Source: Pomacea canaliculata (taxonomy: Eukaryota; Mollusca; Gastropoda; Architaenioglossa; Ampullariidae). Taken from it: a DNA stretch of 64,000 nucleotides. The position numbers and the translations under genes were made by a program. Within the stretch, counting starts at the first letter, position 1, and each line of letters begins with the position of its first letter. Positions 1 to 64,000 of this stretch are shown in pieces. The notes below the pieces were generated by a model, which saw nothing but the letters and a program-made list of their open reading frames with translations, was not told where the DNA came from and made no database searches. Location of the stretch: the NCBI RefSeq assembly GCF_003073045.1, contig NC_037596.1, forward strand, positions 6,653,416 through 6,717,415. Direction: 5' to 3'.

Positions 1-319
1 CTATTTATCCGACAAAAAAATTGGATACCTAATTATTTAGGAAGCGTTTGTGGGAGGAGAGGGCTGAGCTCTGTCGTCCACATGTCGTGCGATATACACG
101 AAAAGCAACTTAACAGTTTTACTGTCCTTTAGGCCACTAGGCTATGCAAAACTTTACTTTTTATATATTATATTGCACTGTATATATTCACCCAATTAAG
201 CATTTGAAATAAATTTGAGAATCATCGAATGCCATGACAGTAATATATATATATGATAATGTGTTAAATGCTGCTGTTCTTTACGCAAATTATGAATGGA
301 GAAAACAAAGACTACTTAC

Positions 320-655
320 AGACATAGTTGAGACCACAGCTGGCTGACTGGTTGTCTTCACCTGTAAGACTACACTCCAGACTGCCGTTCAGAAGCTTGA
401 TATTATCGTATACCCTTGCGTTGTTCACAGGCTTGATGGTCATACTTGATCTGTGAGCATCAATAATCCTCCCAACGAAAAGTTCGTTAAATGTTTCCAA
501 CTGTTCGAGTTCCTTGTCATATTGTGCTAAAATGATTTGTTCGCGTGTATGTAGTTTCCATTGAGCTGCCTTCTCACTTGTGCAAATGAAGTGAGTTTCT
601 TGGTCAGACAGTATTTCCTGAACTCCGTCAGCACCACACGGCGAGAGACTGATAC
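320..655 (-). CDS. Exon 2 of gene A0: ISLSPC-type cysteine domain
   Basis: A complete phase 1-1 exon of 336 nt with no stop. Its spacing of 17 residues between the first Cys (SPC) and the second (HFIC) equals that of gene D. The block IDAHRSSMTIKPVNNARVY and the block LLNGSLECSL are nearly the same in both genes, so the frame is well supported. Several N-linked glycosylation sites are present, as expected of an extracellular domain. Confidence 0.8.
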
Positions 656-1281
656 CTGTAAAATATACAAAATTGACATTGATATAATCTATTTTGAGAT
701 ACATAAAATGTAGATATGAAGGCACAATTAGGGTTTTTCTCCGGGTACACGAACCTCTGTATGTGTGTGTCACAGAATAAGTAAGAGAGAAGACTGAAGG
801 CTTCACAGTCTTTTGTTTCTCATACAGATTAGATATTTATGTTAGATATTCGAATACTTGGTTACAACAGTTGAGAATACTAGTTGCGGAAAGTAACAGT
901 GTTAGTGAGACAACTCCACCAACACGTATATGGAAGGTCTGTTATGTCTGAGCATGCTTGAATACTACCAAGTTATATTAAAACAAGTTTTAAGCCAGTG
1001 CATTATAGTTAAATTATAGTCATATGCAATGTACGTTTCTTAGGTCTCGTTTTCAAAGATGCTATTAATGCCTGCTTACTGCTGTACATACAGCCTGATT
1101 TTAACAGCTGCACAATATTTCTCATAAACCGAGTTTGGTTCAAAAAAAAAAAAATTAAAGATCTTGACACTCATTAGTGAAGTTTTAATTTTTTGTCTTC
1201 ACCTCTGACGAGTGGCGGACAAAGAAGAAGCAGGAGAACGCCCGTTTTCCATAAGGTCCTCGCGAATATGCATTTCCACAT
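320..1281 (-). CDS. Gene A0: 5' part of a secreted/surface protein with ISLSPC domain, paralog of gene D
   Basis: Two exons are visible; the gene continues off the left edge. The signal exon is 1281 down to 1203, ending in phase 1 at a GTGAAG donor; its core reads KTGVLLLLLCPPLVR and matches gene D's signal exon in sequence and donor context. The second exon is 655 down to 320 (336 nt, phase 1 to phase 1), with acceptor TTTTACAG and donor GTAAGT. It encodes about 112 residues beginning ISLSPCGADGVQE and ending near CGLNYV, clearly homologous to gene D's exon 2. Two cysteines of the gene D copy (AVCDENC) are replaced together here (AQYDKEL). By analogy with gene D, Ig-like exons should follow to the left. 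The start Met (TGG-AAA-TGC follows) is the first in frame and gives a rather long N-terminal region before the hydrophobic core. The domain family is unrecognised; secretion is inferred from the signal peptide. Confidence 0.72.
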
Positions 1282-3220
1282 TTTTATAAATTTGTTGCAT
1301 GGGTCTACCTTCTCATCACTGTGTTATGTTACACTACAATTCAGAACAGAGAGAAAAGGACACAGAAGAGACACAAATTATCACGCAGAGACTGGCAAAT
1401 ATTTCCTTGGTATTTATATCAGCTCGGTACGCTTTGAGACTATTTATACTTGCGAGTGAATCCGAAACTACCAGAAGTGGCACACTGAGAAACATTCACA
1501 CAAATATAGCATAAGGTAACTTGAGAATGGGACATTGTTTTAAGCTCTTTGAAACCCTACCACAGTTTTACAATATTAATCAGACCAGCAACAAGTCAAA
1601 ATACTCATTTTACATTTTATTTTCTGATTTTTTTAGAACATATGTTATCTCTCACAGATACATAACACAGAAAAAGCAATATTTTACAATAAAAAACAAA
1701 CAAACATATGCACATAGATTAATAGTCATTTTAAGAAAACATCCATCTGCCGAAGAAGTCAGCAGTGTACAATTTTACACAACAGAGACACAGTATGCGT
1801 TCTTTTCACATCTCACACAAATCAAGCAATCATCATAGAAGGCACCTTGGATCCCATGTGTCATAGGCTTTCAGCACAACAGTATTAATGTATATAATAT
1901 GAAGACATTTGTGGTTTCAGGTAATTATAAAGTATTTATATGTGTGTATATATTTATAAAGTCAGTATTTAGTCTAGTTAACAAGTTGCTTATATGGTAG
2001 CCTGTGTTTAGCAAACGTTTCTTCTCTTATTTCTTAACATGCATTAAATTTTTCAATTGTATGTCTGTTTCAATATTCGGATAAAGGGTTCTGACTGGGG
2101 GATTGCTTTTTTTTTAAATCTACAAGAATATATGTATGTTTTTGTGAGCAGTAAAATTAAATCAAGTACAACATCTGTCTCAAAGTTATTACTGCATCCA
2201 AACAGAACCAAATGTTCACTGGGCTGAGCTGAACATGTTAACCAAAGTTCCAGCACCCCTGAACGTCCCCAAATGGTTTCCTGCAAACTTCACACATAAT
2301 GTTGCCCAAATTAAACCAAACATTTGCCTTCATTATTCCGGTGAAAGGAATTGTTGTGTGCAGCATTTTCTAGTGTTTGGATAAAACTCAGTGCAAGATA
2401 CATTTTTCCATATCTGGTAAATTTCCTCCTTCCGTTCTCGAGATACACGCATTACAACATTTTCATGCACAAAAAGCGGTCGATTACAATCTTGACATCA
2501 CGACCTTCCTAATTAGCACATATTTTCATGTCCCATTAACTTCGGCCTTCACAAGTCAATGTAAGCAAAACCACACACTTTTGTTGATCTATGTGCAGGA
2601 TCTTAAAGCGATTTAGAAAAGTTTATCTTGCGTGATTTTTATGGCAAAAAGTTCAATTAAAGCAAAACAAGTAACGGTCATTCAAGTGCATAATATCGTA
2701 AAATCTCATTCAAGTGGTTTTAATTTATATTCCGTAAAGAAAGGTGCAACTAACCCTTAACGTTTTGTGAGCAGTTTACTTCTGATAGTCCCAGCTGAGT
2801 CGGGAGTTGAAGGATATTTCGGAATGCCTGAATTTAGCAACATTTTAAAAATGATTGAGAAATGTTTATATCTTTGGTGGATCATAGAACTTTTAAACGA
2901 ATCAGAACACAACTTTTATAAGTTTTCATCCGCCACATTCGATTTTCCCTTATCTTTTTTACGAATCTTGACGACGTGGCATTTCTTTGGTGGATTAGTG
3001 CGTGTACTAATGAATATTGAAAGATAAACGTGTATATATCTCCAGCTGCACTGTGGTAGAGCACACTGAGATCCATCCTTTTTATTAGCTGTAGTATTTC
3101 TGTATCCGCATTATTTAGTTACTTGATTATTTTTTATAGTTGTTGAAATAATGAGTTTTTAGATGTGTTCACCTTGATGTCTATGAATAACTGAAGAAGA
3201 GATAAGAATGTTAGAGTAGT
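1282..3220. other. Intergenic stretch upstream of gene A0
   Basis: AT-rich DNA just 5' of the A0 start codon on the minus strand. It should hold the A0 promoter, but I see no clear TATA or other motif I would defend. Short ORFs here have no recognisable protein character or paired splice sites. Confidence 0.4.
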
Positions 3221-3224
3221 CCCA

Positions 3225-3480
3225 AGCTTACGGTCGTTGGAAAGCAGGGTGTTACGAGACCTCACTTTTTTCGCGACTTCCTTTTGGGTGGCGGCGTTCA
3301 TCTCCGCGCCCTCGCAGCATTGACTTCTCCAACCCTATAAAAACAGGTACCCATTTCACGTCTGTATCAACTGGTAGAGGTACAATGCGTATTGAACCTG
3401 TGAGTATGAGCACGTGCAGGTTCGGACGCCGTTCTTCTAGTCACAAGGCTATCCGCTCCCCTCGCTGTTACACAGAATAG
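3225..3480 (-). mobile_element. tRNA-derived SINE, mollusc type
   Basis: Read on the minus strand from about 3480, the head has tRNA-like promoter character (AGCGGATAGCC, then GGCGTCCGAACCTG resembling a B box). The body carries GCTGCGAGGGCGCGGAGATG followed by a CGCCGCCACC stretch, similar to the conserved central block of a mollusc SINE class. It is GC-rich against AT-rich surroundings. No protein is encoded. Exact ends and target-site duplications are not clear. Confidence 0.55.
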
Positions 3481-3499
3481 ATCACATCCAACAAAACGA

Positions 3500-6400
3500 G
3501 AAAAAAAACATTCATCCAGATAAGTTTATTAGCTTAAAAGTGCACGATAAAACTCAAAATAAAAATGAAGTAGTAATGTAAACCACAGCCCGGTTACATA
3601 CAAGTTCTCTTGTCAAAAAAGTAACGATCTCATTAGCAATGAAAGTCAAGTGGTATGTATAAAATGTCTAGAGACGATTTGCTGTATGGAATTATGCACA
3701 TTGCCATCAGGACCAAAACAAAATTCTCCATTGTGAAATGCTGTTTAAAAGAAATCTGATTATGCACTTCCTCTCTAAGACTTCAGAAGTGGATATGCAC
3801 AAAAGGTCAAGTATATGACATTAAGGTCAGTATCTCCTTACTTAAACACATTATTGAGGATTTTACAATACCAGATTTTTTTTTTTTTTACCTTACTAAT
3901 GCTTAGCTAGAAAGTAAACAATTGAGCTAGAATACAGATGAGTTAAAGACTGACGCAGAGTTTACGTTTGAAATAAAGCTTATCGTACATCACCATACAA
4001 TGCAAAACTGTATTCTTTTACATAAACAAATACATATAGTAAACTTCCTAAAAACGTGCTTTAAAGTATGCTTTTCATTCACACACACACAAAAATTACA
4101 TTTTCTTTATGTTTCCACTTTTGTTTCGCCAAAAAAAGAGCAAACTGACTCATTTATTAAACGTGTAAAATGCAATATATAAGGCATAAAGTAAAAAGTC
4201 ATAACGGCGTTAATAAAAATACGCAGTTCTGTTGCAACTAGAAATTATGAGTGTAAAGGTTTCCAAATTCATTCTTAAGTAATACTGATGTCCAGCCTAT
4301 ATCTTTACTTACCATTTAGGCAGATCGATAAGAAAATCCTTTCCTTCACGATGAAGAGGTCCTAAGCTACGATGGTGCTTTATCATATTTCCCACCAATG
4401 CTCATATATATATATACAACTGTTTATATGTACTCGACTAAAAGTCTTTCTTGTACTCCGTATATAACTCTTTTTTTTCTTGTATATAGCTGCGTTCATT
4501 TAAACGAATGACTAGAACCAAAAATGCAAAAGTATTTGATAAACAAACCACATCGCTAAGCTTTCGTAATAAAACTGACAAAATGTAACTAAAAATAACG
4601 GTAAAAAAATACCGAAAATAAATCAGTAAGCATAGTAGCTATTTAGTATTTGAGGCATATCCAAAGAATTCATTCTTTCCACACAATATCAAAAGCTTTT
4701 ATATTGTATCAGCTTATAGGTACTCCTGAGCTTTGGCAACATTTGCCCAAGTTCACTTGTAGATCCACAAAATATAATGTTCGCCTCTTCAAGATTGGAA
4801 AAAGAAGATGGCTTTACCTACTTCCAAGAGACGGAATGGTAGGCCTCTAATATTGAGATGCGATCCACATAAGATTATGCAGAGCAAACATTAAACCAGA
4901 AAAATCATGTGTTTACACAATACATCCACAAAAAATTATACTGGAAAATGATCTTTGACAATTTTTTTGTCTCAATGTACATTACATATATATATATCCA
5001 TCTTGTTACATGGCGTTCTGCTTGTCACTGATTCATTAAGGGCCAGATTCTTTCTTTGTACATAACTTTGTTATACTGCCAGTTTAAATTGATATTGATA
5101 AAGTGCCCATACTCTCCATTTCTTGAGTGTCGTATCAGATGAACCATTTTCTTGCATCAGCGGATATTACAAGACCTTGTACTACATACGTATGTGGCAC
5201 TGGCAGCCGTGTGTATCACCTGTAAAAGATAGTAATTTCTCTGTCCTTACCACCTCACCCCCCACCTACCCCTAAGGTTGTCAGTTTGACAGATCGCACC
5301 AAGTATAACATGTCCACCAGACAAGCTGAGAAAATGAAACTCGTCATAGACAAAGAGGCCATGCCATATTGTGCTTTTTGTGTGATATTTACCGACCAGC
5401 ATTTTTGTACATTCTGCATCATCGAGAAGCTTTCTTACAAATGTGGAATGATTTTTGTACATCTGCGAGTATGCAGGCACTCACAGAGAGCACAAAATAT
5501 GCAATTTTTTAGAACATGAAGATACTAGTTCTTATTAGTTTGAAAATTGCTGGTGTAGGCCGAAAAAAGTCCCTCATTTCATGTCTCCTGTGGATTAGCA
5601 TACCCGCACAGCCTGAAATTAAATCAAAAAATTGTTTATTTTTAAGAATTTTCAAAAATGTGTCTTAATATTACAAAGAAAATTATTATTTACAGAAAAA
5701 GGTGACTGTAACCACAAACTGCATACCAGCAATGAGCGACAGAATGACTTACATGAACACAAAAGGTAAAGGATACCAAAACCAAAACCACGTATATTTG
5801 TCATTCTTTCCTCGCAGCCTTTAACCTTCTGTTTCAACCACTGCTGTTAGACGATACATGTGTAGCTTTTTTCTTTCGAGTTACAAGTCATAGCCGAAAA
5901 CGTAGAGTACTACAGTTGTTGGAAATGAAGTTTTCTCAAGATGGCAGAAGGGACAGAAACAACAACAACAACAAAAAAAACAAACCAAAAACACAAAACA
6001 AAACAAAAAACAAAAACAAAAACAAAATCGAAGACAAAATATTTACCTGTTATGGTGATCTGAAACAGAAAAGTAATAAGACATAAGCAAGTATTTTTGA
6101 AAGCAAACAATAATTAAAGCAAAAATTTTCAAAGATGAGCTACAAGTCACCTTGGATGTACATTTAAATCTAGTCCCCAACATTGTTGTCAGACAATGAC
6201 AAAATAGGACAACATCTGAAAGGTTAAACTTTACAGGGGAAAGAAATTACTATCTTATTTTGAAAGCAGTAAAATTTGAAGCTGTGTTTGACTCACTTCT
6301 GCACTTTATTAATCAAACAGATCAAGATTGGGGGAAAAAAATTTCAAACAAATGTTCTCTGTGCAGTACCTAAAGACTTATTAACATGTATGTATGTTAT

Positions 6401-6740
6401 AAAATTATATCTCTACTGTTATCTCAGGACTATCTGCTTAGTTCTATATTAACTTACACTAACTTTAGCCTAAACGCAGCATACACAGAACTTAACATAC
6501 GTAGCAATTCAAATTTCTATTAATTCTTCTACAAGAAACCATTGCATTATCAACCTGACACTGTCTCTAAATAACTAACACAGTGCAACGACTACATCAT
6601 CTTGTAAATTATAAAACATATAGAAGAAATTGTATCTAACGATAACACTCGTGATATTATTATAGTTGTAAACATGCATCTAGCATGTAGACATGCTAGG
6701 TCTCTCCTTCAAACACTTTACATAAAAATATTTTAAGAAC
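3500..6740. other. Region 3' of the gene A TM exon; probably holds its unseen tail exons
   Basis: No exon can be fixed here. It lies directly downstream (minus strand) of the gene A transmembrane exon, so cytoplasmic and 3' UTR exons are expected. A 13-nt segment at 6047-6059 has an AG before and GT after it on the minus strand, but that is weak. A purine-rich simple stretch of AAC/AAAC units lies at 5955-6030, and 4090-4096 has a short CA run. Confidence 0.35.
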
Positions 6741-6759
6741 TTGAAAATTTAAAACGTAC

Positions 6760-6870
6760 ATTTACGGAATAAAAATATGACAATAACTGAAACCAGCACC
6801 AGTAATAATGTTCCAACACAGGCACCAACAATTATAGGGGTAATCGTGTGGACATCTGAAGCTGTGTTAG
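6760..6870 (-). CDS. Gene A exon 3: stalk and transmembrane segment
   Basis: Phase 1-1 exon of 111 nt. It encodes a short Ser/Thr-containing stalk (NTASDVHTITP), then an uninterrupted Ile/Val/Leu/Gly-rich membrane span, then FRKC. Acceptor and donor are both canonical, and the exon joins in frame to the domain exon. Confidence 0.7.
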
Positions 6871-9800
6871 CTGTCAACAAACAACATATATATAAATATA
6901 GGAACCAAAGAACCCTATATATTGAATGATCACTAGCAGTAACCAGGGTTTGGCATATGGATGATTCATGAGACAAGCTAAATAACTGCTGGGAACAAAG
7001 GGATTATGTCCAACCTTCGAAAAGATATTACTGCCTTAAGATTCTGCCTCTAGCCATCACCCCACACCCACTCAGTGAAGTATATTTGCTAACTAAAAAT
7101 CTCCTCCCTGCCCTGTCCATTTTCATAAACAGTGGTCATTATAGCCGTCAAGTAAACACTATTGCTGGGCACTTTGACTTACACTTATACTTGTCTTGAA
7201 TTAAAAGGTACTTTTTCTCTCTTGCCTCAAATGGATGAAAACATATTTTGGAGGGAAAGGCTAATTTTAAAAATAGTATAACAGTAGCAATCTAAACGAT
7301 TTAAAACATCATAGAATACAGAAACACTAACCGAAACTTATATTTTTGCAGCTTTCACTGGATTTCCTAATCAGATCCTTGCCTGGGTCAAAGCAAACCT
7401 TGCATTCAAGCTGAACACCTGCATCACGGCTTGGACTGGCCAGGTAAGCAAACTTGTAGTCAAAGATCTCCCCATCTGTTCCATTACACCAACACGAATT
7501 GGTGACAGGCTTCATGACAGGGGAACAGTTTGAGGAATTAAGGCTTGGCGTACGGCATATGGCGATCCCTGTCCGCTCAAATGTCACATACTTTTGCACG
7601 GCTTCGCACTCCGCCTGTATGATAGCTGTTCTGTTGATCTTGCAACTGACAAGATTTTCTCCATCTGTGAAATATGGAGGACAGCTAAAGTCTACTCCAA
7701 TTAGCAACACTGCAACATAACATAATTACAACTTTAAAAAAATGAAAAGTAGTTTTCCTTCATCACACTACCACTTACAAATAGGAAAACTTCATCACAT
7801 CATAAATATTAGAGTAAATACTTAAACTAGCATTGGTACACTCTAAAAATGACAATAGTATTTATATACATGACTTTTGCGTCTAAACATTTAATTTTAT
7901 CTCAAATGACATATTTTCACATAGGTTGGTTGGCTGGTTTATTTAGTAGGAAAGTGCCTCCAACTCTAGGAGATTTCACACTATGGTGCAAGGAGATGGG
8001 AGGAAGCCCGAGTACCCGGAGAAAACCCCCAGTGCCCAGCCCTCATAAAGGTGTCAAGTACAGAGAGTATCCCGACACAAGATCGGAACCTTGAGCTGCT
8101 CACTGCAGTGGTGATAAGGAAGTGTTTTAACCACTACACTAGCAAGCAGCTATTTTCACACAAATAATGCTGGGGAAATAAAAAGTATTTAACATAGAAA
8201 ATAAAGAAATATTTTAACCACATATCAACCCCTAACTCAAAAAAAGAAGTCCATCCATGAATCAATTAAAAACAACACACCAAATAATTTTCTGCTATTA
8301 TCCACATATATTCCATATATTCATAGATGGTCAGTCTGAATTTTTCATCCTAGATTTTGCAAGATCAAACCACCAATCTTCAGCTTTCTTTGGATAAAAT
8401 ACTCACAATTAAAGGGAGACAATCTAGATTCCCTTGATTTCTTGTTTGCTTGTTTTGTATAACAACTTGACTGATCATTTATTTAAAAGCTATTAACTTA
8501 CAAATGCGGTTATTCTAGAAAATTAAATGTCTGCTGAATATCTAGTATCTGATGTGCACTATCGTTTTGCGTATGCTTTTGCACAACATTAACTGAGGAC
8601 TGAATATTAGAAATCAAAATCACTTTTTGAATAAGACTTCTACACTCTACAGTCATAGGAGTATCTACTTTCTCCCTGTATGATATCGAACATGCACATG
8701 GAAAGAAGATCAAGAAATATACAGATTCTGCAAAAGCGGCTGTATGTTATTGAACTGGGATAAGGATATGTCAAATCATCATAATAATAAATAAAGGGGC
8801 ATGCTATTAGAGCTTACAACAGGAATGAGACATGGACACCATGGACAGCATACGAAGGATGGAAGAATAGACCACAGTGCTGAAAACGAGTAGAAGACAA
8901 ATACAGAAGATACAAAGAAGCACCAATTAATACATGCACTCACTAATAACTGCATATTTACCAAACTAATGAAAAGAAATTGTGAATTTATCTCTATCAA
9001 CAGGTCGAAAATCTTTTTTTCATCTAAAGCACTTAAGTTAGTTTACACAGTCAAATATTTTTAAGACTCGTATAAATAAAGCAGTTATTTTCTTTAATAT
9101 AAATTTCTACTAAAATGAAAAGGAACAGAAACTGAATGCTAGAGCAGTTTTTAGATCCCAGAAGTTTCAAGCACTTTTCACACAAACACATTAATTGAAA
9201 AGCATTAGGTGAGAATGTTTATGAGTGGAAGAGTGTGAGAGAGAGCTGTCGTTACTTGTTAGTAGTACCACATAATTCTTTTCTTTCTTAAGGCATGCAT
9301 AATTTTAATGTTTCACATAATATGCCTTAACCTTTGCAGTGTTTCATCAGTGTGATAAACAATACGCTTTGATAACATTTCAGCAGCAAGAGTTGGCACT
9401 ACTGAATACAAATGAATTTATAAAATAAATAAAAACTGGTAACATTTTTGATTGACTAGATGTAACTACCTAGTGCAGTGGTTCTCAAAGTATTTCAGAC
9501 TGCGGACCACTTTACTTAAGTAAAAAATATGGCGGACCACCAAGGCCTAAAAATCACTCTGTACTATGAATTTCTAATTTAAATTGCCGCATTTGTTTCA
9601 TTACAATTCAAAACAAATGTCCTTTTGAGACAGTATTATAGTAATATGTTGACATAAAACTATACGAGGCGTTCTTTATAATTAAAATGTTAATGCGAGG
9701 AATGCATCACCTTAAACATCACTTTGCTGACATATGACGACTGTCAGCCGCGGACCACCTGACTTATGTCCGCGGATCACTGGTGGTAACTACCTAGCCT

Positions 9801-12800
9801 ACTGTAACTAACCAGTCTATCTTATCCATAATTAGACTGAAAAGAACTTCTCCATGACTCAACATAAAATTCTGCAAGTATGTGTATATGAGAGTGCATA
9901 GGTCTATGTCTGTTTGTGTTTGTTGTGTAAGTCTATGTGTGTCATTTGATACTAATGTGTGCATTGTGTGTTTACTATGCAAGTCTATAAGTGTAATTTG
10001 ATATTTATATATGTGCATATGCATGAGGGTATGTGTGCATGTAAGGTGTGTGAGTGGGCCTGGGGGTGAGAGATGTCTGTATGTGAGTGTGAGATAATAG
10101 ACATATTGAATAGTTGGGAGCTGTTGCTTCCTATTGGTTGTACCCGTCAAGAAAGCAAAGTCCAAACTAATAATTATATTTCATCTTTCAATGACACACA
10201 AAAATGCATGCATAAAATACAATCATATAGCATTCAGATCCTCACCTACTCAACATCCTGTCAAACACTATACCTTCATCAAACATTACTGTGACTCTTT
10301 ATATTCATATGTGTGTCTCGGCTGCCTACCTGTGTAAAAAGATATACTTTTGTGGGTTTTTAAAAAATACTAAACACTATGTCTCATGGACAAGGTTTGT
10401 GATGAGTAGCTAAACAATACCTGATACATTCAAGATAGGGTGGCCTGATTTGAAGACGAATGATACAACTATAAGATGAAACATGAGAGCAAATTAAATG
10501 CATGCTTCACTGTGGAAGCACTTGTTATAAGGTGTTGTAAAAAGGTGAAAGGTCCCCTGGCATACAGAAGCCCATCCCAAAGACCTACAGTTTTAATAAA
10601 ACTATGTGGAGGTAGCATTACTCATTTAAGCACTTTTTATTAGCAAAATTATTGTGACTATGTAGCTGTTAGTAATTTGTTTTTCTCTGAAAGTCATTAT
10701 TTTCCAGTTACAGCTCACATATTTGAAAGTACATATTCAGAGGGGAATAAAGCAATTAGTACTTATGGCCCAGAAATTGCTGATGAGTCATTAGTATTGT
10801 AGCTGGACTGACTGACCCTCGCTAAAAGGCCAACACCTTACCTTAACTTAGTGCCATATCAGTCCGTTCCTCTTTGGTGTTCCACGGAAGTGGATGGACG
10901 TTCCCAAGGATACCTATGAACACACCTAACGCAAACACCAGCGCTCACAAAGCAGCTGTTAACAACATAATAAACACACAGTGTGCGTGAAGGAAATGCT
11001 ACTGCCTCTAAAAGAATATGACACAGCAGCCCGCTGTCCAGCGAACACAGAAAAGGCCAGGGCTGACATTCTCGATTGAAAAGTATCCGGGTCCCAGCAC
11101 CATAAATTTGTAGCAGAACTGACCGACCCTCGCTAAAAGGGGAACACCTTACCTTAGCTTAGTGCCAAATCAGTCCATTCCTATTTGGTGTTCCAGGAAA
11201 GAGGATGGAAGTTCCCAAGGAGAATTTTCCACAAAAAATTCTCTCTAGCTTTCGTTAGTCGGTGCGCCTTCTAACCTTTACCTCACGTTGTGTTCTTTTT
11301 TTAAAATTCCTATCCATTACCCACCCGCACTCAGCCAACCTTGGAGTCCACAAAAGACCCTGCTTTACTTTTTCAGACTAAAGTGTCTCTTCTGTTGGTG
11401 CATCAATTCCGCCGAATCTTCATGTATGTTCTTTCTCTGCTGCTGTGTCACAGCTACATGGACAACACAAATCTCTCTCGCAATAGTGATGCTCTTTTAA
11501 CCTCATTTACACAAGGACACAGGTACCACACACTAGCATTCATTGGCACTGATACGCTCACACAGGTAAATAGATTCAAAGACATAGATTTATTTACATA
11601 ATTTAAAGATACAGCTACAACGTCTATTCTAACCTACTCATCTAGCCTATCCAACTCTAGCACCTAACTCCCTGGGGTGGAGAAAGAGGTCGATTGACAC
11701 GAGACGCTATTTCAGCGGACCATGTGCCTTGCGGCAATGAGGTACTTAAGGTTAACTTACTCTTAAAATTTTGCTGCCATAGCAAGCAAAACCAGTTCAC
11801 GGCCCGGAAAACAGGTGTGAGTACTGATTTTCGCCCACTATTTGTACTGGACAGTTTGGGTATTATGTCACCTGCTGTTGCAGTCTGTCTTGCGCCGCTT
11901 GTGCTACAAAGTGTGGGGTGAAAGGGGATGCAGGGTGGATGGACTAACCGCATAGAATACAGTGCTGTCAATGAGAAGAAGACAAAACATAAAATATACA
12001 AAAAAGCACCAAGTAAATACATGCAATCAATAACAATTGCATATATTTATCAAACTAATAAAAATTAATTGTGAATATAAATACTGCTGCATGCACCATA
12101 CACAAGAGTAGCTGATATGGACATAGTAACTCTTATGTGTTCTGTGTTTAGGGTTGTGTGCCAGAAGTAATTCTCACACTCTCAACTTATCTCTATCAAC
12201 AGGTCGAAAATCTTTTTTTGATTTAAAGCACTTAAATTAGTTTATACTTTTAAGATTCCTTTAAATAAAGCAGTTCTTTTTTTCCTAACCTTTAATATAA
12301 ATATCTACTAAAATGAATGGGAACAGAAACAGGATGCTACAGCAGTTTTTAGATCCCAGAAGTTTCAAGCACTTTTCACACAAACACATTAATTGAAAAG
12401 CATTAAGTGAGAATGTCTATGAGCGGAAGAGAGAGAGCTGTTAATACTTGTTAGTAGTAAAACATAATTCTTTTTTCTCTTAAGCCATAAATAATTATAA
12501 TGTTTCACATTATATGCCTTAACCTTTTGCAATGTTTCATCGGTGTATTACAAAATAAGCTTTGATAACATTTCAGCAGCAAGAGTTGGTACTATTGAAT
12601 ACATATGAAGTTAAAAAATAAACAAAAACTGGTAGCATTTTTAATTGACAAGATGAGGTAAGATCCATCTACCTGAGGAATAAAGAGTAGGATCTCATGA
12701 TGCTCTCCCTTGACAGTAACTACCAAGCCTACATTTACACATTCTATCTTATCCATAAATAGACTCCAAAGAACTTCCCCCATAACTCAACATAACATAA

Positions 12801-14118
12801 TGTCAGTGAATGCGTGTGTATGCATAGGTCTATGTCTTAATGTGTTTGTAGTGTAAGCTATGTGTGTCATTTGATACTTGTGTATGCATGTGTGTGTTTA
12901 CAATGCAAGTCTATAAGTGTAATTTGATATATTTGTATCCGCATATACCTGAGGGTATGTGCATCTAAAATGTGTGTGTGGTGGGTGGGGGGGTGAGGGA
13001 TGTCTATATGTGAGTGTAAGACAAAAGACATATTGAACAGTTGGTGAAAAGCTGTAGCCTCACATTGGCTGTACCCTTCAAAAAAGCATCAATCACACAC
13101 AAAAACACATGTAAAAATACAATCATATAGCATTCAGATCCTCACCTACTCAACATCCTGTCAAACACTATACCTTCATCAAACATTACTGTGACTCTTT
13201 ATATTCATATGTGTGTCTTGGCTGCTTTCCTGTGTAAAAAGATATACTTTTGTGGGTTTTTAAAAAATACTAAACACTATGTCTCATGGACAAGGTTTGT
13301 GATGAGTAGCTAAACAATACCTGATACATTCAAGATAGGGTGGCCTGATTTGAAGACGAATGATACAACTATAAGATGAAACATGAGAGCAAATTAAATG
13401 CATGCTTCACTGTGGAAGCACTTGTTATAAGGTGTTGTAAAAAGGTGAAAGGTCCCCTGGCATACAGAAGCCCATCCCAAAGACCTACAGTTTTAATAAA
13501 ACTATGTGGAGGTAGCATTACTCATTCAAGCACTTTTATTAGCAAAATTATTGCGGCTACATAGCTGTTAGCAATTTGTTTTTTCTTAAAGTCATTATTT
13601 TCCATTCTCTGCCCAAGTACATATTCAGAGGGGAGTAAGGCAAATAGTAGTTATGGCCCAGAAATTGCTGATGTGTCATTTTTATCATACTGTCATTAAA
13701 ACTTTAAATAAAAGACTTTTGATTTTAGTTATTTTTTTGGTTTTACTTGGAGGTCATCAGCTCTTGCGATAAAACTGGCAGTCGTCTACAGAGCTTTTGA
13801 AGGTCCATACAGCTTGATGTAAATGTGTTGTTTTCTGTTCATGGCCAGGTAATATTCGCACAGCTATAGTCTAAGAGTTTTTAATGGAAGTAAGGAACTT
13901 GAAACATACTGTGATGATTTAAATTGACTTGCAATGCGGATAAGAAATGATAAAAATATTGTATTATTTTCGTGTCGTCATTATTTCTAACATCTATTTT
14001 GTATATAAAATAGCAAGTGTGTTATAATCTTAAAATCAAGAGACCAACCTGAAGGTAAGATATAATAAATGAGTGCCACAGATCCAAGCTGAGTCACTAA
14101 GTTTTCAGAAGGCATCAT
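6760..14118 (-). CDS. Gene A: type I membrane protein with one ten-Cys domain
   Basis: Three exons on the minus strand. Signal exon 14118 to 14049 (two adjacent ATGs; core GSVALIYYILPS, then CCTTCAG/GTTGGT, phase 1). Domain exon 7709 to 7332 (378 nt, phase 1-1, acceptor TTATGTTGCAG). TM exon 6870 to 6760 (acceptor TTGACAG, phase 1 donor GTACGT), with a short stalk, about 24 hydrophobic residues and a basic RK stop-transfer. Joining signal to domain gives V at the junction, as in genes B and C. The domain has all ten cysteines of the family signature plus the INRTA sequon. The first intron is 6.3 kb against 0.64 kb in gene B; it is filled by a tandem duplication and mobile elements. The signal exon is the least certain part because its hydrophobic core is weak. 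Cytoplasmic exons are not found. Function is unknown; surface receptor or ligand-binding protein is inferred. Confidence 0.6.
7332..7709 (-). CDS. Gene A exon 2: ten-Cys domain
   Basis: Encodes 126 residues starting LLIGVDFSCPPYF and ending SCKNISF. Cysteine spacing is C-x12-C-x11-C-x16-C-x9-C-x10-C-W-C-x27-C-x2-C-x14-C. The third gap is four residues shorter than in B, C and E. Both splice sites are canonical. Confidence 0.85.
7921..8155 (-). mobile_element. tRNA-derived SINE inside the gene A intron
   Basis: On the minus strand, beginning near 8155, TAGTGTAGTGGTTAAAACACT looks like a tRNA A box and GGTTCCGATCTTG like a B box. The body runs to about 7921. It encodes no protein. Antisense or sense to gene A it is intronic only. 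Confidence 0.65.
8870..10795. repeat. Imperfect tandem duplication, copy 1
   Basis: Matches 11950-13680 in the same order and orientation, starting at the shared AAGCACCAA.TAA.TACATGCA block and ending at CAGAAATTGCTGATG. Most of the pair is roughly 85-90% identical by eye with small indels; one part is nearly identical. It carries a hAT-type MITE (9474-9785) absent from copy 2, and TGTG-rich simple sequence around 9900-10090. Confidence 0.85.
9474..9785. mobile_element. Non-autonomous hAT-type element (MITE)
   Basis: Left end CAGTGGTTCTCAAAGT, right end CCGCGGATCACTGG, both typical of hAT relics. GCGGACCAC occurs near both ends. The direct repeat gtaactacctag lies immediately outside both ends (9462-9473 and 9786-9797). 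Copy 2 of the surrounding duplication has a single version of that site (about 12713-12724), so the 312 bp look like an insertion. The 12-bp repeat is longer than the usual 8-bp hAT duplication, so exact termini are uncertain. No transposase is present. Confidence 0.7.
10799..11230. repeat. Pair of ~120-bp direct repeats between the duplication copies
   Basis: 10799-10925 and 11109-11225 are about 85% alike, sharing CCCTCGCTAAAAGG, ACACCTTACCTTA and TTAGTGCCA blocks. The 180 bp between them are unique in this window. The unit is not seen elsewhere here. Its class is unknown. Confidence 0.65.
11950..13680. repeat. Imperfect tandem duplication, copy 2
   Basis: Partner of 8870-10795. It lacks the hAT MITE but has about 100 bp extra at 12085-12190 and about 60 bp extra near 12655-12712. 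The part 13113-13525 is almost identical to 10213-10625, much closer than the rest. Short ORFs in it, such as 13376-13564, come from that shared block and have no recognisable protein character. Confidence 0.85.
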
Positions 14119-14119
14119 T

Positions 14120-17100
14120 CACGCGGAAAATGTGTGCAAGATGGCTGCATATGCTCGAACAGACACATAATATTTAAACATAACAATTCCACTAAAGTAA
14201 TAAAAAGTGTTTGAATAGTCTACTTTGATAGAATTTCACAAAATCAATGTATTTAAAAAAAATTTGATTGATGCTGAATGATATAATGATAAATAATTTC
14301 TTGTCGAATTTTGTTGTGCGGATTGATTCGTCATATAAAGTTCGTGACGAAGAGAGTTGTATCTGCACTGATTGTAACAATAGTGTCGATTCTCTAATTT
14401 TATTCCTTAACCTGTGAGAAGTGTTGTAAAATTGTAGCAAAGATTGTCGGTTAAATAAAGAGTGCACAACTCGTTTGAGAAGGTAAATGTTGGTGCATCT
14501 TATTTTGTATTCACATGACTTTTAACAAAAGATATTGCTATAGACCCGTTGCGTGACGTCACTATGCATGGAGGACAGCGTTTACATGCTTTCAATTCTT
14601 TCATCGTGAAGGTGCTTTTAGCAAAAACAAGGTGCTCCACAATATTGTGGTGCACGGCAAGTCGTCGTGGTCGATGGATAATAGGTGTTTTGGCAGTTAG
14701 TGTGGGTCAGTACTGTCGATTGCATTTCTTTTTGCTTCGTATAGACTTTACCTACACGACACCGGTTGTGGTACAGCCGAAGTTTCTTTCTTGTCCATAC
14801 TGTCGAGAAAACAGCGCAAATACCGAGAGCTCTGAGTACTTCAATGGCATGCACGAGGCTTGTTCGTCCGCCAGCTGAGTGACGCCCTTAAATTGTGTAT
14901 CGCATGTGAAACGCATCGTGCCGGATCTCTTTGAAATGTATACAAGAAGCTCGTACATTACATACTAGGGTTTTTTTTTTTAACGGGGTCATATTTGCAG
15001 AGAAGCCATGCGAAAACTGACAGAGTGGCTGAAACGGCTTTACTATAAATTCAGAAAATGTATAAACTCGTTACATTTTACTTGTTTAGCATCAGAATCA
15101 AGGCCGAAATTCATGTTTGTCCGAAAATTACCGGTAGCGTCAACTACATCAGCTCTTTACAAAATTTTGATCCATGTATTCATACGCATGACCTTGAACT
15201 CTCACACGCAGTACAACCGCGGACTTGTGTAACCGGAAGAAGTACGAGCATTTCACTCGCTCTCATCACTAAAACTATCTCTGAAAGGTGTCGCTAGGCA
15301 CTAAACTGCGCTTACTGACGTGTTTCACATGACATATTACAGTCACTTATGGCTATGTCCTGTGCTACGTGTATTGTCGACCTAACGTGGTCCTGACTCG
15401 GGCCCCCGATAGGATATGTGACTAGACATTCTAATGTCACCAGTGAAAAATGACACTTTTTCTAAAACTTATTTTTTTAAAATGTGTTAAAGTGTACTGT
15501 TCTTGGAAGTTATGTTTTTAGCTTTTAAATGATTTATTATTTTTTTAAACACAGTTTGCTAGAGGGAGGGGTTACATCGACAAACACAAGAGTTAAAGGG
15601 GGTATAATAGTTGGTAATAGCTGTGGAGAACATTCATAGTTTTTATATAAATATATAAGCAGAGATTTATTGATCAGACTTAATAGTTGACCTGGTGAGT
15701 TGCTGGAAAAAAAAAGAATTGAAGGCCATTCTTCAGAAACTATTTTATCTGTAATGGTGAGCGTTCATTAACTTGATAAGATGTCTGGGCTGGGGTGATA
15801 CAGTCATCTGGTGAATCAATGAAGCATCCTGTAAAGACGTAAAAGTATAAATGCAGAATGTTGTGTTGTATGAAATAAGCTGCCCTGCTGAATGCAGTAA
15901 TATTCTCCCCTACAAAAAGAAAAAAAAAAGTCAGACACATATTTACGTCACATATGTGTTAATCTTTAGTAAACAAACCTGAAAGAAACTACTTAATATT
16001 TAATGCTAACGAATTTAAAAAAACTAATACTTGGAAGAACTGTTACTTACTAGACATCTTCATGGTTCAGAGTTTCTGGCTCATCCACTGAGTAAGCACT
16101 GGTTTTTGACTGCATATATATTTACTTAATTCTATTTGTATATACACACCAATGAACTACAGAGCTATCGCATGTTTGCGCCTCCCTCCAGCTTCATGTC
16201 TTTAGCAGAACGCTATTGAATGAGAAAGTTTGGCTATATAATGAAATATAGTTCCTGGATTGCAAGGGGTCACCAGAAAGCCTCCCCACATTTGAAAAGC
16301 GACGGAGAATCTTGCATGTCTGTCAACAAGACCTGGCAAATGTACACACCTACCGTGTAACCTTTTTAAAACACGCTCAACCCGCAGGTGAATTCCTAGA
16401 AAAGCGATCGTACCACTCCTATCTCGTTATTTTAGCTGTTGAGCACTAGTCATTCAAAGGTGAAAAATTTTAAATCAGGAGGCGTTACCTGTAGATTTTT
16501 TCTTCTACACTTTAACTGACCTCTACCGTTCGTTTTCAAATCAAGGATGTTATTTAAGTCAAAATAAAAAGTTATTGTATATAGTAATGAGAACAAGTGT
16601 ATGAAGGCTATTGTCCAGACCCATACCCCTATCTGCTTACTTTACTGACAACTATTCTGCTACCTCCCAGATTTGGATACCTGCCAAATCTGTCTTGGAA
16701 CCGACTCGTAATATGCTTACAAGTGTTTTATAATTATTGGAAAACTATCTTGTGCTGAACTTAGCCAAATCATTTAAAATAAATTATATATTTATCTAGA
16801 CCTCTAAAACCAGCTGAGGACTTTTTTGTTTTGGTTTTGTAACGATCACCTTTCTCTCCACCACATTCCTGTTGAGTCTTTCCCACGCAGGTCGTGTTTC
16901 TCTGTATGCTCGTCAACAAAAGCAGTAAGGCGTGGAGGGCTATAAAAGGTTACAAAAAAAAGTAGACTGGTATGTGTGAAGATGTGAGTGCTTTCGTCCT
17001 TGTGGTGACAAACCTTCGATAATGACTTGGGTACATATATACATTACACGCGGTCTGTACAATGGCTAGCTGTAGGCTGCAAGGGTGAACAAATCAGTCA

Positions 17101-17330
17101 GCTCCTATTGCTTTTTCTGAAACAGAAATGTTTATGTTGTGATTTGCTTTCTGCGAACAGAGTTATTTGATATTTGAGTTATTTATTTGGTTGGTCGAGT
17201 AAGAGAAATAAAGAAAGAATGAAAGGAGAAGAAGAAAAGGGGAAAACAAAAAGAATACTAAGAAATAAGAAAATGTTTCATTAGGCACATAAACTACAGG
17301 CTCAAACCATATTAATGTGATGTACATAGT
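14120..17330. other. Intergenic region upstream of gene A
   Basis: Mostly unique AT-rich DNA 5' of the gene A signal exon on the minus strand. The part 16340-16470 has a diverged relative at 19830-19960. A possible phase-1 minus-strand exon remnant ends at a stop near 15750 (see findings). No confident gene. Confidence 0.4.
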
Positions 17331-17536
17331 TAAGGTGACCAGACGTTTCGAGGGCGAAAGCGGGACACGTGCCGATGATGGTGTCGTCACCGTCACAGAA
17401 CGCCGAAAAAAGTGATTTTTAAAAACAACCGGAACATTTGATGGACTTGCCAGAAAGCCAGAAAGCGGGACATTGGGCGTCCAGCCCGATTAGCAGGCGG
17501 GACACGAGGTCAAAAGCGGGACGTCTGGTCACCTTA
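17331..17536. mobile_element. Short TIR element (MITE), copy 1
   Basis: Begins TAAGGTGACCAGACGT and ends with the perfect inverted complement. 206 bp, no ORF of note. Interior holds repeated GCGGGACA motifs. It is nearly the same as 18273-18498 but lacks about 20 bp near the right end. I do not assign the superfamily; the ends alone do not settle it. Confidence 0.8.
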
Positions 17537-17544
17537 TATGTAGA

Positions 17545-17645
17545 ACTACAGGCCACAGCACCAGAACTAGAACTACAGTCTACAGGCCACACAGTACAAG
17601 AACTAGAACTACAGGCCACACAGTACAAGAACTACAGGCCGCAGC
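17545..17645. repeat. Short minisatellite of CTACAGGCCACA-type units
   Basis: About three imperfect units built from GAACTAGAACTACAG and GGCCACACAGTACAA, directly right of the first TIR element. Confidence 0.7.
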
Positions 17646-18122
17646 ACAAATTCACTTTCATCAAGGAAACGAGCAGACCATGGATGTGTATACAAGAATA
17701 CTATGTAATACAAGTTCGTGAGCAGACGATGCGAGCTCTATGGTCTGTTGTGTTTTCAGGTTCTAAATCGTGGAAGTGGAGACCGGAGGATATTTGCCAA
17801 AAAAGAAAGAAATAGAAAGTAGTTGAGTAACAAATTTATTGTAAGGTCTGTTCTTGACTTTCACAATTTTATTGCGGCTCTGGATATTAAACTGCGACCG
17901 CGACAGACCCAGTTGGTCTAGGAAAACAGCCAACAGTCCAGAGATATACATGTCCGTAATTATGTAACTTTTGATTCATCCCATTTCTCTCTCTCACACA
18001 CACACACGCACGCACACACGCACACTGCACTGATCTACAAACACACTATATAGCCTTTCGTTTGCCTGAAAGATCTCGGCAGCAAAGCTTATTCCATGAA
18101 CTACATTTCTACAGAACGTCGA

Positions 18123-18272
18123 TCATCACCACAGACATCATGGACGTCTGCTGTCATCACCACAGACATCATACACGTCTGCTGTCATCACCACAGACAT
18201 CATGGACGTCTGCTGTCATCCCCACAGACATCATACACGTCTGCTGTCATCACCACAGACATCATACACGTC
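18123..18272. repeat. 31-bp minisatellite with alternating variants
   Basis: About four and a half head-to-tail 31-bp units of the form CATCAT(GGA or ACA)CGTCTGCTGTCATCACCACAGA. GGA and ACA variants alternate before the last unit, hinting at a 62-bp higher-order unit. It abuts the second TIR element at 18273. Confidence 0.85.
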
Positions 18273-18498
18273 TAAGGTGACCAGACGTTTCTGGGGCGAA
18301 AGCGGGACACGTGCCGATGATGGTGTCGTCACCGTCAAAAAACGCCGAAAAAAGTGATTTTTAAAGACAATCGGGACATTTGATGGACTTGCCAGAAAGC
18401 CAGAAAGCGGGACATTGGGCGTCCCGCCCGATATTCAGGCGGGACACGAGGTCAAAATCGGGACTGTCCCGGCAAAAGCGGGACGTCTGGTCACCTTA
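18273..18498. mobile_element. Short TIR element (MITE), copy 2
   Basis: Same family and same orientation as 17331-17536, with TAAGGTGACCAGACGT ends. At 226 bp it is the longer copy; it includes a CGGGACTGTCCCGGCAAAAG segment that copy 1 lacks. Internal identity is about 95% by eye. Confidence 0.8.
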
Positions 18499-21129
18499 AC
18501 ATAGTAAATCATTAATGCACTTTCCTAACTAAAGTACAAGCAAGTGTATACACATGCGATACAAGTTCACGTGAAATAAAGCTTACTGACTCATTTTACA
18601 CCCCAGTGGTTTCCTTGCAGCTCATGTGTTGTGAATTTTAACTTACATTAGTTATAAAAATGTAGCCATAAGAACAACAATATAATTATAGGAAAAAAAT
18701 ACATATCGCCAACTCTTGTAACATGAACTAAAAGTAGGCACACACACACACACAAGCATTCATACAAATACTCTCACACACGACGTCCATATTGACTGTT
18801 CTCCTCAAGCGGTAACTCATATTTCAAGCCACTGGAATGTCGATTTATTCAAGAATTAAGTGAGTCGTGTGAGAAGAAGTCGAAATCTTGAAAACACGTC
18901 AGCCTTCAGTTCCCGCTTTAAAGTTAAATGTTGGCTTTTCCAGTATTTAGTTAATGTTTAAGACAAAGCATACAAGTAGAATTTGAACTACTGCACGATA
19001 ATGAACTAACTTTCCGAAGTGTCTGATTTTCCTGTCTGTTCCCGTTTGGAAACTCTAATAAACAATCATAACGAGTCTCATCGTTTTTTTACGGTAACCC
19101 AGGTGCGCAAAACTCCTTTAGTCCAAGGTCTCTGCCACCCATTCTAGTCACGGGAAAACACTCTCGAGGACTTGTTTACTTGAAATTCACTGTGAATTCA
19201 TAAGGGTTTTTTTTCCACTTCCAATATGGCTGACGTATCTTGAATGTAGGTGAATAAAACTTAGTGACCCTAAGTTGTAATGGTAATCTAAAACCAAGCA
19301 TGTTGTCATAAAGTATTTCTAGTTCAGTAGTGTCAACATTATAACAATAATAAAGATAAACCCCGTTTACAGGCACAAGATTAGAAAAAAAGAATATTTT
19401 GATCAAAGTGTACCTCAGTAGGATTTCTAATTATAACATGAAATATGAACTTCAATTGTAATGAATGTTTTAAGGTTATAGCTTTTATTCGGAGATACTA
19501 ATGGCAAGTGACAGATTTAGTGCTAGATAGGTGAGTTTCCGGAAGCCTGCTGTACACTTTGGCAAATGGCATGTACACACAAACAGTTTCCCTAATCAAG
19601 ATTTGGGATTACGGAGGCACGGCCTACAAAAAAGCTCGTCTGACTTCTGGCCAAGTCAATCACCAGCTGTGGTAACATTCTTCCTCACATAAATAAAATA
19701 CAGCTACATTGATGAGTCACGTGATTTCTATTTGTCTTCAGCAAATAGACCTGAGAAAGGAACGATTCCATTGAACATTAACAGTTAGATCCTCGTGCGT
19801 GTAATGACTGTTATGCAGTGTCAACAACACACAGATGCACACACCTACCGTGTCACGTTTTTATAACACGCTCAATCCTCACGCGAAGTCATAAAAGATC
19901 ATGCTACTCTTGTCTTGTCACTCTAGCTGTTCGTCCTGGATTATATTCACTGAAAGGTTTACATTTTGGCACAAATAAGCGGTAATAATGGATCTTCATA
20001 ACACTCTGGCCGAACTTTACCTCTTGCCTTCCATTGAAAATGGTTTGAAGGCAATGACGGAACGCAGGTTATTCTGTGAGGTAATTAAAACAGTGAGCGA
20101 GTGTTAACGACCCTCCTTGTCCTTCTGCGGCTCAAGTACTTGGAATAGCTGCGGAATTGCTACATGCTTCCAATCTTTAAACGTATTTCTTTCGAAACAC
20201 CAACTATAACTCATTCATCATTTTGTCTTTTCTCCCGCACACTCCTATTTCTTCATTCCTTCATGTCCTTGTATTGCTAACCGGTTCGTGTTCGTGTATA
20301 TTGTTCTTGTTTGTACTCGGTTGTAATTACATTACCAGGCCTCCTTTCCCACTGCCCCATGTCTCTTGTGAAACGCATCGAGCTCGTCCCTGTGTGGGGA
20401 AATACGCTTTACAAATTACATTATTAATTTAATGTATTATATTACTTATAATTAGAAACCCTGCTGAGGTTTCTTAAGATGTTCTCCTTTTGATCTTGCG
20501 CCTTCAAATAAATAGGTATTTATTTATCGGTGTTATAATACGTATATTACTTCTATTGAATACTTTATGACATGGTTTTAGATTACAAGGTTAAAGCTTT
20601 TATTTGGCGATAGTAATGACAAGTGACAGATGTGGTGCAGTCTTCAACAGACGGCTATTGTTAAATCATTGTAGGTGCAGTTGTAAAGATATTTTTTTTT
20701 CGAAATGCTCTGGACCAGATCCGATTAAATGTATTGTAGCATTAACTGCACCGATTACTTGTAAGGACACACCGACAGAAGAAAATGGGTATCAGGTGCA
20801 TAACACGCCGCTGTTTTCTAGTTAGATGGATAAATGGTTAAGTAGGAAACGCTTGGCTGACAGCTACTGGGCAATCATTCATCTAGAACTTTTTTAACTG
20901 TTGCGTACTAGGGCCCCAAAATGCCGAAAACATTTTTCCCTGGAGACTTCATGTGTGTGTTATTTGAAAGGAATTTATATCCTTCCACAAAATAGATAAA
21001 AATTTATCCCTTTTGGTAATATATCTTTTGCAGTCAACTTTAAAGACACAAAATCAACTCAAAACGTAGGGAAAAAAATTAAACATTTAAATGCTGCATA
21101 TCAAATTAATGAAATTCTGCTTTTGGATC

Positions 21130-21167
<38 letters not shown>

Positions 21168-24159
21168 TCAACTGTTGATTATGTTCAGAGAGGCAAAAGT
21201 TACGTATCCGGCGTAGTGAAATCAATATATATATATCAGTCTTCTAATTTGAAAGGGTATGCGAATAACAAAATCATATTTTCGTCTATTTTATTTCCTG
21301 AAAATGTCTTTGTAGGTCTGAATCGTGCACAAGACGAGGGGATGGGGCAAAGGATGTTTTAAACAGAGCCCGCAGCTAAACTTGTATCACAGCAAAGCAG
21401 GTAAGAGATGACTACTCACCGTGCGAAGGACTTCGTGACAACCAAGGTGCAAAGGCTGACAGAGCTCCGTGCTGCACTAACATCGTCACTTTTCATCAGA
21501 CAATCACAACCTAGTTTTCTATCTCATCATTTGAGTGTCCTTTCCAGGCTACCTGATCTTACGTGTGAGTCTCAATGGCTCTCCTCCCTTCCTTGCCCCT
21601 CTCAATATTAAGTAAGCATTGCTGATTTAAATATAGGCACAATCTTTCCAGGAAGTAAGAATGTTTTTTAAATGACATTTTGCAAACCAGTTAGCAATTC
21701 AAAGCCTTCTGTGTATATATATATATCTACAAATACTAAAGCGTGCGTGTGCGCGCTTACAAACATAGAGAACTTTTGTCACCCGACCGGTGCCATTAAA
21801 TAAGTGAGTGACAGGGTAGAATTACGATATACGTGTCAATTATCTACAGGTATTTGACGATCCACACATAAACATGTCACTTGCTGGATCAGTGTGGTTC
21901 AGGAAGTCTGCTGTACACTTTGATATAGTTTAGCACAGTCCGGTGTTGTAACAAATCTGCCCATTGCGACATATCAGCTCTTCCTCCCTCTCGGGCACTG
22001 AACACCTTTCCTCTCTGAAAAAAACCTCATTACATAGTACTCTGCAACTGGCAAGTAAAAAGTTGCTAAATACCAATGCAGTAAATGGTAAGTACATACA
22101 AACAGTTTCCTGAATTAAAGTTTATGAATACGGAGGCATGGCCTATACAAAAGCAAGTCTGACTTCTTGCCAAGTCACTCACAGCTATGAGCTAAACTGT
22201 CATGACGTGTTTAAAAAAATATGCACTCGGCCAACCATCGAGAGACCTTTGGTGGCATTATTTTTGTTCTCTCTCTCACACACACACACAGGCACACAAA
22301 CTGACACATACACGCCCGGAACTCCCTCTCCTCCCACACAAACTCTCTCTCTCCCTCACACATGCGCGCGCACGCACACACACATACGGAGGCCATTCTT
22401 TTGTTTGAACAATATCATAACCTCTCGATTGTTTGCAGAAGTACATTTTTGTAAAAGCTAATAAAGTTTGAAAGCATAATAACTGACCAAATAAGTTTTT
22501 TTTCTCTTTGATTTGTTAATACGATATAATTGTTTTAACTTGTTTTAAGTATTGCTTAGTAAAAAGTAAATTTGAGTTAATTACAAGATAATCACTAATG
22601 AGCTGAAGATAATGTTCTGTCAATTATTGTATTTAAAATATTTCGTGCTTTTATTACAAGTGATAAAGTAAGAGAGAAAAGTGAAATATCCAATATTCAG
22701 AACCATGGGTGTAACATATGTATAATTGTGTTTACTTACCACCTTTCTCAGATAAATTTATGTTCTCATACAGCTCACCACACTGTTTCTCACCTGTTCA
22801 CCTCCACAGCCTAGAACACTATGACAGCCCACTTCGCGACTTTTAGTGAACAACAAGCCTAGACCTGCTGAGGTCCCCCGCAAGTCATCATGGGAGATAT
22901 AAAATTATCTATATTAACAACCCTCTTGACTGTCGGCTGTCCTCAGCACATGTACCTGTCACACCGGTATCTCTACTTACCTGAGCTCGATAACACAACA
23001 CAGTATACACATGCACTTGATTAAACTGTCGCTTCTTCTCTCTGCCCACTTCTACAATTAACAGTATGTCCTTTAGTCCTTGTGTCTTACACATGATGTG
23101 TTTGTTTTATCTCTTTCATTGTTTTCCGATTGTTTTTTTTTTCTGATAAAGGTTACTAATAGTTCATTGAATATGATAATATTTTTCAGTATGTGCAGTA
23201 GTATTATAAATCATTCTACGTGTATAAACAGAAAACATAACTATTTAATGGCATTGCTGGGTCAAACTATCTTTAACACATGGTGATTTGTTTTCACCTG
23301 TGTTTTCTGTAAATAAAGTACTTGTGTTTTGTAATGTGTGTGTATGTGTGCTTGAGCGCATGCCTGCGTGTGTGTGTCTCCTTGATACGCAGGAATGTAA
23401 TAAAGCTGTGTGTGCGTGTGTGCGCAGTGCACGTGCATTTTTGCAATGAACTAAAAGACTAGTCATAAAACTAGAGCGTCCGCCAACCTGATATCTACCC
23501 TCAGGCCGATCGTCAGCTACAGTAAATAACGCCGACACTTCAAGGCCATTCATGAAGGGTTTTTTTTTCTTTATTCCTTTATCTAGAAGGTATAAAAATC
23601 TTGACAAAACAACCCGAAACGGGGGACGAGTGGCTTTGTTGATCGGTTTTACTAAGACGATTATTCTATCGCTCGTTACGACGACTTCGGTTTTTACGGG
23701 TACGTGGACTTGAGTCTCGTCCCAGCATGCCTGTGTCTCTCGGTGGCACCAGTCCTCTGAGATCGCCGCTTTGCTTCTTCACTGGCCGAATGTCGCAGTC
23801 TTACTCAAACTGTTTCAAAATATTTTCTGTGTCTTTGTCACAGAGGTTACATGAGGGTAAACAGGGGGTGGCGGAACCAAACCTGGTGCATGACTTACAT
23901 GGTTTTATATTTAGAAAGTGCGAAAGAAAAGGGGAATTTTTTAATTGTCTGGCCAGCGCTTCACTTCCCAAGTAGACATGGCAAGTGGAGGGACATTGCT
24001 TGTAGGGTGGGAGGGGGAGGTTACGTCTGACTAGAAAGGTGTGATGTTCATTCTTCTTGAGTATTTCGAATTTTTTAGTATGTTGAATTTTCCATCTATT
24101 CTTTTAAATATACAGATGAGTGTTAGTAATTTGTCTTTTTGTTGTTGTTGTGTCTTTCA

Positions 24160-25570
24160 ATAGGCGCAGTTTATGGGGCCGGGAGATGGGCCTTGAGCAT
24201 TTGGGCCTGGCAGACGCCATTAAATACTTGTTTGTTTTGTTTAGTGAGTTGTTTAGAGTTTATGGGTATCCTGGAGTATTCTGCCCAGGAAAGCTGAGGC
24301 AGCTCCAGTTTGAACAACGTTTGACCACAAGAGGCAGCGTTTATACAGCGTTATAAGGTCAGGTCACACGTACCCGGAGACAGTGTCATATTGTTAAATA
24401 ACATCTGTTCCCGAGTAGAGGTGGTGTTTTGTTTCTTTGATTGTTTCTATGGTTTAAAATTGTGTGTGTTTGTGGAAGATATATATTTGGATTGTGGAAG
24501 ATTAGTCCCCAGTGACTGAAGTTAAGAGTATCATTCGAGTAGTCATCAGTGAAAGCAGTGTTGTTCCGGAACAGAATCTTTATCACTTTTATGTTTGATC
24601 TCCAACTAGGGAAAGGAATTTTCTTTCAGGACTGTGTTTAAAATCAGGTATCTTAGGTAATAGTAAAGATTGATTGATGTGTTTTTATTAGTTGCTATAG
24701 TATAACGAACGCGCAGATGTCCAGACAAAATCCCTTGTGGAGAATAGCGAAACCATAGAGAAATAATTCACAATAAGTGCAACTAATAGTAACCTTTCTA
24801 TTTGTCCTCACCTAAATGGTCTTTTGACACATCGTGGAAATGAAGATGGCACAATACTGAAGCATTTTGAAAAACGCGGGTCCTTTTTTTTTTTTGGCTA
24901 CATATCCTTAGATATTTTGTTAATAAACATTTGATTTGTTACATACTAGACATACACTTTCTCAACCGTCAGCTGTGCTATATTTTACTGATATTATAAC
25001 AACATTACATCACAAAAATAGTTGTGAAGATATTTAAATTTTTTGATACACTTGAATATTTATTTGCTCGTTAAGAATGCGACAGCCCTTGCCAATACTG
25101 TGCATATACAGAAAGCATGACGAGTTACGTCCCCTACATTACCATGGTGGGCAAAGGGAGGCTACACTGTACTGGGAGTAAACAAGGTTGTGTTCAGTTG
25201 TTCAGAGATGCTTTTTTTTTTTTGTATGGAATTTTTGTCAAATAAAATAATCATAGATGATCTTATGTGATCGTCATGTTTATTTTTTAAGATGTGTTAA
25301 GTTTAATTATGCTGGCCAGACTAGAGAATGCTGTATCCTTAAAAGGCACTAATATAATTTTTACTAAACCTAAGCTTTCAGAAAAAAAACACGTTGAAAA
25401 AGAACTTAAACGATGTGAACAGCCCCAGTAGCCTTTTTGTAATCATTTTTTGCCTGTCTGTAATTTTATTTTATATTTATCAGTCTGAATATTTTGTTTG
25501 TTATTTTATTTTACTTTTTGTGCATAAATATGACAGCACTGTAGGTGTAAATGGTGTTTATATATGGAAC
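24160..25570. repeat. Dispersed repeat, permuted relative to 51.7-52.3 kb
   Basis: 24160-24400 matches 52030-52250 (AGGCGCAGT, GTGAGTTGTTTAGA, ATCCTGGA, GTTTGACC blocks). 25075-25130 and 25505-25565 match 51730-51790 and 51965-52010 (GACGAGTTACGTCCC; CACTGTAGGTG). The order of the two halves is reversed between the loci. Confidence 0.55.
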
Positions 25571-28500
25571 TCAGAAGCCGTTTGAAGCTAGTAAATCGAC
25601 AAACTAGTAAATTAAGCAAAAAGCTTCTCCCACGATTTTCATCTGGATAATGATATGATCGTTTATTAAATAAATAGTATCCAAGAAACATACAACTTAC
25701 TAAACTGCAAACTAATGAAACGTTAAGCTGTCAAGAAGATTGTGTTGAGCATACTTTATTACCGAAAGAAAAAAGAGAGAGGAGAGATTAACAAGTGACA
25801 CAGCAAAGAGAAGAGTGTGCTGTGAGGCACAAAAAGTCAGGAAAAGGGAGTAAAAGTATATCAAATCCAAGAGCTTCCCTATTTTACTACACTGATGCCA
25901 CGTAACTGATCGCTGTATTGAAGAAGATAAAGCGGTTAATCAAAAGTTGAGAATAAAATTACAGTTGGAGAAGAGAAAAATCGCGGGAGAAAGATATTTA
26001 GCAAATCCGTGTGCTTTACTAATCTCTCCTCTCTCTGTATATATATATATCAAGAATATTGGCGTCATCTATAACAACCACATACCAGTCTATACATACT
26101 TGTTAACCTTTTGAGCTCTGTACCTTACCGTCACTGTTTAACAGCTTACAGTGAAACACAACACGGGTGGGAAAACTTGGTGCAAGACGTCCCGTGGAGG
26201 GGGATGAGATGGGGTGTCGCAGCACTGGACCGAAACGTTCACAAAACAGCCCTGATAGCTGGTACTTTTTACTAATACTGAATGCTTTTAAAGGAACAAG
26301 AATTATTTATAAATGAATGAATCGAGGTGGTTTATTTCCTATCTCATGGCAAGCTTAACCCACTGATGTAGACCTTTAAAGCTTACATGTCAATCCCAAG
26401 GTAGGTTTGGCAGTTATTCAAACCTGGTAGGTGGCAACTAGAAGAGTGGAATAGAAAAAACAACTTGTGCACGCTGTCATTATTACTGCACAGAATTATC
26501 TGGGTTACTCTATAAAGATCCATCGGTCTGAAACGAACATGTAGGGACTGGCCAAATAAGTAGAAACATGAAATAAAAACATGCTTCTGCTTCACTATAT
26601 ACGTATATATGTATATTAATATTTAAATACCCCTTAGAGGGTGAAAGAATAACGAAGACTCTTGATAAATTGTAATAAATGTAGAATAAATGCAGACTAA
26701 AATGTAACAAATATTACAATCTATTGCCGCATGGGCAGTCGACATAGGTGTTTCATCGCGGTAGGACGAGCCCAAACGTATCTTGCCACCCTTACCATCC
26801 TCATATTTCTCCATAGTCGCGTGTACTAAGTACAAAGCTCTAGAGCATTCTTCAGTGAATGTATTTAGTTACAGCAGAAAAGGGGGAAGCTTATGTGTCT
26901 TCCTTTTAAGCAGACTGATCCTGTTTTCAAAGCACGACACTGGCGGCGTGTACAGTTGTGGGCTTTGTTAGCTTGCAAGGATCATCTTCACACTGTCGGA
27001 CATGTTGGACAGTAACATATCTCCTCACACGCCCACATCTTTATTCGCCAAGTTGTCTTTCAATCTCTGACTCCATACCACAGTTTTTGGCAGAACGAGA
27101 TCGGAGGTACAAACAGGCAGTGTTTCACTGAGGTAAGATAACCATTAGAAGCAGGTCTGTGTACATATCTTTAAAGATGTGTGCAACCGCCATTATACAT
27201 TTGAGACTAGTAAGTTTCTGTCAAACTTTTATTTACCTGATTTTATTTATGTGAGGAGCAATTTTAAAGTGTTGATCAGGCTAGCGTATTTGTAGAAGTT
27301 TATTTGCGCCTCGGTATTTTTCCAGCTTTTTCCGTGTAGCGAGAACATGGACGTTTAATGATGAGTATAGAGTTATTGCTACGCTCTTTTTCCATGGCTT
27401 TTTTCACTTCTAACTTGAAAATTCAAGATATGGGCATCTCCAGTAGAGTAGATAATGGTAATGTACTGCTGAGCCGTGTGTTAACCTATGAATGGAGAGT
27501 CTGCAACCTTCGGAAATATCATATTCAATATATAAAATTATCGAAGGCAATTATGGGCAATTAGCGAAAATGTTCACAGCTGCACACATTAAAGCATCAA
27601 TTTCCCTTACTTTACCAGTGATCCCTAAATGTACCCATGACATTTCGTAGGGTGTGTGTGTGTGACGGACCGTTTAATCGCAGTATTCAAATGACAGTAG
27701 CTAATGTAAGCAGACTGTAGTTTTCTCCTTACGATTGTTTCTTAAAATTTTATGACGAAACAGTATCGGCGTGAGAGAGGGTAGGAAAGATAGATAGAAG
27801 ATAGTGGGCGGACAGGAGAAATGAAAGCGAATGAGAAGTGGCTAAGGTTCTGCATGGAACTCACCAGCTGTCCTATATTTTTAATTAACATTGTCTGTGG
27901 TTTATCGTGTGAAGCTACTGCGTGGTTTTCACCTGATTGTTTTTAAAGTGTGAAGTGAAAAAATTGGGTGGAGTCCGTGGGATACTCGAGTGCTGGATAC
28001 TGGTTTAAATTTTCTGTGCAACGTATCCAAGGCGGCTGTGAGGACCTCGACAGATTTTTAACTGGGTGTGTAAAAGCTTTATAATCTTGTCACCTATATA
28101 CTAATATTTTATGCATTTACTATAGCTCAGGTGTTCACATGTTGATTTACTTTAACTTTGTACTCTTTAGGCGGCCGTTACCCTAGAAATTTCAGCAGTG
28201 CGTGCGTGCATATGTCTGAGTGTATGTGTGTGTGCGCGCGCACGGGCGCGTTCGTTTGTTTGTTTTGTTTTGTTCATGGAAGACTGCTTTCGGATATTAC
28301 CGGGAATCTTACCTTTATTATTAAGTAAAAAAGTGAGTTATTAGTGACATATCCCACATTTTTAATTTCAGGTGTATAACTCCAAACAAATTTCAAGATG
28401 TTCAGTCAGTAGGTAAGACACAATTGAATTATTTGTCTATTTCCTGATTGTTTTACAATAATTCACAGGACAAAGACCGCTAAACGTAATGTTCTGCATA

Positions 28501-28718
28501 TATTTTTACCCTTTATCTTGCTTGCTCGCCTTTCCGAGGGTGGTGGTGGTTAAATAGTACACACATGTGTCATGCATGGACAAGAAGGAATAAAGCTGGT
28601 GTTGCAATGTAGTATATAACACCCAAGCTGTAAATAGAAAGGAAATCAGGACCGACACATAAAAACAGCCCCATTTCATTATCCTTGAAAGGAGGAGGTG
28701 GAGGGGGGGGAGAAGAGG

Positions 28719-28897
28719 TGTTTTACGCCGATTCAGCAACAAAGGCTATATGACGGCAAGAGGCAGCCGTGTAAACAGAAGCCGTATACACAGTATACAC
28801 AGAAAGAACCGCGTGCCCGAGACGAGAGTTGAACTCAGGACAGCCAGCCCTCGCTGTTTTGGTGACAGGCGCTAACCGTTGCGCCACCGGACCGCCC
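28719..28897 (-). mobile_element. tRNA-derived SINE, full-length looking
   Basis: Minus strand from about 28897: head GGGCGGTCCGGTGGCGCAAC, A box GGTGGCGCAACGGTTAGCGCC, B box GAGTTCAACTCTC, a body with TTCTTTCTGTGTATAC and CTTCTGTTTACA, and tail GGCGTAAAACACC. The copy at 35628-35810 shares head, boxes, TTTACA region and tail. It lies about 740 bp upstream of gene B. Confidence 0.85.
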
Positions 28898-29633
28898 GCC
28901 GTTGAAGGGGAGAGAAATGTCCTCACTTCTCTCGAACCCAATTTTTGTAGGCACGCAAATTATGTCTTAGATTGAATTTTTTTTTTCTTCTTAGAGTATT
29001 AAAATTTTTATAAGGTTTTAGAGACACGGAGACCAGACTATTTTACTTCAGCAGAAATAGGCCTTAACAGAGGACTCCTACGCGAAGAGAGCAGACGAAA
29101 ATATGGTCGTTGATAACGAGTAAACAAAAGAATACAATGGACTTAACCGATAACTTTTGGACTAGTGTGTGACTTTTAAACACAATCAAAATATAACGAG
29201 CTAAATAGTCCTGTCCTAATCTTGTCAGCAGTTATACGGAACTTTGACGTTTCTGCGCAACTTTGCCAAAGAGTCCCCAGGATCAGTTAGGGATATATGC
29301 GATGTAGCATACAATACCCTTTAGTCTACTGTGCATAAAGTATTTTCACTAAGAACTGTTATTTACCGTGATGTCTACTCCAAAAGATTGTTTATTTAAA
29401 TCACTTTGCTTTATTACATAAAAATAAGACCTCGTGACCTAGTTTAAGGTTGCTTTCATGCATTATTCACATTTGATGCAGCATTAGTTGTTATTCAGTA
29501 TCGTAATTTCAAGAAATGTACTTTAAATTATATGTATTTTAATTTTTTGACTATGTGTTTATAATTAGCTTTAAATATACCCATTCTCATATGACAAAGC
29601 CGCCATATTGATTGACATAACTGCTTATCGTTT

Positions 29634-31313
29634 ATGGCAATGATTCGGTTTGCTTCTCTGCCTCTTCTGTGCTTTATATTCTGTCCAGGTTTGGTGTTCT
29701 GGTTTATAATACCGAAAAATACTGTTTTAATTATACAGATTATACTTATATCTTTCTCAAAGAGGTACTTTCACACTTGATTACCATGAGATAAGGTGGT
29801 TATATGCTGAGACTCTTGATTTTATCCTTTAGAGTTTTCGATCACAAAAGTTCAGAACACTGCCATAAGACGTGAGGTAATCTATGACCAAACATGTATC
29901 AAAGAACTATATTAGATTCCTGTTAACATAGTGCTTGTAAAAGAGGTTACTCTTAATAAAAGGAATTTCGATGATACTCTTCCTCTTCACATTTCTGCTG
30001 CGCTCACCTCAGCCATTTGCCGCCTCAGGTCATTCATTAAAAAGCTTCCAACAGTTTCCAGAATTAATATAAAAGCATTTGGTCAGCGTTTGGTTTGCAT
30101 TTACCAACTGAACTGCCCTACTCACCGATATATTTCCAAAGTTTTTACGTCCTTTCAATAGTTCAGAACATAACTATAAACATATTTTCCTCTGTAATTG
30201 TGTATGCTTGGTTAGTTTTGGTTCAAAGCACACCTAATTTTTGTTCCTATTTGGAATCTGAGTTACATAGTGAAGATCATTCAGCTACTTGTAATTATAT
30301 ATATATATATTAATATTACTCTGTTGCAGTTTGGCTATTTGGAATGGACTTCAGTTGTCCTTCGGAATTCAAGGAAGGAGAAAATTTAGTAAGCTGCAAA
30401 ATCAACAAAACAGCAGTTTCAAATGGAGACTGTAGATACGTGCAAAGTTATGTAACATTTGAGCTTACATCTGGATTTCACTCGGGGCTCATGTGTTACA
30501 CACCAAGCTTTGATTCTTCAAACTGCCACCCTGTCCTGGAACCAGTCAAGAACACTTGTTGGTGCAATGGAACAACCAATGAAATATTTGACTACAATTT
30601 TCTTTTTACGGCCAACGAAAGCCGGGATCAAGGGGCAATGCTGGAATGCAAGATTTTTGTTTTGCCATCAGAATGCTTTCAGACTAAAGCAGATGATAGT
30701 TGCAAGAACTTGAGTTTTGGTAAGCATTACTTTTATGTTTATTTACATGCATCACTAATAAGGAAAATAATTAGTGCTGTGATTTTATCACCCAGTCTAA
30801 AAAAGCTGTAGAATTACATATTTACACATCTTAACTGTAAAGTATGACTACAAAACATTCTTTTTTAAGTTAGCCACAATCAAAAGCAAAGTACTAGTAC
30901 ATATTTTAACTAAGTATTCTAAACTTAAAGTTTCCAATTAGATTCCGGCCACCAGTTCCTTTCTTTTTCTCTTCTAATAGTAAATCCTAGAAGTGTCAGT
31001 ATGACATTTATTTTATTTCTAAATTTTCAAGTTTAGGTTTTGTTATAGCACTTTACTTAGAGGTTAAAAGGTTATAGTGATTCTTTTGTGCAAGAGTGAT
31101 CCAGCCTGAGCTATAGAACTATGCTAAATAAGGTAATAGTTTTATTATTAGGTTTAAAGAAATAATACTGACTGTTAACAGGTAGCCCAGTTATAGATCA
31201 AGGTTGGACTTGTGAACAAACTTCTACTCTAGCAATGATTGGTTTCACCCCTTTGATTGTCGTCATCATCATCATCGTCGTCGTCTTTCGCAGACGTTGT
31301 CCTTCTCAGAGGT
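29634..31313 (+). CDS. Gene B: type I membrane protein with one ten-Cys domain
   Basis: Three exons. Signal exon 29634-29688: MAMIRFASLPLLCFIFCP, then CCAG/GTTTGG, phase 1. Domain exon 30330-30719 (390 nt, acceptor CTGTTGCAG, donor GTAAGC, phase 1-1). TM exon 31182-31313 (acceptor TTAACAG, donor GTAAGTA, phase 1): a short stalk containing WTCEQTS, a membrane span of Val/Ile and a CATCAT-like run of Ile codons, then FRRRCPSQR. The domain has ten cysteines, but the ninth is displaced by six residues: the usual C-x2-C reads CKIF, and a new Cys appears at PSEC. Four N-glycosylation sequons are visible. This is the most compact gene of the cluster. The cytoplasmic part and 3' end are not found; AATAAA occurs near 32298 but cannot be tied to this gene. 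Ligand unknown. Confidence 0.75.
30330..30719 (+). CDS. Gene B exon 2: ten-Cys domain
   Basis: 130 residues starting WLFGMDFSCPSEF and ending DSCKNLSF. Gaps between cysteines are 12, 11, 20, 9, 10, 1, 27, then 8 and 8 instead of 2 and 14; the total from the eighth to the tenth Cys is unchanged. It shares YTPSFDSSNC with genes A and C nearly word for word. Confidence 0.88.
31182..31313 (+). CDS. Gene B exon 3: stalk and transmembrane segment
   Basis: Phase 1-1 exon of 132 nt. It joins in frame to the domain exon as GSPVIDQGW. The hydrophobic core IGFTPLIVVIIIIVVVF is followed by RRRC, a classical stop-transfer. The ATC/GTC-repeat codons make this short stretch microsatellite-like, so its length could be unstable. 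Confidence 0.72.
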
Positions 31314-33884
31314 GTAAGTACCTAGCCCAGTGTTCTGTTGTGTCTTGTTACGGTATAGAGGAATACAACTTAGAAATGTTCATAAATAATAAGATCATCA
31401 GAGCAAACAAAGATAAGTCATGTGAAGCTGCAAGAACTCGCAAGCAGGAGGTTTGAACTACTAGTCGTTTCAGGCACCAAATTTATTTATTGTGCCCAAG
31501 CAAGGGGTTGAGTACGACCTCACATTAGGTACCAGGGTGCATGTTGTAGCTGCGCACTAATAAGTGAAGAGTGTGGGGAAGCAGAAACACCGTAGTAGCT
31601 GCTACAAGACCATAAAACATATCTATAACATCAGCAGCAGGCTAGAGTCTGGAAGCTCATTTCCCCTGTAGAAACCCCCTCGTTGAAAATCTTGACATCC
31701 CCATCATATTGCTAGCGAGTGGACAGTCTGCAACATTCTGGTACACTTCACGAGCTCATCATGTGAAAGGGCAGGAGCCTCAGTTCGGAGAGTGATAGCT
31801 TGGCAAGAGAATGTTCTTCTGGAGATTCAGGAATAGGAAGTCCCCCACCATGTGGAACTGGTCTCAATGAAGACACAATGTTGGGGTAGACTATACTCGA
31901 CTTCTTTTGGCTCGTTATCCCGCCAGAAAGAGTAGGAACCAAGCAGAAGCAACAATCATTTGTGTGGTTGCTTGACTCTCCACTACATGGTGGACTGCAA
32001 ACGGCATTGGTGGTCTTTTGCCATTCCATTCAACCATTGTAAAAGTTGTGAACTATATCAAATATATTCAAAACGAGAGCAAATAAATATTTTCATGAAC
32101 GTATTCGTGTTAAACACACCAAGATACTACAGATTAGGAACTTTTTAAGTCTGTAATAATTTCAGTGTTGACCAGAGTTGTTAGTTTTGTTTTATCGTTT
32201 TGCTTCTTTGATTAAAAAACACATTTTGTACTTTTCAGGTATTGTCAGGTTTCCTGCTCTTTTGCAACTAACTGAAAGCAGGCACACAACAATCTGAATA
32301 AAGAGCTGATCAGATGAGATTTTCATGCACTGTCGATTGACATTTCAAAATTGATATATATATATAATCGTACCACATGTATGTGCGTGCGTGTGTAAGA
32401 CTAAGGATACTTTACTAATGTTTTTGTGTCTTACATAAAAGGGTCCCGATTTAGGTGTGATTGTATCACAGGCCAACAACTATGTACATGAAATACATGA
32501 TTTTTGTGCTACTTCCTCTTGCCAACTGTGAAATGCTTATTGTACTTATTATACTGAAGACAATTGAAATCGCAAGTACGCTAGCACGTGCGTTAAAACA
32601 CACACACGCGCTCGCGTGCACTTTGATCTTTGTTTCTATTGGAATATACCCTGGATCAGCAATAAGAAAAAAACAAACAAACAAAAAAATGGCACCTAGC
32701 CAGTTCTTTACTTGTTTGTCAATTTGTCTTTGATGTGTGTGAGGGGAATATTGCCTTTCATCTCTCTCTGCTCCCTCCTCACTCTGTCTATCCAGTCTTA
32801 CTCGCATTAGTTGAGTCGTTAAGTTCCAGTCTCTAATACAAATATATGTAGAAATCAAGATCAGATTTGGTGTAACCTTTCATTGTACTGATGTGCCATA
32901 AGCATTACTGGGCTAGGAGCTTTTTGGAGAGCGTATACCACTTTAGTGTCGCTAAACTTGAGATCCGATAAAGCACATGCAGTCAGATGAAGAACAAGGA
33001 TGCTTGATAAAAACAACCTGGCAGCCATGTCTAGTAAATGAGAAGGATCGCTCACAGGTTTGAAATAGTTTGATCAATCAAGCAGCGAAGGTAGACAGTG
33101 AACACATTAGTTATTAAGGATGGGAAGGAGACAAAGATGAAGCTACGACATAAGCAGCTTGTAATCACCTCGGGCTTGAACAAGAAGCCGAGGGAGATTC
33201 CTCATTGTTACATTGGGGTTTGAAGAAGAGTTCTGGAGCGGGATACCTGCACATGTTTATAAAACTTAAAACTGTTCTTAAGAAGCAAAATTATAAACTT
33301 TTTTCTCAACGTCTCTTCTATGCCCTTTAGATTGTCTGTACAACCGCATACAAACAATTGTTCTGACGAGAACAGAATCTGTCATAAACAGGTTTACTTC
33401 AAAAGCAATTCTCAAAACTGTGTTGTGCATTGTGTTTTTATGAAACTCCTTAATCTAAATAATAAATATGATCTTAAACATTAATATGAGACACAAGATT
33501 TTGGAATGGAAGAAAAGATTTGAGACTAGCAGGTAGTTCTTGAGGTTGTCGTCAGAAGGGGTTTTAATTCTGCAGGCTTCCATGGTGGTGGAAGTAAGCT
33601 AGACTTAATTAATAATGATGGTGATAATAGGCAAAAATTTGTCAATAAACACAACCAACAGCAAGGAAGGGAATAGTAACTGGTCTGGCGTTTAAAATAA
33701 ATACTTCGAAGTCGGTTTGTATCACCAAGTGCAATGAACTCGATGAATAAGCAAGTTATTGTCAATGGGACCATAGGATTCAGACGCAGATATTTTCCGT
33801 CTAGCAGCAAAATACTGATGTAATTTCATATCTTCAAACAATACAAACAGGCACCATTGACTTCATCATTATTACGATAATTAT

Positions 33885-34075
33885 CCCAAGTTCGCTCTAG
33901 GAATTCTCCAGTGTTTTATTTGATTGCAGTCAGTTGAAACCAAGGTAAAAATGTACACGGCTAGTATTTTCCCAGAAATGCATAAGGTGGACGATCTGAG
34001 CTCACGACCTTTTATTGGTATTTGATCATTTACCGTAAACACCTGACTGTGACGACAGGAGAGCTGCAGGCCCAC
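33885..34075 (-). mobile_element. Degenerate SINE-like repeat
   Basis: The minus strand contains AAAGGTCGTGAGCTCAGATC, a B-box-like motif also found at 36060-36270 as AAAGGTCGTGGGTTCAGATT. The two share little else I can align with certainty, so this is a weak call. Confidence 0.4.
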
Positions 34076-35627
34076 TCACTCATTTTCCTTAATATTGACT
34101 CGTAATTTGTTGAGTGCATTTGCAGGTGCGAACGGTTGCGATTGACAAGTGGCTTCTGATAAATAGCTGATATAAAACTCTCGGTTAAAAGGGGCTAAAT
34201 GAGAAAGAGCTACATTCCATCATAATATTAAAGTGCGCGTTAAAGGTTTGTTAAGGATAGAAGATTTTTTTAAAAATCTTTGCTGCTTAAATAAATATCC
34301 AATTATTAAATAATTGATTAAGATAAATGTTTTTGAGATAACGCTATTTAAATTATGATAGCCGAAAAGCATAGACATCAAAACTAGACATACCCTGGGT
34401 TAAATTAGGGGAAGAAAACTGGATCAAATTAACTAGTAATCTCAACTTGTGATGCTTAAAATAAAATATTTGTTGTTTTTGTAAACACTTGCGTACTCTT
34501 GTTACAAACAACACGTATAGCTACCAATTTTTTTTTATCTATAATTCAGAAAATCAGGGAGACCCTTTTCCATTTTCTATCCGCCACTAACCCACCATCA
34601 AGTCTTTTAAATGTGTACTAAAGTAGATGTTTTTGTGAGCTCTACTCTTAAGCACAGTTAAGTACTGACTAGTTTATTTTCTTTCTCTATTTCTCTCTAT
34701 CTCTTTCTTTCTCTCCCTATATTATTCTGTCTTGACGATAGCATTGGCAGTAGCAAATTTAGTGGAACTACTTTTATCGGTAAAGGAGGTTTATCGTCGG
34801 ATCCAGAGTTTGTGTAGCCATGTGTCTGGAGCATTCCATTTTGGAAGAAAAGGGTGAATAATCTTTCATATATGTCTCTTGGGTTGAGAATGTTTCTCAC
34901 CTAAGCGCTCCTACAACAGCGTTGGCCGTGGCGTTCAATCAAGAAATCGTTCTATTGACCATCCCTTATGGACAAACGCTGTCAGCCATTGTGAGAATGC
35001 TTTTTTAATTTTGCTGCTACACACTCAGTATTTTATCTTAATGAGAATGCATCAATTTTTTCTGTCCTTTGATTCATAAATCGCAGCGACAAGAAAGAAG
35101 AAATAGCAATAAATCATCAGTACTGATTTAATTTTGTAGGAAGCCGCCCAACCCGTGACAACACTTTACCTTACGGCTGTGTTAAAAAAAGACCAAAGAG
35201 AGACCAATCATAAAATGGGCAAACATGGTCTTATATTACGCCATAATTTTATTTATTTATTTATTTATTATTATTATTTTTTTAGGGCTTCATATTTTCG
35301 AACGGACTTGTTTACTAACTCGAATTTGTGAAACTAATAACTAGCAAGCAACAAGACATATCCATTAGATGCACAATGCTGACCTTTGTGATGAATTTAT
35401 TTTCCTGTTTGAATCATTAAATCAAATCATTAAAAAGAGACGTTTGATTAACTTGAACCTTGGGAATACGAGGTGGGTGGATGGGTGGGCTGTTGCCTTG
35501 TCGTTAGTACGGGGAAAACCGGATAGACAGGCTTCCCCAAACTTGTATTTTAAAAACTGTTTAGGTTATTTGTGTTAGCAGCACTACCCTGATGTTCAAA
35601 GTTTTCTAGTCCAGACACCCCTCAAAC

Positions 35628-35810
35628 GCGAGGTCGAGTGGTAGTTGGTGTCTTACGCCAAAACATCAACTTTAAGTCTATTCCAAGACAAAGCTTTGTA
35701 AACAGAAGCAACGCGCAGAAAGAACAGCGTGGCTGAGACGACATTTGAACCCAGGACATCCAATTGTCAATGGTTTTGTGACAGGGGTTTGCGCCACCTG
35801 ACCACTCCTG
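35628..35810 (-). mobile_element. tRNA-derived SINE, same family as 28719-28897
   Basis: Minus strand from about 35810: GAGTGGTCAGGTGGCGCAAA, B box GGGTTCAAATGTC, TTCTTTCTGCGCGTTGC, CTTCTGTTTACAAAGC, and tail GGCGTAAGACACCAACTACC. It is more diverged in the A box than the 28.8-kb copy. Confidence 0.8.
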
Positions 35811-36059
35811 CAAGATGAAAGCAAAAGCAAGCGTACAATCAGTAAACTAGACCTTCTACTGGTGTTTCCAGTATCTTTTAATATCTGCGTGTTACAAACA
35901 ACTGGATTTAGATCATTCGTACTTTCATGCCAGTGAAACGTTTATCGCTGTGATGAGGATTGACAAAGCACTGGAAAGTGAGCTGTTACAAGTGTAGCAT
36001 CAATACAACATCCTTTTGTTGGGGGGTCATGAGTATAATGCAGTCTGTGTGAGAATTTA

Positions 36060-36270
36060 CTATTTTTCTAAAAGGAATATGTTTCCAGGTGATTTCGCAC
36101 AACGAGGAGAGATGAATGATGAAGGGGCCAAAACGCTGAGAAAACTCTTGATGGTCAGCAAGGGATGATGAAATGGTCACACAGACAGTGTCTGCAACCG
36201 GAATCTGAACCCACGACCTTTTGATTCTGACAGTTGTGGTGACATTAAACAACCCAGAGCCCAAGACATT
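36060..36270 (-). mobile_element. Degenerate SINE-like repeat
   Basis: Minus strand has GGTTGTTTAATGTCACCACA, then AAAGGTCGTGGGTTCAGATT (B-box-like), then GACACTGTCTGTGTGACC. It is probably an old tRNA-derived SINE; ends are unclear. Confidence 0.5.
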
Positions 36271-36511
36271 GTTTTGCATAATATTTTTATAGTGAAAGTT
36301 GATTTCACTTCATCGCCGAAGGTTGCACGAGAATACCTACGTGGCTGTTCTTCATATTTATTCATTTGGACAAAGGTATTTCAAGGTGAGTTAGATGGGA
36401 ACACTGACTTTAACAGTAGCATAATGACTTCTATATGTGTGTTTGTGCATGAGGGCGTGTGTATATGTGCAGGTACTTAGCTTTTTGTAAACCAGGTAGT
36501 TACACAATGTG

Positions 36512-36512
<1 letters not shown>

Positions 36513-36547
<35 letters not shown>

Positions 36548-36582
36548 TCATCCATCATTATCATCATCATCGTGCACTGCAC

Positions 36583-36627
<45 letters not shown>
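36513..36627. repeat. CAT/ATC microsatellite
   Basis: Two long (CAT)n blocks interrupted by CCATCATCCATC and by CGTGCACTGCACC, a 12-bp near-palindrome. Confidence 0.95.
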
Positions 36628-37082
36628 GAGAAAACAAACATTTACAAGCAATACGCGGCTGTAATACCAATGCCGTATTGACTATGTTGTATAACTATTT
36701 TTCTGTCTTCATTTTTTTATTTTGGTATTTTTTGTTTTGTTTATCGAATACAGGTGAACAATATCAAGTAAGATCTCTAGGTGCAGATAATTTATGATTT
36801 AATAATGGGCATAAATTATGTATACATATGTATACACAAACATGGATGTATGCCTGCATGATACTCATTTTTGTACAGATTTCTTCTTATGTGCAAGCAC
36901 GCCCATGTACACAAAACTCGATCAGTATGCCCGAGGTACAGATGGTACAACCCCAAAGAGTAGTGGATCGTGAACAAAAAGTAAATTATTTTCGTGATAT
37001 CAAAATGCTATGTTTAGGTGAACTTTATGAGTTGAGTATGACTTATATTAGTCGTGAGAAATGCACAGGAGGTTTGATTAGA

Positions 37083-38038
37083 GACCGGGGGTGGGCAATT
37101 AATTGTCCCAAGGTCCGCATGAGAAATTGGGATGGTTTTAGAGGGCCGAACTAATATAGTTAACTCAGTTTTACCCAATACTGTATATATAGTACAGTGA
37201 TACCTCGGTTCTCGAACGCCTTGACTTTCGACCAAATCGGTATTCGACCAGGAAATTCGAGAAAATTTTGTCTTGGAATCCGAACAAATATTTGGAACTC
37301 GAACATCCGAACGTCCGAGATGAGCCGAGTTGAGCCGAATGGCGTTCATTGGGCCCAGCGCGCCTTGCTTGCGTCATCAGTGTGAGTGCAGAGAGAGAGA
37401 GTCACGTTTTTTGTGGAGAGAGTCACGCTTTGTGTGTACTGTACTGTATTGCAAATTACTGTACTGTACACTGAATTTAACCCTTAGACATGGGTCCAAA
37501 GAAGCCAGAAGGGGTAATGCAGACAAAGGTAAGCGGAAAGCTGTGAGAACAACTATTGAGCTGAAGAAAGAAATCATTGCCAAATATGAACAGGGCACAC
37601 GTGTTTCGGATCTGTCTGCTGAGTATGGCATGCCAAAATCAACCATCTCTACTTTCCTTAAGAATAAAGCGGTTATAAATGAAACACAATTTACTGTACT
37701 GTACATTTTATTTTTATTTTTATTTTTTTTGTTTTAATAAATACACTTTTATTTCTTATTTCTTGTTGAACTCATGTTTTCTACATATTATATACAAATT
37801 AGGCCAGTAAATAGCATTTTCTGGGCTTGGAACGAATTAATCCAGTTTCCATTATTTCCTATGGGTTTCATTGCTTCGGTTCTCGAACAATTTGGTTCTC
37901 GACCGTCCTCCCGGAACGAATTATGTTCGAGAACCGAGGTATCTCTGTATATATACTGGCAGGCGGGCCAGCGGGAGAGCCGGTCAGAGACAGGAGGCGG
38001 GCCGGATGAGGCCCGCGGGCCGGCCTTTGCCCAGGTCT
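37083..38038. mobile_element. hAT-like element remnant, split by a Tigger insertion
   Basis: Left part (37083-37192) starts GACCGGGGGTGGGCAA; right part (37950-38038) ends GGCCTTTGCCCAGGTCTG. Read inverted, the right end gives CAGACCTGGGCAAA, a match to the left end, and GAGGCCCGCGGGCC is the usual hAT-relic motif. There is no transposase. The ends are approximate and I cannot confirm an 8-bp duplication. Confidence 0.65.
37195..37947 (+). mobile_element. Tigger/pogo-type Tc1-mariner element, internally deleted
   Basis: Left end CAGTGATACCTCGGTTCTCG, right end the inverted complement with one mismatch (CAGAGATACC), flanked by TA on both sides (37193-37194 and 37948-37949). This is the pogo/Tigger terminal sequence. 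Inside, around 37520-37675 on the plus strand, a frame encodes a CENP-B-type N-terminal helix-turn-helix (KRKAVRTTIELKKEI, then GMPKSTISTFLKNK). The catalytic DDE part is missing, so at 753 bp this is non-autonomous. Confidence 0.88.
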
Positions 38039-38535
38039 GCTCTAGATGTACTATGTTAAAATTTTGATAAGAATGAAAAATATTACTTTAAACATTATTC
38101 ACAGAAAAATACAGAACTCTTTGCCTACGAATATCCATGGATGTGTGTAAATAACATGGTGTCTCCTTCTCCTACCGTCATGACATGGACAACTGGCATG
38201 TATCCATTCAGATTACTTATATCATTATTTTGCCTTTTTTTCATTGAGTGTAGACATATTTATAGGTCTGTATTTTAAGAATTGATGGTATGTAGTCATT
38301 TATCCAAATGTGTTAAAAATATTTTGTGCGTAGCTCAGCCCAGTAGATAATTAAATTTTGCACTCTCGTAAGCATTTAACATGTAAACAGCGCGTGCATT
38401 TTGAAACACAAAGCGATTCTTTCTTCATCATGTATTGAGGAAATGTTGTCTAGGAAAAGTGAAGTTTAAGTGCTGTCAAATGATATCAGGCTGTTCGCTC
38501 TTAAGATTTTAAGGAAAATAATCAGTTACAAGGAG

Positions 38536-41500
38536 ATGACGGGCCGAACACTTCTCTCAGCTCTTGTCGTCTGCTTCCATCCAGGTCTATCCAACATAGC
38601 ACTGCTACTGTATGGACATATGTGCCTACAAAAAGATCTCCTGAGTGTGTAATATCTAGGAAAGAGGTAAGGCAAACATTATATTTAAGTTTACTTTTAT
38701 ATAAATGACATTTATATATGTCCATATATGCACCTAAATTCCTATTGCTCTATTATGTTAGTGCTCTGTACAAGACTGACTTACCCAAAACAAATATACT
38801 TGCTCCGATAACTTTATGTGAGAAAAGTCTTTTTGTATTGTACGCATCGTATTTTCCTAAAAGTAATAATGTAGAATGACCATTTGCTGATTTCAATCAT
38901 CCACTAAATGTCAGCACACTTATCTTACTGTTAGCTCAGGTATTCCGCACTAACGCCGAATCATGTCACTTAGTTCCTATAAAGTTTTTAACATCCCTTT
39001 CTGGTTGCTTATATACCTGCACTGATAGTCCATTAAATAAATACAGTAATAAATAACAATAAGTAATATATTTAATTAATAATCACGCCGTAGTAAAGAA
39101 GCGAGAGTAGCAGACGACACTGTCATGTGACAAAATGCCTTCACCCAAAAAAAGCTAAATCAAAGATTTTTTAAAGTCTTTTTTTACTTGTTGTTTTTCA
39201 AAATAAAATTATTTTATTTTCCTGAAAAATCTGAATGAAAATTAGTGATCTCGTTAAAAATATTCTTCGACATGACCTACGTACCCATCACATCCATGGT
39301 TTCCTTGTCTGTCGTCCGTGCCGGTCGTCAAAGTAGAATGACTCAGATATATCCTATCTTTATGATGTATATCATCATACCTGCAGGTACGACGTCTTAA
39401 TCATCTATACTAAAACCTTAATGGGAATTTAATAGTTTTTAAAAGAGATCTTGCATTTTCTGAACCTCTGCTTGACAAGGTCGGTACATCGTGCCTAATC
39501 CACATCCTAAGCTGCAAAAGCCATGTTGACTCAAAGAGACTAACAGCTTCAATGGCTAACATTTAAAGGCTTTTCAACTTGTGTAGTTATGCATGTTTCA
39601 TACACATGTCAATAATTAGTTAGATCGTGATCTTTGTTAACACACGGTAGAGACACACCACACAATAGAGACAATCTTGTTAATGTTTCAGTTTCGTGTA
39701 TGTAGAAAATATTTATATTGTTCATAACTCTGTGACTTGAAAAAGAATTTAAGAGTTTAAAAAAGAAAAAGGAGTACATCGGCAGAAATTTCTTATCGAG
39801 TAACGGTAGTAACGCTTATAGGTTGGTTGATCGTATTCAACAGAGGGGACTGTGCTCAGGGTGTATACAATCCATAGTGGTAGTGAAGTGTGGAGTGGGG
39901 CGTGGACTTGTGTACTGTTAAAATTATTTCTTGCCCAATAATAAAAGTGAAAATCCTCTCCTAACCATTTTTAGGTGATAAGAATTGAGTTGATGAAGAT
40001 CTCAATTTTTGAAGGGATTTTGTATTAATGCAGGACTCATTGCTGATGAAACAATGGTCCAATATTAGCCCATGATGGTGTAATGTAAGCTATGTTTTAG
40101 ACAATGGAGACGGAAGGCATTTGTCATAGTCGCGTGGTTTAGCCAAGGGGGGCTGCTCATGCACTCTCGACACATCCCAATATAGACAGATATTGGACAA
40201 TGCAGCATCTAGACAGCAGACTGTAAGTATTTGTTCTGGCTGGGCAAGCATTTTACGAGTCCCATGAGCTGGAGCCGACATACTACCACTGTGGTAACTC
40301 TGAGCTAACCTGACATTCACAGGGTAACGTGACTTGCGAGCCATCACTGGCGACACTAGCTAGAGCCGAATCATGCCAACCAAACCCTGGCCACTATGCC
40401 AATGTCATATAGTTCTACAATAGTAGAAATGGCTTCTTAGTCATTCCTTGCGCCGTCCTACAAGTAAGGTGTGGTGCGAGGTATGGTCGATCAAAAACAA
40501 GGACGCGTTCTCTGAAGCAATATTTGACCAGGCTGGAAACTTGTCTGGCACTTGCTGTGGTCACGTGGCTTGCAAGCCATCACTGACGGCACTTGCTGCA
40601 GCTGATATTCTACCACGACCGTCCTTACCTATCGGCTCCCTGTACCCCCAACGTATCCTGATCTATCGATAAAGTAAATAAAACAATTTTTTCAAACATA
40701 CTTTAATTTAAAACGCACCAAAACGATAAAATATTCTTTCTTTGGGTCTCGGAAACTCTTTAATCTACAAAGCTTAAAATACAAAAGTGTAAGCGACCTC
40801 CAAGAGTTTCAAGTGTGCACATACATTTTAATCATAGACGGGCACAGATGCTATGCATTAGCTGCTGACATTTATTATTTTGTTTTGTTTCAGTGCAGCT
40901 ATATACAGTCGAATTAATTTGCCCTTTAAAGTTCGAAGGCGAACAAAATGTCGTCAAGTGCAGGGTCAACAAAACAGCTGTCATGGGTGCGGAGTGCCTT
41001 CAAGTGCAAACTCATGTCACCTTTGAGTTGCAAGTTGGTTCTCGCACATTTCCCCTGTGCCACACACCAAGCTTTGATTCTTCAAACTGTTCACCAGATT
41101 CGAGGACCGACACAAATAAATGCTGGTGCGATGGAACAGATGGGCAGATATTTGACTACATGCTTGTTTATTCAGCCAATAAAAGCCTTGATCAGGGAGC
41201 TCAACTACTATGCAAGATTTGTTTTGTACCTCAGAAAACGTGGATCCCCAAGGAAAGTGAAAGCTGCAAAGAGATGAACTTTGGTTAGTAATTAATACAA
41301 TGCGATGATAATAGATATTTAAAAACAAAATTAGTTGTGGAATGATTGAATACAAGGAGAGAATATATATATATACCTTTAGTCACTTGTAACGACCAGA
41401 GAGAATAGCATTTTATGATTGTTTGTCAACAGGTATCTCTCATTCAGATGGAATACAGAATTCAAATTCAACACCTGGCGTCATCATAACACTTATGCTG

Positions 41501-41983
41501 GCCTTATTCATCACATATGATCTGTAAGTCAACATTAAGGACATCTGTCTGGATATTTTAGTTTAATTTTACAGAATGGGGATGATGAGAGCCAGGTTTG
41601 GTGCAAGAATTTGTGTACATGTGGTCTTTAAAGGCATTCACCTTCTCAGTTTCTTGATTCCTGTAAAAGGTTGATTTTATTGAGTAATTTTTAAGAATAA
41701 ATACCTGGTGAAAGGTAATGACACAACAAATGATATCATAGCAGGCTACCATTTTAACATGAGATAGGAAAGTTCCGAATAAAGTTCATAAATATATTTT
41801 CAGTTTTTAAAAAGTAGTTGTCACGACCTTTTGTTTATAAGACAAAGTGTATCGCTCTAGATACATGCAGATCAAAGAGTTATTTTACATACATGTTTTA
41901 TGTAAATTACGATATAAGACTAATCAAGGTATCTTTGTTTTTCCAGCATTGCAGGCAAACAGCTCTACTCCATCTTCTCATGA
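38536..41983 (+). CDS. Gene C: ten-Cys domain protein with short hydrophobic C-terminus
   Basis: Four exons. Signal exon 38536-38584: MTGRTLLSALVVCFHP, then CCAG/GTCTAT, phase 1. Domain exon 40894-41283 (390 nt, acceptor TTTGTTTCAG, phase 1-1). Exon 41433-41523 (acceptor TCAACAG, donor GTAAGT, phase 2): stalk SHSDGIQNSNSTPG, then a hydrophobic segment VIITLMLALFITYDL. Last exon 41947-41983 (acceptor TTTTTCCAG), giving IAGKQLYSIFS and a stop. A second acceptor seven bases downstream (41954) would give a longer hydrophobic tail ending 42048. There is no basic cytoplasmic tail like those of A and B, so this could be a tail-less membrane protein or a lipid (GPI) anchored one; I cannot decide. All ten cysteines are present at standard spacing, with the VNKTA sequon. 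Confidence 0.65.
40085..40660. repeat. GC-richer block with an internal repeat in the gene C intron
   Basis: CGTG(A/G)CTTGC(G/A)AGCCATCACTG occurs at 40327-40348 and again at 40564-40585, each followed by a GGC(G/A)(A)CACT stretch. Base composition is higher in GC than the flanks. Probably a mobile element remnant; no class assigned. Confidence 0.45.
40894..41283 (+). CDS. Gene C exon 2: ten-Cys domain
   Basis: 130 residues from QLYTVELICPLKF to SCKEMNF. Cysteine gaps 12, 11, 20, 9, 10, 1, 27, 2, 14, the reference spacing of the family. Shares HTPSFDSSNC and the IFDY motif after the CWC block with genes A and B. Confidence 0.87.
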
Positions 41984-43019
41984 TCTCGGAGAGAGGCTCT
42001 TTATTGTGTATGTTGTTCGTGTTCGGAACATTAGGAGCTAGTTCATGAAACAAATCTTCTCACAAGTGTTTGTGGTCACAGTTCACTAGTCCATTCAGCC
42101 CTGGACTAAAGTAAACTAAATAAGCAAGAATAACAACAAACAAAGTGAACAAAATGGACAAGACAGCAAAATACCTGGTGTTATTGTATTCATTTCTAAA
42201 GCTGTTGTTGACATACAATACAGAATGCTGGAAGCTGATAAAAACTGACATTCTGTCTAGTCAAAACAACAAACCAAAAATGGCATATTTTAAAGTAACA
42301 TTGTGTAAGCGTAGTAGTACAAAGGACAAATAAAAAGAAATATTTCAGAACGTATTTCTTTTCTGAATGGAGGTTTAAAATGTCATAGCTTGAGCTGCAT
42401 GTAAAAGGATCTTAGAAAAAGAAACGAGGAAGACAGAAAAAGAGAAACAAGAGGAAAAAGAAAAAAAATAAGAAGGAAATGAGAGAAGAACAAACAAAGA
42501 TAAAAGAAGAAAGAAAGAAAAATCTCATTATTTTGTCAAGTGATATTGTACGAAGAACATGTTTCAGTTATGGCCCTCGCTTACTCGAAAAATAACACAC
42601 ACACACGACTACACGGACTAGTATGTGTAAATCTAAACAACAGAATTCGTTGAGGTTATTGCGTGCAGGAAGAATGTATTTTTGCCTGAACATGTCTGTA
42701 CCTGAGTGGTGCTGTCATACTAGATACTAAATGAGAAAGTACACTCTCGATTACTTTTCTGTAAAACTGGACCAGAATGTCCCTCCTGGGGCTAAAACGT
42801 TTTTGATTGGCTCAGATAGCAAAGTCACTACTGAACATTTTTTATGATAGACATCACGTTGTTGTCTTACATGAAGTTATTGAAAATGGTGGTTCCCAGA
42901 AACCTGCAATGGTCAGCATGCTGTATGACCTTAGTGTTGAAAATAGTTGATAACAGGGTTTCTTTTCCTGCGGAATGTAACATAGTTTAGACACATTTAG
43001 TCGTAGAATGCGTTTACTA

Positions 43020-44000
43020 CAGCAGGTGATCTACCTCCATTCAATACGCAGACTCACCTTTGTTGGCAACGAGACCTACGGTGGTGTCATCAGTGAACCC
43101 TAACACCTAAATGGATCTGTGAGAGGAGACACAGTCGTTGGTAAAGATACAAGAAATAAAAGGAGGCAGGACGCAACCTTGAGGTGTAAACACCATGATA
43201 TTGGATACGCGATTGGTGACTCCTACACTCTGGGGTCGGTGCAAGAGGAAGTCAAGAACCCAGAAGGAGATTAACAGTTAAAAAAACAGTTAAGAGTTTC
43301 TGCGAACTGATGATGCTGAAGTCAAAGCTAAGGTCTGCGAGCATACGTCGTGTATAGCAACAAGTGGATTCCAAGTTCTGGAGAACGATGTGAAAAGCTA
43401 CAAAGGCAGCAACTTCCTACACTGATTTCCCTTCATAGGCATGTTGTAGATAATCTAGTTTGCCTCTGCTCGTACATAAAATGTGTTGCAGAAGCAGTTT
43501 TTCAAGAACTTGCATTAGGAGTGATATCAAGCCCGCGGGTCTGTAGGCGTTTAGTGATATCTTCATGATGTTATTGGGAAAAGGGACCATGACAGGTACT
43601 ATGAACATCAAAGATCTCGCGTGTCGCATACTTCCGGTGGGAGAGGGGGCAGGAGGAGGTAGCCGGGTGGATGAAATTCTACATCACTGCCTTTTACTTT
43701 TTTCCCTTTTTTTTACTTAATTGCCGAGTGAGGTGACAGTAGAGGTTTTTCGGTTTGGGAGGAGACCGATAGGGGGAAAATGGCGCAGAGGACACTGACA
43801 GCGGTGGTTTTTTTTAAATTTTCTCTGAACTGAGTCATCTGTAACTGACAGAAGGACCCACATCACTAGCCTCTGGGTGAGGAGAGGGACAATCCCTGTC
43901 GAGGATTTTACCAGCCGATGGTTTCCTGATCAGTTCGATGTGCGGAATGAGAGTGAAAGTAGCTGCGAGGCAAACTTTTGAGTGTGTGCGGATGTGTTGG
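43020..44000 (-). mobile_element. Degenerate LINE reverse transcriptase fragment (CR1/L2-like)
   Basis: Minus strand frame at 43629-43417 reads AYRPAGLISLLMQVLEKLL, then LDYLQHAYEGKSV, matching the LINE motifs DYRPVALTS..MK..ERL and LDPLQFAY. Lower down, about 43230-43030, scattered frames resemble PQGCVLPPLLF and ALTDDTTVGL, the palm-domain block containing the catalytic DD. Several stops and frameshifts break it. It sits between genes C and D. Confidence 0.7.
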
Positions 44001-44469
44001 TGAGAATCTATCTTGGGGGTCAGTTGTTAGCCCCTCTTTGCTCTGTTTTGCGGAGTAGAGATTTCGTACATTGATGTTTTATTGGGAATGACATATGGTA
44101 TACAGGCACTGCGAGGCTAGGTTGTGCACAAAGCACGGGAGTTGCCGGACTGAAACTGAAACTTGGGTTAGCACTTGAAACGCACTTGGCTCTAAGTATG
44201 GCTTTCTGTAGATCATCTTAAGTCCCACTTAACGTTGCAATTCACTTTCTTGGTTTCGAATTAAATATATACAAGACACGGATGATAATGGGGACAAAGG
44301 AAACTTATATCTCCAGATCGTCACGTGAGTAGTAGTTGGTATGCTCGGGTTATTTTTGTAGCTCCTATTCCTTAACACTAGGGGACACGAGAAAATGGAG
44401 AGCTCTACGCATCTCACATTCAAGTGAAGGTGTAATCAGGCTCAGAATTAAACCTCTCAAGAGCGAACA

Positions 44470-44521
44470 ATGAAGACAGTATGGATGTTTCTACTTCTTC
44501 TTTGGCCGTCACTTGTCAAAG
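44470..44521 (+). CDS. Gene D exon 1: signal peptide
   Basis: ATG at 44470 opens a Leu-rich signal sequence ending SLVKG across the splice. The donor is AAAG/GTGAAG, phase 1. About the last 30 bases before the donor match gene A0's signal exon. Confidence 0.8.
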
Positions 44522-46595
44522 GTGAAGCAACGTTTTATCCAAGCTTTAAATATAAGGTTACTTATTCTGATTAATCCAGACTCGTAATTAAGTCTTTTGT
44601 TGACTGTAAAACTACCAAGATCTCACAACACTAATTGATCGTAATAAATTTAATAGGAGATTTCATTAAATAAATATAAAATGCTTAGGAATACCTACGT
44701 CCGAAAGTATACACAAACTGCTTATATTTTTTCGTACATTTTCTCATCAAAAGGCTATCGATCCTAAATAAAGCAGTTACTTAACACGAAGAGAATTTTA
44801 TTTATCGGGAAAAACATACTGATGGGCTTTCTAGTGAAATTTGAAAGTTTAACATATCTTTACAATTAATGTTATAAAAATACGACTGTGAGATACAAAC
44901 ACCGGATTTCATAGAAGTTCATGATCTGTGCAAATGGACATCAACAGATTAAAATAAAAACACAACGGTTAACCTGGAACTTTAATGAGTTCTCATTCGT
45001 CTTAAAACTCTATAGTAGTTTCCCTATTTTATTTTGAGTAGATTTCAATAGATTGAGAAACCATTTTGATGCATGTCTTTGACCCGATCTTCCAGCCTTC
45101 ATCTCAGAGTACATCTCTTTATTTATACTTTACTAGTCATTGTGGGGTTTTTTCTCAACCGCTAAATAAAAGTGATTACTATTTTGTCACAATGAATTTG
45201 CTACAGGTATCAGCCTCTCACCATGCGGCAGTGACAACGTCCAGGAAGTTGTAAATGAACAAGAAAATCATTTCATTTGCAAAGCTGAGAAGCCAGTATA
45301 TTGGACATTACAGTCAAAAGACACTACGACAGGTAAACTCGTTTTGGCAGTGTGTGACGAGAACTGTACTCAGCTGGAGACACTGGGCAAGCTCTTCATC
45401 GTCAGGACCATCGATGCTGGCAGATCGTCTATGATCATCAAACCTGTGAACAACACGATGCTGTATAACTATGTCCAGCTTCTGAACGGTAGTCTGGAGT
45501 GTAGTCTAAGAGATGAGAGAAAGTCCGCTCGTTGTGGACTTAACTATGTAGGTAAGAAGTCTATTGTTTCCTGGATAGCTTAGTGTTTACAAATTTCGTA
45601 TCGCCAGATATAAAATTAAGCTATAGTGGAGCGTTTCTCTGAAGAAAAAAATGAGAAGGTGAAAGATTGCTAGATAACAAGCCAACAAACGCTCTGCTTT
45701 TTTTTAAATCAAGTAGGTCCCACCAAACCAAAACAGAATGAGGCTTAAGGGAGGATAGGTCAGGTCGGGTCAGGTCAGTCCCATGCCCGGTCCGGGCGTA
45801 GGGGGGACCGTCCGGCAGCAGCAACAGACATAATTTTCCATCCGGTCCTGTCTTGAGCAGATGAGAGCAGGTCCGGCATCTCGCGTTCGGTCCATTCTTT
45901 GATGTTGGTGACCCAGCTTTTCCTCGACGACCACGACGACGGCCCCTTCGAGGGTTCCTTGTAGGATCGTCTTGGACAGGGTGTTGTGGCGGTGACGTGA
46001 CCGAACCAGGCGAGCTTGCGCCGCTTCACTGTTGCCAGAAGGGGCTCATGTGGGCCCACGAGAGAGGTTACGGTGCTCCGTACGTATTCGTTGGTCTTGT
46101 GTTCGCGGTACGAGATGCGGAGCAGCTTTCTCAGGCACTTGTTCTCAAAGGCCTGGACTTTCTTTTCCGTTGTGGCAAGCAGCGTCCAAGTCTCGCAGCC
46201 GTAGAGAAGGATTGACACCACGAGGGACTTGTACAGCCTGTGCTTGGTACTGAAGCTGATTGAGTTGCTCCGCCAGATCCTATCCAGCCTGGACATTGCG
46301 GATGTTGCCATACCAATCCTGATACGGATCTCTGCTGTACAGCAACCATCTCTAGTCAGGGTGGCACCCAAGTACTTGAAGCTGTTGACCTCCTCCAGTT
46401 TCTGGCCGTTCATGACGATGATGCTGCTGCTGTCGTTGGTGGAAATAATCATCACTTTGCTTTTTTCTGAGCTTATTTCCAAGGGAGGATACCTAACTAA
46501 TTATTTTAAAAACCCTTCTACATGCACATGTGTTGACAAACGTACGTGCTGTTAGAGTGTAAGAAAAACAACCAAGAAAGAGAAGAATAGTCAGG

Positions 46596-46681
<86 letters not shown>

Positions 46682-49600
46682 TATTATTATTATTTGATTT
46701 TTATAGCGCTTTACAAAGATTTGCTCATAGGGATTTGATATAAATCATACATAGACTAAACCATCAACATATATGTACCCACGCTAGTATATAACAGACC
46801 CGCATACCTCTACAACATGCACTCATATACAAAGTAAATACAAACACGATATGCCCACGCAGGGTCAGGAGAGGGTCACGACTAACTCATCATTCTGAAA
46901 AGATCTGTGACCCTTCGATCACTAGTTTCACATGCAGTACTTACAGCGTTCAATTTCAACTACCTGTTGATGTGTCAAGAAGTGAAAGTAGTCAAGTCTT
47001 CCAGCTTAAAGTTTTAAGTGGATTACATGCTATCAGAGATGTTTCCTGATTTCCAACTTTCATGCTTCTCTTTTTCAGCTTTTTCTTTTATCTTAGATGG
47101 ATCCTTTTGACGAGTTTTTTTATTATTATTCATAATACCGAACATGTAGGTTTAAGTCTACGTTTAGTAATTTAGACAGTGTGTGTGTGTGTGTGTGTAA
47201 GAGAATGTGTGTATCTGTATGTCTATGTGTGTGTGTTTTCTATATGCTCAGCCTAGTTTTCTTGGATTTGTCTTTATTTATCCGTACTAGTTTCTTTGCA
47301 ATTTCTTTATTTTATTCATTGTTTAGTTTCTTTCGATATGTCGCTTTTTAATTTCTCTTGCTCCTGCCTTTTAATTTTTAACTCAATCCTTTGAATACAC
47401 AGATCCACCAAAGAATGTGACATGCACAGCAGCAAATGTGTCGTGGTCCGTCAATGTGTCATGTGTCATCAGTAGTGTCTACTCTTCTCGGAAAAGCTAC
47501 AGTTGTCAGCTACTTTACAGGAAAGATAAGGTAAAACTCCATGAAAATTAATCTTTTTGCTAGTTACTACCTACAACTGAATTTATTTCTTTATCTTTAT
47601 ATTTCTCTTAATTGATTAATCTATGAAACAATTGTCAGCTGAAATGCTTATCTTTTGTATTACTTCATGATAATACATTCACTTTACAGTCAAGAAAAGT
47701 AGTAAAGATGACAGGGGATTTCATCGTCTACATGGTCATTCGAATATCATATGCTTCCTACTGTACTTAGTCCATCATAGACACAAATTACCTCTAAAAT
47801 TTTCTTATTTATGTTCTGTATCCGTGTTGTTGATAAGTGTTTGCTCAAGGTGGCGGGTGGTACAGGAAAAAAGTTAGTTTAAGTTTAAGTAGGTTTTGTC
47901 AAGCTCATTAATTCTGATTCTAGTTGGGAAACATCACTACATAATATACCTGATTATTTCTTATTTCTATCAAAGAATAAAACACTGGAAAATGTGTCTA
48001 TGGTGACTTCACCAACCTGGGAAAGAATTAGCAAGAGTGAAGTGAAGGTGTCAGGTTCCTGTCAGTTCAACACAACTCTCCCGACAGAAGAAGGACTTTA
48101 TGGCTTTCTTGTCTTAATCTCACCTAGTGGACAACATTTTGCTGCCAGTGATAAGTGGTTTACAGTTGGTGAGAACCTCAGTGTAATATGTTTCGACTTC
48201 AAAGAATTGTTTAAAAATTAATGTAGAAAAAAGCTGGAAAAGACAACAAAATAAAAAGAAAGGAAAGAAAGATAAAATAAGATCTTGATGAGATCAAAGA
48301 TAACAATAAAAACCTATAGTGAATAAAAGTACAAATGATGATAGCAGTTGATTAGATAAAGGGAAACAATGGAAACTCTGTATTAATGTTGCCCTTACCT
48401 TTGGAGAAGCACAGGCTGCACAACCTGTTGTTTGAAAGGGAGAAATATAAATATCAAAAGGGATTTTTCTCTCATATTATTTTATGTTGCTAATGAATAT
48501 TGAGAAGGTGTAGCATTATATAGTATGCGTGAACAAAAGAAAAAAACTATTTTTTAATTATTTTTAATGTCTGGTACACTGCTGTTAACGAGATATTTTT
48601 TAGCTTTAAAAACATCCTGTTAAATAATTAGTATGTGCAAGCAATAAATGTAAGTTTCAGGAAGATTTTAAAGCTCAGATGTTTACATATTAGTGTAATT
48701 TTTGCTTCAATTTATTTCCAAAAGAATGCTGCACTCAAAACACTGCAATCAAAGAATCCATTTTGATTTGATAATATTTGTAATCACTAGACTTGCTGAT
48801 GTGTGTTTAGAACAGCCCAAATCACCAACCGTTTCCTGTAGTCCCTACCCCTACGTGTTAGAAAACACCAATGTCATCTGTACCTGTAGGACCACTAGTC
48901 TTGGACAACCTGCAGGGTATCTGAGATGGATCATAGCTAACTTGACCAACGAAAAGATTGCAGTAGTTCAAGAGGAACATACATTCGTGTCAAAAGAACT
49001 ACAGTATACTCATCACATGACCCTGTCAGATCATGACAGAACTTGGCTTAGATGTGATGTCATATGGGGAACCAGTGGCAGCCAAGGAGAGAACTACACT
49101 GCACGTGTAGGATGTAAGAGTTTTTCATTACATTAATTGTGTAATAGGTTCAATTGGTGGTTATAATCCAGCTATAAACATGTATCCATGGATCCATGCA
49201 TGCATATTTTGTCTAAGTATAAATTTAATGTACTACGGTTTACAATCTTCGCTATTATCCAACATAAACGACTTCATCTCGCTCTTACTTCCTATACTTC
49301 CAGACGGAAGCAAAACACCACGACTTTCTCTGAACGGTCGTGGGAGGCATGTGACTGTCATGGAAGGAGACAAAGTTCAGTTTAGGTGCGAATCAGACGG
49401 CCGACCCGCTCCAAACGTTAGCATCTACAATAACGACAACAACAGTGTCATCGTTAGAGGCTCCTCTCTTGTTGTCTACACAGTCATCGCTCGATGCCAG
49501 GACACCGCCACGTACTCGTGCGCTGCGAAGAACGAGTTCTCACGTCACGTGACCAGCTCTTACAACATCAAGCTTGGTGTTGGATGTGAGTGCACATGTT

Positions 49601-52600
49601 AAGAAACTATCTTCAAATAGTTAGTTTGCAAAGTTCAAGTTCGATCTTCTTGCCATTATTGCCTTTATTGTTTCTGCTTTAAATCTCAGCATATGTCTTG
49701 TCTATAACTAGAATAAATTCATGTGCATGTCATATAGCCCAAAGTTGAATCAAGAACTAGATTAATCACAACTCGATAAATCTTCATATGAAACTAGCTG
49801 GATTCTTCTTCTCTCTATTTAATGGTCTCTTGACTGGAATAGAAAAAGTAAAATCATTGGTTTTATTTTCTGAGAGCTACAAGACGGGTTAATGTTAAAC
49901 AATTTATTATGAGACAGGAAGGGACATATGTAATTTATTTGTAATCCTTCTGATGCACGCAGAAAAGGATTGGCTAATAAAAAAGGAAGCAACTCCCAAC
50001 AGCGTCCATTTAGGTCTAGTTTTTTAATATATCATCCTTCTTCCAGAGTACTCTTTTAGACGGTCTTGGCGAGGCGAATGTATGTCAAAATGCTGTCCAA
50101 ATATGGAATAATACCTCTTCAATACATACCTATTGAAATGATGGTTACATAATACGATCACTTTAATGTGGCAGGTAAACCTCAAAGCGTTTCAACCACA
50201 GGCATTCAAAAGTTCCAGTTTCGGAACAAAACAGAAGAAAAAAACTTTGATGTTATGGCATACCCAGTACCACACAAATATAGAATCTGGTATGTTGAAC
50301 CAGTGATCACCAACACCAGTGAGCCTTTACAAGAAAATGTCAAAGATTCAGAGATGACTGTCACCTGCAGTGCTTCCGCCGAGCGAAGTTACCTATCCAA
50401 GTGCACTCTGACAATATTCAGTATTATCTATCCTTCAGGCTTTTACAAGGTGCAAATCATCAATGAACACGGCGATGAGAATTTCACATTTGAGATCAGC
50501 TACGGTGAGTGACTAGTTAATGAGGCAAAGGCTTAATATAATTTTCTTTTATTAAGTGGTGAAGTCTCCGTTCATGATCTGTCGTATGATCTACAATTTA
50601 TTCTAGTAACCACTCATGTGCTGCCCAGTAGATTAAATGACAATTTTTTCTGCTCGAGATCCTTTTGAAACGGTTCTGAAAAAATTCGTTTTAAAAAGAT
50701 TTATAAAATTAAAATTGTTTTAAGTATTTTTGAAACACTCGATTCAGTATGACTGAAACAAAACTTTTAAAATGCATACTGTGATTTCTAACATGCCTTA
50801 ACACTCCCTTTAGCACGTATGACTTATTAATTACACCCAGTATCACATCTTTTATAATATCCTATAAGAGCCTTCATGGCATCCTCCTTAATAGACACCA
50901 TACTTCCTTTTCATCAACTCATCCCACTATACAGTTCCAATCAGTTCGAGCTTCGCTTACAATCACAGTCTAAACAGATAAGTAAGTTTTATTTCGGTCA
51001 CCTTGTACACAAGATCGTTTAATTCCACAAATCCAAGCGGTAAGTGTTAACTTCTCAATCACACAATGTAGGAACAAGAGGCCATTTCAACAGGCTGATC
51101 ACTAGACTGACCAAAAAAAAAAAAAAAACACAAAAAAACAAAAAAACAAACCACCAACAAAATAAAACAAAAACCACCACCCCTGGAAAAAACAAACAAA
51201 ATAAGCCGGCTAATTGAAAGGTTTCTTGACACTGCTGTGCTGGTCGACTGGTTGTTACAGACGCTCCTACCTGCACTAGCACTCCAGTTTTTATTCTCGA
51301 CAAACAGGGATTTTATTAGGAGCAGCACCAACACTAAGCAAATGCGTATACGGGAGTGATTACAGGTGGCTATAGTCTATAGCCGGTCGGTGTTAAAACA
51401 CGTTTGATAATGCGATGTTGAAGAAAACTTTGTCGAGGGACATCCGCATATCAAAGATGCTAATAAAGGTAAGATTTTTTCCTGTTAACTACCATAAGTA
51501 TGCGAAAAAGAAGTGGTTTTGTTCTTGAGACACATGGAATAAATAATATTAAATTTAAAACTTATTTGTGATATACCAAGATATTAACGAATATGTAATC
51601 CGTTAGACGTACGATAATATAGTGTTCTCCTGTCACCTGAGACATATTGTGTATAATATTATAGCTAGCTTTAGTTTTTTAAAACCATTTAACTCGATTT
51701 TAATAATTTAACGAATTAGTACGAAAAGACTGTGAAAGCCCTTGACAATAATTATTTTGCCATAAGGAAGGACGAGTTACGTCCCTTGTGCTAGCATTCG
51801 CTCTCTTAATTTTTCTCAATGGTCAGTAAACGAAAAAAAAAAGAAAAAGCACACAAAGAAAATGTATCCACATAAAAGAAATTAAATTAGATGTTTTTAG
51901 CAACACCTGTAGTTGATTTTTTTCTGTTTTATAGTCCTGTTATTTTATTTTCCTCTCTATCTTTTGCTATTTTATCAATTTATGTGCATGATAACACTGT
52001 AGGTGCAAAAGAAATTTCATAGGACTCTTACCGATAGGCGCAGTATACGGAGCCTGGAGATGTGAGTGTTTGAGCCTTGCTAATGCCATGGAATCACGAG
52101 CCTGGAGATGCCATGAAGTATTTAAAGAGTTTTTGTTTTGTGAGTTGTTTAGAATGTATTGATATCCTGGAATGTTTGCCCCAGGGAAGTAGAGGTCGCT
52201 CGTCCCCAGACACAGTGCCATATTGTGGATAACGTTTGACCCCAGGTGGAAAGGTCAGTTGTGTGTGTAATAGATCTTAAATAGTAGTAAGGATTAACTG
52301 GTGCATCTTGACTAAAAATTATTTTTCATTTTTATTAATTTAAATTACTAAATGTTTACAGGCCGACAAAAGAGACTGAGTTGTTTGTGAAGAAAAGTGC
52401 TCTCAAATGTTTAAGTGTCAAAGTAAAACAAACAATATTTAAATAAATAAAACAAACAGAACAGAAAATGTGACAGTGGATACGGCTTTGTCAGCACTAT
52501 CTACTCCTCACATATTAGTCCGTAATTTACTTCTGTAAAAGAAAATTTATTTATAAGATTTCAGACGATGATTTTATCTCATACATAACTGGTTTAACTT

Positions 52601-53600
52601 TGGAAATTTGGCTAAAACTTGTGAATAATTTTAATTGTGCCTAAAAATTTTAGGCTTCCAGAAAAAAAGGTCAAATTAGGGTGTCGAAAAACAGGCGTAT
52701 GCTTTAGTGCGAAAAATATTTCAGTCGATTCATTAACAGACTTGGAAGCAAGACCTCGTAGGCTCCTGTACCATTGCTTTAAATCAGACCCACTGCTCAA
52801 AGAATATACATGTCCCACAAAATAAAGAAACCACTCTTAAGGTGATTATGGTAAACAGGGAGAGAGAGAAATGCGTTACAAACTTTTAAAAGCCTTGTTT
52901 ATGTCACATTAGCTAAGCATGTCCAAAAATTGTTCAGAATATTGCACTTCGAAAAGTTCTGATAAGCAAAGCTACACATGCCATACTATTTCTCCAATCA
53001 ACACCTAAAACAAGATTAAACAAACTCTAGGATATAATTAATAAATCATCAAAGAACATAAAAAGGGAGAAACTCGACAAAAGTGCGATTCGCGCATAGC
53101 CGTGTGTGTGACATTGAAAAAGAGAGTTAGAAAGAATGAGAAAGAAAGTTGTTGCTTAAGGCTTCTACACATGAAGAACTCAAAACGCATTTTCTTCAAA
53201 ATATCTGTCTTCTCCCTGTTTAATTTTTGACCTACAAGTTGACAAAAACTGTCTGAATCTGTCAGCATCAGAAGCTGTAGAGTGTCGGACGACAGAATGA
53301 GAGACGCAGAAAGGACGAGATAATGAGAATGAGAGGACGGAATTTTTTTCACTTTGACTATTTTCCATTCATCATATAATATTTACTTATTATTTGTTTA
53401 ATCCGTCTTACGAATCGAAGGTATGTCTAACCAAAATAGAATCTTTGTTCAATGCAGGTTTCACAGAAACCACGAGGTTCATCACAGTCCTACCATCTCG
53501 TGCCACACGAAGACAGTTAAGTGAACACAGACCAGTTTACAGAGGCTCTAGTTGTCCTGAGGCCACAAAAATGTCTCCGGAAAAAGGAGCATTTAGCTAA
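44470..53600 (+). CDS. Gene D: multi-Ig extracellular protein with ISLSPC N-terminal domain
   Basis: Seven exons are well supported: 44470-44521 (signal, MKTVWMFLLLLWPSLVK), 45207-45551 (ISLSPC domain), 47403-47530 plus 47976-48168 (one Ig-like domain split by a phase-0 intron), 48811-49113, 49304-49585 and 50175-50504 (three Ig-like domains). All outer junctions are phase 1 and the frame stays open throughout. A possible last exon, 53458-53600, is in phase and ends with a stop followed by AATAAA at 53621, but encodes a basic, non-hydrophobic tail; if correct, the protein is secreted. No TM exon was found, so a membrane form remains possible. The architecture resembles mollusc multi-Ig surface proteins of the kind often labelled CD22-like. 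A cell-recognition or immune role is inference. Confidence 0.72.
45207..45551 (+). CDS. Gene D exon 2: ISLSPC-type cysteine domain
   Basis: 115 residues from ISLSPCGSDNVQE to RCGLNYV, phase 1-1, 345 nt. Cysteines: SPC, then 17 residues, HFIC; AVCDENC; LEC; RCG. Sequons include ENCT, NNT and NGS. Homologous to A0 exon 2 along its whole length, with three more residues. Confidence 0.87.
45745..46490 (-). mobile_element. 5'-truncated non-LTR retrotransposon (LINE), 3' end, antisense in gene D intron
   Basis: The minus strand frame 46482-45775 is open for 235 residues. It covers the end of the RT palm and the region after it: KSKVMIIST, FKYLGATLTRDG, LYGCETWTL, RKLLRISYREHKTNEYVR, RRKLAWFGHV, IKEWTEREMPDLL. 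These are hallmark blocks of LINE RT C-termini. The 3' end runs into short repeats (CTGACCTGACCCGACCTGACC region, 45752-45780). The 5' part is missing. No internal stop, so the insertion is fairly young. Confidence 0.85.
46594..46930. repeat. TAA microsatellite joined to a TATAGCGCTTTACA repeat
   Basis: About 30 TAA units (46598-46680) switch to TTA, then TTTTTATAGCGCTTTACAAA and about 200 bp of repeat-like sequence. The TATAGCGC(T/C)TT motif next to ATA-rich runs is common at the ends of invertebrate repeats. It lies in gene D's second intron. Confidence 0.75.
47403..47530 (+). CDS. Gene D exon 3: first half of a split Ig-like domain
   Basis: Starts DPPKNVTCTAANVSW and ends LLYRKDK. Phase 1 acceptor (after TACACAG), phase 0 donor AAG/GTAAAA. 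Has NVT, NVS and NVS sequons and three cysteines. Confidence 0.75.
47976..48168 (+). CDS. Gene D exon 4: second half of the split Ig-like domain
   Basis: Phase 0 acceptor (CAAAG), phase 1 donor (GTTG/GTGAGA). Encodes NKTLENVSMVTSP to DKWFTVG, with a GSCQFNTTL strand and EEGLYGFLV. Exons 3 and 4 sum to 321 nt, a multiple of three, and together are the length of one Ig or fibronectin-like domain. Confidence 0.75.
48811..49113 (+). CDS. Gene D exon 5: Ig-like domain
   Basis: Phase 1-1, 303 nt. Reads QPKSPTVSCSPYPYVLENTN, VICTC, LRWIIANLT and WLRCDVIWG, the C-W-C layout of an Ig fold. Acceptor GTGTTTAG; donor GTAAGA. An upstream AG at 48789-48790 is an alternative but breaks the frame. Confidence 0.78.
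49304..49585 (+). CDS. Gene D exon 6: I-set-like Ig domain
   Basis: Phase 1-1, 282 nt. VTVMEGDKVQFRCESDGRP followed by DTATYSCAAKNEFSRH is a textbook I-set pattern (E-G-D...F-x-C...P...D-x-A-x-Y-x-C-x-A-x-N). The usual core Trp is replaced by SIY. Acceptor TACTTCCAG, donor GTGAGT. Confidence 0.88.
50175..50504 (+). CDS. Gene D exon 7: Ig-like domain, membrane-proximal
   Basis: Phase 1-1, 330 nt. Reads FDVMAYPVPHKYRIWYV, MTVTCSASAERSYLSKCTL, GFYKVQIINEHGDENFTFEI. The YKVQIINEHG block matches the F-strand end of Ig domains (Y-x-x-x-x-x-N-x-x-G). Acceptor ATGTGGCAG, donor GTGAGT. Confidence 0.82.
51720..52330. repeat. Dispersed repeat, partner of 24.1-25.6 kb
   Basis: Starts at GAAAGCCCTTGACAATA, holds GACGAGTTACGTCCC, CACTGTAGGTGCAAAAG, AGGCGCAGTATACGGAGCC and GTGAGTTGTTTAGAATG. 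Compact and continuous here; the same pieces occur at 24.1-25.6 kb in the other order. Confidence 0.55.
53458..53600 (+). CDS. Possible last exon of gene D
   Basis: The acceptor AATGCAG fits the phase left by exon 7. The exon gives FTETTRFITVLPSRATRRQL, continues Arg/Ser-rich and stops at 53600. AATAAA follows at 53621. There is no hydrophobic segment. It is supported only by phase and signals, not by homology. Confidence 0.35.
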
Positions 53601-54324
53601 AATGCAGACCTTTTAGTCGCAATAAACCTATGACGGTCTTTTATACCCACCTTGAAAAGGTTTCACTGACATAAAAAGATTTACACGAAGGTGTGGTAGA
53701 GAGAGAGAGAGTGGGGGGTGATTATGTGTATTAGAGTGAGGTATGTTTAAAAATAAACAAAATATTTAAGTGAGTCTACTTAGGTTCCTTGACTGGGCGT
53801 TACTCAAGAGAAAAAGAGAAAACTATTCTGAGCTACATTGTGTGAGTGACCGAGACTGGAAGGAATAGATAGATAAATAGACACGTTAGTGAATTTACTA
53901 TTAAAGCAATCTATCATTGCAGACTAATAGTCAGTACTAGAGTATATCCACCTACGATCTTCTCTGGAGCGAGAGACTGTATTCAATCCTTCCTAAACAA
54001 ATACCATAAGCTGTTGATCATCCAAGGAGCCGGTGAGGCCAAGAATTGTCCTTTCTTCATGCATATCCTTCTCTTAAGTGGAGAGACCTCGAAGGTTCCT
54101 TTTATCTTGTAACAAAACAACATGAAAAACGTTAGTCTGTCATCAATCATCCTGTCAGGCGTGTACATGGTTTTTTTGTATAATTGCTGGTTTTATTATT
54201 ATTTATTACTGTCACACCTAGGTAATTTATCAAATTGTTTTGGTTGTATGGCCAGGAGAACTAACCTATGATGAAGTTAAAGCCATAACCCTATTCACCC
54301 CCTTCTCCTCATCAAAAAATGTAA

Positions 54325-57300
54325 ATCGTGTGTGTGTGTGTGTGATCGTGCGTTTGTTTACTGATCTCTGGACTTAACTTTTTCCTTTTTATGGGTTTAA
54401 CTTTCATTAAAATTGAACTTGGTTCGTCTTTTCTAAAATAGTATTAAAGCGTTTTTTTGTGTTGAGTTTGAGTGTTACTCAAGATCACAAAGTAGTCTGT
54501 AGAGATTGTGAAACTAGTGTCGTTAGGTGTGAACACGAACTCAAAATACCTTGAAATGTATTAGGCTCTCTCTGTCCCAGTCTCTCTATCTCTATCACAC
54601 ACACAATGTAAAACCGACTTTAAAAGAACATTTTACTGTGATTACCTCTGGGGTAACTATTTTATCATTTGTCGATGGATGTGTCCACTGAGAAGTAATT
54701 TAACTAGTAACTAATTCTGTAATGGGTGATTGAATGGACATGTGCGTTGTTCAATCGGTAAATGCTCGAATCAATCGTTGACAGAAAACAGTTATTAGCA
54801 GGACCTTTCTTCATACGGTTTGATAAATTATAGGTTTGGCTAGGACTCTTCAGAATACAACATGAATACAACATGTTAGCACTACCTCCTCGTAGCAAAC
54901 TTACCCTGTGAAGGTTAACATCTGGGTGACCGTACGACATGAGTACAGGTACACCAGTAATAAGGCGTTTACTTCATAGGCTTCTCCTTGCCTGTATTAA
55001 ATTGCTTAAGTCTGAATTTCCTCTCACTATCTTCCTTAACCTCTTAGTCTTTTATCCTTTCCGTCCCACGTGTAAATCTGATACAGCCTGGACTACAGGG
55101 CCACAGAGTTTGAAGTTCATGTCCTCTGTACTGTCAACGTTAAAAGCGTTTTTTTTCATAGTTCGTGGAGATTATTTCTTCTACCGTGTTTTACCGAAGA
55201 AAGACTGGGGCTTACATTTTTGTCGAAAAGAGGTATTAGGGCTTTCTTTAGGGGATGTCTAACTTTTTCAAGTACACAAATTTACATTTATTCTAAAACA
55301 TTCATATAATCTTCTTCTGAAATATTGTCACCACTCATACCGTTACTTATTTACATATTATTATTTTTCTTTACAGGTCAATATTTCCGCCGTGTGTTTC
55401 AACGAGAACAAAATCAGTTCATCTGGGTAACGATCTTCACAAGGGCTTTTATGTAGGGTTAGGCTTGTATCACGAGCGTTCCGTTACTCCTTATTTGGGA
55501 TTGAGCCTTATTTTTGGAGAAACACGGTAGTCTATGGTCCTGTGATGCCACAGACATCTCGGTGTGTGTTAAGCTGATTATAACACCACAGCTACATGAA
55601 GTCGACGCTTATGCGGAACTAAACCAAAAGAAATGGAGACTTGGAGTGTGTTGCTGATCTTAGCTTCAATTCCATTAAGTAAGTGTCTTTTAGGTTTTGT
55701 CTGCTTCATTGTTAACGATTCTTTCCTATGTACTCGCATACAAGGGGTGTGCTAGCGAATGTGTGTGGGTGAGAGAGAGAGAAACAAAGAGAGAGATGTA
55801 CACTTTTGCGAAAACCAATCTTTCCAGGTAAGAGAAGGGTATGGCAGCTTCGAGTCTAACGACTCGTCCTGTTGTCTAAGGATGCTGCTGTCTCTCTCCA
55901 GTGACAGCCAGGTATTCTCAGGTTGTAAACAGCGCAGCACCGTTAAGTCTCTTCCACCCGTTTCTCCGTCTTGGACACTGATGGCTCTCGCTCCTGGATG
56001 ATACCAACCCTGCCTTGTGGGGAAGCAGCTAACAAGGATGCTGTGCCATGTATGGCTACCGAGGATGTGCATGGCTGCTGTGATGCCAAGTTTGCGGTGC
56101 ATTGTTTCTCAGGTTCATCCTGGCTTTATTATAGAGACAATACCTGGCAAACTTTCCTGTCAACTGCTATCTTGGCCTTTGCACTCTTGTGACAACCCGC
56201 TAGCAGTGTCGGTGTGTTGAGGTGCACTCCAATCTTTTGCCTTTTCTACGTTAACTAATGTCCCCATCCTTAGAAAAGGGCGATTGGATGTGAAAGGGCC
56301 TCCACCAGCAGTTTGTCAAGGGAAATAATAGATACTAAATCCACATACTGCCATCCTAATTTTTGTCAAGGAAAGCCTTAATGAGTTGTCCGTTGCAATG
56401 GTAGTTCCAGTAGCATTTTCCCTCATCACTATTGGTTTATTTTTTGAGGGTTACGGGGAGCAATACCTCGGAGATGAAAATAGAGAGAAAATGTAAATAT
56501 ATGATGAGATTCGTCAGTGCTACATTACTTCAAACAATTCAATCGAAAAAGCTCGAACGTGTTATTCTTGTTTTAAAACATATATGCTTTTTGCCGGTTG
56601 ATTTGACCATCTACCCACTTGACCAAGTCTTTGACGACGCACAAGTGTAACTTGACCAAAGATATTGTATTTCAGTGCCTTTCGTTCGATCATGACCATC
56701 AATTAGTCGATTCCTTCACAACCCAAAATCGACATGATCACAGCACTGAGTAGATGTGCCCAGGATATGAGTTTTGTCTGAAAGGCCCAAGATTAACCAA
56801 TGCAAAAAAAGCATAAATATCTCTAATACATGGTTCATTACCGGCACACAACTGTGTCCAACTTCTCTCTGTTCAGTCTGCTCAGCTCCACTCCCTTCTC
56901 CTCAGTGAAATCAAACACAAAACCACTTTTCAATAACTGCTTAATTTGGGGTCTCTTGTCCCAAGTAACTTAGTTGCACCACCACCGCATTGGTTATTAC
57001 GGATTATAGACTTCTATATAAATCTTTCATTGGAAAGCAGCAACAGTGCATGTGAACCAATGATAACAAATTTTTGTCACATTTATCATGATGTTGTAAA
57101 CTCTTATGCAGGAAGTTGTCAAATTTGGCTTAAATGTTTGGTGATTTTAAGTGGTGCTTATCTTCTGCGACAATGTGAGGATGCTGTGCTGTATAGTTTC
57201 ATACTTCAAATTTTTATTCTTTACCGTACATAGAGTATATCTAAATGTGTATTATGTAACCCCATAGCGTGACCTTAACTACAAACTTTTCATGTTTTAT

Positions 57301-57895
57301 TGCTTGCAGCTTGGGAGATAGGTGAGGCGCTGAAATGTCCAGAGGTCTTCACTGACGGTATAAACATCATTACCTGCGAAATCAACCAAACAGCCATCGA
57401 CAATGCTGGTTGCGTTTTCTTGCAGAGCTCAGTAACATTTGATCTTACAGTGGACGACAGTAGACGCGTTTTATGTTACTCTGCTTACATGAATCTAGAT
57501 AGCTGCTCTGGAAAACAGAATAAAGAGCAATGTTGGTGTGATCATAAAGATGGAGAGATCTTAGTTTATAAATTTTCTTTCCACTTCAACCGCACCATAC
57601 ACAACAATGCACAACTGGAATGTCAACTTTGCATTGCACCTTCAAATCATCTTGCCAGTACAGCCACTGGCAGCTGCAAAAATCTTAAAGGTAGTTTCTC
57701 ATGATGATGATGATTCATCTTTTAAACCTATTACTCTTAAAATTCATGAGGACGGTACAGAATAATGTAACCATGGTTCATAAATTCTCTGAAGTTTAGG
57801 TAATCCAACAGAAACTACTTTGTGTAAATCAGTTTGGCAGAGAATGAGAAACATTGTGAGTTTGTTGGCCACATTTAAAGACAGAATTCTACCAA
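54325..57895. repeat. Tandem duplication, left copy (contains gene E start)
   Basis: Matches 60420-63650 in order and orientation from the TGTGTGTGATCGTGCGTTTG block to AAAGACAGAATTCTACCAAT. The left copy has about 470 bp (55100-55570) missing from the right one. By eye the introns are over 90% identical. Confidence 0.88.
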
Positions 57896-58687
57896 TTTTT
57901 AATAGTTCTTTAAGGGTCTAGCAAATCTAAGCGAGAGAGACTTCGAAAGCCGTGTTCTAGCTCCGACCTTCGACTTTTCGGGATAGCGAGTGCGCATGTG
58001 GGTGATACCAAGCAAACACGCAAGATTCGGCCAAGCTTGGGAAAATCTTGTAACATTGGTTTGCCCATAGCCAATCATCCGCCCCGCAAGCACCAACGTT
58101 TACGGTGCGCACGCAGCGCTATCGTTCATTTAGCTGCGATTGAGAAATTGGCAAAAGACTGGCGGACCAGTTACCGGCCAACATTCGTGATACAAAAAGG
58201 GGCACTAAGTTTAAGCCAAGTTCGTGACATGAATGATTGATGACTATCAAGACACGTTTTACAAAGTATAGAGATATACTATCAAGAACGCTCACTCGTG
58301 CAATCCTTCACTGACATGAATGATTTATGACTATCAAGACACGTTTTACAAAGCGCGTATTTGTAATTATTTTGTAGATTGCTTAATAACATATAAATAT
58401 ATTTTATACTTAATGGCTATCACAGTCTCAAAAAATGTAAAGTATATACACTTGTAGATATGTTATCAAGCACGGTCACTCGTGGAACCCTTATAAATTC
58501 GCACGTGTTTTGGACACCGCCATATTTATATATAAAATAGAGCGAAATCAGAGTTACACTCAATGTGATTTTCATTGTTTTTTCAGGAAAGATCTTCACG
58601 CTTCTTCAAAAGTTGTCAAACTACAAGTACACACAATTTAAAATTTTAATATTCATCGACCAGCATCTGAAAATTTATCAAAGATGA
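55633..58687 (+). CDS. Gene E: ten-Cys domain protein
   Basis: Signal exon 55633-55678: METWSVLLILASIPL, donor TTAA/GTAAGT, phase 1. Domain exon 57310-57690 (381 nt, acceptor TTGCTTGCAG, phase 1-1) encodes WEIGEALKCPEVF to SCKNLK. Spacing is standard except eight residues before the CWC block. Sequons NQTA and NRTI. A tentative last exon, 58587-58687, fits the phase (acceptor TTGTTTTTTCAG) and gives a short tail ending in a stop, with ATTAAA soon after; it has no membrane span, so E would be secreted. That last exon is uncertain (about 0.3), since a TM exon may lie elsewhere. Gene E is the left member of a tandem pair with gene F. Confidence 0.65.
57310..57690 (+). CDS. Gene E exon 2: ten-Cys domain
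   Basis: 127 residues with all ten cysteines (gaps 12, 11, 20, 9, 8, 1, 27, 2, 14). The part between the third and fifth Cys differs strongly from gene F, while both ends are nearly the same. Confidence 0.88.
57896..58360. repeat. GC-rich block and 39-bp direct repeat beyond the duplication edge
   Basis: Immediately after homology with the gene F side stops. CATGAATGATT(G/T)ATGACT and the following 22 bases occur at 58229-58268 and 58316-58354 with one mismatch. 57900-58210 is richer in GC and absent from the F copy. The class is unknown. Confidence 0.6.
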
Positions 58688-59308
58688 GCGATTCCTAATT
58701 AAACTGTGTAAAAGAAATTGCTCTAGGGAGATGCAGTAAAATCTGCCCTACACATGTAGCATAAGTTAGCGAAATTGGAATCCCTAAAGACATTCAAAAT
58801 GAAAACTACGTTCAAATGAACATAAACAAGTGTCTATTTAAAAATTATTGTAACAAAATTATGTACATTTATTTTCCTTTTTTTTGTGTTGGGTTCACAC
58901 ATGCAATTTTAGTTACTTTTAGGTTCATCAGTGCATCTGATTCAATACACCAAACAAATACATTTTTTATTATTCAGTTTTTCAAAGCAGAATTTGAGTC
59001 TATGTGAGTGTATATATGTGTACATTGTTTTCATTTTCAATCACTAAACCCAAATGCAAGCAAACCAGAGTGTGATTTTTTCTTATACTTTATGCTCCAT
59101 TTCCAGTGATTTTCGTTGATTGCTCGTGTTATTCTTTAAGACTAATCCGGGAAAGAAGCTTCATTTCAGTTGCACTAACGACGAAACCTTCGAGGCTGAG
59201 CGTCACATCCGGTGAGCTGTCACACGCCTGTCTCCACTGTCGTCGTCAAGACAACAAAGAAAGCAAACACACAACCTACTCACTTTGCTGAAACAGCAGA
59301 CGAGAGGG

Positions 59309-59393
59309 ATGAGGCAAGGAGAGACGGTCCTAAAGGTGACAATGATAACGACCATTGCATTCACAAGCTGTGCCATTCATCTGAACTTTGACA
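59309..59393 (+). CDS. Possible signal-peptide exon of a further gene
   Basis: ATG at 59309 opens 28 codons with a hydrophobic run (VTMITTIAFTSCAI), then an in-phase donor GACA/GTAAAT (phase 1), the pattern used by every gene in the cluster. No matching domain exon follows before gene F, so it may be chance or a remnant. Confidence 0.25.
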
Positions 59394-59924
59394 GTAAATT
59401 CCATGTTTGCAAGTTTTGTAATGTTGTTTTATAAATGTGAGCTGAATATGTCATGTCAAAGTACTCAAGAAGAGTTATTAAATGCAATGAAAATTAATAG
59501 TGGTCATCGTTCTCTCTGCTACAACAGTTTTCATTGTCAGCGTGTATTATAGAAATAACACAGATAAAACAGGGGACGCAACTGTATTTAGTAATGTCGA
59601 TGTGTGGCGCTCTACAATAATTATGAGTTATCGTGTCATTAGAATTTATCAGTGACATTGCTGTGAGTTGCGGCAGGTGTTGATATTTGCACTGTGCATG
59701 TGTGTAACCTGGGACACATGACATAATACAGGTGACATGCAGTGGACAGAGTCTGGCAGTCCAGTGGCTGCAGTCGCTACAATGTCATCAGATTTATATT
59801 TTATCAACCTCTTTAATGAAGGGAAGTCACTGTGGATTAATTGCTAAAAGGGTGGGAGTAAGTGGACAGAAATTGTCTAGAGAAGCTTTTATCTTTTTAA
59901 CAGACGGAACCACTCTCACATGCT

Positions 59925-59990
59925 TTTCCTCCCTCCCTCCCTCCCTCCCTCCCTCCCTCCCCCGCTCTGTGTGTGTGTGTGTGTGGGGGG
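59925..59990. repeat. (CTCC)n and (TG)n microsatellite
   Basis: CTCC units from 59930 to 59960, then CTCTGTGTGTGTGTGTGTG and a G run. Confidence 0.9.
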
Positions 59991-60189
59991 GATCTTTAAC
60001 AAAGATGACAATTAAAAAAATTAATTAAACTTAAAAATGCCTGAAACACACCAATAAAATAAAACAAAATAAAAATAAAGAAAAAATGTACAGTTTTTCT
60101 TTAATTAAGACATAGCACAGAAAACAAAGATGTCTAACAACGCATAGTCGTGTCCTTTGCGACATTCAAAACATGTTTGACGGCCACCA

Positions 60190-60370
60190 ACATGTGATAT
60201 CATAACAGTGGGGCTGGATAGGACACACCCTGCGCAAAGCAGCTGACACCATTGCCAGGCAGGCACTTGACTGGAACCCTGAGGGGAAGAGGAGAGTTGG
60301 GAGACCGAAGCAGACTTGGAAAAAAAATGAGAGTGAGGCAAAGGACATCAGAACCACAAAGACCAACTGA
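60190..60370 (+). mobile_element. LINE 3'-terminal fragment
   Basis: The plus strand reads [20 protein letters not shown], then [19 protein letters not shown], the conserved C-terminal block of a LINE reverse transcriptase. Only this end is present. It abuts the left edge of the F-side duplication (60420). Confidence 0.75.
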
Positions 60371-61242
60371 GGGCAGCTGTCCAAAGTGTACTCATTATTA
60401 TTGTTTTCAGGCTGCGGACTCTGTGTGTGTGTGTGATCGTGCGTTTGCTTACTGTTCTCTGGACTTCCCTTTTCCCTTTCGATGGCTTTAACTTCCCTTA
60501 AAATTGAATTTGGCTCGTCTTTTCTTAGAGAGTATTGAATCATTTTCCGTGTTGACTTTGAAAGTGCGACTCAAGATCACAAAGTAGTCTGTAGAGATTG
60601 TGAAACTAGTGTCGTTAGGTGTAAACACGAACTCAAACTACATTGAACTGTATTAGGCTCTCTCTGTCATAGTCCCCCTATCTCTCTCTCTCACAATGTA
60701 AAACTGACTTTAAAATAACATTTTACTGTGATCACCTCTGGGGTAACTATTTTATCATTTGTGGATGGGCGTGTCCACTGAGAAGTAATTCAACTAGTAA
60801 CTAATTCTGTAATGGGTGATTGAATTGACATGTGCGTTATTCAATTAGTAAATACTCAAACCAATCGGTGACAGAAAACAGTTATTAGCAAGACCCTTTT
60901 TTTCACATTTTTGATAAATTATAGGTTTGACTAGGCCTCTTCAGAATACGACATGAATACAACATGTTAGCACTACCTCCTCGTAGCAAACTTACCCAGC
61001 CTGTGAAGGTTAACATCTGGGTAAACGTGCGACATGAATACAGCTACACCAGTAATAAAGCCTTGACTTTATATGGGCACTTTGCCTGTCTGAATTGTTA
61101 ATTGGCTATCACTAACTTCCTTGTCGCTAAGTCTTTTTATCTTTTCCGTCCATGCGTAACTCAGTCTGGACCACACGAGCTTTGCAGCTCTAACACTACA
61201 GCTACAGGAAGTCGACGCTTATGTGAAACTAAAATAAAAGCA

Positions 61243-63447
61243 ATGGAGACTTGGTGTGTGTTGCTGATCTTAGCTTCAATTCCTTTAAGTAAGTTTGTGT
61301 TTTGGTTGCTACATTGTTAACGCTTCTTCCTATGTAGGGTTAGGGTTAGGGTTAGGGTAGAACTAGTGGTGTACTAGTGTGTGTGTGTGACTAAGAGATT
61401 ACACTTTTATGTCCAGTATGCCTCTTGCGAAAATAAATATCTCCCGATGATAGAAGGACACATCTGCTCCCGTGATGGCAGTTTCGAATCTAACGACTCA
61501 TCCTGTTGTCTAAGGTTGCTGCTGTCTCTCCAGTGGCAGTCAGGTATTCTCAGGCTGTAAACAGCGCAGCACCGTTAAGTCTCCTCCGCCCGTTTCTCGG
61601 TCTCGAACCCATTCTGATGGCTCTCGCTCCTGGAGGATAACACGACCCTGCCTCGTGGGGAAGACAGCTAACAAGGATGATGCCATGTAGGGCTATCGAG
61701 GATGCGACCCCGTTTGTATTCATTTTCTCCGATGTGCATGGCTGCTGTGGTAACAAGTTTGTGGTGCATTGTTTCGCGGGGTCTCTAGCATCCTGGCTTT
61801 ATGATAGCGACTATACTTGGAAAACTGGAAGACGGTCACGGCGATTTATAACAGAGAAGGGGTTGAAGGGAAAGCCAAAGTTAGTCCACTGTTTTTTGAG
61901 ACCGTTAGTTTGGTGCTCCCCTGCTTACTTTTGTATAGGACACAACACGAGGATGCTATACAGCGCTGTAGTGTTGTGTGTTGTGCTCAAGGAAGTTGAG
62001 GATTTGTGTCATCCATATTATGTAAAAGAGACTTTGAGGAAGACTGTTAAGGTTCACTTTAGCCTACTATACTGGTGGCTGGAGACTCTGAATCTTGTAA
62101 ATAGAGAAGCATAGATACTAAAAATTACATACCGCCATCCTAAATTTTGTCAAGGAAAGCCTTGATGAGTTGTCTGTTGCAATGGTAGTTCCAGAAGCTT
62201 CTTCACTATTAGTTTACAGAGAGACAGAGAGAGAGAGAGAGAAGAGAGAGGAGAGAGAATGTAAAGATATGATGAGATTTGTCGATGCTACATTACTTCA
62301 TACAGTTCAATCGAAAAGGCTAAAACATGTTATTGTTATTTTAAAACATATATGCGCTGGTTGCCAGTTGACCATCTACCCACTCGACCGAGTCAGACCA
62401 CGCAGAAATGTAACTTGACCAAAGATATTGTATTTCAATGTCTTTAGTTCGACCATCAATTAGTCGATTCTTCCACAATACAGAATCGAATTGATCACAG
62501 CCCTGAGTAGATATGTGACCATGATATGAGTTTTGTCTGAAAGGCCCAAGATTAATAACCAATGCAAAAAAACCCATAAATATCTCTCATACCTGGTTCA
62601 TTACCGGAACACAGCTACGTCCCACTTCTCTCTGTTCAGTCTGCTCAGCTCCACTCCCTTCTGCTCAGTAAAATCAAACACAAAGCCACTTTTCAATAAC
62701 TGCTTAATTTGGGGTCTCTTGTCCCAAGTAACTTAGCTGCACCACCACCGCATTTGTGATTACGGATTAGACTTATTTACAAATCTTTCATTGGAAAGCA
62801 ACAACAGTGCATGTGAACCAATAATAACAAATTTTTGTCACATTTATCAAGATATTGTAAACTCTTATGCAGGAAGTTGTCAAATTTCGCTGAAATGTTT
62901 GGTGATTTTAAATGGTGCTTATCTTCTACGACAATGTGAGGATGCTGTGCTGTATAGTTTCATTATTCAAAATTTTTATTTTTTGCCTTACATAAAGTAT
63001 ATCTAAATGTATTATTATGTAACCCCATAGCGTGACCTTAACTACAAACTTTTCATGTATTATTGCTTGCAGCTTGGGAGATAGGTGAGGAGTTGAAATG
63101 TCCAGATGTCTTCACTGACGGTATAAACATCATTACCTGCACAATCAACAAGACAGCCATCGACAATGCTGGTTGCCTTTCAATGCAGAAGTCAGTAACA
63201 TTTGATCTTACAGTGGACAACACTACAAATACACCATGTCTCGCTGCTTACAATCCAGATAACTGCACTGGAAAACAGAATGAAGAGCAATGTTGGTGTG
63301 ATCATAAGAATGGAAATATCTTTGTCTATAAATTTTCTTTCCACTTCAACCGCACCATACACAAAGGGGGACAAATGGAATGCAAACTTTGCATATCTTC
63401 AAATCATTCTGACACAACCGCCACTGGCAGCTGCAAAAATTTGAAAG
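61243..63447 (+). CDS. Gene F: ten-Cys domain protein, 3' end outside the window
   Basis: Signal exon 61243-61288: METWCVLLILASIPL, donor TTTAA/GTAAGT, phase 1. Domain exon 63073-63447 (375 nt, acceptor TTGCTTGCAG, phase 1-1) encodes WEIGEELKCPDVF to SCKNLK. Ten cysteines, gaps 12, 11, 20, 8, 8, 1, 27, 2, 13. More sequons than gene E in the middle (NTT, NCT). The signal peptide differs from gene E at one residue (Ser to Cys at position 5). Downstream exons lie beyond 64000; none could be seen to the edge. Confidence 0.68.
61335..61359. repeat. Short interstitial telomere-type array (TTAGGG)
   Basis: Four perfect TTAGGG-phase units in the first intron of gene F. The aligned place in gene E (about 55720-55745) has none. 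Confidence 0.9.
63073..63447 (+). CDS. Gene F exon 2: ten-Cys domain
   Basis: 125 residues. N-terminal third and the block from CWCDHK to FHFNRTIH are nearly the same as in gene E; the DNTTNTPCLAAYNPDNC segment is not. Confidence 0.88.
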
Positions 63448-64000
63448 GTAGTTTCACATGATGGTGATTCAACTTATAAACCAATTATGAATAAATGCAT
63501 GAGTATGGTACAGAATAATGTGACCATAGTTCTGAATTCTCTGAAGTTTAGGTAAGCCAACAAGAAGTGCATTGTAGTAATCAGTTTGGCAGAGAATGAG
63601 CAACATTGTGAGTTTGTTAACCACATTTAAAGACAGAATTCTACCAATTTTCCCCAATTCTTCAGGCTTGCTTATGTCATTGATTGACAGCTATGTAGCA
63701 AATAGTGTAAATGATATTAAAGTTATTTCAACAGGCCAAAAAAAAGGTAGAAATTATTTCATAAAAGTAAGGGAAATATTCTGTATCTAAATTTTTTTTT
63801 TGAGACAAGATATTGGATTTTCATGTTCCCATGTAAAGAACATTAACTAAACCAAAGGAACAGTTTCTCTGTCTTCACTTTCTCTGAGAAGTACATGTGA
63901 ATCATTGCTGCCATGTATACCCAGTCTCAGATATAGTTATGTAATTATACTATCCCTAGAAGCTCAATGAGAGTGTGTAGCCAGGTGTAAGTGGTTAACT

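Follow-up and report, generated by a model that had tools for sequence, protein, structure and literature searches.

The 64,000-nucleotide stretch of Pomacea canaliculata DNA analysed here (the window; NC_037596.1 of assembly GCF_003073045.1, on C7) carries seven exons encoding the N-terminal domains of putative surface proteins, and raises the question of whether these belong to one family built from freely exchangeable exons, as a first-pass annotation supposed, or reflect a more ordered arrangement. Coordinates below are window positions, and exon joins throughout are deduced from splice sites and phase in the genomic sequence.

Two exon families concentrated on one chromosome

The five ten-Cys exons (genes B, C, D, F and G) and two ISLSPC exons (genes A and E) annotated in both orientations are all open, and each is bounded by an AG acceptor and a GT donor read as phase 1 on both sides, confirming the phase-1 junctions proposed earlier. 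With the exon of gene D as tblastn query, the other four ten-Cys exons are matched at E 2.0e-17 or better (B 2.3e-36, C 2.8e-35, F 2.3e-18, G 2.0e-17) and are 31-51% identical to D, while the ISLSPC exons of A and E are 58% identical to each other. The ten-Cys exon is thus shared by five genes as claimed, except that gene C is without one of the ten conserved cysteines (CKIF where most copies have CxxC), and the count of seven genes holds for the exons, gene A being incomplete in the window, an Ig-stack gene that runs off its left edge.

Searches of the 440-Mb genome, by tblastn with the D query and subsequently, found at least 49 ten-Cys exons, every one on C7, and the ISLSPC exons number at least 51, 48 of them on C7 and three on C1. 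The two are large, intermingled families concentrated on a single chromosome, C7, and the multigene surface-protein family suggested by the annotation, with domains unrecognised by Pfam, is borne out on a far larger scale.

Domain identity

In the copies tested, searches of Pfam and of PDB sequences gave no significant match to either domain. For the ten-Cys exon, for which a profile search had been proposed, 27 of the 46 members read and the five window copies gave no significant Pfam match, with no Ig family among their matches, and PDB profile and sequence searches returned one match each for the two domains, at E 1.1 (ten-Cys, not Ig) and 1.8 (ISLSPC). Because neither N-terminal domain matches Pfam in the scanned copies, annotation based on domains would miss both. 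Alignment of the two profiles by hhalign gave a probability of 0.3%, the same as a reversed control, and a common origin of the two domains was set aside.

Among 46 ten-Cys copies the successive cysteines are kept in 46, 46, 45, 40, 45, 46, 46, 45, 38 and 41, with loops that vary. An AF2 model of this domain (pLDDT 70.1, pTM 0.71) was compared with PDB by Foldseek, and 50 of the 1,903 matches at E <= 10 are listed, with titles suggestive of Ig-superfamily chains; their E-values are 0.03-0.11, none <= 0.001, and their TM-scores by query length 0.31-0.47, in a database where antibodies are very common. The model tentatively suggests a disulfide-rich, Ig-like ectodomain of approximately 125 residues. 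The corresponding AF2 model of the ISLSPC domain was unusable (pLDDT 38.8).

Ly6/uPAR (LU) proteins have a small Cys-rich single domain, a GPI anchor and a separate signal exon, and carry a terminal CC-x4-CN motif. The ten-Cys genes resemble them in having a small Cys-rich single domain, a GPI-like anchor and a separate signal exon; membership was rejected, as there is no LU profile match in 27 members and no terminal CC-x4-CN, and the AF2 model looks Ig-like.

ISLSPC genes carry Ig-type exons and, in two genes traced, a tyrosine-motif tail

The ISLSPC genes bear Ig-type exons, and the two followed further, A and a relative outside the window (ig6606), each have five ectodomain exons, one TM exon and conserved tyrosine-motif tail exons. 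Gene A continues left of the window through ig2, ig3, ig4, ig5, TM and Tyr-tail exons from C7:6652.8 to 6642.3 kb. The exons in the window are:

1203..1281, minus strand: gene A signal-peptide exon, 26 codons, phase-1 donor AG/GTGAAG
321..653, minus strand: gene A ISLSPC exon, encoding the first ectodomain of the Ig stack
44470..44521, plus strand: gene E signal-peptide exon, MKTVWMFLLLLWPSLVK, phase-1 donor
45209..45550, plus strand: gene E ISLSPC exon
47904..48170, plus strand: gene E ig2 exon core, no Pfam match
48789..49112, plus strand: gene E ig3 exon core, C2-set_2-like (E 0.0031, under cut-off)
49294..49578, plus strand: gene E ig4 exon core, Pfam Ig_3 (E 3.5e-9) and I-set (8.4e-8)
50174..50506, plus strand: gene E ig5 exon core, followed by a GTGAGT donor in phase 1
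59179..59259, plus strand: possible decayed copy of a cytoplasmic exon of an Ig gene (a weak match, 52% identical at E 0.003, with a stop in frame)

The signal exon of gene A has a weak donor score (2.4) and is not the top-scoring one in its interval, having been picked for its nearness and its likeness to that of gene E. Of the ectodomain exons, only ig3 and ig4 reach Pfam Ig cut-offs, each in some members. The ig4 exon passes in two of three members tested, scoring 37.5 bits for Ig_3 (cut-off 30) in gene E and 33.8 for Ig_2 (cut-off 27) and 33 for Ig_3 (cut-off 30) in gene A, with that of ig6606 under the cut-off; ig3 passes in one of four, a paralogue at E 6.4e-6. One Ig domain over a curated threshold suffices to place the ISLSPC genes in the immunoglobulin superfamily.

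No TM or tail exon of gene E was found within the 6 kb past ig5, and the decayed exon at 59179..59259 could be its lost tail. The last tail exon is found 12 times in the clusters, always co-oriented and 6.0-11.4 kb past an ISLSPC exon; it is recognisable for only 12 of the 48 C7 ISLSPC exons, and one match holds a stop. Set against the ITIM and ITSM motif forms, the gene A tail has TEYSTI, which fits ITSM, and SEYVVL, which fits ITIM, as does VVYAVV of ig6606; most of the conserved tail tyrosines lie outside the ITIM form.

The Ig-type exons do not behave as the freely exchangeable modules first envisaged: in the two C7 clusters (6.58-6.92 and 9.64-10.54 Mb), all 31 ig4 and all 31 ig5 matches, and at least 33 of the 36 ig3 matches, are co-oriented downstream of an ISLSPC exon, within 9 kb. 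Because ig3 to ig5 track the ISLSPC exons and the hhalign comparison is null, a single exon-shuffled family is rejected, and the seven window exons fall into two families.

Ten-Cys genes end in a TM exon or a GPI-like tail

In the genes read, the ten-Cys genes have a single ectodomain, after which there is a TM exon in some and a GPI-like tail in others. Their exons are:

7333..7707, minus strand: gene B ten-Cys exon, the upstream, co-oriented partner of A, 7.0 kb apart
6752..6874, minus strand: gene B TM exon, with two possible ends, the stop that follows FRKCTF or, after FLF, a weak GTAAAT donor in phase 1
30332..30718, plus strand: gene C ten-Cys exon, unpaired
31182..31313, plus strand: gene C TM exon, with a phase-1 acceptor, a TM segment followed by basic RRR, and a phase-1 GTAAGT donor
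40896..41282, plus strand: gene D ten-Cys exon, the upstream, co-oriented partner of E, 4.3 kb apart
41433..41527, plus strand: gene D last exon, with a C-terminus like a GPI signal that ends SNSTPGVIITLMLALFITYDL before a stop
55633..55678, plus strand: gene F signal-peptide exon, METWSVLLILASIPL
57312..57689, plus strand: gene F ten-Cys exon, unpaired
61243..61288, plus strand: gene G signal-peptide exon, METWCVLLILASIPL
63075..63446, plus strand: gene G ten-Cys exon, unpaired
from 64954, 954 bp beyond the window end: gene G GPI-like last exon

Candidate TM exons are present in B, C and two genes elsewhere (t6624, p10524), and GPI-like ends in D, G, t6723, t6741, t6771 and others. The short hydrophobic tail noted earlier, that of gene D, is present and, like that of G, looks like a predicted GPI-anchor signal. 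Among the matches listed (4.5 kb downstream, E 1e-3) there is no tail homology among B, C and t6624, and a search downstream of gene F found no anchor exon. A separate signal-peptide exon, which the annotation gave to all seven genes, is found for A (1281, minus strand), E, F and G; that of D is a weak candidate only, at 39338, and scans for B and C gave nothing convincing. Two stricter thresholds yielded few signal-exon candidates, and later scans used looser thresholds with a random control. Genes F and G stem from a recent tandem duplication of approximately 6 kb, with blocks 85-97% identical among the 20 largest of 31 repeat families.

A repeated, co-diverging pair, probably a two-gene unit

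Of 37 clustered ten-Cys exons, 22 are followed by a same-strand ISLSPC exon within 15 kb, a number reached in 0 of 20,000 permutations under each of three schemes, and the mirror arrangement occurs once in 37. The pairs, among them B+A and D+E in the window, are co-oriented and spaced 3-14 kb apart, leaving 15 of the 37 clustered ten-Cys exons and 26 of the 48 C7 ISLSPC exons unpaired, including C, F and G. Partners also diverge together (Mantel r 0.731, 22 pairs, 0 of 20,000 permutations), when physical distance is controlled (partial r 0.715, 0 of 5,000), within cluster 2 alone (r 0.749, 19 pairs, 0 of 5,000) and among 15 non-redundant pairs (r 0.526, 0 of 5,000). This repeated, co-oriented ten-Cys and ISLSPC pair with co-diverging partners is new, and probably a two-gene unit.

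Such a unit could instead be one composite gene, in which the ten-Cys exon is spliced to ISLSPC and the Ig stack, with the anchor and the signal exon that lie between them serving as alternative end and alternative start, respectively. The domain exons, all phase 1-1, would permit this, and co-orientation, spacing and duplication as a unit are likewise as expected. We consider it unlikely, however, since each family also occurs alone and since a signal-exon candidate lies 159-745 bases 5' of ISLSPC in all seven pairs inspected (9.5% of random 750-base stretches hold one), with an anchor exon and stop after the ten-Cys exon in six of the seven. Anchor candidates are not rare by chance, the same criteria being met in 28.5% of random 700-base stretches, so that single candidates are weak evidence and the six of seven are weighted mainly by the mutual likeness of three anchors; in the p10137 pair no anchor or tail exon was identified.

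Selection and decay

Values of dN/dS range from 0.13 to 3.97 in 20 close ten-Cys pairs and from 0.38 to 1.33 in 23 close ISLSPC pairs, and are near 1 in several recent pairs; the highest (3.97, L037/L039) rests on just 0.5 synonymous changes. In none of 15 Fisher tests does dN significantly exceed dS, and positive selection was set aside.

Values near 1 are also what an array of mostly decaying duplicates, relaxed or pseudogenised and with little present function, would give, as would the stops in one ten-Cys match and one tail-exon match, the tailless gene E and the anchorless gene F. Such decay is nevertheless improbable as the main explanation: stops occur in only 1 of 46 ten-Cys and 0 of 50 ISLSPC matches, the cysteines are kept while the loops change, and more distant comparisons (dS 0.83-1.14) give dN/dS of 0.33-0.48.

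Putative function and relation to known systems

The explanation we favour, and judge probable, is a linked two-gene recognition-receptor unit, drawn from two surface-protein families that show no relation to each other and amplified in C7 clusters, as suggested by exon anatomy in the genes read, copy numbers, clustering, pairing and co-divergence, all read from sequence. A family 1 (ten-Cys) protein would comprise a signal peptide, one disulfide-rich ectodomain and a TM exon or GPI-type tail, and a family 2 (ISLSPC) protein a signal peptide, ISLSPC and ig2 to ig5, a TM segment and, in the cytoplasm, a tail bearing several tyrosine motifs. The co-oriented pair, in which family 1 lies upstream and family 2 downstream, would be the basic unit and would have been duplicated as a whole, each family having also expanded alone. 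Both would be displayed on cells, most obviously haemocytes, and would form a recognition repertoire diversified in the germline, in which family 2 would signal via its tyrosines and family 1, whose GPI form has no cytoplasmic part, may be the ligand or co-receptor of its neighbour or a separate binding protein. The receptor-ligand partnership is putative, linkage and co-divergence being what the sequence shows. An immune role is likewise putative; it would be compatible with the clustered and tandemly duplicated genes, the receptor layout and the dN/dS values near 1 of several recent pairs.

Three known systems offer comparisons, made here from descriptions in the literature (PMC6129957, PMC11426442, PMC4361660, PMC7494358, PMC11999971, PMC3819593). 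A review describes CgIgIT2, an IgIT receptor of Crassostrea gigas, as having five Ig domains, TM and ITAM, and family 2, as read in genes A and ig6606, looks similar in its several extracellular Ig-type domains, one TM and tyrosine-motif tail. By description, it differs in having at least 51 first-domain exons, in an unrecognised first domain, in the YxxP, YAVV and Yxx[IL] motifs of its tails, and in the ten-Cys partner gene linked to it. The PTC2 and GRC regions of Biomphalaria glabrata are described as clusters of fast-evolving single-pass TM genes, mostly without known domains, to which schistosome resistance has been mapped, with two large paralogue groups in PTC2. The Pomacea genes likewise appear to form clusters, change fast and encode surface proteins for the most part lacking known domains; unlike PTC2 and GRC, which are defined by haplotype divergence and resistance association, they are compared, by description, as paralogues in one assembly, and they have GPI-like forms, regular two-gene units and Ig domains in family 2.

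The same features leave room for recognition outside immunity, by gamete, egg-coat or mate-recognition proteins or in neural or epithelial adhesion, as immunity is not the only role that surface layout, clustering and fast change would suit, and such proteins can also evolve in clusters. We hold this to be possible, if somewhat unlikely, given the resemblance of the tyrosine-tailed Ig receptor layout to CgIgIT2 and the reported association of single-pass TM gene clusters with schistosome resistance in another snail.

For the two-gene recognition unit that we prefer, a similar pair layout is known from some immune receptor-ligand systems, although function here is putative. In the mammalian NKRP1-CLEC2 (NKR-P1/Clr) cluster, as the source describes it, receptor and ligand genes are tightly linked and both products are C-type lectin-like. 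Tight linkage of two partner genes is common to both, binding being putative here; the Pomacea proteins differ in fold, and their two domains show no relation to each other. By a stronger reading, which we regard as rather doubtful, each unit might encode a self-marker and its own receptor, an anchored ten-Cys ligand recognised by a tyrosine-signalling Ig receptor, kept in register via linkage and co-duplicated. If true, this would be an invertebrate repertoire of linked receptor-ligand pairs, in which unrelated domains would serve a logic like that of NKR-P1/Clr or of allorecognition.

The apparently paired layout places a small anchored protein beside an Ig receptor, tyrosine-tailed in some copies, 22 times in two clusters. 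Should the PTC2 paralogue groups prove to be these two families, the layout would point to the proteins worth testing together, and would give the receptors a signalling arm.

Exons of the window

The seven N-terminal exons proposed in the first-pass annotation, of a ten-cysteine (ten-Cys) and an ISLSPC type, are all present and open in the window, and its claim of phase-1 junctions is borne out at both ends of each, given an acceptor AG and a donor GT.

Table. N-terminal ectodomain exons of genes A to G (window positions), all open and phase 1-1
321-653, minus strand, ISLSPC exon of gene A
7333-7707, minus strand, ten-Cys exon of gene B
30332-30718, plus strand, ten-Cys exon of gene C
40896-41282, plus strand, ten-Cys exon of gene D
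45209-45550, plus strand, ISLSPC exon of gene E
57312-57689, plus strand, ten-Cys exon of gene F
63075-63446, plus strand, ten-Cys exon of gene G

Identity to the ten-Cys exon of D is 51% for B, 46% for C, 31% for F and 33% for G, and the ISLSPC exons of A and E share 58%. Judged from their repeat blocks (85-97% identical, spacing 5.6-6.1 kb, among the 20 largest of 31 repeat families), F and G are products of one recent tandem duplication. A separate local duplication, among the same 20 families, lies upstream of gene B (9092-10513 and 12290-13413, spacing 2.9-3.2 kb, blocks 79-99% identical). The window also contains a 31-base tandem repeat with at least two frames open (18123-18277), and an ORF with a CENP-B_N domain (37324-37737, plus strand, Pfam E 1.8e-5) that is probably the remnant of a pogo/Tigger-type DNA transposon; a related stretch is found upstream of another ten-Cys copy. 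On the minus strand between the exons of gene E, an open frame at 45775-46500 resembles a fragment of a non-LTR retrotransposon (sub-threshold Pfam match to DUF6451, E 5.2e-6), and an intron of this gene carries a long (AAT)n microsatellite (about 46590-46700).

Genome distribution

Searches covered a genome of 440,159,624 bases on 24 contigs, in which the window occupies C7:6653416-6717415, and match counts are lower bounds. Ten-Cys matches numbered 46 with query D and 49 with query F, a union of at least 49, all on C7, the contig of the window; ISLSPC matches numbered 50 and 49 by query, a union of at least 51, 48 on C7 and 3 on C1. Two C7 clusters, at 6.6-6.9 and 9.65-10.53 Mb, contain 37 ten-Cys exons (a tally based on 46, three additional ones lying at C7 27.3-28.2 Mb) and 48 ISLSPC exons; the 257 kb including and surrounding the window hold 12 and 6, respectively. 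More relatives of the ten-Cys exon and of the Ig-type exons ig3, ig4 and ig5 occur on C7 at 2.2-2.7, 13.7-13.8, 22.76-22.83 and 27-31 Mb, the sole matches off C7 in these searches being three of ig3 on C1. The ten-Cys exons at C7:27163971 and 27166725 (both plus strand, 2.75 kb apart, dS 0.074) are perhaps a single two-domain gene, or a recent duplication. The three ISLSPC exons off C7 lie at C1:31715689, 31721837 and 31729493 (minus strand); two have near relatives on C7 in copies 9648 and 10373 (dS 0.15-0.27), which points to recent inter-chromosome transfer or an assembly join.

Two families and their anatomy

The genes had been read as one family, a view that is not supported, as the Ig-type exons track the ISLSPC exons and the hhalign probability between 46 ten-Cys and 6 ISLSPC sequences is 0.3%, equal to the reversed control. 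Downstream of all six ISLSPC exons in the 257 kb lie co-oriented relatives of ig2 and ig3, and in three cases also of ig4 and ig5. Every ig4 (31/31) and ig5 (31/31) match in the clusters, and at least 33 of 36 for ig3 (35 processed by script, a partial match at 6921302 being counted as unassigned), has a co-oriented ISLSPC exon no more than 9 kb upstream. Across both clusters ig3, ig4 and ig5 all accompany 25 of 48 ISLSPC exons, and none of them accompanies nine.

Pfam gave nothing significant for the ten-Cys domain in the five window copies or in 27 of the 46 copies, nor for ISLSPC in the two window copies or 6 of the 51 exons, and profile searches of the PDB with the two domains returned only matches at E 1.1 and 1.8. 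By its Pfam matches ig4 is an Ig domain (above cut-off in two of three members; best Ig_3 3.5e-9, Ig_2 3.9e-8), and ig3 is C2-set_2-like (cut-off passed in one of four); ig2 (two members) and ig5 (three) had no Pfam match above cut-off. The ten-Cys domain is likely Ig-like: an AF2 model of the five window sequences (pLDDT 70.1, pTM 0.71) places Cys22 and Cys106, according to its strand list rather than coordinates, in strands at the position of the Ig B-F pair, and the titles of all 50 Foldseek matches listed suggest Ig-superfamily chains, chiefly antibody V domains (E 0.03-0.11, none as low as 0.001). The PDB is rich in antibodies, so that this reading stays no more than likely.

Ten-Cys genes encode one domain followed by a TM exon (B, C, and the further copies t6624, with its TM at C7:6622.2 kb, and p10524) or by a GPI-signal-like C-terminal exon. 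The latter looks like a GPI signal in D, G, t6723, t6741 and t6771, and more weakly so in the cluster-2 copies p10026, p10058 and p10161; an anchor exon was looked for in gene F and none found. The TM exon of C ends at a phase-1 GTAAGT and that of B at a stop after FRKCTF or at a weaker GTAAAT, and cytoplasmic exons may lie downstream of both.

Gene A extends on C7 past the left edge of the window, through ig2 (6652.8 kb), ig3 (6649.0), ig4 (6647.6) and ig5 (6646.8) to a TM exon (6646.1) and tail exons (6644.7, 6643.8 and 6642.4 kb), an exon order identical in ig6606, a further ISLSPC gene to the left (C7 6610-6600 kb). Their tail exons have EIIYEIP, PVYAVVDK/PLYAVVDK, GLIYVTPFF and TEYSTI/ADYCTL in common, of which TEYSTI matches the TxYxx[VI] form. 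The ITIM form fits SEYVVL (gene A) and VVYAVV (ig6606), both absent from the conserved tblastx matches, and the remaining tyrosine motifs have neither form; non-coding frames give many chance motif matches. The last tail exon has 13 genome matches, 12 of them in the clusters (one with a TGA), each of these co-oriented with an ISLSPC exon and 6.0-11.4 kb beyond it. Downstream of ig5, gene E shows a phase-1 GTGAGT donor, but the following 6 kb yielded neither a TM exon nor a tail exon; the degenerate tail-like sequence at window 59179-59259 (E 0.003, internal stop) is a hint that the tail of this gene has been lost or detached.

Linked pairs and their duplication

For 22 of the 37 clustered ten-Cys exons the next downstream domain exon is a co-oriented ISLSPC within 15 kb (spacing 3.1-13.7 kb), and the mirror arrangement occurs once; ig3, ig4 and ig5 are all present in 19 of the 22 paired ISLSPC genes. 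Permuting types, strands or both (20,000 runs per scheme, copies treated as independent) gave means of 10.4, 8.2 and 7.2 pairs and maxima of 21, 18 and 17. As units are copied whole, this statistic reflects a kept unit and not 22 independent events. The simplest reading of each pair is as two adjacent genes: in all seven inspected, a candidate signal exon that has a phase-1 donor lies 159-745 bases upstream of the ISLSPC exon (in the pair of gene A the chosen candidate ranked second by score), and in six a stop-containing anchor exon follows the ten-Cys exon, p10137 having none. At equal thresholds, random stretches of the region yielded signal-exon candidates in 9.5% (750 bases) and anchor candidates in 28.5% (700 bases), so that the evidence from the signal exons is good and that from any single anchor weak; three of the anchors resemble one another (61-76% identity to the third) and lend mutual support. 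A spliced ten-Cys-ISLSPC fusion is possible, because the exon phases match.

Amino-acid distance matrices of the partners correlate over the 22 pairs (r 0.731, Spearman 0.556), a value of r reached in none of 20,000 permutations (maximum 0.379), and ten pairs have an identical nearest neighbour for both partners. The correlation persists with physical distance controlled (r 0.715), in cluster 2 alone (19 pairs, r 0.749) and in 15 non-redundant pairs (r 0.526; 0/5,000 permutations in each). This co-divergence suggests that the two genes tend to be copied as a whole unit; it is a sign of joint copying and not a demonstration of partner binding.

Sequence evolution

The ten cysteine columns of the ten-Cys domain are kept in 46, 46, 45, 40, 45, 46, 46, 45, 38 and 41 of 46 copies, and entropy peaks at columns 119-135 and 48-63 (cluster copies only). 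Six ISLSPC cysteine columns are kept in 27, 31, 29, 29, 31 and 30 of 31 sequences, and one Trp in all 31. Among comparisons with dS < 0.5, dN/dS was 0.13-3.97 in 20 close ten-Cys pairs and 0.38-1.33 in 23 ISLSPC pairs. For gene F against three neighbours it was 0.92-1.04, with raw flank divergence of 11.6-15.2%; none of the 15 Fisher tests in that analysis showed dN above dS, so that what we claim is fast change rather than positive selection.

Proposed function

Clustered recognition receptors are already known. Oyster CgIgIT2 is described as having five Ig domains, a TM and an ITAM and as recognising Vibrio and LPS (PMC11999971), and schistosome resistance in B. glabrata is associated with clusters of single-pass TM genes (PMC7494358, PMC11426442, PMC4361660), those of the PTC2 region falling mostly into two large paralogue groups (PMC11426442), a possible parallel with the two families here. 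The genetically coupled NKRP1-CLEC2 pairs (PMC3819593) would be the functional analogue of the proposed linked pairs. The word 'immunoglobulin' is absent from the main text of the P. canaliculata assembly paper (PMC6129957), and in open-licence literature on gastropod Ig receptors, immune families and gene pairs, mostly titles and abstract openings, we found no description of this complex or of a ten-Cys and ISLSPC two-gene unit.

In the simplest view, these clustered germline-encoded surface proteins, with disulfide frames kept and loops changing, would form a recognition repertoire. The Ig protein, tyrosine-tailed in at least some copies, would be the likely sensor, and its GPI-type neighbour, since it has no cytoplasmic part, would act as its ligand or co-receptor, or as an independent binder.
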